Source of the DNA: Phymorhynchus buccinoides
Lineage: Eukaryota > Mollusca > Gastropoda > Neogastropoda > Raphitomidae
Assembly (NCBI GenBank): GCA_017654935.2
Contig: CM065712.1
Location: 16,678,090 to 16,742,089 of the forward strand
Direction of reading: 5' to 3'
DNA length: 64,000 nucleotides
A model generated the notes under the pieces. It saw only the letters and a program-made list of their open reading frames with translations. It was not told the DNA's origin and did not search any database. Positions 1-64,000 of this stretch are shown here, in pieces; the first letter of the stretch is position 1, and the number at the start of each line of letters is the position of its first letter. The position numbers and the translations under genes are program-made.

Positions 1-1249
1 CCCCCCTCTCTTCGTCTCTGCTATCTGGTCAGTCATAGTCGGAAAAACGACTGACCGGCGTAGATAGTGTATATTATTGTCCTTGTCGGACGTAGACCCG
101 TACCTCTTGTATTTTTGTCCTGTATCCACTCACTGTGGACAAATTCCAAATCAGGATGAGTAATAATATTGGTCCTTAGTTGGATAGTCTACATCTGATT
201 ACTGAAAGATCGTTTTCATACGATCGTTATATTCATTTGAATTTATTCGTGTCGTGTATTACCTTTTCTTTCTTCTGTTGTCCACATTGTTCGTACACTG
301 ATTTTTGTCACAGTTTTAAATCTCTAATTGATTTATACACATACACAACGCCCACAACGCACAACGCCGCACACGCAACGGTGTAGTTGACCGCACACTC
401 AACACGCAGTGTACATCATACACTACATCAATCCAACACACAACTACTCACGCACCTCTGCGCAGCAACGACGCACAAACCACGTCAAAGCACGCCAAGA
501 AAAGATACTCGCAGAACGTCCACGAAATGCATCGACACACAAAAGCAAACACACACAATCGCTACCACGAACGCACAACTTTAGTCAACCACACGCACGC
601 ACAGCAACACACACACTACACACACCCGAAACAAACACACACACACCGCGCGCACGCATGCACGCGAGCACACACAAACACTCACACTCACACGCACGCG
701 CACGCGCACGCGAGTTTAAACAACCCACAACCAGTTCACTCGTAGTCGTATATTTCGTGCCCTTTGGCAGCAATTTGTCAAGGAACATATTGAGTGATTA
801 AGAATTGTTGATAGATTCTCCCACGACATGGCCTATAAGTTTGGTCATGTCCGCAAGCAGTAGGCCAAAGCCGATTTCCAATAGGGACAAATGGTATTGT
901 TTCCATGGCGATCGACGAACCCAATGACGACAACCACTGTAACAACAATCACAACAACAAGAACAACAAACACTACCTAACAACAACATGAAACAACAAT
1001 AGGCCTACAACAACTACACACAACACAACAATACTGAAGCAAACAGACAATGCAAACAATGTTCATGTTTTTTGGTTTTGGGTGTTTTTTTTGGTTCGAT
1101 TGCCTTCAGCTGTCATATGATGTCAATGCGTCATGCTGTCCTTATGCGCTAACTAAGAATAACTTAGTGGACGCAGCCAATGCCCGACTTCGCGAGAAAC
1201 TCTTTATGTGATCATTTTACAGAACAAAGGCCAGTAGAATGGACCAGTA
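1..1249. other. no gene seen; AC-rich stretch
   Basis: Nothing is supported at 1-390 or 720-1249. Between 390 and 715 the sequence is AC-rich low complexity with CGCACGCGCACG runs. Confidence 0.6.
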
Positions 1250-1306
1250 GGCAGAATGATGGTAGATGACAGGTAAGCAAAGAGGTAACGGGCAGAGTCA
1301 AAGAAG

Positions 1307-1520
1307 TTGCGACACATTAGCCGTGTACCAACAAGCCGGCATATTCCATGCGGACAACCCGTAAACAATCCATTAATATGTGAAACACGAGGGAAAGATT
1401 TGCCACGTGTCCGAATTTCCCCTATAAAAAAATTAATGCGTACACTTTTATCCTTCTTTCTTCCCACTTATTTTGGGGTTTTCCGTACGGAACTTTACGC
1501 GTCTAATGTGAACCCGGCTC
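1307..1520. mobile_element. fold-back MITE family F3 copy
   Basis: Contains GCGGACAACCCGTAAACAAT and ends near TTTACGCGTCTAATGTGAAC. Shared with copies at 3818-4075 and 28205-28390. Ends resemble AAGGCC plus ACGCGTCTAA / GGAATCTCC. Confidence 0.55.
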
Positions 1521-1767
1521 AGAGGAATGTCACGAGCACTGAACTTCCAGAAGGTGGGGGAACTATTTGTTACGAAAGACACCCACCCCACCACCACACC
1601 ACGACTGCCGGTTCCACGGGGGAGACGACGATAGTGTTGTTATCTCACGCCTGTTGGCTTAAGGTAATGCCAACCGATTGACTAGGCCTAAACAATAAGG
1701 CTACCTCAAAATGTTGTTTATGCTCTGGCGGGGATTGTCTTTAGCCCATGGCAACTCCTACATCAGT

Positions 1768-1930
1768 CTAAAAATGCCCCGATGGTCGAGAGTCTGGCGG
1801 CCCCGTGGCGCGCGGGTTAATCAAAAAGCGGCACACACGTATGTTCTCACCTGGCTGATGCATTTGTACCATAGTGTTTCCATGCTTTCCGCGTTCGGTG
1901 AATCCCACTGGAGCCCAGGTACGACAACAA
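1768..1930. repeat. dispersed repeat R1 copy
   Basis: Shares the pattern GGGTTAATCAAAAA, TGATGCATTTGTACCATAGTG and GGAGCCCAGGTACGACAAC with 14358-14545, 48639-48790 and 60478-60632. Confidence 0.6.
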
Positions 1931-1936
1931 CAAACG

Positions 1937-2168
1937 CTAACCTTTCACTGCCCAACGTCCATTTAGCACCACAATTCACTAAAGGCATCACATCGGGGGT
2001 GTCTATTCACTCCAAAGACCCTATTGTCTTGTTGGGAAGTAGGATAGACCTTATTTTTATATATAGCTCACAGGAGATCCACATACTGCAGTGGATTTTG
2101 TTCTCACTACCCCGGGTAAAAATTTATGGAGTGTTCGGATGAAATATGGCTGGCGGTGAAAGGGTTAA
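1937..2168. mobile_element. piggyBac-like MITE, family P1
   Basis: Left end CTAACCTTTCACTGCCC, right end TGGCGGTGAAAGGGTTAA. The interior matches the other P1 copies (AGACCCTATTGTCTT, ATAGACCTTATTTT). Confidence 0.75.
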
Positions 2169-2489
2169 TGTTAACCAACAATCATTCCTCCATCTTCAAA
2201 GCGCAGCGAGACACCCTTGCGAGATCGGAGGACGCCAACAAAGTCTTGGATGTCTTCGGGCAGAGAAGCTAGAGTTCCCAGCGCGGGGATTTTCGACCCG
2301 GACCACTGCCCCCCTGGTCCGCATCAGCAAGAAACCGCAGGGTGTCCCCAACTCCCCAGCTTCCGGTCTGTCTGGTTTTGTCTATGTCTCTGTGTTCGTA
2401 TGTCTTGTCCTGTCTGTCTGTCTTTTCTGTGTTTTTCGGTTTTTTCATGAAGACAGAATAGTACGAATATGATTGTTTATTGAGGGTGA

Positions 2490-2495
2490 GCAGTG

Positions 2496-2528
<33 letters not shown>

Positions 2529-2610
2529 GAGAGAAGAGAGAGAGAGAGAGAAGAGAGTAGAGAGAGAGAGAAAACAAAGAGAGAGAAGAGAGAGCTAGAG
2601 AGATGAGAAC
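2490..2610. repeat. (GA)n tract
   Basis: Imperfect GAGA repeats of about 120 bp. Confidence 0.95.
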
Positions 2611-2914
2611 ACGGAACACGAACACTTTAACTCCGTCATTACCACACAGGTCTGATGACAAGGGGGGAGGGTAATTGAATATTTTCACTGAAATCGTACT
2701 AATAGTATTCGACAACATAAACAAAGTAATCATAAACATGAAACCAAATAATGAAAACTAAAAGAAAACATTCAGGTTACTGACCATCCGATATACTAAT
2801 ACAACATGTAAATTATCAAGAACAACATAAATTGTTATGTTAGTTAGCCTGATTTTTTTTAGCTTTTGCATATTAACTAGCCACTGTGTCAGTTGTGGGA
2901 AAGGGTAATGTATG

Positions 2915-3200
2915 GTGTGTGTGTGTGTGTGTGTGTTATGCGTGATGCGTGTGTGTGTGTGGGTGTGTTGTGTGTGTGTTGGTGCTGGAGAGCAAAGTGT
3001 ACGCTTGAGAAAAGTGGTCTTTTGAATTCTCCTACTTTTAAATGATCCGTGTTCGATGATGAATTCTCGTGCTTTAGCGTCCTCGCGGTCTGAGAACGAC
3101 CATATTGGACTTTAGTAGATTAAAGAGGTGGGAACGATCATAGAAGGCAATGCCCGGAGGCAGTCCAAACCCAGGAAAGATCCCGAATTTTTAACAATAC
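2915..3200. repeat. (GT)n tract and dispersed repeat R2
   Basis: GT repeats at 2915-2985. From 3030 to 3200 is a copy of a dispersed repeat with GGAACGATC, GGCAATGCCCGGAGGCAGT and a CCCGAATTTTTA end. It is also at 11580-11700, 15160-15370 and 15925-16055. Confidence 0.6.
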
Positions 3201-3454
3201 AATGTGTATTCTAGTCCGTGTGTCTCCCCCGTATAGTAGATGTTACAGAATGGCATTTCTGACCTCTTCTCATCATATGTAAATTGGACTTGGTATTGAC
3301 TTAAATAATTACTGATGGGTTTAGAGAGTGTGGAGGTTGTGTGAAATGGAATTTCTACTTATTCCTGAGTATTATTCAATTTAACTTCGTTTTCGACTTA
3401 AATATGGTGGGTGCACAAAGTGAGGGAGTAAGTCGTTGACGCTGATCTGTGGGG

Positions 3455-3545
3455 AGGTGTATGTGGTGTGTGTGGTGTGTGTGTGTGTTGTGTGCATGCT
3501 GCGTGCGATGCATGCGTGCGTTGCGCGTGCGTGTGCGGCAGCGTG
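3455..3545. repeat. GT/GCGT low complexity
   Basis: Imperfect TGTGTG and GCGTGCG repeats. The flanks (3200-3455, 3545-3817) show nothing else. Confidence 0.9.
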
Positions 3546-3817
3546 GCGTTGTGTGATATGCTGCTAGGGGGTGATTCAGGTACTCTGTGCATATGCGCGA
3601 CTGTTTGGCATATCTCACACTGTCATCTATGCTTGATATTTGTAAAAGTACATAGAGGTGACTAGGCCACACAGGTCATACTACTCGTATTTATATATTT
3701 TCGGCTTTCGCGCTTTATCTGCATCTGTCTGCATCTATTTCCGCTTTAATCTATTTAAATTATATCATTAACCTAATTAATCTCTACTCCCCACTGTGTG
3801 ACGTCGTGCCCCTTAGG

Positions 3818-4075
3818 CCGGTTCACATTAGACGCGTAAGTTCAGTACGGAAAACCTAATAAGTGGAACAAAGAGGATAAACGTGCGTTGTATACGCAAT
3901 GATGGGAGAATGATCGTCGATCACGATGCGCAATCTTTTCCACTTCGTTGGCTTTCACTCATATATGGAGTTGCGCACGGGTTTCCGCACGGAATCTCCG
4001 CTTATGTGTGTACAAAGGCCTTATGTCTTGTAATTTGTTTGGGTGGGTCTGGAGGCCAGTGTTAATATGAGTGCA
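3818..4075. mobile_element. fold-back MITE family F3 copy
   Basis: Begins GGCCGGTTCACATTAGACGC and ends CGGAATCTCCGCTTATGTGT with ACAAAGGCC. Same family as 28205-28390 in reverse order. Nothing is seen from 4076 to 4437. Confidence 0.65.
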
Positions 4076-4437
4076 TGACTTGTGCTTTTCGTGACTGTGG
4101 TTATTGAGCGTGTTTGGCTTGCGTCACATTAAACATTTGACTATCCATTTACGAGGTTTCTTTCTTTCTCTCCGCGCCCCCCCCCCTTTCTCGTCTGCCT
4201 ACAATTAAAACATTAAGCACTGAATTATACAATGCTACAGGAGTACAGAAAGTCATGTACAGAAGATCTAGTACTTTGACCCTTCGTGCGCAGCGAAGCT
4301 GTCGTGCCTTATACAAAGGTGTGCCTATATCGTCCGAAAAAATAACGTAGAACCAGACTCTCAAAAGTGAATACTAGTTTGACGTCCATCATCCATTTCA
4401 TGTGTTACTCATTTTTGCTCTCTCTCTCTCCCAGCAG

Positions 4438-4544
4438 GGCGTGTTGCAGCTATGGTGGGGGACTGGTCGGGCCGTGAGCACTATGGGAGGCGGAGCGCAG
4501 AGACAGGGATGCGGAATGGAACGGTTCGCCCTCCGGCAGCCTGA
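4438..4544 (+). CDS. candidate upstream exon (unassigned)
   Basis: A CT tract with CCAGCAG (two acceptors 3 bp apart) precedes GC-rich sequence that ends at GAT|GTAAGA, a good donor. One frame is open throughout. It does not match a family motif I recognise. It lies just before the mini-exon array that carries ODAD4-like KKLLGE motifs, so it could be the preceding exon, or continuous with the first array copy. Confidence 0.3.
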
Positions 4545-4550
4545 TGTAAG

Positions 4551-5760
4551 ACCGATTGAAGAAGCTTCTTGGCGAGAATGCTTGTATGCACGACAGACAA
4601 TACCTGCTCGACGACTGCAGTACGCCACGCGTGACGTGTGTGTGTTTATTCCTTTGCTTTCTTCTTTTCTTATTCCTTCCTTCCTTCCTTCCTAAACGCA
4701 GACCGATGAAGAATATTCTGGGAGTAGCTGTGTGGAGACAGACAGTACCTGCAGCGACTGTCAAACCAGCTGCGTGTAGTCTTGTTTATTCCTTTCTTTC
4801 TTCTTTCTTCCTCTTCTTTTCTGCCTTCCTTCTTCCTTTTCTTCCTTCCTTCCTTCCTAACGACGGACACGATGAGAAGAAGATTCTAGGGAAGAGCTGT
4901 ACGGAGACGAATAACGACAGTACCTTGCAGCGACTGTAAACAGTAAGCTGCGTGAGTTGTTTATTCCATTCTTTCTTCTTTCTTATTTCCTTCTCCTTTC
5001 CTTCCTTCATTTCTTCCTTTCCTAACGAAGACACGAATCGAAGAAGATGCTGGGAGAGCTGTGTGGAGACAGACTGGCGTACCTACAGCGACTGCGTGGA
5101 GTTCATTTATTCCTTTCTTTCTCTTTCTTATTTCCTTTCTTCCTTCCTTGCCTTCTTCCTTCTTACCTTCTAACGATGAAGAAGATTCTGTCATAGCTGT
5201 ACGGATGCATACAGACAGTACCTGCAGCGACTGCGGCGTGAGTTGTTTATTCCTTTCTTTCTTCTATTCTTATTCCTTTTCTTCCTTCCTTTCTTTCTTC
5301 CTTCTTACCTTCTAACGATGAACTAGGATTCTGTGATAGCTGTCCGAGAACAGACGTACCTCAGCGACCTGAACTGCGTGAGTTGTTATTCCTTTCTTGC
5401 TTCGTTCTTCCTTCCTATCCTTCTTACCTTCTACGAAGCACGATAGACGTATATTCTGGAGAGCGTGTGCGACAGACAACTACAATAAGCCACCAGCTAC
5501 GTGAGTTTTTATTCATTTTAGTTCTCTCTTTCTCCCTTCTTCCTTCTTACCTTCTGACGAAGACACGATCAGTAGTTCTGGAGAGCTGTTTGGAGAGCAG
5601 ACTACCTACAGCCACTACGTGAGGTTGTTTATTCATGTTATATTTCTTCTTTCTTTTCTCCCTTCCTTCCTTCCTTTACCTTCTAACGAAACACGATAGA
5701 GGAGATTCTGGGAGGAGCTGTGTGGAGACAGAACAGATACATACAGCACCAGTCTACTGA
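4551..5760 (+). repeat. array of about nine decayed mini-exon copies (ODAD4 LLGEL motif)
   Basis: Units start near 4551, 4700, 4861, 5027, 5174, 5317, 5434, 5562 and 5688. A typical unit is a TTCC-rich tract, AACG(A/C)AG, about 55-70 bp of exon-like sequence, then GCGTGAGTTG and a T-rich spacer. The exon-like part reads KKILGELCGDRQYLQRL as consensus, matching human RQLLGELYVDKEYLEKLL of ODAD4. The first copy reads KKLLGENACMHDRQYLLDD and the fourth KKMLGELCGDRLAYLQRL. Most others carry 1-2 base indels. I cannot say which copy, if any, is spliced into mRNA. Confidence 0.65.
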
Positions 5761-7250
5761 TTTGTTTATTTCCTTTCGTTCTTCTTTCTTCTTTCTTTTG
5801 TTTGTTTGTGTTATTCCTTCCGTTTTTCGCTACTTCATATTTCCATCTTTCTTTTCTTTGGCTTCCGGCTCTGCGACAGTCTTTGTTGTTTATTTTTTCT
5901 TATTATTCTTATCTTGCCTTCTTTTCCTTTTTTCTTTCTTTCTTTGCTTCTTTTTTCTATTCGTTCCTTTTTTTCGTCTTTCGTTTGTTTGATTGTTTGG
6001 TTTTAACCCTTCCTTTCTTCTTTATTCTGTCTTTGTTTTTCTTTTCTTCCATCTGTGTGGATTTTCATTTCTTGTATTTCTTTATTTTATTCGGTCGTCT
6101 TGACTTCCGTTTCTTTCTTTCATGGACATCTTTTTCGTCTTTTTCTTTTTCCTTTCTTTTTCTTCTTATCTTTTCTTTATTTTTCTTCCTTCGTGCTTAT
6201 CCTTTCTGTCGTTTCTCTCTTTGTTCATTTAGCATTTTCCTTCTTCCTTCCTTCCTTCCTTTCGTTCCTTTTTAATTGTTTCCTTTTTTCTTTTCTTCCT
6301 TCCCGCCTTTCTTTGATTTTTGTTTGTTTCTTTCTTCCTTCTTTATTTCCATTTTCCGGTCTTTTTCTCCTTTTCTTTCTTCACCCTTCTTCTGTTCCAT
6401 TCTTTCCTGTCCATCATTCCTTCCTTCCTATTCCTTTCTTTTTCTTCTGGTCTTATGTTTTCTGTCTTCTTTCTACCTGCTTCCCTCTTCCTTCATCTCC
6501 TGTCTCTCTTTTCTCGCCCTTTGCCCCCCTTTCTTTTCTTCTCTTTCTTCCTTTTGTCGTGTCCTTTTTTCCTTCTTTAATTCCTTCCTTTATTCGTTTC
6601 CCGTCATTTCTTCCCTCCTTCCCTCCTTCATTCCGTGCCTTCGCTTATACTTCTTCCCTTTATTATTCTCCTCTGTTCGTGCTGTGCATTTCATCCCTTT
6701 ATTCCACTTTCTTTTTCAACTTCTTCCTTCCTTATCTTTACTTCTCCTAACTATTTTGTTTATCTTCTTCACTACTTGGTCCGCTATCGTTTTTCCCTCT
6801 TCTTCTCCTTTTCTTCATACTCCCTTATCCTTCTCTAGCTTATTCTCCTCTCTCTTACTGTCTTCCTTTCATATCTTCTTTCGTGTGCTCCTTCCTACTT
6901 TCCTCTAAGTTCCTTCACTCTGTATTGTCCTTTGCCGCACTGAATATAGATCGGGCAAAGCTGTGGATTCTGGGTTTGTGACGGTGCTAGGTTTGTTTGT
7001 TTTGTATTTTTGTTTATTCGTTTACATTGGGTTTTTTTTCTTTCTATCTGTCCACGAGTATCTGCCCGAACCGCTTTTATTTCTCTTCCTTTCTTTAGTT
7101 CTTTCCTTCATCTCCCTCTTGTTTCTCCTGTTTCTTCTTCATTTTCTTCTTTCGTTGTTGTTCAGTTTTTTCTTACTTTCATTTGCTTATTCATTCGTTT
7201 GCTTCAACGTTATTTAATCTTGTTTCTATTTCTTCCTGTTTAATATATGT
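5760..7250 (+). repeat. 1.5-kb polypyrimidine tract
   Basis: Almost purine-free plus strand built of TTCC, TTTC and CTTT. It continues the pyrimidine spacers of the mini-exon array. The long open frames here come from low complexity. Confidence 0.95.
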
Positions 7251-7309
7251 AATGCCTGTTTGTTTTTGGCTGCCCCATTCGTCTGTTTGTCGTTCGTGTC
7301 ATTCTGTTC

Positions 7310-8035
7310 ATATCCATGCATTTGAATTTATTCATTGGTTTAGCTGGTGTGGGTTTTTTCCATTCGCTCCCCCCGCGTTTCTTCTGTGCTCATTCATTAC
7401 CATCCATTCATCATTCGTTCATGATCCATTCATTCATTAATTCATACCCATTCAATCACCATTCATTCGATCCATTCATTTCTTCCATTCACCATTATCA
7501 CTCATATCATTCAATCAACCATTCCATACAATCTTCATTCATTCATAATTTTAATTCATTCATGTCATTCCATCAATCAATATTCAATCACCATTTCCTT
7601 CATCCATTCATTCATCATCTATGCATTCCTTCATCCATCATCCATTCATTATTCATTCCATTCCTTCAATCATCATTCATTCATCATCCATTCCTTCATT
7701 CCTACCAGTCATTCATCCAGTATCATTCATTCATTTCATTCATCCATCCATTTCATTCACATCATCCATTCATCCTGCTTCATTCATTCATCGTCAGTCC
7801 ATCCATCCAGCCATTCATTCATTCGATAGACATTCATTCATTCCATTCATGTCATTCATCCATTCATATCATTCAATCCCATCCATCCATCTATTCATAA
7901 TTCATTATTCATCCTTCATCCATCCATCTTCATTCATTCATTCCCTCCATCCTTTTCGGTCCATCCATCAATTCATGCATTCGTTTATTCATTCTTTAGT
8001 TCATCCCTCTTTCCCTCCATCTAGCCATTTTCTCA
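7310..8035. repeat. (ATTC)n/(ATCC)n microsatellite, about 720 bp
   Basis: Interrupted CATTCATTCATCCATC repeats, followed by a (CA)n tract at 8040-8145. Confidence 0.97.
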
Positions 8036-8149
8036 CGTAAACACACACCACGCACACGCACGCACACTCACACGACGCCACACACACACACCCTGACACA
8101 CCACACACACACACACACACACCCCACACAGACACACACACACACCTAG

Positions 8150-10339
8150 TCGTTAACATCAAATATACTCTAATTTCAGTAAACGTAAGAGAACAACACG
8201 TACGTTTAATTGCTGCAAGGTTTTTGTACAATCAGTGTTAAAAATGTTTACTCCCGCCACATACCTACCGCACCGTGTCTACATAATTCGTGACCGAGTC
8301 GAGTTAAACACAATAGATTGTCTTGCCTTTGATTACATTATTAATGCGTTTGCGCCAGTAGAACACTCCAACTCCGCACGAAAGCTACAGGCGCAAAATT
8401 CTACAATTTATTCCGACATTAAATTTGAGTAGACCACCACCACCACCCTCCCCTCTCCTCCCTACACCTCCCTTTACCACTTCACCCCCCAAAATCACTC
8501 GCCGAATAAAGCCCCGTTTCTGAATCGTTGGCTGGCCCATGCATAGCACATATTTCTTCGTTTGTTTTTAAGAAGCCTCCGAGTTAGGCAAACTGTATGA
8601 AATTTACATCCGCTCTACTGTCTACTGTGTTCCTGGATGGCTGACTGACTGACTGTCTTGACTCTATCTATCTATAAACAAACACAAATGCATGCCTTGC
8701 GCTTTGCCCTCAACTCTCGGTTGACATCATTTACAGCCTGGGGATTCGTAGCAGGAGGAAGTAATTGTTTTTTTAAAGTTCGCATCTTTGTGGCCGTCGA
8801 CGCGTAGTTTGTTGCCCTACCTTCTGCTCTAGTCCCTACTTTTTGACTCCTTTTGCTATATTTTGCTACACTTTTAAGTTCTCGGCTGTCTTCTATGTCT
8901 TGTTTAGTGTATGACTAACTAGACGCATTCACCGAAATATCCAGTATTTTTGTTTTGTCTCGTTTGAGTAAAATACGTCATTGTTACTCTTGTCGTGTAA
9001 AATGACGTATATATTTCCTGACCGTGTTGCACTGCCCTCCAGGAACGTATGTCCCACCATCTTTAGTTTTCAGAGCTTAACATTACTGCTAATTAGTTTT
9101 AAAAAATGGTGAGTTTCCTGACGGTTTCCTGTGGCACTGCCCCTGACGGGCATAGCCTACAGATCAGTTCCCACCATCTTTTTATATCTTTTACTAATAC
9201 GTTACATTTGCAAGGACGATTCGTATTGAATTTAGTATCATATATATATATAGACCAAATAAATAAAGTTCAAACAACTACAACGCTGTATCATAGGGGG
9301 CGCTTTTTTTTGTTTTTTTTCAAGGTCGTTCAGATAGTAACATATATATGTATGTTAACAGAAAACAGCGTCTTAGATGAACGCGAAACGGGATCTATGA
9401 CCCTCACAGTTTGCAAGCTGATAGGTTGTTAGGATATGTAAGTCGTGTTCGAAGATGAAGGTCATTGGTCAAAGGTTAAGGCTCAAGTCCGCTCACTGGA
9501 CCCCGAAAATGGCTGTCAGGCCGGCTGGCCCTTAATTTTGCGTTTTCAGGGTTCTAGTCCCTCCCCCCTCCACCTCCACCCGTATCGCATGCAACCGTTA
9601 ACCCTTGGTTGCGGCCAGTTAACCCTTGGTTCAAGGGTCGAAGATTCGGTTACGTGGTCCGCCATCACATACCATCATAATAATCATACCATAAAAATCA
9701 CATAATTATGAAATGCTATGATCAGTGCAGTGGATCTGCTACTTGTTTTCCTTGGTAGTAAAACGTTATAGCTTCAAAAGATAAAATTTCTTTTCTACGC
9801 CATATTGGTTTAAGCAAATCTGTATTCATTTCAAAACACAGTCAAACAGAAAGACAATTAGAGCAACAACAAGCTCGAAGATTTATATACCGTGCTCCTT
9901 AAATTTACATTGCACAATTGATTGAATAGATGGAGACTGCATTTATACCAAGTAATGTAATAACTAATAATGAACAAAATTAAAGGTATTTAGTGATAAT
10001 GATTCTTTTTAATTTTTGAGAGGCAGGTTTCTCTTCTTTTTTTTCCATCAGTAACGTACGGTTCGGCCAGATTTGATTTGGAAAGGAGGAAAAAAAAAGA
10101 TGATGATTCGATCGAAACTAAAATCCCGGCAATTTCCCGTGTGGGGAATTTCTCGCGCACAACGTCCCACTCGACAAACCCCCGCCACCCACAATTATCC
10201 GCAATGACAATTCTCCCATCAAAATTGACTTTTTGGGGGGTCTGAAAAAAGTAATTGCAAAATATTTTTTATACAAAAAACAAAAGAAGCTGTCCTTTAG
10301 TATTTCCTTCACGTGCTGCCTGATGTCGTGTCGTTGCAG
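8150..10339. other. intron-like sequence, no gene seen
   Basis: AT-rich with no conserved frame. A diverged repeat R2 piece lies near 9030-9180 (CCCACCATCTTT). Confidence 0.5.
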
Positions 10340-10460
10340 CGCGTCGGGGGTCGTGGCGGGGGCGGCCGCACGCGGCGTGACGTCATGCGGCTGGCACGTG
10401 AGGGGGTGGACTTCCTCCGCGAGAGGTCGGCACTGTGGGGCCACGCGGCTCAGCTGTCAC
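10340..10460 (+). CDS. possible alternative ODAD4 exon, paralogous to the 13928 exon
   Basis: After GTCGTTGCAG the frame (phase 0, as at 13928) reads DVMRLAREGVDFLRERSALW. This shares 12 of 20 residues with DLAMLADEGLQFLRERSIFW of the 13928 exon. Local GC is much higher than the flanks. The tract before the AG is weak in pyrimidines and the donor is unclear, so the end is approximate. It may be a mutually exclusive exon, a second copy used in the same transcript, or a relic. Confidence 0.5.
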
Positions 10461-10599
10461 GTGCCCACCTGAATGACGCGGGGGAGGAGCGGCCCGATTC
10501 CGCCCCTACCCCTCTCCCTCCCCCGCCCCGAATTCGACCCCTGCTGCCTTATTCCCGACACTGTCGTCTGCATTCTGTGACCAGGCTGTGATAGAGAGA

Positions 10600-10860
10600 G
10601 AGATAATCCCATATACACGTTGCGTCTTGTACTCCATCAATTCTCGAATCATTTACCGGAAGGTTTTCAATGATAAATGTGTGGCGTGTGACCTAGTAGA
10701 GAATATTTTTGGCGTTGTGACCTGTAAGGTGACCCAACTATTTTTAACCTAAAGTATTTTCATACTCGAATCATTTAACAGAAAATTTTGAAGAATTAAT
10801 TTGTGGCGTGTGGCCGTGTCAGTTCAATCCCAAATGCTTTTTTAGGTTTTTTTAACTGAC
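10600..10860. repeat. direct repeat of about 145 bp, two copies
   Basis: CGAATCATTTACCGGAAGGT and TGTGGCGTGTGACC recur as CGAATCATTTAACAGAAAAT and TGTGGCGTGTGGCC. Confidence 0.6.
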
Positions 10861-11103
10861 GGTGTTTCTGAATAGGATATTTCTTTTTACATAAAAAATA
10901 AAATGAAATAAAAGAGGCCGCAATTTATCAAGGTTGTACATGATAATTAAAAAAACCCACAAGTAAGTAGGCCCTATGAAAAATAAACAAGTCAGTGACA
11001 AACACAAACACTTAGGTTGCACATTTTTTAAACAAACAAAAATCACAACACACCCTTTTTCATTTATCGAATCTTACTCATTTCAAGCCACTAGACCTTT
11101 GTA

Positions 11104-11319
11104 GCGGGAAGACGGGGTAACAAACGCATGGGCGGGTAAGAAGCCCACCCCAATTATCTCATGAAATGAAGAAAATTTCAGTTACATTGGGCCCATGAGA
11201 CGAGTGTTATTTTCTAAAATTCGTCTCATGGGCAAATTTTGACTTAAAACTTCTTTATTTCATTATATAATTGGCATAGGCATTCTTACCCGCCCATGCG
11301 CTTTTTACCCGTATTCCCC
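11104..11319. mobile_element. mariner-type fold-back MITE, family M1
   Basis: Long inverted arms start GCGGGAAGACGGGGTAA and end TTTTTACCCGTATTCCCC, flanked by TA. The centre has two CATGAGACGA-type palindromes. Confidence 0.8.
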
Positions 11320-11840
11320 TAGTGGATGCGCTACTATTCCATTCATAATATCTAAAACAACTAGATCTATAGAATTCGGGTCTTTCCTGCTGATTGCAGT
11401 ATCTCCAGGATCGACCCACTATCTCTATTACATACGATATGCAAATGTCCCATGTGTACATATACCAAGTCGGAGGACGTTAAACTCATTATCATCTTCT
11501 GCGTACATAACTTTAAAGTCTCCAGTAAATAGGCTAATATTCTTCGTACGGAATTAGTTTCAGAGATACAACTGTATTGTTCAAAATTCGGGACTTTACT
11601 GGTGTTGTACTGCCTCCCGGGCATTGCACTCCAGGATCGTTCCCACCATCTTTATAATCTACTAATGTCCCATATGTGTCTGTTCAAGACCGGAGGACGT
11701 TAAGCAGAATTTTATTCGCTACGGAACTTTTAATAAATCGCGGAAGTCGAGCCCTAATTAAAAACGTTTAATAAAACAATTTTGAAGGTTGAGACAATGA
11801 TGCTTATTTATTTATTTCTTATGCAGAGCAATTAATGATA

Positions 11841-12068
11841 GGGGAAGACGTCCACGGGTAAAAAGCGCATGGGCGCAGGTAAGAAGCCCACCCCAATTAT
11901 CTCATGCAAATAAAGAAAATATTCAGTCAAATTTGCCCATGAGACGAATGCTAGACATTAACGCTCGTCTCATTGGGCAAAATGAGACTGAAATTTGCTT
12001 CATTTCATGTGAGATAATTGGCATGCGGCTTCTTACCCGCCCATGCGGCTTTTTACCCCGTCTTCCCC
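11841..12068. mobile_element. mariner-type fold-back MITE, family M1
   Basis: GGGGAAGACGTCC...TACCCCGTCTTCCCC with TA on both sides. Arms about 100 bp. Confidence 0.85.
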
Positions 12069-12244
12069 TAAGCACTTTACGTTTTAAGATATAGGAGCTA
12101 GATTGACACTGTTATGCCTGCCATAATGATTATGTTTGTGTGAACTGTTAGTGGTCACATTGTTGTTTTGATTACGGGGGTAATTGTTGTAATGAAATAA
12201 ACTGTCTAAATAAATATGTGCAGCTAAATAACGACCTCAGTGTT

Positions 12245-12293
12245 CCTGTGTGTGTGTCACAGTGTGTGTTGGTGTGTGTGTGGTGTGTGTCAT

Positions 12294-12332
<39 letters not shown>

Positions 12333-12540
12333 ACAGTGCTGTGTGTGTCGTGTGTTGTGTGTGTGTGTGTGCGTTGCGTGTGTGTGTGTGTGTCTTTTGA
12401 CCAAATCATGTAACTGTGTATGCACCCGCGTGCATAAGTACTATGTGTGTCGTGTGTGTGCGCGCGCGCGCGCATGTGTGCGGTGTATGTTTGTGCGTGT
12501 GTCTGTGTGTTGTATGCGCGCGTGCATATGTGTATGTTAG
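12245..12540. repeat. (GT)n tract
   Basis: Interrupted GT repeats with CGCGCG. No gene. Confidence 0.95.
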
Positions 12541-12654
12541 GGAGCCAGTCTTTCACAAAATACTAAACCGGAAAATAACTTCCCAATGCTGCGGATCGGA
12601 AAATCGCGACTTCTGAGACCATTTCTCGTCCCCTTTTTTCTAAGCTAGTCTGTC

Positions 12655-12699
12655 TGTCTGCTCTGTCTGTCTCTCTCCTCTACCGTGTCTCTCTCTCTC

Positions 12700-12736
<37 letters not shown>

Positions 12737-12891
12737 TGCTCTCTCTCTCTCTCTCTCTCTCTTCGCATTGCTTTATGGTTCTCCATCTCATATTATAACA
12801 GCACATACACAAAAGACCAGTCCTCCTCCTCCTCCGCATATCGTACTCATTGTAATCACTTGTCTCATCATCATCATCATCGTCGTCATCA

Positions 12892-12922
<31 letters not shown>

Positions 12923-13220
12923 ACACCTTCTTCTTCTTCAACACTCACCTCCACCACCACAATCATCATCATCGTAACATTCATAATCATAATCATCATC
13001 ATCTTCGTCGTCGTCGTCATTCATCCCATCATCATCGTTCATCGTCATCCTCCTCATCATTTCATAAGTCTCCTCCTCCTCCTCCATGATCATCAATCAC
13101 TTTTCTTCTCTTCAAACACCACCTCACCACCACCACCACCACATCTAATCCCACCATCATCATCATCATCGTCATTCATCAACAATCCTCATCATTTTAG
13201 TCTCCTCCTCCTCCTTCACT
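12655..13220. repeat. (CT)n then (CAT)n tracts
   Basis: CT repeats at 12655-12765 and CAT/TCC repeats at 12850-13220. They lead into the exon-edge array and share its CAT spacers. Confidence 0.95.
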
Positions 13221-13231
13221 CTTTAAGCCAA

Positions 13232-13614
13232 CTCCTCCCAGCAAGGGGGGTCAAAAGCGGGAGCGGGGGACCTGGCCATCCTCATCATCATCTCATCATC
13301 ATCATCATCACTGTCACTCTCAGTATTACCCAGTCGATGGGGGAAAGGCGGAGCGGGGACCTCCCATGCTGGTCGACGACCATCATCACATCATCATCAT
13401 CCTCATCATCATCACTGTCTCTCTCTCTCTCTCCCATGTTATTACCCAGCGGGGGGCAAGGCGGAGCGGGACCTGGCTGCTGGCCGGGAGGGGCCAATCA
13501 TTATCATCATCATCATTCATTCATCACTGTCTTCTCTCTCTCTCTTCCCATGTATACCCAGCGGGGGCAAGGCGGAGCGGGACCTGGGCCATGCTGGCCG
13601 ACGAGGGGGCCCTG

Positions 13615-13652
<38 letters not shown>

Positions 13653-13858
13653 CTGTCTCTCTCTCTCTCTCCCATGTTATTACCCAGCGGGGGGCAAGGC
13701 GGAGCGGGACCTGGCCATGCTGGTCGACGAAGGCCCTGCTCATCATCATCATCCCATCACCCATCATCATCATCACTGTTCTCTCTCCTCTCTCCCATGT
13801 TATTCAGGGGGGGGCAAGGCGAGAGCGGGACTTGGCATCTGGTGACGAAGGCCTCATC
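13232..13858 (+). repeat. six partial copies of the 13928 exon start with acceptor
   Basis: Copies at about 13232, 13325, 13440, 13553, 13678 and 13800 each hold a CT tract, a CCCATGTTATTACCCAG-like acceptor and 27-65 bp of exon start (GGCAAGGCGGAGCGGGAC). (CAT)n lies between them. Period is about 110-125 bp. The copies break off into CAT repeats and lack the rest of the exon. Confidence 0.9.
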
Positions 13859-13927
13859 ATCATCATCATCGTCTTTCATCTCATCAATCATCATCTGTCT
13901 CTCTCTCTCTCCCATGTTATTACCCAG

Positions 13928-26023
<12,096 letters not shown>

Positions 26024-26482
26024 TAACGAAATTTTGGACAAAGGGGTAGAACTCTCTTTCTAATTAAATCCCCTCCACCAAAGTTGATTACGATACCAAT
26101 CATCTGTCAGTTCATAGTTACTGTCAGGTTGTTTTGTTTGTTTGATTCGTTTCTTTCTTTTCTGCAACCCCTAAGAAACACACTGTGACAGTGATATACG
26201 GACACAAATATTTTTTTTAGTCAGAATATTTTTTTGACTGTAGAGGCGCTGTTGATTCGACTGAAGTCCTGCGGCCCATTACGATCCCTAACAGAAACAG
26301 TTTCGACGCTCATGGCCATTAAGAACACATTTAGATATTTTGCCATCTTAATTTTTACTGACAGATTACTGTAAATATCATTTGCTTTTAAAAAAAAAAA
26401 AAAAAGGTGTCCAATGTCTGTATTTGTGAAGCTCAGAAACAAGCTCCATTATCATTGGTCTGTGTTCTGAACAGAACAAATT

Positions 26483-26488
26483 AATAAA
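26483..26488 (+). terminator. likely polyadenylation signal of ODAD4
   Basis: AATAAA lies about 460 bp after the stop codon, before the first downstream MITE at 26597. The stretch 26024-26482 is AT-rich with no open frame and is read as 3' UTR. Confidence 0.5.
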
Positions 26489-26596
26489 ATGTGCTATCAT
26501 CATACAGATTTAATGCATCTGAATATTGTTTCTGTTAAAGTTTATTATCATGAAGGCAGTAGAAACATAACTATGATGTATATATGTATCAACATT

Positions 26597-26766
26597 ACCG
26601 TATTTTACGGACTACAAGGCGCACCTGATTATAAGGCGCACCCCCCAAAATTACACAAAATTCAGATTTTGTTATTATAGTTTCTTACTATATTATCAGT
26701 CACATTATAAGGCGCAGGGGTCTCAGTCTAGGAAAAAATATCGCCTTATAGTCCGTAAAATACAGT
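26597..26766. mobile_element. MITE with CCGTATTTTACGG ends, family C1
   Basis: ACCGTATTTTACGGACTACA at the left and GCCTTATAGTCCGTAAAATA at the right, interior with ATAAGGCGC repeats. The superfamily is not assigned. Confidence 0.8.
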
Positions 26767-27032
26767 ATTATTAATAATACCGCCTTATGTAACTGTTTTG
26801 TATGATTTTTTGAAACTGTATTTAGTTTTCATAAAGGGAAGGCATTTATTGAATGAAAATGCTCTTTTACAGTTTCTCCACAATGGGCAGACAAGCCACA
26901 CACCTCAAATTGTTTGATCAATGCATGTTTTCAGAACTGTATCCAAGCTGCAGGGTGCGATGCTATCTATCCAGGAACAAAAGAAATCCCTTTTCAAGCA
27001 CAGAATAAGATGTTTTTAGCTCCGAGTGTAGT

Positions 27033-27165
27033 CTTGTGTGAGTTTGTGTGTGCGTGTGCGTGCGTGCGTGGTGTGTGTGGGTGCGTGCGTGGTGTGTGTG
27101 TGTGTGCATGCATGCGTGTGGCGTTTGTGTGTGTGTGTGTGGGGGGGGGGGTTGTCTAATCACAC

Positions 27166-27241
<76 letters not shown>

Positions 27242-27326
27242 GTGAGAGTGAAAAATGGGGGTCGTGGCGGGGAAAAACCCAGATACACACAAACTAAAAC
27301 AAGAGATACAGAGAGACAGAAACGGT

Positions 27327-27393
<67 letters not shown>

Positions 27394-27440
27394 TCACAGA
27401 GAGAGGGGAGGTGGAAGATAGAAAGACAGAGAAAGTGAGA
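27033..27440. repeat. (GT)n and (GA)n tracts
   Basis: GT at 27033-27140 and GA at 27172-27235 and 27325-27392. Confidence 0.95.
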
Positions 27441-27649
27441 TATAGGGAGACCAAAAAATACAAATAAACCACAAAAATGAATAAAGTGATTGTGTTGTAA
27501 TATTTAATGTCTCTCACCAAAACCAAAGAAACAAGCCGAGGCCATAAAAGTGTAGGGAAAAAACCACAGACAAAATAAATCAATAATGTACAACATGTAC
27601 ACTAAAACTCTGAAGGGTGAACGCCAGAAGGAGCTATCAGCCTTCCTTG

Positions 27650-28078
27650 TTCCCTCTGCGATAGTACCTCTTCTTCTTCTTCCACTTGGGGATGTTTATC
27701 CTGCCCCACGCTCACTGGTCTTCATTCAGACCATTAATAGCGCACAGGATGCGTGCTATGTGAATTCGTGTCATCCATCCCACCGGCACACACCGCCTAC
27801 TCGTACCGAATAGTGGGATGGGCTTTAACGTGTGCGCAAGATCTTGTGCATGCGTTCGCACACGGGACCTCGGTTTTTGAAGTCTCATCCGAAGGACTTT
27901 TTCCCCAACTGACGTCAGGTACCCATTTACACCTGGGTGGAGTGAGGAAAATAGGAGTAAAGTGCCTTTCCGAAGGACACACCACTGTGAACCGAGCTGG
28001 GCTCGAACCCGCGCACTCGCAAACCTGACAGATTACGAGCTAACGACTCAGACTTACCAACTGAGCTACAGTGGCTCC
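27650..28078 (-). mobile_element. tRNA-headed SINE S2, minus strand
   Basis: On minus, GGAGCCACTGTAGCTCAGTT starts the tRNA-like head, with an A box TAGCTCAGTTGGTAAG and a B box GGTTCGAGCCC. An unrelated body of about 350 bp follows. Confidence 0.75.
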
Positions 28079-28204
28079 TACCTTCCTGCGTTCACTTTAG
28101 AAAGTTTCCAATGTGCCATGCAAACAATCCTTTTATTCACTGTCCGATCAAATCCCAACATCTGGTTTGCTTAATTAGGATACATACACAAAGAATAAGG
28201 CCGT

Positions 28205-28390
28205 ATACACACATAAGTGGAGATTCCGTGCGGAAACCCGTGCGCAATCCATAAATAAGTGAAAGAAAGAAGGGAAAAGATTTGCGCACGTGTCCGAATT
28301 TCCCCTATGTTATGCGTAAACTTTTACCCTTCTTTCTTCCACTTATTTAGGGTTTTCCTGTACGGAACTTACGCGTCTAATATGAACCCG
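28205..28390. mobile_element. fold-back MITE family F3 copy
   Basis: AGTGGAGATTCCGTGCGGAA to GGAACTTACGCGTCTAATAT. See 3818-4075. Confidence 0.65.
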
Positions 28391-28840
28391 GCCTTATTGT
28401 ACGTAATTAATGTGATGGTGCATGTGAAAACCACACATCGTGGAAGTCTTGCATAAATTGAGGCCTTGTTTTCTTATGGAAGATGGAGCTAGTGTTCCTG
28501 ATAAAAAGACACTGAAAAGAGAATTTGAATAACTTCGATCATTTTGACAATAATTAACTCTTCCAGCAGCATGGGCGAATGTGCATCACTCTACTCTCCC
28601 ACCAAATGCAAAGACATTCACTGCCAAGGCACCCTGCCATGTGTCTGTCTGCTTTTATAGCTTATATCGCCGTTTCTTGCATTGAAGCAGCAACTGCACA
28701 CTCGAGGAAATACTTACTCCCCTCTTGTCGGTTGAGGTGCAACGGACAACCAAGAACGTCACACAATAGCTAGAAGAGTTAAAGAGTCAATTTGTCAAAG
28801 AATAAAAACAAGGTTGAAATGGGACCTGAAAATACGGTTT

Positions 28841-29371
28841 AAAGGGACAACCTGACGGATGAGTTTTTGCAAGAAAAACATCCAGATCACCAGGAAAACA
28901 TCCTTTATAGAGATCGCAACACTCACATTGCTCTGGTTTCCTAGACATCAAACCGTCAAATCGGCGATTCCTCCTTGGCGGAGGTGCTGGAAGACAAATT
29001 CTTTCAAGAGAAGGCATGTGCCCTCTCTTTTTTAATGGCCGCCTGAATCGCTTAGACCAAATTTCCACAATACAAGCCTTTTTATTTACAGTTTACCAAA
29101 AGGAGTTTCGCTCACAACAAAATAAATAGCTCCATTTTTTGTTCACTGCACTACAAAGAAGAAAAAGCTTCAACCACTCTGAGTGTCCTCCACCCACCCC
29201 GTCCAAAATGGCTTCTCTCTCCGGCAACTCTGCCAAGAAGGAATCGCCATTTTGACGGTTTTAATTTATAGGAAACCAGAGCAAAGTGAGTGTTCCAATC
29301 CTTGAAAAGGCTGTCTTTCTGGTGATCTCGATGTGTTTCTTGCAAAAACTCATCCGTCAGGGTTCCCCTTT
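28841..29371. mobile_element. fold-back element, about 530 bp
   Basis: AAAGGGACAACCTGACGGAT at the left and ATCCGTCAGGGTTCCCCTTT at the right. Inverted arms run about 125 bp with AAACCAGAGCAA-type inner matches. Confidence 0.8.
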
Positions 29372-29459
29372 AAGACTTACAAATAAACCACGACACAGTC
29401 ATGGTAGGTCATTCTAAATTTGACATCCATGTTAATCATTTGCAGGAATGAGCAACTTA

Positions 29460-29620
29460 GGACGATGATTTGACCACCAGGGGGCAATCAAACCAGTAGG
29501 GGCTTAGCACGTGATATATTCTTAGTTGGGCATAGTGAGAGACAGAGAGAGGGAGATGAGTCCCTCCCTCTCTCTCTCACTACGCCCAACTAAGAATATC
29601 ACGTTGACCATTGACGTTAA
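29460..29620. mobile_element. hairpin element H1
   Basis: CTTAGTTGGGCATAGTGAGA pairs with TCTCACTACGCCCAACTAAG around GA-rich arms. Relatives are at 30720-30830 and 37855-38050. Confidence 0.7.
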
Positions 29621-30015
29621 AAAAAAAGTTTAAGCTTTTTGTTTCTAGTGATTTGGTTTAAAACATTATTAAATACACAGACTTCATTCAGATTATTTCA
29701 TATTCTGGATATCGTTAGAATACATACAAATGGAGATCAAAGATAAATATGACCTAAACCGAAATTTGATATTTTAAGGGTTGTTGGCTATATGTTTTGC
29801 CTTTGCTCAAAAATATGCTGAGCAGCTTATGATGCGGGATTTTCTAACGCATCATCTTGAGGGGAAAAAGCACACACACACACATACACAAAATCAACCG
29901 TGTGAAGATTAATACTGATCTTATCAATACTAGATTGTGACATTATTTGGGTTCACTTTATGTTTCCTTTTTTCTACTCTATAAACATTTTCTTCTTCTT
30001 CTTTTGCAGATGTGT

Positions 30016-30512
30016 TTTTCTATTTTGTTCACTTTGTTTGTTAGTTTGTGAATAATGTTTCTAAATATTGAAATAAATATTTTCTAATTGGTGAGAACAC
30101 ACCTTCCGTCATTTGAATCATATGTAATGTATTGTGTATGGGTACGTTATAAGCTACATGCAAACACAACACTTCAATCTTGTGTTCGTTTTTTAAATAT
30201 TATCATTACACTTTCTTCTCTCACTTATATATCGCCTCCCGAATGCAATACAGACGAAACTCAATTTTTATCGATTTAGAGATTTTTTGCTTATACATAG
30301 TACAAGACAAGACTCACCAACTTCATTAACCGCAATTCCAAAAGATAAAGACTGGGTAACAACAAGCATATAGCTTATAACGTACCCATACACAATACAT
30401 TACATATGATTCAAATGACGGAAGGTGTGTTCTCACAAATTAGAACATATTTTTTTCAATATTTAGAAACATTATTCACAAAACTAACAAACAAAGTGAA
30501 CAAGATAGAAAA
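30016..30512. repeat. large inverted repeat, about 140-bp arms
   Basis: The left arm at 30016-30156 pairs with 30370-30512 (GTATGGGTACGTTATAAGCT against AGCTTATAACGTACCCATAC) across a 213-bp spacer. Confidence 0.9.
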
Positions 30513-31381
30513 CCAGAAAAGAAATAAAAGAATGACATTATGGGGAAAAATCACAAAAAAAGAAAGGAAGGAGGAAAACAAAAGGGGGATTGAGAGACAA
30601 ATTAATGAACAATATGATGACTCAATATAACACTCATTAAAACATCCCACAAAAGTGCTTACAACCATGCTCACATGTCTAGAACAAGTTATATGCTCAC
30701 ATGTCTAGAACAAGTTATTCAATCAATTAGCGACTCAGTGGGATTTTTCCTCATGCCAGGGGGCACGACGCCCGAGAGGGCCCACCACGTCACACCCCCA
30801 GTTGGGCGCAGAAGCTTCCACAAAACACAATTTGACGTCATTTTACATTTCTGACGTCATAATTTCAGAAGAACATAAACAAAACATTTGCCGTTAGCGA
30901 AAACTAATGGCTTTAAAATCGCCGCCTGCATGCAATTCAGACGCAACTCAATTTTTTTGATTTTGAGATTTTTTGCATATACAAGAATAAGATAGCAACA
31001 TTCATCGAGTCAAATCAACAAATACTTTTGACAATTTCTCCCATTATTTTGTATCTAAAAAATATATTGGAGGGCGTATTGGAGTGCCAAGGTATTATCT
31101 CAACAATGCTTTAAAGCTTTTATTTTGGACTAAAATTAATTTTCTTCTCAGTCTAAAACCACGATTTGGGGGCAAAATTTCTTATTTCAATATTACTTAA
31201 ATAAGTCGTGATTTATTTGAAAAACTGAAGTGACAAAGTTATTTGATGGCTCGAAATAAAGCCGTATGAAAAAATCTGAAGCAATTTGACTTGAAATGAC
31301 CGAAATAATCAGTTTTTTGCTTCTCCTGTGAAGTGACGTCTTTCGACTTACGTCTGTATTGCATGCGGGTGGCAATATATA

Positions 31382-31595
31382 GGGGAAGACGGGGTAAAAA
31401 GCGCATGGGCAGGTAAGAAGCCCACCCCAATTATCTCATGAAATGAAGCAAATTTCAGTCTCATTTTGCCCATGAGACGAGCGTTAATGTCTAGCATTCG
31501 TCTCATGGGCAAATTTGACTGAAATTTTCTTTATTTCATGAGATAATTGGGGTGGGCTTCTTACCCGCCCATGCGCTTTTTACCCCGTCTTCCCC
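31382..31595. mobile_element. mariner-type fold-back MITE, family M1
   Basis: Full copy flanked by TA within ATATAT. Arms nearly perfect. Confidence 0.9.
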
Positions 31596-31923
31596 TATAT
31601 ATATTTTTTTTATTTTTTTAACACGAACATTACTCAAAGTTAACGTTAACTGGTTTTGTTTCTGAGGTTCACAAATAAAGACATTGGACACAGAAAAGTT
31701 TTATTAAAGCAAACTATATATATATATATATATATATGCTAGTTTACAATTACAGTAGTCAAATGTACTCAAGGCAACAATTTGACAGTGATCGATGAGC
31801 ATAAGCGTAAGATGGGGTAGAAAGACATGGAGAAATCTGGTCCCTTGATTTAGGTATGCAGCTAACCCTACCGTAGTGCAAATCATTATAAGTTAACTGT
31901 ACCTCGCAGTAAACGTATATTAA

Positions 31924-32573
31924 TATGTGACCCAGCACCACTAGGATAGTTTCTCACAACAGGCTTGCAAAGTCACAAATATCATTTTTCATCAATTTTG
32001 GAGTTATGGGTATTTTCGTGCTCTCTAACATCTCATCTTTCAAATGTATAAAGGATAATCTTTATTATGGTATCTAAATACCCCCAAAAGTGCTTTGAAA
32101 TGAGTAGGTTGATGCATTTTCTTCAGATAGGCCAAACTTTAGACTGCGATTTCTCAAAATGGCCGACAGTCACCCTACCAACTTTGAATGCCCATAACTC
32201 TCAATTGAAAAAAGTTACAATGGTTCTTATATCACTTGAAAGAGAATTGTTTGAAGTTTTTAACTTGACCATTGTCTCAGAATGGTCATTTTGAGACTTA
32301 ACCCTTTCACCGCCAGCCATATTTCAGCCAAAATGTCCATTAAATTAACCTGGTTAGAGAACAAAATCCATCTGCAGTTCTGGAGATTCTTCGGTGACAT
32401 AAAATAAGGTATATCCTTACTTCCCAAAACTTAACTATGACAATAGGGTCTTTGGATAATAGACCCCAATTTGATGCTTTTTAGTGACGTAGGTGTTAAA
32501 TCACTGTGGTGCTAAAATGCGACTGTGGCGGTGAAAGGGTCAATGTCCCTTTCATGGTGCTGGGTCACATATT
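31924..32573. mobile_element. TIR element with a nested piggyBac-like MITE
   Basis: Ends ATGTGACCCAGCACCA and TGGTGCTGGGTCACAT. The P1 MITE at 32298-32543 sits near its right end. Confidence 0.8.
32298..32543. mobile_element. piggyBac-like MITE, family P1 (nested)
   Basis: TTAACCCTTTCACCGCC left end; the right end reads GGCGGTGAAAGGGTCAA, with TTAA decayed to TCAA. Confidence 0.88.
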
Positions 32574-32813
32574 GTAAAATCCATTATCTGAATATTATTT
32601 TGTTGTGAAAGTTGGCCACATTTTACTTTAAAAAGAATGTACAATTGAACTAAAAAACATCAAAACGCTACACTCACACAAGCACATGTAGGTGAAATAA
32701 ACAACACACACGGTGAATAAAAAGAATGTAGTGAATATTCTACTTTGTCTTACAATAAACATATTTAGTTTTAGAATGTGAAGAAACGAAGCTGTCTGCT
32801 GGGTTCAATACAA

Positions 32814-32995
32814 TTCACAACAAATTAAAACAAAGTCGAAATTAAAACCCAGAAGAAACGGTTTAATGATAAAAAAAACCCCAGAGCAAAACAAAACACG
32901 ACGTTTCGGGTTCAACCCGTTGTCCAGTGGGTTTTTTAATCATTAAACCGTTTCTTCTGGGTTTTAATTTCGACTTTGTTTTAATTTGTTGTGAA
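32814..32995. repeat. inverted repeat, about 64-bp arms
   Basis: AACCCAGAAGAAACGGTTTA pairs with TAAACCGTTTCTTCTGGGTT around CGACGTTTCGGGTTCAACCC. Confidence 0.85.
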
Positions 32996-33052
32996 TTTTA
33001 TTTTTATGCAGATAAACTAAAATTTAATACTAAAATTTACCTGTCTTTTCAG

Positions 33053-33436
33053 TAACCCCTTCACAGGTGTGTGATGGATGGAAGTTCAGTTTAACGTCGC
33101 ATATCGGCTTTCGCCATGTACGACGGGCTGAACAAACCAACCAGGGTATAAACACAAATTTATGTTCCTGAATCACTGTCTTAGCCAAAAGGCCGAGAAG
33201 CGATCAGGAAGTTTTCAAAGTAAAAACTCTGAAACTTGACGATAAGGTGTGTGATGTCATTGATGATGTCATAACTTTCATGTCATAGTCCTGGAATGAT
33301 GGTTTTTGGTTTAGACAAGTCAGGAAAGATGCATCTCTAGACCATTTTCTCAGATTGAGTCTAACCGGTCTCTTTCAAATTTAATAAGAAAATCGATAAT
33401 TTCTCAACTTTTTTTCTCTGGCAGTGAAGGGGTTAA
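33053..33436. mobile_element. piggyBac-like MITE, family P2
   Basis: TAACCCCTTCACAGG left end and CTGGCAGTGAAGGGGTTAA right end. Shares AGACCATTTTCTCAGATTG-like interior with 61335-61554. Confidence 0.7.
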
Positions 33437-33677
33437 CAAATCAATCAACCCAAACCAACCCTTGTACTTTTCCTCTCAGCCCATCCATAACTTTGAACTA
33501 AATCAGTGACTACACAGCACAATTCCCTTCCCTTCCTTGGTTATTTACAAGATGACTCATTTCTGCTGATTCCAACTGAAATGCTGACTTTCACATCATT
33601 ATTATCACAGCATTATATGCGGACAGATTTTCATCAAATGACCAGATCAAAAACAAAAATTATGCAATTTGATGATA

Positions 33678-33834
33678 CAGAGGAACCTCCCTTATAAGAC
33701 CTCCCATTATAAGACTCCCTCCCACATAAGACCTACTTCTCCGAGACATTGCCCTTCTTTGTAACTATTAAAATGACCTCTCTTAGACCTCATTTGGGTT
33801 GATTTTTGAAGGTCTTATAAGGGAGGTTCCACTG
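33678..33834. mobile_element. pogo-like MITE, family T1
   Basis: CAGAGGAACCTCCCTTATAA to TTATAAGGGAGGTTCCACTG, flanked by TA. Confidence 0.8.
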
Positions 33835-34139
33835 TACAGAGGAATGAATCCACACGCGTTTAGTTGTATGTAATCCATTCACAGCCTCTTTTAAAAATTA
33901 AAAAAATTGATTTTCATCTCCATAACGACATCAAATCTCAACCAACATTAAAAAAAAAAAATCATATTTAATCGTGATCCTGAATTAATATCTCAAAAGA
34001 AAAAAATTCCAGGCGTCAAGAATAGTCAGAAGTCTGACCCTCTGAAAACTCTGGTGCAAGGACCAACACAACGCCAGAGTAGACAGAAAACAAAACATGA
34101 TCAAAAATTCATAGTTCAATCTAGTAAGAGATCACTTTG

Positions 34140-34551
34140 GGTAAAGGTAAAGATGTGCCCCCCCCCCCCCCCCCTACATTTCTCAGCTCTCCCCACACTT
34201 TCACACCTGCCTTTCTGACCAAACATTAAGCTGTATCTTATCAACTTTTTGAGCTAATTATCTTTGTTGAATAATTAATCGCAGTCATGATAAAGGCCAT
34301 TATCTAATAGGAACCCCCCCCCCCCCCTCCCCCCATGTAGTGCAGTACACACATCGGCCGCGGAGCATTTGTCACAGGCCTGGTTCATTGCGTTTTTCCG
34401 TCTTGCCTTTATCTTCTACTATTATTGAATGCATGTGTTTCATTATGTAAATGGATGGAAATTAGTGTTAAATATAGCAAACGATAGAGGATGAAGTTCT
34501 CAATCTGCAGTAAGAAAGGCAACACTGAAAAAGTGGAAACAACCCAGAAAT

Positions 34552-34582
<31 letters not shown>

Positions 34583-35786
34583 CGCATCTTTACCTTTCCC
34601 TCACTTTGAAATGCTACAGTAATTGACCGTAAAGATCACGCTCATCCGAAAAAAAAGACTTCCATCAACAGAACAAAATCCTCTATTAGCAATTTTTTCA
34701 ATCTTCAGCACTTTGCAAATCTGACAATTCTGAGAACCTAATTTTATAACACACTACCGGTAATCTGTCTGTAGACAGCTTGCTCATAATACATTAATGG
34801 TAGCCAATATTTCACAAGAATTTTTGTTAAACATTTGAAGACTTCGAAGAAACAGCTTTACATCACATTCAGACACACAACAACAAATAAATTTCATTGT
34901 AAACCGTGTGCTCACTTTAAAACTCTAAGCGAGTCGCAAAATTCTTCCAAAAATACCATCCTACACAGATCTTCATTAATGTAATGAAACACACACAATG
35001 TTCACAAAACGAATGCTCACACAGTATACCTAAGAAAGCTATGGATTTAAAAGGTAGAATCAACATTGTCAGATGCACTTAGGACAGGATATGTTCGCCA
35101 GACACAGAGGTTTACCAACAACCAGCTGTTTGAAGTATTCTAAAAAAATGTTTAATGTTCAGGGCCTGTATTAAATCCTATAGGACATTGGAAGAGCTTC
35201 TAAGTTAGCATCATGCTACGTCTCATGCTATCTCAACGTGAATACAGGCCCTGGTCTTTCTTTTTTCTTCTTCTCGCTGTTACTCATGTTCAAGACAAAC
35301 CTCAAGTCGAACACCGAGACAAAATGTTCGCAGTTTTGAGGTTTGGACGAAGGTTCAAATTACATATCAAAACTTCAAGTTCATACCAAATTCTTTAGAA
35401 TACAGAAACTTTGTATTATCTTTTTCAAAAGAACACTCAAGTTCTTATCAAAATGTCTTTTAGAGAATAAAGAATGTCAAGAACATCGAGTTCTTCGGAT
35501 GGCGACTTAAAGCAAGTCTGACCTGTGCACTTTACGCACATAAAAATCCCACAGCAGTTAAAAGTCGATAAGAGCAGGGAGATCCCACTGCCTGGCATAA
35601 ACCAAATTGATAGCTAGCTTTCCCAAGTCAGCCCCATCCCTTCTCCCCCATGACCTCGCACACCCCTTCCCCCTTCAAAAAGAAAAAGGCGCTGCGCTGA
35701 CGGGGACACGTTCTCCAAGTGGAAGCAGCCCAAATTTCAGAGACTATGACTTGAAAATACCAAAATAATGGCAACCTAAGAGAAAG
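34140..35786. other. intergenic, no gene seen
   Basis: C runs at 34156-34176 and 34314-34326 and a G run at 34556-34582. From 35495 to 35770 is a partial SINE S1 copy (GGATGGCGACTTAAAGC to CCCAAATTTCAGAGAC). Confidence 0.6.
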
Positions 35787-36230
35787 AGTTTATATGCCCC
35801 GTGGCAACCTAACAACAAGTTTATATGCCCCGTGGCAACCTAAAAACAAGTTTATATGCCCCGTGGCAACCTAAAAACAAGTTTATATGCCCCGTGGCAA
35901 CCTAACAACAAGTTTATATGCCCCGTGGCAACCTAAAAACAAGTTTATATGCCCCGTGGCAACCTAAAAACAAGTTTATATGCCCCGTGGCAACCTAAGA
36001 GAAAGAGTTTATATGCCCCGTGGCAACCTAAAAACAAGTTTATATGCCCCGTGGCAACCTAAAAACAAGTTTATATGCCCCGTGGCAACCTAAGAGAAAG
36101 AGTTTATATGCCCCGTGGCAACCTAAGAGAAAGAGTTTATATGCCCCATGGCAGCCTAAGAGTTTATATACCCCATGGCAACCTAAGAGTTTATATGCCC
36201 CATGGCAGCCTAAGAGCAACAGTTTATATT
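35787..36230. repeat. 31-36-bp minisatellite, about 14 units
   Basis: Unit GTTTATATGCCCCGTGGCAA plus CCTAAAAACAA or CCTAAGAGAAAGA. The open frames across it are by-products. Confidence 0.97.
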
Positions 36231-36327
36231 GATGGATTTCTGGTAAACCACAAGAAACTGGAGCTGGTTCATTAAACAATAAAGATAAGATTAAAATATA
36301 TGGGGAAAAAATGGATTAAAATTAATG

Positions 36328-36720
36328 CCGCTGGATATCCGCAAAATCCGGGAAACCATAAATGCTGGATATTCGCAAAATCCGGCAAACCATAAACGCT
36401 GGATATCCGCAAAATCCGGCACACCATAAACACTGAATATCCGCAAAATCCGGCACACCATAAACGCTGGATATCCGGCAAACCATAAACGCTGGATATC
36501 TGCAAAATCCGGCAAACCATAAACGCTGGATATCCGCAAAAATCCGGCAAACCATAAACGCTGGATATCCGGCAAACCATAAACGCTGGATATCCGCAAA
36601 ATCCGGCAAACCATAAACGCTGGATATCCGCAAAAATCCGGCAAACCATAAACGCTGGATATCCGCAAAAATCCGGCAAACCATAAACGCTGGATATCCG
36701 CAAAATCCGGCAAACCGTTC
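36328..36720. repeat. 34-bp minisatellite, about 11-12 units
   Basis: Unit AACGCTGGATATCCGCAAAA plus TCCGGCAAACCATA. Confidence 0.97.
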
Positions 36721-36971
36721 AATCGCACTCCCTAAAAAAGAAGAAGCAAACTTTGATTACAAACAGTGCCAACTGCCCAGCAACACAAAACTGAGAACAG
36801 TTCTGCCAACTTTCACCGTGATCAGTTACAGACGTTTATGCTGGAAGGAATTACCGCATTTTGCAGACTATAAATAAGTATAAGGCGCCTTCCGTTATCA
36901 ACCCCCCACCCCCCACCCCCCACAATTCTGATACAAAATTCTGAGTTTATCATTACCATATTTTTCAGACT

Positions 36972-37552
36972 ACCGTATTTTTCGGATCATTAGGCGCTGC
37001 TGTGTATAAGGCGAATAGGGCAATTTTCAAGAAAAATCTGACAAAATCCAAGTAAAAGGCGCCCTCGTTTATAAGGCGATACACACCTCGCAATAGAAAG
37101 TCGAGGTTTGAAGCCCGTACACGTCCTGTAAATGATTACCGACCGCCATTATTATTGTCATAAACGAGAGTTGGCTCCCTTCTCAAATAATCGAAAGTTC
37201 TGTTTTTGCGACTTCCGGTTGAGTGTTTGGCCAATTCTTCGCGAAAACTGGTAGAATTACAGCATTTTAAGCTCTACAACGATGCTTTTTACATCCAATG
37301 AAGGGTTATGGCATCTGTTGGACGGTATCTCGGACGATAACAGGGATTTCGAAGCATTTTAACGCGAGTATTCGTCGTATCGGCGACTCGTTACCACTTT
37401 CGATGTTGTGACTCACAGTAGACTGTACTGAGTACGGCAATCGTTGCCTCTCTTCTCACGATTTTGTTCACTTATAGGGCGCCCTCGTTTATTAGGCGCA
37501 TAGGTCGAAATTGGAGAAAAAAATATCGCCTTATAGTCCGAAAAATACGGTA
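36972..37552. mobile_element. long family C1 element, about 580 bp
   Basis: ACCGTATTTTTCGGATCATT to CTTATAGTCCGAAAAATACG. It is inserted in another C1 remnant (36853-36960 and 37553-37615). No transposase frame. Confidence 0.75.
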
Positions 37553-37854
37553 TAACGCAGTACTTTTCCCCCCAGACAGAGACCCCTGCGCCTTATGATA
37601 TGACTGATAATATACAGCGATGGGAATTGTCCGCCAAACAGCACATTTCCGCTAAAATGACATTGCTTTTCCACCGAAAAAAAGGTCTGTCCGCCGAAAC
37701 CCCAACAACCACAACTAAATGTATCCATTCTAATGCTGTTTTAGGGCTTCAGTGACCAAAACAGCTTCAGCATTACCCCCTGGACCCCTACTAGGGGCCT
37801 TTTGCGGCCCCTAGACCCCCGCTTTTCAGCTTTTTCTTTTAACTTTTCCAATGA

Positions 37855-38050
37855 GAGACTTAGTGCGATTTTTCTCACGCCAGAGGGCATGACGCTCGTG
37901 TGGGGCTAATCCTCTCTATATTATTAGTTGGGGATAAAGAAAGAGAGAGAGACAGTGAGTGGTTCTACCATCACTCTCTCTCTCTCACTACGCCCAAGTA
38001 AGAAAATCGCGTGATAAGCCCCTAGTGCATTGACTGCCCTCTGGCGTGAC
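37855..38050. mobile_element. hairpin element H1 copy
   Basis: Ends with CACGCCAGAGGGCATGACGC and its reverse (GCCCTCTGGCGTGA) around GA/CT arms. Confidence 0.7.
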
Positions 38051-38622
38051 AAATATCGCCATAGGTTGACCATTCCCATGCCTGGGTATAGTAAGAAAGT
38101 GTCTGTTGCTTGCCTGTCCGTCGTTTCCGACAATGACTGCCAGATAGCAGAGAGGGCAGCTGCTATTCTGGCGGGCTGGGCTACAATTTATTTATGTTGG
38201 AAATGCCTTGCCCCAGGGTACATCCCCACTCTCTCGGCCAAAGGGATTCGAGGACGAGAGTTGGCATTGGGGAAGGTCCCCAGAGGCCAACCAATCCCTT
38301 TGGCTGCAGCACCAGAGCCGGTGCAAGGGCCCCCTCGTTCGGGAGTCATAGTCTTCCACGAAAGACTAAGCTGTAGCATGATATTCCAATACTGTAGAAT
38401 ATCATGTATAGTACAGCTCTCATTTACTATTGGCCCTTACTACAGTCTAATGTCAACCAGTGATAAAAGCCATCTGAGTAAGTATAATAACAAGAACTCA
38501 CTGAGTTCTGTGCAAAACTTTTGGGGTGCGCCTTTATAATCAGGTGTGCCCTGTAGACCGAAAAATACAGTAGTCATAAGGGTCAGGAATCTCTATCCAG
38601 GGGAGAAAAAGGTTTTAAAAAG

Positions 38623-39081
38623 CAGGCATGAAAACTACTGTTCCCCCAAAAAGAGAGATTTTTTCAGCTGATAAATCCTTCCACCCGGATTTTCAGCTGA
38701 CGTCAGAAGTTTTGTTGAGGGGGGCAATACTCTTATCAAAAATTTTTGTTGCACAAAATCACTAACGTCAGAACTTTTGTTCAGCGGGGGGGGGGGCTAA
38801 TCTGTTCCCTAAAATTGGAAACGGCGGAGCTGTTTTCATACCTGATATTATTCTTCATGCACGGCTTGCTCTTCAGACGCCATTTTGGAAGTGATGACAT
38901 CGGGAGGAGGAGAAGGCGCGAAATGATGATCGTGCCGTTTAAAGACCCAGCATGCCGAGTTTTTATTCCATTTTCGAAAAAAAAATTTAGGCGGAGATTT
39001 TTTTTTTAATGCGGAGATTGGTCGATTTCGGAAAAAAATTAGGCGGAGAAGGCGGAGAAAATGGAGATGTTTTCATGCCTG
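38623..39081. mobile_element. TIR element with CAGGCATGAAAAC ends
   Basis: CAGGCATGAAAAC at 38623 and GTTTTCATGCCTG at 39081. hAT-like by end sequence only; no transposase. Confidence 0.6.
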
Positions 39082-39209
39082 AAAAATGTATCGCCATATA
39101 GTCAGTTAGTGACTGCCCACAGACACACAGATTGACAGAGAAATGCACAGGCGCTTGTTCCAAACTGCAAGGTACTCCCTCTTCTTACAACTGGGAGTAC
39201 CATATGGGT

Positions 39210-39250
39210 GCAACCACACAAAATGAAAAAACATGAAAGACCGGGGTCTA
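39210..39250. repeat. dispersed repeat R3 fragment
   Basis: GGGTGCAACCACACAAAATG, also at 60925-61020, and as longer relatives at 46228-46735 and 51541-51900. The fold-back element at 39251 splits this copy, which resumes near 39500. Confidence 0.5.
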
Positions 39251-39500
39251 AAGGCGGCGACAGATCAGGTCATGACGTTTCACCTCATTTGCATACCATC
39301 TAACTCGATCAATCCGACTCAGTGGGGCCCAGTCAGGTGTCAGGTGACAGGGCCAAATAGGGCGGGTTCTAAATTTCACTGATCGAGTCTGATCGAGTCA
39401 GGTGGCTTGTGACCTCTTCTGTGCGGGAAACAAAATGTGGTCAACGTCACGACCTGATTGAGTCATATGAGGCAGCCACATAGTCTGTCGCCGCCTTAAG
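39251..39500. mobile_element. fold-back element with GGCGGCGACAGA ends
   Basis: AAGGCGGCGACAGATCAGGT pairs with the right end TAGTCTGTCGCCGCCTTAAG. Confidence 0.7.
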
Positions 39501-40471
39501 GGCAATGTCCCCCTGCAGCTGAAGAAAAAAATGATTTATGAAGGTATTTTAGATTGCTTTTTCCAGTTTATACACATGCTTTAAAGTGTTTGAAAAATAC
39601 AGTAGACACACAAAGATCTTGTTGGACAACATTTAAAAAAAGGAAATTCCTTTTCTGGTAAAATTCAAAAACAGGAAATCCTTGTATACCAGGAAAAGTT
39701 GCACCCATGGAGTACAGTACACGGATAGAAAAAGAGAAGAAACGTACACAATTCACAGACACAGAAACGCACAGTGCCTTAATCCAATTGCAAAGTACTT
39801 CCTCCTTTCTCACAGAACTGGGAGAACACGAAGAAAGAATACAAGGGGGAAAAAAGAAAGGCATTGTTGACACACACACACACACACATGCGCACGCACA
39901 CACACACTTTTTTCTTTTTTTTTTGCTGTCCCATCTTCTGGGCCGTACAGTGGCGTTGCTCCCATGCCGCTCATTCCGAATCCCAATTCGCAGCCACACC
40001 CCGGCTTGTTCAGGTCGCAGAATCCGAGACCAGCAGTTCAAGGGGAGCGAATCTATGTTAGGCCATCAGGAGGCAACCAACCGAGGAGACATTGCACTGC
40101 TGCTGAGTCACTTCGGTGGAGTTTTTTGTCTGAATCACTTTTAGTGGAAGGACGTTAAACTGAAGAACAACACACACACAAACACACACACACACACACA
40201 CACAGAGCGTCAGAGCTCACAAGGAAATGTACAGTCCCTCAACCCAAATGCAAAGTACTCCCTCTCTTTCTCACATAAACTGGAAGCACAACACAAGTAA
40301 AACAAAAAGAAAAGCAGAGCTTCCAATAACATACAAAAAAAATTCTCTGAAATGCTTTGAGAAATGAGCCAAAAATCCCTTAAATTTTTAGGGAGGGTTT
40401 TAGCTTTTCTTGTTAGTTCTGTTGAAATGTTGCAAAGATTTTGAAATGTCCGATTTTTAGCTGTCAGAACA

Positions 40472-40624
40472 AGCCGTATTTTACGAACAAGGGCGCACCC
40501 CCCAAATTTTACACAAAAATCAGTTTGCTACAGTATAGTTTCTTACTGTATTATCAGTCACATTATAAAGCGCAGGGGTCTGTCTAGGAAAAAAGTATCG
40601 CCTTATAGTCCGTAAAATACGGTA
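40472..40624. mobile_element. family C1 MITE
   Basis: CCGTATTTTACGAACAAGGG to CTTATAGTCCGTAAAATACG. Confidence 0.8.
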
Positions 40625-41006
40625 TTATCTTTGTTCCACCACTTTTAATACCCGAAAATAAAATTTTCTCCCCCCCAAAAGTTTTTTTCAATTTTCGTTG
40701 AAATCCCAAAAATTGGATAAAACAAAAATAATTTGGAGCCGTGGAAAAGGAAAAGAGAGGGCAAATGTTAAGTTGAAGCCCCTGTTCGCATTCCTACGCT
40801 GGTTGGCTGATTGAATGGGCGGAGAGAGAGCTACTACAAGGCCTTGAACGGCCTCATCCACAAGCGTGAAACGGGAATGCAGTTTGGCTACTTTCGACCA
40901 AAACTTCTCATCAAACATTTCCACTAAGATGCAACACTTTGCATTTGCCACGCTCTAAATTCAACTCAGTGAAGTTCAAGGTCGCCGGCAAGCGGCAAAT
41001 GCCCTA

Positions 41007-41012
41007 TTTATT
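41007..41012 (-). terminator. possible SHMT2 polyadenylation signal
   Basis: First AATAAA on the minus strand after the stop codon that I see, about 840 bp downstream and beyond the G-rich array. A shorter UTR using a variant signal is possible. Confidence 0.3.
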
Positions 41013-41287
41013 GTTAAGGAAGCTGATTCGTTGATAAAAGGGGAAAACAAATCTCAACTGGCTTCTTTCCGTCAATGAATTATCTAAGAAGAATTAATTT
41101 CTGGTACATGCATACGAGCCCATTCAACCTAACTTCACGTTTAGCAGAGGGGAAGACACCGGTTAATGGAACAGCCAGGATGAAATGAAAGGGGCGGAGC
41201 TTCACGGGATGGAAGAGCATTGTATCCGGGAGAGTGCGTGAAGGAACAAGGGGCTTAACTTTGCCATTTGCCAAAGAGAGAGGCAGT

Positions 41288-41845
41288 ATCCGGGGGGGGG
41301 GGGGGGGGGGGGGGGGGAGTAGTGGGTTGTCAGGGAGGGGGGGGGGAGGGGGGGGATGGGGGGGGGGGGGTAGTGTGTTGTCAGGGAGGGGTGGGGATGG
41401 GGATGGGGGTGGGGTGGGGGGGGTAGTGGGTTGTCAGGGAGGGGTGGGGATGGGGATGGGGGTGGGGGTGGGGGAGTAGTGGGTTGTCAGGGAGGGGTGG
41501 GGAGGGGGGTGGGGGTGGGGGGTAGTGGGTTGTCAGGGAGGGGGGGGATGGGGATGGGGGATGGGGGTGGGGTGGGGGGGGTAATGGGTTGTCAGGGAGG
41601 GGTGGGGATGGGGATGGGGGTGGGGGGGTAGTGGGTTGTCAGGGAGGGGTGGGGATGGGGGATGGGGGTGGGGTGTAGTGGGTTGTCAGGGAGGGGTGGG
41701 GATGGGGGTGGGGGAGTAGTGGGTTGTCAGGGATGGGTGGGGATGGGGATGGGGGATGGGGGTGGGGTGGGGGGGTAGTGGGTTGTCAGGGAGGGGTGGG
41801 GATGGGGGAGGGGTGGGGAGGGGGAGGGGGGATGGGGGTGGGGGG
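41288..41845 (-). repeat. G-rich minisatellite at the SHMT2 stop codon
   Basis: About ten units of 45-60 bp with TAGTGGGTTGTCAGGGAGGG and GGGGATGGGGATGGGGG on the plus strand. The SHMT2 transcript is C-rich here. Confidence 0.97.
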
Positions 41846-41848
41846 TGC

Positions 41849-41976
41849 TCATCTCTCCATGAACCCCGGCATGGGGAAGTCCTTGGCGAAGGACTGCACC
41901 TCAGCTTTCAGGGACTGCAGCTGGGAGGTCGCCTCTGAGTTCTCCTGGACGAACGCCTTGAACTCTCTGAGGTTTT
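41849..41976 (-). CDS. SHMT2: SHMT2 terminal exon (FPMPGFMER)
   Basis: The acceptor is CTTTTCACAG and the stop is TGA at 41849-41851. It encodes [19 protein letters not shown] and ends [12 protein letters not shown], the usual SHMT2 end. A G-rich minisatellite (C-rich on the mRNA) starts within 10 bp of the stop. Confidence 0.96.
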
Positions 41977-42031
41977 CTGTGAAAAGAAGCAGATCAATCA
42001 ATCAATCGATCAATCAATCAATCGATCAATC

Positions 42032-42091
<60 letters not shown>

Positions 42092-42214
42092 ATCGATCGA
42101 TAATCGATCGATCGATCTTATAAGACCGCTCCCTGATAAGACCTCATTTTGGATGATTTTTGAAGGTCTTATAAGGGAGGTTCCACTGTAATGGATCGAT
42201 TGATCGATTGATCG

Positions 42215-42267
<53 letters not shown>

Positions 42268-44679
42268 GATCGATCGATCGATCGATCGATCGATCGATCG
42301 ATCGATCAATCAATCAATCAATCAATCGATCCATTACAGTGGAACCTCTCTTATAAGACCTTCAAAAATCATCCAAAATGAGGTCTTATAAGGGAGGGGT
42401 CTTATAAGGAGGTAATTTTAATACTTGCAAAGGGCAATGTGTCAAAGTAGGTCTTATATGGGAGGGAGTCTTATAATGGGAAGTCTTATAAAGGAGGTTC
42501 CACTGTAATCAGTTAAAGGCCTGCCACACTACATACGATTTGCTGTCAATGCGATGCGATTGTGACGATGCGAGACATGATTCATGCGACATACTTCTGT
42601 CTAAAAAATAATTCTACTACTTTGGCTCTACATACTCAAGTAGTCCCAATGCATGAATTTCACGTGAATCATGACCCGCATCGTCACAATCGCATCGCAT
42701 TGACAGCAAACCGCATGTAGTGTAGCAGGCACTTATCCGCATCGCAATGATTTTGAATTATTCAAAAAACTCACAAATCACTCCAGTCATACACACAAAC
42801 AAAACATACATAAACAAAAGGAGAAATGAAAGATTACAGGTTTTTACTTCAGGTTTAGACATAGGGAAGTGGTAGATCAGACTTTTTTTATATAGAGACT
42901 TTAGATAGAAAAACTCTCTACACCGATTGGTTCCCCCACAACGAACCACTACAAAAGCAAAGCCAGGGGCAAAATTGTGGTCTAAGGGAGTGAAGCGAGT
43001 TTAGAAGTGAACAAGGTATGGTGTGCACACAGATTTACTTCCCTTGAAGCAAACGCATCAAATTGACAGCTATCAATGAATTCTGGACATATATGTCTGG
43101 AACGACTTGATTGAGTTAACTATCATTGTGACACACCTATCAATCAATCATGCAATCAATGAACAGACAAAAAACTACAACATAAAACCGCAGCTGATAC
43201 ACTGTTCTGGGTTCTTTTCCACGAAGGAAGCCTTGAATTCATTCAATAATAATAATAATAATGATTATTTACATAGCGCCTATTCTCTGACTTAGGGCTC
43301 TAAGTGCTTTACATATTTCATGCAAACACAACATAGAATATGCATTATCTTATGCAATCAGATTATGACGAATGTACATACATTTTACATGAGTAGAATA
43401 TAGAAAAGTACATATCGTTGCTGCCCGACGCTAACCGTGTATTTACACAATCAGTGATTTAACAGGAGCATCAAAAAACATATTGTCGCCTGTTACAAAG
43501 TCAATCCCCATTTGATATACGCTTGACCCTTCTTCTTTACCGATGAGTAAACATGTGACACAATAAAAGTTGCATTAACACCCAAACTTTTCGTGACAAT
43601 TCAGTTACACGGTTAGTCACAAAGTTAGTGCATTGTTCTCACAATGGGAGATACGACAGCTGCCGGCAGTTACACGATTAGCGTGACCAGTTACACGCTT
43701 ATCGCGTCAAAACCAGCAACAACCCGCCACATACACAATTATTTCCATGGCATCATGTGACAAATTTGAGCATTTTCATTGGTCGCAGACACAAGATATT
43801 TATAGAAGACCTGCGTGAGGTCACTGGAAGGAGTTTCAATAAAAAATCTATTTTTGTCAAATTTTGTAGATACACGGTTAGCGTCGGACAGCGACGATAT
43901 ACACAAAGGCACAAAAACGCATATCTTGAAAAAGGTACACAACTTACAGAAACACACACACACACACACAGACGTGCGCGGTCTCTGTGAATTAACTCTT
44001 TTAGCACCATGGGCGAATACAATCACCCAAGACATTACTCTACAGTACACTCCCACCAAATGCAAAGACATTCACTGCCAAGTATTTGGTATATTCAAGT
44101 CACAGAAACTTATCTCTATGAAATTCAGGCTGCTCTCCCCCGGAGAGCGCATCGCCGCAAGCGCAGCGCCTACCCAGTTTTTATTTTAAATTTGGGGGGG
44201 GGGGGGTGGAGGTGGAATCCTTCACAATTTCTATTAATAGAAACAAAGACACAATCAACAAACAAATCAATGGACGAAAAAAAACCAAATAAACAACTTA
44301 ATGGGTAAATAAACAAAAAACAAAAAAGATGGGAAAAAAGGGAAAACGAGAAAGAGACAGTCTGGATTTAAAAAAAATTCAACAGCAACAATAATTTATA
44401 ACTAGTATGTCACTGTGTGTGTATGTATGTGTGTGTGTCTTTATGAAATTTGTAAATTGGAAAAAATGTTCAATCAAAAAATAATAGAACTGTAACAGTT
44501 GGTGTGTGTGTGTTAGTGCGTTGTGTGTGTGAGTGTGTTGTGTGTGTTCTGTGTGGGTATATCTGCTTGCATGTGTATGAGTGTATGCATACGCAGGAGA
44601 GATTGTGTTCGGCTAGAGGGGGGGGGGGGGGGGTGTGTGCGAGCATGTGTCTGTGAATGCGAGTACACGTGTGTGTTTT

Positions 44680-44729
<50 letters not shown>

Positions 44730-47700
44730 ATGTGCACATGTTTGTACAAGTGTATGTTTGAGTAAGTTTGTGTGCGTTTCAGTGAGAATGTGTTTTCTGT
44801 GTGTTTGATTAAATGTGTGTGGGTATGTATCTGTATGTCTGTGTGCAAGAACGCGTTCACTCTCGTGCGTGCACGTACGTGCGTGTGTGTCTGTTTTGCG
44901 TGTGTGTGCTGTTGTGCGTGTGTGAGTGTTTCAATGCTGATTGTAAAGTGCTTTGTGCTCGATAAAAAGCGCTATATAAATATCCATTTATTATTATTAT
45001 TATTATAACAGGATCCAGTGCAGATCTATAAAAAAAACAAAAAAAACCAACAACAATGAATCAGGCATCAGAATAGTTTGAAGTCCAATTCTCTGAAAAC
45101 CACGGTAAAAGGGCCATCAAGGCCTTTGACTGAAGATTGATTTTTGATTGATTTAAACTCAAGTCTGTTCACACAATGGTGATATTAATTGACTGAAGAG
45201 GGACAACACAGAAACCAGTTCTGAACAACACCAAAAAGGCTTAATATAGTGAGAAATCACTTTAAAATGCTATTTAACACAAAGGATAACGCTCGATAAA
45301 AAGGCAAAACCTCTGACAGAAATTCTTAATCCTCTGACAATTCTGATGCCTGATGAATGTACTCACTGGTCTGTTTTTGAACGTTCACAGCAATCTGAAC
45401 TCCTCTGTCCAACAGTTCCACTACGCGGTCAAAGTCTGCTTCCTTGAAGCCGCGACTGGTCAGGGCGGGACTTCCTGTCGACAACATCATCATCGTTATC
45501 GATATCATCATCCTTATTGTCACCATCATAATTTAAATTATCATAACCGTCATCATCATCGTCTTCATTACCATCGTCAATATCATACTCATCATCACCA
45601 TTGTAGTCATCAACGCTGTCATCATTTTGAGTGTCATCATCATCATTATTGCAATTATAGCATTGTCTTATTTTTTTTTAATGTTGTACTTCACTGACCT
45701 AGTCGCAGCCCCCCGGGCGTCATGGCGCTCTTGTCGCCGGCACACGTGTTCTTGTTGACGGTGATGTAGCACAGCTCCAACACGCGCTCCACGCGCGCCC
45801 CGTCCGTGCCGTGAGGCTTCAGGTCAACCAGCACCAAGTGGTTCTCCGTGCCCCCTGGGAAGGGGAGAGACAAAACATACCATATATACATGGATGCAAC
45901 TTAGAGAAAATCTAACAACAGGCAAGGCAGGGGTCCAGGCCCCTGGCAGGGTACAGTTGGGGGGGGGGGGGTCAGGGAGGCAACGCCCCCTGAAACTGAA
46001 GAAAAAGCAAAATCATACTCAATTTGAAGCTTATTCCAGGCTTGTACAGTGAGAATTCAACACTTTTCCCCCCTTAAACTTTGAATCAAATTTTTTTGGT
46101 GCTCAAAATTTTGAAAAACAGGCGCGGCCTCGTGTCCGAGGCCAGGTTGCATTCATGGACATAAGGCGATGCAACAAACTTTGAATTTTGAGTCAAGTTT
46201 GGGGGGTGCATCTTATAATCAGGTGCGCCTTATGGGTGCAACTCCCAAAAATGAAAACAAAAATGAAAGGTAGGGGTCCAGGAACCCATGGCCCCGGCAG
46301 GGTCACAGGGGCAGCGCCCCGTCGGACGATTCAGGGGGGCAAGTTAAGAGAGAGATATAATGAGATAGACAGACAGTTAAAATGATAGACAGACAGTTTG
46401 AGTTTGATAAGCCTTGTAAAATTATTACATTGCCTTTGTAATCTTCCAAGATAAAACAAACTAAATTCCAAACGCCCCAAATTGCTTGTGGTCCTCATTG
46501 TCCATCATGCAGACGAAGCTGTGGGGAACAGAAAACGACCTTCAACAAACCGCCCATTTCATCAAAACCATCAAAATTTGGGTTTGATCAACCGGCCATC
46601 AGCACTTTTGGAACGCAGAAGAAGAAGCTTGTGGTTAATTTTGTTGTTGATCAATTAAAAAACACTGAAGTTCATTTTCTGGTAAAATTAAAAATACTGA
46701 AATCAGTGTAAAAATGAAAGAGTAGCACCCATGTCTGAGTCTGTAAAATACGGTACAGTACCCCCCCCCCCCCCTCCCCCCTCCCCCCTGGATGAAAGTC
46801 AAACATTCTCTCAATCCTGAAATAACACCTTTCAACATTCTCTGGATCTTCCCAATCCTGAAACAGTAAAAATAATGTTCAATGTGTGTCTGTCAGGATA
46901 GGTGGGGATAGTGTTGCAGTTGCATATTGTCGGTGAAATAAAAAAAAACCTTGCATCTCAATTTTGGTAGATTTGAGAAAAATGAACCAAAATTTTTTTT
47001 TAATTAACTGCGTTGACACAATTGATTAACTATGATGAATATGTTGTTCAAGACATTGCGAGTTTAGTCCTGCATTTCGTTAAAATTATTTTTAAAAAAA
47101 CATTTTTAGACTTGAAAAGAACGAAGATACAAGGTTTTTGTCCTTACAGGTTTTTCTTCTACAGTGGTACCCCTCTAATAAGACCTTGAAAGTGCGGTGA
47201 AAAAAGTCTTATCTGAGGGGTGGTCTTATTAGAGGACCAAGCATCTTTTCCGAGTCGCCATACGCGGCACATACGCGGATTTTCCCGAATCCATTAAAAA
47301 AAATTTTTATGCTGGTCGTCACCTGTGCGTGTAGACATCGTCAATCTCGGTAAAAACGAACCGTTCTCATGTCGAAATTGAAGAATTTAATCAGCCATAT
47401 CACGATCTGACCACTAAATTTCACCACTTTTATGCACATGTGTCATCACTGAGCAGTTTATGATCAAAGTGTGAACTGAAACAGTCGCGATCGTGTCGAT
47501 CTTTACGAACTCTGTGCACACGTAAATTATGCGAAGTCAACTTCCAAGTTGAAACTAGGTGATCGGTCATACTCCATAAGTTGGAACTCAGTGAATCAGA
47601 ATGGTTTCACTTTACAAAAAAAAAGTTGAAAAGCAGCTCCTTTCCGCTATCAGACTGATAAATCGGCGTTAGTGTGTGCACTACAACTCTCGCTGAATGC

Positions 47701-50700
47701 AAACAATTCACAAAATCCGATAAATGAAAGCAGCTGGCGCATTAGCGTTTGCCGTGATTTCGTATCTGCGGTGTATGCGGCGCCATTTTGTCAGCCGAGT
47801 TGTATGCGCGGTAAAAGTTCTGTGTGTGCAAACTGTGACTAAAAATGAACTGCCACAGCGTTACTTTGTCATGTTTTGTGTTGTGTTGTGTCGTTGTGCA
47901 TAATCCAGTATTTAGTAGGTCCGTTATGGCGAAGATTAGGTCTGTACTGTTATGTGTAGTTTGTGTGTGAGTGCAACATGGGCCATCGAAGTTGCCATCG
48001 GACCCGTTGCCATGACTTTCGATCACGAGTTCGTCTGCTTTTCATCGAGAGATCGATTTGCACGAACTTGACTGCAAAAAGATAAGATTGTGGTCGCATC
48101 TCAACCCCTGAAATCGGGTCGTAAGTCGGAACTCAGGAAAGTCGTATTTGCGGCATAGGATATATAGTGGAATGTGTTCGGGAAGAAAAAAATCGGTCGT
48201 ATGTGAGGAGAAGTCGCATTTACGAGCGTCTTATTAGAGGGGTACCACTGTATTTTCACAACTTCATTTACCCCAGATAGAAAGTCGTTAGAGATACGAG
48301 CTTTTGGTGGAAGGTGGCGGGAAAAATTAGAGTTACTAACTATGTATTAAACTAAAAAATATAAAAAATTCGAGATACGAGGTTTTTGAATTTCACCGAC
48401 GATATCTTTCATTTTGTTGCTTTGATACATGAAAATACCATTTTTGTTGTTGAAACTTCCATAGCAATTCTTGCTGAAATCCTGGCATGTCTAAAACATA
48501 AACTAGCATTCTAGGACTATGACACCAAAAGTTATGACATAATCAATGACATCACACACCCATGGGGGAAGGGGATACAATAAAATGGGGGGTGCAACTG
48601 ACAATAGGAAGCTCCTTAAAGTGCATGAATCCCCTGAAGTCGGAGTGTGGCTGTCCACGTGGCAGGGTAATCAAAAACGCGTCATGTTCTCATCCCTAGC
48701 TGATGCACTTGTACCATAGTGTTCAAGTGCTTCTGTTGTTGAGATGATCCCTGGAGTCTTTTAGCCAGGGTACGACAACAACAACAAAGTGTGCAATAAA
48801 CGACACTAACACGCACACCACTGACCTGACACGACCTTGTACCCTCGTTGTTGAGATGATCCCTGGAGTCTTTTAGCCAGGGTACGCCAACAACAACAAA
48901 CAAAGTGCGTGAAAAACGACACCGATGAGCACCCTAGTCACTGACCTTGTACCCTCGTCGCATCAACGCGTCACACATGAAAAACGACACTGATGAGCAC
49001 CCTAGTCACTGACCTTGTACCCTCGTCGCATCAACGCGTCACACATGAAAAACGACACTGATGAGCACCCTAGTCACTGACCTTGTACCCTCGTCGCATC
49101 AACGCGTCACACATGAAAAACGACACCGATGAGCACCCTAGTCACTGACCTTGTACCCTCGTCGCATCAACGCGTCACACATGAAAAACGACACCGACGA
49201 GCACCCTAGTCACTGACCTTGTACCCTCGTCGCATCAACGCGTCACACATGAAAAACGACACCGATGAGCACCCTAGTCACTGACCTTGTACCCTCGTCG
49301 CATCAACGCGTCACACATGAAAAACGACACCGATGAGCACCCTAGTCACTGACCTTGTACCCTCGTCGCATCAACGCGTCACACATGAAAAACGACACCG
49401 ACGAGCACCCTAGTCACTGACCTTGTACCCTCGTCGCATCAACGCGTCACACATGAAAAACGACACCGATGAGCACCCTAGTCACTGACCTTGTACCCTC
49501 GTCGCATCAACGCGTCACACATGAAAAACGACACCGATGAGCACCCTAGTCACTGACCTTGTACCCTCGTCGCATCAACGCGTCACACATGAAAAACGAC
49601 ACTGATGAGCACCCTAGTCACTGACCTTGTACCCTCGTCGCATCAACGCGTCACACATGAAAAACGACACTGATGAGCACCCTAGTCACTGACCTTGTAC
49701 CCTCGTCGCATCAACGCGTCACACATGAAAAACGACACTGATGAGCACCCTAGTCACTGACCTTGTACCCTCGTCGCATCAACGCGTCACACATGAAAAA
49801 CGACACCGATGAGCACCCTAGTCACTGACCTTGTACCCTCGTCGCATCAACGCGTCACACATGAAAAACGACACCGATGAGCACCCTAGTCACTGACCTT
49901 GTACCCTCGTCGCATCAACGCGTCACACATGAAAAACGACACTGATGAGCACCCTAGTCACTGACCTTGTACCCTCGTCGCATCAACGCGTCACACATGA
50001 AAAACGACACTGATGAGCACCCTAGTCACTGACCTTGTACCCTCGTCGCATCAACGCGTCACACATGAAAAACGACACTGATGAGCACCCTAGTCACTGA
50101 CCTTGTACCCTCGTCGCATCAACGCGTCACACATGAAAAACGACACCGATGAGCACCCTAGTCACTGACCTTGTACCCTCGTCGCATCAACGCGTCACAC
50201 ATGAAAAACGACACCGACGAGCACCCTAGTCACTGACCTTGTACCCTCGTCGCATCAACGCGTCACACATGAAAAACGACACCGACGAGCACCCTAGTCA
50301 CTGACCTTGTACCCTCGTCGCATCAACGCGTCACACATGAAAAACGACACTGACGAGCACCCTAGTCACTGACCTGACACGACCTTGTACCCTCGTCGCA
50401 TCAACGCGTCACACATGAAAAACGACACTGACGAGCACCCTAGTCACTGACCTGACACGACCTTGTACCCTCGTCGCATCAACGCGTCACACATGAAAAA
50501 CGACACTGACGAGCACCCTAGTCACTGACCTGACACGACCTTGTACCCTCGTCGCATCAGCACGTCACACATGACATAACGACACTGACGAGCACCCTAG
50601 TCACTGACCTGACACGACCTTGTACCCTCGTCGCATCAGCACGTCACACATGACATAACGACACTGACGAGCACACTGGTCACTGACCTGACACGACCTT

Positions 50701-53700
50701 GTACCCTCGTCGCATCAGCGCGTCACACATGGCCTTGGCATTGCTCAGCACCTGCTGCTGGTAGTCCTTGAACTCTGGGGTCATGGCCTGAGGGGTCAAG
50801 ATCAAAGGGTCAAGGTTTGAATTTTTTACATTGCCTTGCTATATGTTAGCAAAAAGCCTAAAAAGGGCGAAAAATCAAACAAATAAAAACAATTCTGCTT
50901 ACAGAAAACTTATGAATAGTGTAGAGGAAGAACAGCATGGTGATTTAACCCTTTCACCGCCAGCCATTTCTTAGCCAAAAAATACCATGAAATTTAACCT
51001 GGGTGTTAAACCATTGTGGTGCAAAAATGTGACATTGGCGGTGAAAGGGTTAATACAATCTTTAGTTTGTGATGATAAGTCAGTCAGCTTTCTGCATTAC
51101 AAGCTCAAGTCTATAGTTATGGCAGACATAAATCGCAATGACCGGCATTTGGACAAGCCAGATCAAGCCATCAATGGCCACATTTCAACAGAATGTTCTG
51201 TGTGTGGAAGAGTTGTGCTGTTAGCCAATAACACAGTCAAAAAAAAAACAAAAAAAAATTCAACGAAAATACCCAGCACCTATTAACACCAAAATCCCAA
51301 AAAGATTTGACAAAAAAATGTGCATACGGACACATAACAAGTAAATGAGGACAGGAGAAAGAGTTGGGGGGGGGATCTGTCGGGGTTGCAGAGCTGCGAC
51401 TGTTTAGGCAGATCTTGCGTGCCTCACGCTTTGCCTGCGATGTCTCGATACGGTGCGCCTCGAAGTTGGTGGCTCCATTTGTTACTGACACCACGCCATG
51501 CTGGTCTGTTCTGTGCCAGGGTTTCCCATGAGGAGACATTAACATGGGTGCAACTCCCCAAAAGGAAAAAAAACTGAAAGGCAGGGGTCCAGGGACCCAT
51601 GGCCCCGGCAGGGTACAGGGGCAGAGCCCCGTCGGACGATTCAGGGGGGCAACTTAAGAGAGAGATACAACGAGACAGACAGCTAAAATGAGAGACAGTT
51701 TGAGTCTGATAAGCCTTGTAAAATTAGCACATTGCCTTTTGTAACCTTCCAAGATAGAACAACTAGACTAAGTTCAAAACGCCCCAAAACGCTTGTGGTC
51801 AATGGTTTTTTTAATGAATTACAAAATACTGAAGTTCAGTTTCTGGTCAAATAAAAAATACTGAAATCAGTGTACAAATGAAAGAGTAGCATCCATGCAT
51901 CGATGTTGAAGTTCTGTAGGGACACTATGGGGAAGCAAACTGTAAAAAGAATGTACCTCCCTCAAGGCGACGGCCACGCCGGCAATCTGGTGTTCGTGGG
52001 GCCCCCCCTGCAGCGCGGGGAAGACGGCGTTGTTGATCTTCTTCTCAAAGTCGTACAGGATCTCCTTCCCAGTCTTCTTGTCCACCCCCTTCACCCCTTT
52101 ACGGTAAAAGATCATCCCTGACCTGCCAGAAAAACAACAGTGGAACCTCCCTTGTAAGACCTTCCCTTGTAAGACCTTCCCTTGTAAGACCTTCCCTTGT
52201 AAGACCTTCCCTTGTAAGACCTTCCCTTGTAAGACCTTCCCTTGTAAGACCTTCCCTTGTAAGACCCTCCCTTGTAAGACCCTCCCTTGTAAGACCTTCC
52301 CTTGTAAGACCCTTCCCTTGTAAGACCTTCCCTTGTAAGACCTTCCCTATTAACTCACTGGAGTCATGACGGCAGATGTCTGCCATCACGGTCAGTCTCT
52401 GTTCAGGTCATGACGGCAGACAACTGCCACCTGAATTTTTCCGATTATTTTAGCACCCACTACAAGTAACGCTATTCGAGGGAGCTGAAAGTCAAAGCAC
52501 ACTCATTCATGCTTCGATTGCTTCCCTTAGACCCGTATCTCACAGCCATTTGGGGGCTTATTTTAGCGAGTTTCATCGAGTCACTTAGCAACAGCTGTGT
52601 TCTCTACACAAGCAAAATGGCCAAACAAATCGGAAATTCCATTTTGGATACTTTACTGAGCGTATTTTTTACACAAAGGAGATGAGTAAGCCCACTAACT
52701 GTGTGTGGCATTTTATTTAGTAGACTTGTGCCTTTCTTTTGCAAAGTATTGTTTGTTTCTATAATTATTGATTAATTATTTGGAAGCAATTTTTTTTTAA
52801 AGTAGCCTGAAACGTGCTATTCCTGGGGGTCGACGCGCATCATCTGACTGCATGGGTGCTCCTGGGAAATTTCCAAACTCCTGCAAGGCAGGGGTCCAGT
52901 GGCCACCCAGGCCCCGGCAGAGTGCAGGGACCCTCCAGAGGGTTCCGGGGGGGCAATGCCCCCTGGAAGCTGAAGGGAAACAACAGTTTCCAATGTAATT
53001 GACAGCATCTCGTTGCACTTTCACTTCTGGTTAAACTTCATGACCTCTATAACCGGCAAAATGCATCCTCTCAAATTCTCGTAATCCCGCAACTCTGGCT
53101 CCAGGCCAAAAACAAAATCCTGAAAGCAGGAGCATCCATGTGACTGCAACTCCACTGAGTTAAAGGCCACCAGATCAAATGTCAAAATCACGGGTTTTCC
53201 CTCTTATAGCTGGAAATAAATCTTGTTTTGACCAAGTCTGACTCCCATATAAATGGCCCCAAATTGGAACCGACACATCAGTTTAAAGAGCAGCCTCAAT
53301 TTGAATATGGAGAAAATCGTATGTGGGTCACAGCAACCCAGAAAAAAACAAGGGACTTAATCGTGGTGCGTCACTGGGTCTTTAAAAATACACTGACGCA
53401 CCACGATTAAGTCCCTTGTTTTTTTTTCTGGGTAGCTGTGACCCGCATACAGATGTCCCCAACTTCAAATTGAGGCTGCTCTTTAAAATTATGTTTCGGT
53501 TTGAATTTGGGGGCATTTATATGGGACATCCTGAAAGCAGGGTCATCCATGTGACTGCGACGCCAATGAGTTAAAGGCCACCAGATCAAATGTCAAAATC
53601 ACGGGTTTTCCCTCTTATAGCTGGAAATAAATCTTGTTTTGACCAGGTCTGACTCCCATATAAATGCCCCCAAATTCAAACTGAAACATAATTTTAAAGA

Positions 53701-56700
53701 GCAGCCTCAATTTGAAGTTGGGGACATCTGTATGCGGGTCGCAGCTACCCAGAAAAAAACAAGGGACTTAATCGTGGTGCGTCAGTGTATTTTTAAAGAC
53801 CCAGTGACGCACCACGATTAAGTCCCTTGTTTTTTTCTGGGTTGCTGTGACCCACATACAATTTTCTCCATATTCAAATTGAGGCTGCTCTTTAAACTGA
53901 TGTGTCGGTTTCAATTTGGGGCCATTTATATGGGAGTCAGACTTGTTCAAAACAAGATTTATTTCCAGCTATAAGAGGGAAAACACGTGAAACCCGTGAT
54001 TTTGACACGTGATTGGGTGGATCTTTAACCCTTTCACCGCCAATGTCGCATTTTAGCACCACAGTGATTTAAATACCAATGTCACTAAAAGGCATCAAAT
54101 TGGGGTCTATTACCCACAGACCCTATTGTCTTAGTTTTGGGAAGTAAGGATAGACCTTATTATATATATGTCACAGAAGAATCCCAATATTGCAGATAGA
54201 TTTAATTTGTTCTCTACCCTAGTAAAATTTAATGGACATTTTTGGCTGAAATATGTCTGGCGGTGAAAGGGTTAAGAGACTCCCTCAAAGATGTGACCCA
54301 CAAATTTTTCACCAATTTTCCCCCTTCTTATCCGGACTACCGAGTGTTCACCTTCCAATCTAAGACCTTGAAAAATCATCCCCCAAAGGCCTGAATAGGG
54401 AGGTTCTACAGTGAAACAATATCAAACAACAAAGGACAGGAAAGGACTTAACCCTTTCACCGCCAAAGCTGCATTTTAGCACCACAGTGATTTAACACCT
54501 ATGTCACTAAAAGGCATCAAATTGGGGTCTATTATCCAAAGACCCTGTTGTCTTAGTTTTGGGAAGTAAGGATAGACCTTATTTTATATCTGTCACAGAA
54601 GAATCCCCGATACTGCAGATGGATTCTGTTCCCTACCCAGGTAAATTTCATGGACATTTTCGGTTGAAATATGGTTGGCGGTGAAAGGGTTAATGACTTT
54701 TTTTTCTTCTTCTTCTTCTCCTCCCATTAAGCATCCACAATCAACGGTTTGATTTTTGGTTACAGTTATGGTCGAGGTCGGAAGGTCAAGGGAAAAACCA
54801 AAACAAACAGGGAAAAACACCATACCGGTGCCAATCTACAAACGACATTGACCCAAATTTCCATTTGACATTGACATAAATTTCTGTAAGACCTTGACCC
54901 AAATTTCTGTTTGACTTTGACTCAGATTTCCATTGGACTTTGATCTAAATTTCCATTTGACATTGGCCCAAATTTCCCCAAAAAATTCCGTTTGACATTC
55001 ACCTAACTTTCCATTTGACCAAAAAGATGTTGACCGAAACTTTCATTTGACCTTGATCAAACTTTCCCCCCCAAAAAAATAATTGACTCCCCAAAATTTC
55101 TATATGTATCCATGACCCCGACGTTCGTGCGACCTTGAACCACTAACCGTGGCCCACGGAGGGTCTTGTGCGTGGTGGAGGACACGACGTCGGCATGGTC
55201 GAAAGGGGAGGGAATCACGTCGCCCGCCACCAGCCCAGAGATTTGGACCTCGACCCAAAGTTCCATTGGACCTCGACCAAATTTCCATTTAACTTTGACT
55301 CAAATTTCCATTGGACCATGACCCAAATTTCCATTGGACCTTGACCCAAATTTCCCCCTAAATTTCCGTTAGACCTTGACCCAAATTTCCATTTGACTGA
55401 CCTAAATTTCCGTTAGGTCATGGCCCAAATTTTCATTTGACCTTGACCCAAACTTCCATTTGACATTGACTCAAATGTCCCTAAAAATTCCATTGGACCT
55501 TGACCCCCAAAAAAAGATGTTGACCCAAATTTCCATTCGACCATGATCCAACATATAAAAAAATTTGACCACACAAAATTTCAATAATGTATCCTTGACC
55601 CCAACGTTCACGTGACCTTGACCCACTGACCGCGGCCCGCGGAGGGTCTTGTGCGTGGTGGAGGACACGACGTCGGCGTAGTCGAAAGGGGAGGGAATCA
55701 CGTCGCCCGCCACCAGCCCAGAGATGTGGGACATGTCCGCTAGCATCACCGCCTTCACCTCGTCACAGATCTGCAGCACACACAAACACAGGGGCGCGTG
55801 CACAGGCACACAGATTTACACAAACATGGGTATGAGTACAGGCATACACTGATACAGATTTATAACATACACAAACACAGGGGCGTGTGCACAGATTTAC
55901 ACAAACATGGGTATGAGTATAGGCATACACTGATACAGATCTATAACATACACAAACACAGGGGCGCGTGCACAGGCACACAGATTTACACAAACATGGG
56001 TATGAGTACAGGCATACACTGATACAGATCTATAACATACACAAACACAGGGGCGCGTGCACAGTCACACAGATTTACACAAACATCACCGCCTTCACCT
56101 CGTCACAGATCTGCAGCACACACAAACACAGGGGCGCGTGCACAGGCACACAGATTTGCACAAACATCACCTCGTCACAGACCTACAGCACACACAAACA
56201 CAGGGGCGTGAGCACAGGCACACAGATTTACACAAACATGGGAATGAGTACGGTACACAGATCTACAGCACACACAAACACAGGGGCGCATGCACAGGCA
56301 CACAGATTTGCACAAACATCACCTCGTCACAGATCTACAGCACACACAAACACAGGGGCGCGCGCACAGTCACACAGATTTGCACAAACATCACCGCCTT
56401 CACCTCGTCACAGATCTACTGCATGCAGTCACACAGATTTGCACAAACACTGTTGTTTTTCTTTCCCAATGATATCTCCCGAACCGCTTGACAGAATCGC
56501 TTCAAATTTTGTGTGGTGGTGTGTCACCCTGCGAGGAAGGCATCCGTGCATAAATTACCGCTGCCATGACCATGACCTTGATGCATGACCTTGAAAACCG
56601 AAAATCTTTAAGGGGTCATAACTTCCACACCGTTGGTCTTAAGAGTCTTCAAACTTTGCATGTAGGCGCTTTGGCTTATGGCCGTTCTGATGATGGCATA

Positions 56701-59700
56701 CTGATCAAGGTCAAGATGAAGTCTCAGGGAGATCGGTAGGCCTTGATTTCTTTTAAATTTTGTTTGCTATTGAACCCAAGCAAAGTTATAGTGTAATGTG
56801 TGTATTCACTGACTTTCGTTTTCTTTTTCTTTTCTTTCTCCTCTCTTCTGCTTCTTGTGTTCTATTACCGTATTTTACGGACTATAAGGAGATACTTTTT
56901 TCCTAGACTGAGACCCCTGCACCTTATAATGTGACTGACCATATAGTAAGAAACTATAACAACAACATCTAATTTTGTGCAACATTTTCGGGGGGTGCCT
57001 TGTAGTTCGTAAAATACGGTACTTCTATATAAAGAAGTTGGTCACCACCACAGAAGAAGAAGAAGAAGGAGAAAAAGAAAGACTTGCGCAAACAAACAAA
57101 CAAAGGTTGTCATTCCTTTCACTGCCAATGTCGCATTTTAGCACCACAATGGTTTAACACCCATGTCATTAAAAGGCATCCTATCCAGACCTGTTATCTG
57201 AAGACCCTATTTTCTTAATTTTGGGAGGTAAGGACAGGCCTAATGTTATATATGTCACAGAGGAATTCGCAATATCGCAGAAATATTTTTTTCTCTACCC
57301 AGTTTTGCTTAATGGTATTTTTTTGGCTGAAACATGGCTGGCGGCGAAAGGGTTATAGCAACATGGAATCAGGCAGAGACAGGAACCCCGGCCCACTCAC
57401 CTCTCTGTACGCCTTGTAGTCGAGCAGTCTGGAGTAGGCCGTGGTGCCCGCGATGATCAGACGAGGCCGGAACAAGATGGCCGTCTCCCGAAGCTTCCCG
57501 TAGTCGATGAAACCCGTCTTTGGCTGGAAACAAACATAATATCGTCGGTGAAATTCAAAAACCATGTATCTCGATATTTTTGTGTGTTTGTTTTTGGTCC
57601 CATCTTCTGGGCCGTACAGTGGCGGTGCTCCCACGCCGCTCATTCCGAGTCCCAACTCGCAGCCACACCTCCACACATAAATATTTCTTTAGTTAGTCAG
57701 CTCTCTCATTTTTCCCGCCACTTTCCACCAAAAGCTCGTATCTCTAACGACTTTCTATCTGGGGTAAATGAGGATGTGAAAATAGAAGAAAAATTCGTTA
57801 AGTCCCAAATTCATATCTAGTTAAGGACAAAAACCTGGTATCTTCGTTCTTTTCAAGCATAGAGAAAATATGTTTCAAAGTAATTTATTTTTACTGACTT
57901 CTTTTGCTTTAAAGTAATTTTAGCAAAATGCAGGACTAAACTCACAATGTCTTGAACAACATATTCATCATAGTTAATCAATTCTGGTCAACGCGGTTAA
58001 TTTTCAAAGTTTTTTTCATTTTTCTCAAAACTACCAAAAAGTGAGATACGAGGTTTTTTAATTTCACTGACGATATCCAGTTCACATTACTGGAGAAAGG
58101 TGGCAGAGTGGTCAAGATGTTCGCCTGCCAAATGTAATGCGTGACTGCAGTGTGAATGACCCGGGTTTGAATCGCGGCCTCCTCGCCCTTTCTTTCTAGT
58201 TCGACAGGAAAATCGAACTGAACGTCCAGTCCTTCGGATGGGGACTTAAAGCTTGTCTGACCCGTGCGCTTTACGCACGTAAAAATCTCACGGCAGTTGA
58301 AAGTCGATAAGAGCAGGGAGAAATCCCGCTGCCTGGTATGGCCAAATTGATAGCTAGGTTTTAATACTTACAAAGAAGGGCAATGTCTCGGAGAAGTGGG
58401 TCTGATGTGGGAGGGAGTCTTATAAGGGAGGTTCCACTGTGGTCTGTCAAATAATCATTCATGCACACAGACAGAGAAACGCACAGCCCTCGTTCCCATG
58501 CCAATGTACTTCTGTTCTTACAGAAGTGTAAGTACTTACAAAACAAGAGGCAAAGCCTTCAAGGCTCACTCGAACAGGCACATGTGGGACAACAACAAAC
58601 AAAGATTGAGGGGGGGGGGGGGGTCTAAAGTACAAGACTGCCAATAAAACTTAAAAGTACAAATGAAACTATCGTTAATGGATACAACTAAAAAATATAT
58701 AAAAAAGTGCCCGTGCCGAGAATCAGACCCGGAACCATTAGCATGACAGACAGACACTCTACCAATGAGCTATGGAGGCTTTCAGTGTTGATGAGTTTCT
58801 TAACTCATGTTGCCTGTTGAATACTCTCTAACCCACTAATCTAAAATGTTATCTGTTTGCTATCTGTTTACAGTGTTGTTTTAAGTATTTAATTATTCAA
58901 ATAATTATTGTTTGAAAGCTTGCATACACATCTATATGTGCAACATTTGAACAATATGACTTCTATTTCCCGAGAAAATGCCAGCGTTAAAGTTAGGAGA
59001 TTAGACCACGGACGCAACACACATACATACAACCGAACAACTATCTATAGACTCCCTTCGTGTTAACAGTTCATACAAAGCATTGAAAAATGGGACTTTG
59101 GGTTCAGAGGGTTGATCCAGTAGAACCTCCCTTATAAAGACCTCCCATAATTCAGGTGTTAACCTGAATTTCTCTTTTGTTGATATTAAAGCATACTTGA
59201 ACTTGAACTTCGTTAACACAAGTGAGCCAAAACGGTGACTTACGTCCAGTCTGTAGGGCATGGACTCGAAGTACAGCGACGTAGCTGACACACGCTTGGT
59301 GTCCGTCATGAACCCATGAGTCAAACTGAGAAGAAAAAACACACGAAAATTAAACATTAGAGAGTGTGAAAACACTTTTAATGTCAGACAAACACACACA
59401 CTGAGGGGTGTGTGTGTGTGTTCAGGAGTGCAGCGATGATGATGATAATAATAATGATGATGATGATGACCACAACAACGACAGCGACTCGCTGTCCCTC
59501 ATCTGGCAACTCCATCAGCATATGTGTGTGCGTGTGTGGGGGGGAGTTGTGGGGGGGAGGGGTGTTCAGGAGTGCAGCCATGATCATGATGATAATGATA
59601 ATGATGATGATGATGACCACCACAACAACAATGACTCACTGTCCCCCATCCAGCAACTCCATCAGCATATGTGTGTGCGTGTCCCCGGGGGGGTGTTCAG

Positions 59701-60843
59701 AAGTGCAGCCATGATGATGATAATGATGATAGCGACAACATGAAAGGTGGCAGAGTGGTTAAAACGTTCGCCTGCCAAAAGTAATGCGCGACTGCTACGT
59801 GAGTGACACGGGTTCGAATCCGCGGCCTCGCCCTTTCTTTCTAGTTTGACAGGAAAATCGAACTGAACGTCGAGTCCTTCGGATGGGGACTTAATGCTAG
59901 TCTGACCCATGCGCTTTACGCATGTAAAAATCCCACAGCAATTGGAAATCGGCAAGAGTATGGAGAAATCCTGCTGCCTGGTATGGCTAAATAGATAGCT
60001 AGATTTTCCAAGTGTGTCCACACACCCTCCTTACCCTGTGCCTCCCCCCATCCCCCCTAAAAAAAACAAATTGGGTAGGCGCTGCACTTGCGGCAACATT
60101 ATCTCCGGGGGAGAGCAACCCGAATTTCACAGAGATAAGTCTCTGTGACTAGAATATTCCAAAGAATCAAGACAAAAACAACAACAACAATGACAACGAC
60201 AACCACTCACTGTCCCCCATCCGGCAAATCCAGCCCCATCAGTCTGTCGTGGGGATTCAAGAGCGCCGTGAACACTGCGAAGTTGGCGGGACTGCCAGAG
60301 TAAGGCTGCACGTTCACACCCCATTTCTCGGGGTCCAGGCGGAACGCTTCAAGCGCCCTCTGCTGACAGAGACGCTCCACCTCGTCGATGTGAATGTTGC
60401 CTCCGTAGTACCTGCCAACAAAACAAACAAAAAACACGCGGCTAAACAGTGGATGTTCCGCCCAAGTCAGGATTAATTTGGGTCTTTATGGCTGCCCACA
60501 TGGCGGGGTAATCAAAAACAGGTCACATACGTAATGTTCTCATCCCTAGCTGTTACATTTGTACCATAGTGTTCAAGTGCTTCGACTGTTGGGGCAATCC
60601 CTGGAGTCTTTAACTTAAGCCAGGGTACGACAACAAATAATTAATAAAATAATTAATAAAATAATAAATAATGAATAATGCTTACTTAGCGCATAATCTT
60701 ACTAAGCAACTCAATGCGCTTTTCACTCACCATTCGTACAAACATTTCTAACAAACTGGTTCACGTATCCTCACCATACATCTCTATGAAAATGAATACA
60801 TTAGAGAATGCATTGCATATAATCATAACACAACACACTAACA

Positions 60844-60875
<32 letters not shown>

Positions 60876-63800
60876 CCCCAACCATCCCCTCGTGTGTGGG
60901 GGGGAGTTGAACATAACAATAACATGGGTGCAACTACACAAAATGAAAAAAACCGGGGTCTAGGGGTAATGTCCCCCTGCAGCTGAAGAAAAAAAAAGAT
61001 TTATGAAGGTATTTTAGGCTGCTTTTTCCACAATTTATACAAATGCTTAATAATGTTTTGACAATCAGAATCTTCCATATAATTAAGGCACATCTGTCTA
61101 CATGATCTTGTAGAGTCTAAAATCTAATATTAAAAATGAACATAGCAATAAATAATACTACAAAATTTTAACACTCAAAGTCTTCCCTACCTGGCCCCAG
61201 GGTAGCCCTCGGAATACTTGTTGTTGAGACATGAGCCCACGGCCTCTAGCACTGCGCGACTGGCAAAGTTCTGCAAAACATGACATGAGTTAAATAGTGG
61301 TGACACCTTGACCACCGTAAATCACCACTAAAACTTAACCCCTTGACTGCCATATAACGTATCACGTACTGACTCGATGACATCACTGATGACGTCATCA
61401 GATGAAGAGGAATAACTCTGATATGCTGGCTTAACACAATCAAGAGTTACATCCCCAGACCATTTTGCCAGATTGGCTCTATCAGTTGTCTTTTTCATGG
61501 CATGATTTGTCCAATGATTTTTTCTTTCATTTTCTCTGGCAGTGAAGGGGTTAAAGGACTTTAACACTTCCATGACGGGAGCCTTCAAATGAAGGCCTAG
61601 CCTGGAGTTTCCATTGAATGACAAGACAATTCCACCCAGTAGCGACTTTTCAAATACTTTTTTAAAGGATGTCAAACATGGGATTGCTTTATTTAGCTTA
61701 CATTTAAATATATAAAATTTAGCCAATAGTATGATCAGATCCATGACTTTATCTGTTTTTTGGTTTTGTTTCCATCCTAGCAAAACTAGGGTTTCTGAGA
61801 GACTAAAATTCTGTGTATGGTTGCAAACGTCATGAATCCAAGAAATGAAGTTTGTCCAAAATACCTGAGCATGGTTACAAATCCAAAAAAGGTGGACTTA
61901 AGTTTCATCTTCTATGCCACAAAAAGTACATGTTTGAGAATGAGGAATTTTACATAAAAACAAGTATCTTTCAGTGGGCAGGAGTCTATGTAATACTCTC
62001 AACTGAAACCACCGCAGTTGACAATCAGTAGCAGTTTTGAAATGCTTTATGAATATTTTTTCCCATTTCAAGACTGCCTGTGGATATCGCTGTTGCCATT
62101 TTGTTACACTGGGTGGTGTAGTATCACAGTCTGTCATACTCTGGTATATGGTTTTAGTAGGTGTAAATTTAATTAAACTCCAAACTTTAGAATAGTCATT
62201 AGCTGAGTTATTACACAATTCTATCTCCAGGGATTCTCTATACTTAGTCACAGCTCTAACTATGCCACTGTATACAAGAAAGTTCGTTATAACCATAGGA
62301 TATGCATTTCTAAAGCTATTAAACGTTAGAAAATTCCCTTCTGTGTCAACAAGAACTTTAATGGTGTTAATGTCATTTTCTGACCATTCTCTTAAATATA
62401 CTGTTTTCATATCCCTGATGATATTGTTATTGAAGTGAATACTTTCAGCATGAAATTCTTTGTGATTTTGTAGGCTTGCATTTTTCATACATTATTTTAT
62501 AATGTTTTAATACATCTACCCAAAACAAGTTATCTGGAGCCCGGAGTTTCAATCATAGGTGATACGGTCTAAGCAGCAGGCCTGCCTACCTCCTGTCGCA
62601 GCTTCCAGGAACAAACTGCTTAAAAACCAGGGACAGAGACTTATTTCCAGGGGCAAACATCGCGATGTCATGCACCATGAAATATATTTCGTGATCTAGC
62701 AAAATGTCTGTGACTCTGGATACTTTGGGTAGTCTTTTTGTTGCTTTTCGGTGCCAACATGCTTCTAAGTTCTATACTCAAGATTCTTTTGGTGTTCAGT
62801 AACTTAACAGTAAGAAAATTTCAACAGTGCCTGCATTGTCTTGGGTGTTCCTGTGTTCAATAGTGACGTCAGCTAACAAGACAAGCCACTACTCTACAAA
62901 ATTTTGATTCTACTCAGTTTCCAGGGACACAAAAGTTGATTCCAGGGACAGGGTGCCCGTTTTAACTGTTTCCAGGGACAAATACCCCTTAGTGGGGATG
63001 GTAGGCAGCCCTGGTTGAGTAAAGGGCCTACAACTGAACTACACTAAAACCTCCAAGCAGCATCAAACAACTCTGAGGCGATGAGTTCCAGGCAGTGGGC
63101 CTGACTGACCTTCTCCCTCTCTCCCTCTTCACGATAGCCATCAGCTCCCTGTCTTGCCCAGGATATATCCCTACTCTACACTAAGATCACAATACCTCAG
63201 AGGCGATGAGCTCCAGGCTGTGTGTCTGTCTAAACTTCTCCCTCTTGACGACAGACATCAACTGGCTGCCTTGCCCAGGGCACATCCCTACTCTACACTA
63301 AGATCACAATACCTCAGAGGCGATGAGCTCCAGGCCGTGTGTCTGCCTGAACTTCTCCCTCTTCACCATGCTGGCCATCAGCTGGCTGCCTTGCCAAGGG
63401 CACAGCCCTACTCTACACTAAGATCACTTTACAATACATCAGAGGCGATCAGCTCCAGGCAGTGTGTCTGCCTGAACTTCTCCCTCTTCACCATGCTGGC
63501 CATCAGCTGGCTGCCTTGCCAAGGGCACAGCCCTACTCTACACTAAGATCACTTTACAATACCTCAGAGGCGATCAGCTCCAGGCCGTGTGTCTGTCTAA
63601 ACTTCTCCCTCTTCACCATGCTGGCCATCAACTGGCTGCCTTGCAAAGGGCACAGCCCTACTCTACACTAAGATCACTTTACAATACCTCAGAGGCGATC
63701 AGCTCCAGGCAGTGGGCCTAACTGACGTTCTCCCTCTTCACCATGGACATCAGCTGGCTGCCTTGCCCAGGGTACATCCCTACTCTACACTAAGATTAAT

Positions 63801-63962
63801 TAACAATACCTCAGAGGCGATGAGCTCCAGGCCGTGTGTCTGCCTGAACTTCTCCCTCTTGACGATGGCCATCAGCTGGGGGTCAGCGGTGTCCAGGGCC
63901 TCCTGACCGTTGACCACAGGGCTGGACTGCAGGGCCGCCACATTGTGACACCCCCGCACCGC
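41849..63962 (-). CDS. SHMT2: serine hydroxymethyltransferase, mitochondrial type (11 exons, 5' exon missing)
   Basis: PLP enzyme that converts serine and tetrahydrofolate to glycine and 5,10-methylene-THF. Exons (coding order): 63810-63962, 61191-61270, 60211-60411, 59244-59325, 57401-57523, 55631-55770, 51957-52122, 50688-50787, 45699-45854, 45367-45474, 41849-41976. All have GT-AG borders and agreeing phases; together they give 478 codons, stop TGA. Signatures present: [53 protein letters not shown] with the Schiff-base Lys, [32 protein letters not shown] and the FPMPGF end. The segment [11 protein letters not shown]...NGQEAL before the core resembles the mitochondrial human form, so an upstream exon should hold a targeting peptide. 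No catalytic residue is missing. Five of its introns carry unusual copies of exon edges or repeats close to exons. Confidence 0.97.
41985..42336. repeat. (ATCA)n/(GATC)n arrays around a pogo-like fragment
   Basis: AATC and GATC repeats on both sides of a T1 fragment at 42116-42188. Confidence 0.95.
42337..42505. mobile_element. pogo-like MITE, family T1
   Basis: CAGTGGAACCTCTCTTATAA to GGAGGTTCCACTG, flanked by TA. Confidence 0.85.
42528..42735. mobile_element. fold-back MITE
   Basis: GCCTGCCACACTACATACGA pairs with GTAGTGTAGCAGGC; inner GCGATGCGATTGTGACGATG pairs too. Confidence 0.85.
42760..45000. other. SHMT2 intron, repeats only
   Basis: AT-rich. A partial SINE S1 end at 44095-44175 (minus), a poly-G at 44196-44207 and GT arrays at 44500-44740. 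No further exon is missing between the two SHMT2 exons it separates, since their phases match. Confidence 0.8.
45367..45474 (-). CDS. SHMT2: SHMT2 exon j (SPALTSRG)
   Basis: The acceptor is TTGTCGACAG and the donor GACCA|GTGAGTAC. It encodes [20 protein letters not shown] and the following helix. (ATG)n repeats lie just before the acceptor. Confidence 0.96.
45480..45660. repeat. (CAT)n next to the SHMT2 exon j acceptor
   Basis: Interrupted CATCATCAT repeats begin 10 bp from the acceptor. Confidence 0.95.
45699..45854 (-). CDS. SHMT2: SHMT2 exon i ([20 protein letters not shown])
   Basis: The acceptor is CCCTTCCCAG and the donor GACTAG|GTCAGTG. It encodes [40 protein letters not shown] and MTPGGLRL. 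Confidence 0.97.
46228..46735. repeat. dispersed repeat R3 copy
   Basis: Matches 51541-51900 (GGGGTCCAGG, CCCCGTCGGACGATTCAGGG, GATAAGCCTTGTAAAATTA). A partial copy lies near 45925-46010. Confidence 0.8.
47162..48250. mobile_element. 1.09-kb pogo-like element, non-autonomous
   Basis: CAGTGGTACCCCTCTAATAA to TTATTAGAGGGGTACCACTG, flanked by TA. No transposase frame inside. Confidence 0.8.
48639..48903. repeat. dispersed repeat R1, one full and one partial copy
   Basis: Full copy at 48639-48790 and a second end fragment at 48849-48903. Between them lies a piece of the exon h unit (CTGACCTGACACGACCTTGT). Confidence 0.75.
48900..50687 (-). repeat. 68/78-bp satellite of about 25 copies of SHMT2 exon h end with donor
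   Basis: On the minus strand each unit carries GACGCGTTGATGCGACGAGG, GTACAAG, then GTCAGTGAC and about 30 bp of intron. That is the last part of exon h plus its donor. Twenty-one units spaced 68 bp lack the 10 bp GTCGTGTCAG. The four or so units nearest the exon are 78 bp and keep it, as the real exon does. Units differ mainly at C/T positions in GACACYGAYGAGCACC (plus strand), and the variants recur in blocks. Confidence 0.95.
50688..50787 (-). CDS. SHMT2: SHMT2 exon h ([14 protein letters not shown])
   Basis: The acceptor is GACCCCTCAG|GCC and the donor GTGTCAG|GTCAGTGAC. It encodes [20 protein letters not shown] and [13 protein letters not shown]. Reading past the donor gives GGT CAG TGA, an immediate stop. 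Its 3' edge seeds the 68-bp array downstream. Confidence 0.96.
50945..51053. mobile_element. short piggyBac-like MITE, family P1
   Basis: Both TTAA ends kept (TTAACCCTTTCACCGCC / GGCGGTGAAAGGGTTAA), interior deleted to 109 bp. Confidence 0.88.
51541..51900. repeat. dispersed repeat R3 copy
   Basis: As 46228-46735. A 100-codon open frame just before it (minus, 51237-51545) is unassigned. Confidence 0.8.
51957..52122 (-). CDS. SHMT2: SHMT2 exon g ([20 protein letters not shown])
   Basis: The acceptor is TTTTTCTGGCAG and the donor GGGAG|GTACAT. The 55 codons include [25 protein letters not shown]-derived 15-bp minisatellite ends only 15 bp upstream of this exon. Confidence 0.97.
52138..52350. 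repeat. 15-bp minisatellite grown from a pogo-like MITE end
   Basis: Starts CAGTGGAACCTCCCTTGTAA, then about 13 units of GACCTTCCCTTGTAA. Confidence 0.92.
52350..53158. other. SHMT2 intron, little seen
   Basis: A repeat R3 relative at about 52880-53120 (GGCAGGGGTCCAG, GGGGGGGCAATGCCCCCTGG). Nothing else. Confidence 0.6.
53160..54018. repeat. composite palindrome, four arms in alternating orientation
   Basis: Segments 53160-53395 and 53573-53795 are direct copies. 53396-53545 and 53796-54018 are their reverse complements (AAGGGACTTAATCGTGGTGC and GCACCACGATTAAGTCCCTT). Confidence 0.92.
54025..54275. mobile_element. piggyBac-like MITE, family P1
   Basis: TTAACCCTTTCACCGCC to GGCGGTGAAAGGGTTAA. 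Confidence 0.92.
54448..54693. mobile_element. piggyBac-like MITE, family P1
   Basis: TTAA at both ends. A degraded T1 fragment lies between this and the previous copy (54355-54415). Confidence 0.92.
54841..55560. repeat. irregular minisatellite, GACCCAAATTTCCATTTGAC
   Basis: About 25 degenerate units of 22-30 bp with TTGACCCAAATTTCC cores lie on both sides of the exon f donor-edge copy. No coding signal. Confidence 0.85.
55140..55245 (-). repeat. partial copy of SHMT2 exon f end with donor
   Basis: About 105 bp matches exon f from [14 protein letters not shown] to HKTLRGPR, with D instead of Y at FDHADVV. The donor is ACG|GTTAGTGG. It lies downstream of the real exon inside a minisatellite of GACCCAAATTTCCATTTGAC units. 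Confidence 0.92.
55631..55770 (-). CDS. SHMT2: SHMT2 exon f (active-site lysine)
   Basis: The acceptor is GTGCTGCAG|ATC and the donor GCCGCG|GTCAGTGG. It encodes [19 protein letters not shown] and [12 protein letters not shown] with the PLP lysine. Copies of both its edges lie nearby: the donor edge at 55140-55245 and acceptor edges at 56088-56418. Confidence 0.97.
55780..56450 (-). repeat. tandem array with four copies of SHMT2 exon f start and acceptor
   Basis: Units with ACACAAACACAGGGGCGCGT and CACAGATTTACACAAACAT fill the stretch. At 56088, 56166, 56326 and 56389 they include the first 15-27 bp of exon f (ATCTGTGACGAGGTGAAGGC on minus) with its TGCTGCAG acceptor or variants TGCTGTAG and TGCAGTAG. 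Confidence 0.9.
56867..57021. mobile_element. family C1 MITE
   Basis: TACCGTATTTTACGGACTAT to TTCGTAAAATACGGTA. Confidence 0.85.
57110..57356. mobile_element. piggyBac-like MITE, family P1, left end decayed
   Basis: CCTTTCACTGCCAATGTCGC at the left and GGCGGCGAAAGGGTTAT at the right, 45 bp from SHMT2 exon e. Confidence 0.8.
57401..57523 (-). CDS. SHMT2: SHMT2 exon e ([20 protein letters not shown])
   Basis: The acceptor is GTTTCCAG|CCA and the donor AGAGAG|GTGAGTG. The 41 codons include [20 protein letters not shown], a standard SHMT segment. Confidence 0.97.
58092..58361 (+). mobile_element. tRNA-headed SINE S1
   Basis: A box GGTGGCAGAGTGGTCAAG at 58099, B box GGGTTTGAATCG, then the S1 body (CCTTCGGATGGGGACTTAAA). 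The 3' part is cut by a T1 fragment (58372-58440). Confidence 0.85.
58708..58779 (-). tRNA. tRNA-like sequence, GTC anticodon loop, probably a pseudogene
   Basis: On minus it begins GCCTCCATAGCTCATTGGTA. The D arm pairs (GCTC/GAGT) and the T arm pairs (CCGGG/CTCGG). The anticodon loop reads CTGTCAT. The anticodon stem and lower acceptor stem do not pair well. A T run follows. Either a decayed tRNA-Asp-like gene or a SINE head. Confidence 0.45.
59244..59325 (-). CDS. SHMT2: SHMT2 exon d (LTHGFMTD)
   Basis: The acceptor is TTTTCTTCTCAG and the donor TGGAC|GTAAGTC. It encodes [20 protein letters not shown] and MPYRLD. Confidence 0.97.
59408..59735. repeat. (GT)n/(GAT)n compound array
   Basis: Three units of GTGTGT, TTCAGGAGTGCAGC, (GAT)n, CCACAACAAC and the exon c edge. 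Confidence 0.9.
59490..59670 (-). repeat. two partial copies of SHMT2 exon c end with donor
   Basis: At 59488-59520 and 59635-59666 the plus strand repeats CACTGTCCCCCATCCAGCAA-like sequence. This is the exon end GATGGGGGACA with GTGAGT on the minus strand. The copies sit within units of GTGTGTGT, TTCAGGAGTGCAGC, (GAT)n and CCACAACAACAA. Confidence 0.8.
59741..60155 (+). mobile_element. tRNA-headed SINE S1, nearly full
   Basis: A box GGTGGCAGAGTGGTTAAAAC, B box GGTTCGAATCC at 59811, then a body ending with TCACAGAGATAAGTCTCTGT. Confidence 0.88.
60211..60411 (-). CDS. SHMT2: SHMT2 exon c ([16 protein letters not shown])
   Basis: The acceptor is TTGGCAG|GTAC and the donor GGGGACA|GTGAGTGG. 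It encodes [37 protein letters not shown] and GLDLPDGG. It ends with CA of a His codon that the next exon completes, giving the family's GGHLTHG. Confidence 0.97.
60478..60632. repeat. dispersed repeat R1 copy
   Basis: GCGGGGTAATCAAAAACAGG to CAGGGTACGACAAC. A C run of about 21 lies at 60860-60880, and an R3 fragment at 60925-61020. Confidence 0.7.
61191..61270 (-). CDS. SHMT2: SHMT2 exon b ([17 protein letters not shown])
   Basis: The acceptor is TTTTGCAG|AAC and the donor GCCAG|GTAGGG. It encodes [20 protein letters not shown] and EGYPGA, ending with two bases of Arg. Confidence 0.96.
61335..61554. mobile_element. piggyBac-like MITE, family P2
   Basis: TTAACCCCTTGACTGCC to GGCAGTGAAGGGGTTAA, directly beside the LINE end. 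Confidence 0.82.
61560..62488 (-). pseudogene. 5'-truncated L1/Tx1-like LINE ORF2 C-terminus
   Basis: Minus frame from 62488 reads [20 protein letters not shown] and [10 protein letters not shown], then a TAA at 61898. The same frame continues [20 protein letters not shown] and [20 protein letters not shown]. These are the post-RT region motifs of L1/Tx1-like ORF2 (FQ.R.LHRILPTN..L, C.FC...ET..HLFW). Only one stop is seen in about 290 codons, so the insertion is fairly young. It lies in the intron between SHMT2 exons a and b. Confidence 0.82.
62500..63070. other. SHMT2 intron, no feature seen
   Basis: Contains three diverged CCAGGGACA motifs (62625-62975) but no frame or clear element. Confidence 0.5.
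63073..63765 (-). repeat. six partial copies of SHMT2 exon a end with donor
   Basis: Copies near 63073, 63196, 63313, 63439, 63562 and 63689 repeat about 75 bp of exon end (AGGCAGACACACGGCCTGGA-like) and the CTCTGAGGTATTG donor, with a spacer containing CTACTCTACACTAAGATCAC on the plus strand. Period is about 117-127 bp. Confidence 0.93.
63810..63962 (-). CDS. SHMT2: SHMT2 exon a (N-terminal arm, GLELIASE)
   Basis: The acceptor is CTTTGTCAG|GCGG and the donor TCTGAG|GTATTG; phase 0 at both ends. It encodes the end of the leader-like region and [19 protein letters not shown]. Six partial copies of its 3' end follow in the intron. Confidence 0.95.
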
Positions 63963-64000
63963 CTGACAAAGACAGAAAAACACAACGACACGAAGTTGTT

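What the first reader, a model, noticed from the sequence alone, without database searches (positions are those of the whole stretch)
4551..63810. Exon edges with their splice sites are copied in tandem in two unrelated genes
Seven arrays in ODAD4 and SHMT2 each copy one edge of an exon with its acceptor or donor: 4.55-5.76, 13.23-13.86, 19.54-20.46, 48.9-50.69, 55.14 with 56.09-56.42, 59.49-59.67 and 63.07-63.77 kb. Except at 4.55 kb, copies hold about 15-105 bp of exon and never a whole larger exon. Acceptor-edge copies lie upstream of the exon and donor-edge copies downstream, which is what tandem duplication across the junction produces. The result is runs of decoy splice sites beside real ones. 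I do not know a named class for this. The null model is that minisatellites arise everywhere here and are noticed only where they include exon sequence; pure intergenic minisatellites at 35.8 and 36.3 kb support that null.
Basis: partly seen in the sequence, partly recalled or inferred. Interest (0 to 1): 0.88.

Follow-up and report, generated by a model that had tools for sequence, protein, structure and literature searches.

The report
Repeated splice-site arrays in snail genes
In two unrelated genes of a sea snail, short pieces spanning the border between exon and intron have been copied in rows inside the introns; the same kind of structure was described in lancelets under the name 'mirages', so it is a known oddity seen here in a mollusc rather than a new one.

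Summary
The window is from a caenogastropod (SHMT2 best match Babylonia areolata, 85%). Of 35 splice-site exon edges that I annotated in SHMT2 and ODAD4, 8 (on 6 exons) have direct copies in the neighbouring intron: 53 decoy copies, 49 with AG or GT kept (my count). Copies carry 6 to 99 bp of exon; acceptor copies lie upstream, donor copies downstream. The array at 4.55 kb repeats an ODAD4-exon-like unit nine times, but I found no intact authentic copy. The class has a name: 'mirages', tandem duplications of exon/intron boundaries in amphioxus Adh3, globin, TnC and PGBD5 genes (PMC3087553, PMC3902484; passages). Best mechanism: one chance tandem duplication across the junction, then minisatellite expansion; the decoys are presumably ignored by splicing (no RNA seen). 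Base by base, edges are not duplicated more often than noncoding probes (8/35 against 333/1418). Counted as families, edges are over-represented (8 of 22, 1.23 expected), but on a hand-made list in a window chosen for this feature. A genome-wide test was not possible: all eight genome-search requests did not complete.

The parts
63810..63962 (-). SHMT2 exon SH1 (real), donor GAG|GTATTG
   Evidence: tblastn with P0001; splice sites
63066..63757 (-). Array of 6 copies of the SH1 donor edge (50-70 bp exon plus intron, unit about 125 bp); GT kept in 5 of 6
60211..60411 (-). SHMT2 exon SH3 (real), donor ACA|GTGAGT
59475..59681 (-). 2 copies of the SH3 donor edge (about 41 bp exon, about 80% identity, unit 147 bp); GT kept in 1 of 2
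55631..55770 (-). SHMT2 exon SH6 (real), copied at both edges
55854..56436 (-). 8 copies of the SH6 acceptor edge (6-27 bp exon, units 72-89 bp); AG kept in 7 of 8
55092..55246 (-). 1 copy of the SH6 donor edge (99 bp exon, 57 bp intron; ACG|GTTAGT), set between stretches of a 23-bp minisatellite
50688..50787 (-). SHMT2 exon SH8 (real), donor CAG|GTCAGT
48799..50652 (-). 26 copies of the SH8 donor edge: 4 units of 78 bp, 21 of 68 bp and one outlier at 48.8 kb; GT kept in 26 of 26
13928..14259 (+). ODAD4 exon ODA (real)
13288..13854 (+). 5 copies of the ODA acceptor edge (44-53 bp exon, unit about 120 bp with CAT tracts); AG kept in 5 of 5, one of them off by a base in the alignment
19824..20020 (+). 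ODAD4 exon ODD (real), copied at both edges
19517..19736 (+). 2 copies of the ODD acceptor edge (55-56 bp exon, unit about 142 bp); AG kept in 2 of 2
20127..20457 (+). 3 copies of the ODD donor edge (54-57 bp exon); GT kept in 2 of 3, both weaker than the real donor
4548..5773 (+). 9 diverged copies of an ODAD4-exon-like unit (consensus MKKILGELCGDRQYLQRL plus a GTGAGT-like donor and TTCC-rich intron); authentic exon not identified; left out of the counts

Best explanation
These are 'mirages': minisatellites whose unit spans an exon/intron junction. Step 1 (inferred): a local tandem duplication, about 70-155 bp long, happened to span a splice junction. Because the exon body must stay joined to one copy, the spare copy ends up in the intron: upstream for an acceptor, downstream for a donor. 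Step 2 (shown by the sequence, most clearly in SH8): spare copies multiplied as an ordinary minisatellite, with blocks of units duplicated together. Step 3 (inferred): the spliceosome goes on using the authentic site beside the full exon, so the decoys are tolerated and decay neutrally. They probably have no function, but they are raw material for shifted splice sites or new introns.
For: Direct copies only, at 8 of 35 edges, and for these eight edges no hit further than 3 kb away. Inner breakpoints agree among most of the copies printed (up to six per array), as expected from one founding duplication; ODA ends vary beside a CAT tract. The SH8 array read outward has unit types [25 protein letters not shown], with repeated blocks such as EEEDD, typical of minisatellite turnover. 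All 11 SHMT2 exons of the window are intact and match Babylonia. Pooling the per-array counts (only copies with at least 10 bp mapped on each side), exonic parts differ from the real exon at 72 of 1397 sites and intronic parts at 130 of 1618, ratio 0.64 (0.89 without SH8); with the real exon constrained, neutral copies should give 0.5 to 1. One SH1 copy carries a stop and ODA copies carry indels. Published mirages share the anatomy: units of 10-72 and 150-160 bp, either exon edge, AG/GT in many copies, regular mRNA.
Against: No reads, RNA or second individual were available, so neither the arrays nor the disuse of the decoys was verified. Family counts suggest more edge arrays than random seeding gives, which plain chance duplication does not explain. 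In 6 of 8 arrays the exonic part is better conserved than the intronic part, which would also fit conversion from, or constraint on, the copies. Several decoy donors score as high as the real donor, so disuse is not obvious from sequence.
Confidence: 0.78

Rival explanations
1. Exon edges are true hot spots of tandem duplication in this genome (for example from a GC step, chromatin, or transcription- or splicing-linked breaks), so mirages form much more often there than elsewhere.
For: By families, 8 of 22 include an edge against 1.23 expected (6 of 1,000,000 simulations reach 8); with a shorter list, 8 of 18 against 0.97 (0 of 200,000); in genic DNA only, 8 of 16 against 1.83 (P 5e-5), and counting exons rather than edges 6 of 14 against 1.63 (P 0.0017).
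Against: Base by base there is no excess: 8/35 edges against 333/1418 noncoding probes (p = 1.0), or 176/1117 outside edge arrays and microsatellites (p = 0.25); 13 of 107 probes inside exons also have local copies. The family list was curated by hand, the window was chosen because of this feature, and four of the edges are two pairs on single exons.
Confidence: 0.3
2. The arrays are functional: decoy acceptors and donors tune splicing or alternative exon ends, as the minisatellite of the human IFI6 gene provides splice donors.
For: 49 of 53 decoys keep AG or GT; some decoy donors equal or exceed the real one by a recalled weight matrix (4 of 6 in SH1, 1 of 2 in SH3, 1 of 1 in SH6; 5 of 26 equal and 21 slightly lower in SH8). 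In IFI6 two downstream repeat units are reported as donors (PMC4526556, passage).
Against: A stop and indels in copies; divergence fits neutral copies; the two ODD decoy donors are much weaker than the real one. The amphioxus cases are reported not to disturb splicing.
Confidence: 0.08
3. Assembly artefact: read errors or mis-joined haplotypes have inflated or created the arrays.
For: The 4.55 kb and 13.3 kb arrays are rich in indels; one amphioxus globin mirage was wrongly assembled in a draft genome.
Against: Exons beside the arrays are intact; SH8 units differ by ordered variants and block duplications; eight edges with different units are affected.
Confidence: 0.08
4. Remains of exon duplication by a transposable element or by retro-copying.
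For: Dispersed repeats are present in the window.
Against: The copies include intron sequence across the junction and, for these eight edges, lie within 3 kb on the same strand.
Confidence: 0.01

Closest known systems
'Mirages' of amphioxus: Adh3 (Canestro et al. 2002, not held, known here through citation), globins BflGb6 and BflGb9 (PMC3087553, abstract and passages), TnC and PGBD5 (PMC3902484, one passage)
   Same: Minisatellite-like direct duplications of an exon/intron boundary, at either edge, tens to about 160 bp per unit, many copies keeping AG/GT, gene otherwise intact, signs of array turnover.
   Different: Here in a mollusc; up to 26 copies; eight edges in two unrelated genes within 64 kb, two exons hit at both edges; no RNA data and no second haplotype.
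[quoted passage not shown] 1995, title seen in a reference list; use of repeat units as donors from a passage of PMC4526556)
   Same: A tandem array containing donor sites next to an exon.
   Different: In IFI6 repeat units are reported as used donors; here no use is known.
Intron gain by tandem duplication with proto-splice sites (abstract of PMC2891723 seen; Gao and Lynch 2009 and Zhuo et al. 2007 by title in a reference list only)
   Same: Tandem duplication near splice sites as a source of new splice sites.
   Different: Here the spare copies lie in an existing intron; no new intron is shown.
Internal tandem repeats modifying gene structure in human segmental duplications (PMC2812944, passages)
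   Same: Minisatellite-length repeats, some at exon/intron boundaries, that may change splicing.
   Different: There repeats are contained in exons or gene copies of recent human paralogues; here the units span single splice junctions of unrelated genes.

Membership tests
Mirages (boundary-spanning minisatellites) | Repeat unit spans an exon/intron boundary and holds both exon and intron sequence | tested here: met
   8 of 35 edges; exon and intron lengths per copy. One of three ODD donor copies stops 3 bp short of the junction
Mirages (boundary-spanning minisatellites) | Copies are direct, tandem or near-tandem, beside the authentic exon | tested here: met
   (no local inverted hits at 35 edges)
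Mirages (boundary-spanning minisatellites) | Authentic exon remains intact | tested here: met
   SHMT2 exons in frame; ODAD4 exons ODA and ODD open and similar to bivalve ODAD4. Unresolved for the 4.55 kb array
Mirages (boundary-spanning minisatellites) | Many copies keep AG/GT but regular mRNA is made | not testable with these tools
   Sites: 49 of 53 kept. RNA: none available
Mirages (boundary-spanning minisatellites) | Length instability between haplotypes or cells | not testable with these tools
   Only one haplotype; block duplications in SH8 suggest turnover
Used multi-donor minisatellite (IFI6 type) | Repeat units serve as splice donors in transcripts | not testable with these tools
   No transcript data
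Intron gain by tandem duplication | A new intron position absent from relatives | not tested
   Relatives' gene structures were not at hand

The most novel reading that the evidence does not exclude
In this snail, and perhaps in neogastropods generally, splice junctions are preferred sites of tandem duplication, so that about a fifth to a quarter of exon edges carry a mirage. That would be a mutational process aimed at exon edges and a steady source of decoy splice sites, arrived at independently of amphioxus.
Probability: 0.25. Interest if true: 0.72.

Novelty: new member of a known kind. Interest (0 to 1): 0.42.

Why it matters
It takes a little-known structure described in lancelets to a mollusc, at high local density. 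If the density holds across the genome, these species would show the raw material of intron gain in the making: recent duplications of splice sites whose use can be read directly from long RNA reads. It also warns gene annotators, because decoy exon edges can mislead splice-site prediction.

Tried and rejected
The decisive genome-wide rate could not be measured.

A base-wise comparison of edges with noncoding probes gave no excess. I report it beside the family-based test, which does, because arrays with many copies inflate the base-wise background and a hand-made family list may inflate the other. The family lists leave out microsatellites and the 4.55 kb array; the list also leaves out the 57-bp coding duplication at 24.7 kb, which includes.

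Search for an authentic exon in the 4.55 kb array found none by eye with clean frame and in-phase sites, and no further copy on the plus strand of the first 30 kb at the threshold used.

Junction microhomology was looked at by eye; without the ancestral sequence nothing firm can be said. Retro-copy, transposon and inverted-repeat origins were considered and set aside. Rfam gave no match at gathering scores; ARAGORN gave no tRNA.

Papers: searches in the open-licence library showed no title or abstract reporting boundary-spanning minisatellites in molluscs; listings 18 and 21 were capped (15 of 37 and 15 of 212), and 47 and 48 returned nothing. Most subscription papers are not in that library. 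Passages of a gastropod hemocyanin paper (PMC7931591) discuss intron gains, not such arrays. Canestro 2002 and Gao and Lynch 2009 are not held.

Full report
What the window is. A joined SHMT2 protein read from the minus strand matches Babylonia areolata at 85%, Batillaria at 81%, Nucella at 80% and Littorina at 79%; the best 120 of 7999 scored proteins were listed and none is close enough to be the same species. Babylonia is a neogastropod. The window is therefore from a caenogastropod, probably a neogastropod. SHMT2 has 11 exons here, all in frame. On the plus strand, exons at 13.9, 17.3, 18.3 and 19.8 kb match bivalve ODAD4, and three distinct PDB sequences named ODAD4 or TTC25 match a joined query. 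The exon at 21.9 kb matches only weakly (E 0.31); those at 10.3 (E 1.7) and 16.1 kb and the long last one from 22.97 kb rest mainly on open frames and splice sites. The names SH1-SH11 and ODx, ODA, ODA2, ODB-ODF are mine.

The arrays. With 80-bp probes (60 exon, 20 intron) at 35 edges, 8 have local same-strand copies and none has local inverted ones. They are the SH1, SH3, SH6 and SH8 donors and the SH6 acceptor (5 of 21 SHMT2 edges), and the ODA acceptor and the ODD acceptor and donor (3 of 14 ODAD4 edges; split). Mapping each copy gives 53 decoys: 6, 2, 1 and 26 for the SH1, SH3, SH6 and SH8 donors, 8 for the SH6 acceptor, and 5, 2 and 3 for the ODA acceptor, ODD acceptor and ODD donor. Of these, 49 keep the AG or GT, or 23 of 27 without SH8. 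These are my counts from the table, leaving out the one row per array that is the authentic intron. In the ODA array one AG is displaced by a base in the alignment.

The 4.55 kb array differs. Its nine copies share a unit whose consensus encodes a stretch like oyster ODAD4, followed by a GTGAGT-like donor and TTCC-rich intron. Every copy shows indels against the consensus, and by eye none has a clean frame joined to in-phase splice sites. It is probably the same kind of array, possibly of a whole small exon, but it is left out of the counts.

How it arose. Among the copies printed (up to six per array) most share an inner breakpoint, for example CATGTG in SH8, CCAGCTG or CCAGTTG in SH1 and TGGCAGAC or TGGCCGAC in ODD. 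This points to one founding duplication per array. In SH8, 4 decoy units of 78 bp next to the exon are followed by 21 of 68 bp that lack ten bases; read outward the types are [25 protein letters not shown], with duplicated blocks. That is minisatellite turnover. The shorter units still carry a donor, AAG|GTCAGT. Orientation needs no special cause: only the copy joined to the exon body can stay in use.

Do the copies matter? Adding up the eight arrays (copies with at least 10 bp mapped on each side), 72 of 1397 exonic and 130 of 1618 intronic sites differ between copies and the authentic edge. Since the authentic exon is constrained, neutral copies should give a ratio between 0.5 and 1. It is 0.64, and 0.89 without SH8. 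Exonic parts are more alike in 6 of 8 arrays and less alike in SH3 and ODA. One SH1 copy has a stop and ODA copies have indels. Nothing here calls for selection on the decoys. Some decoy donors are as strong as the real one by a recalled matrix, so their disuse, if true, must come from exon context. No RNA was available.

Are exon edges special? But there each array counts as often as it has copies. Counting families once, 8 of 22 local direct-repeat families include an edge, with 1.23 expected if seeds fell anywhere (6 in a million simulations); an earlier, shorter list gave 8 of 18 with 0.97 expected. Within genic DNA it is 8 of 16 with 1.83 expected (P 5e-5), and by exon 6 of 14 with 1.63 expected (P 0.0017). 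I compiled the list, left out microsatellites and the 4.55 kb array, and the window was singled out for this feature. I take the excess as a lead, not a result.

What is known. [quoted passage not shown] in BflGb6 units are 81-100% identical and number 6 or 3 by haplotype; regular mRNA splicing is reported, and the authors suggest that such arrays create introns (PMC3087553, abstract and passages). The term goes back to work on Adh3 (Canestro et al. 2002, not held). PGBD5 and TnC of lancelets are further cases (PMC3902484, one passage). My searches (some listings capped) showed none in molluscs within an open-licence library. In human IFI6, repeat units are reported to be used as donors (PMC4526556, passage).

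Verdict. Real, and a new member of a known kind, to my searches not yet reported from molluscs. The part worth pursuing is the density: eight edges in 64 kb.

Noticed in passing
14240-14280: The ODA donor lies in a 5-bp tandem repeat (CAGGTCAGGTCAGGTCAGGTCA), so the start of the donor is itself repeated in steps of five bases.
   Followed up: no
10340-10455: An exon-like stretch (RRDVMRLAREGVDFLRERSALW) resembling ODAD4 exon ODA ([22 protein letters not shown]), with an acceptor in the same phase; possibly an older exon duplicate.
   Followed up: partly
24667-24785: A 57-bp in-frame tandem duplication (19 residues, 2.1 copies) inside the long last ODAD4 exon.
   Followed up: no
41292-41830: A G-rich array (about 53-bp unit, C-rich on the gene strand) begins about 20 bases past the SHMT2 stop codon, so probably in its 3' untranslated region.
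   Followed up: no
52148-52348: A 15-bp repeat (13 copies, 97% matches) ends about 26 bases before the SH7 acceptor without including exon sequence.
   Followed up: no
53081-54690: Two neighbouring pairs of long direct repeats (offsets about 411 and 422 bp), perhaps one transposon family.
   Followed up: no
35769-36716: Two noncoding minisatellites (31-bp x 15 and 34-bp x 12) lying side by side between the genes.
   Followed up: no
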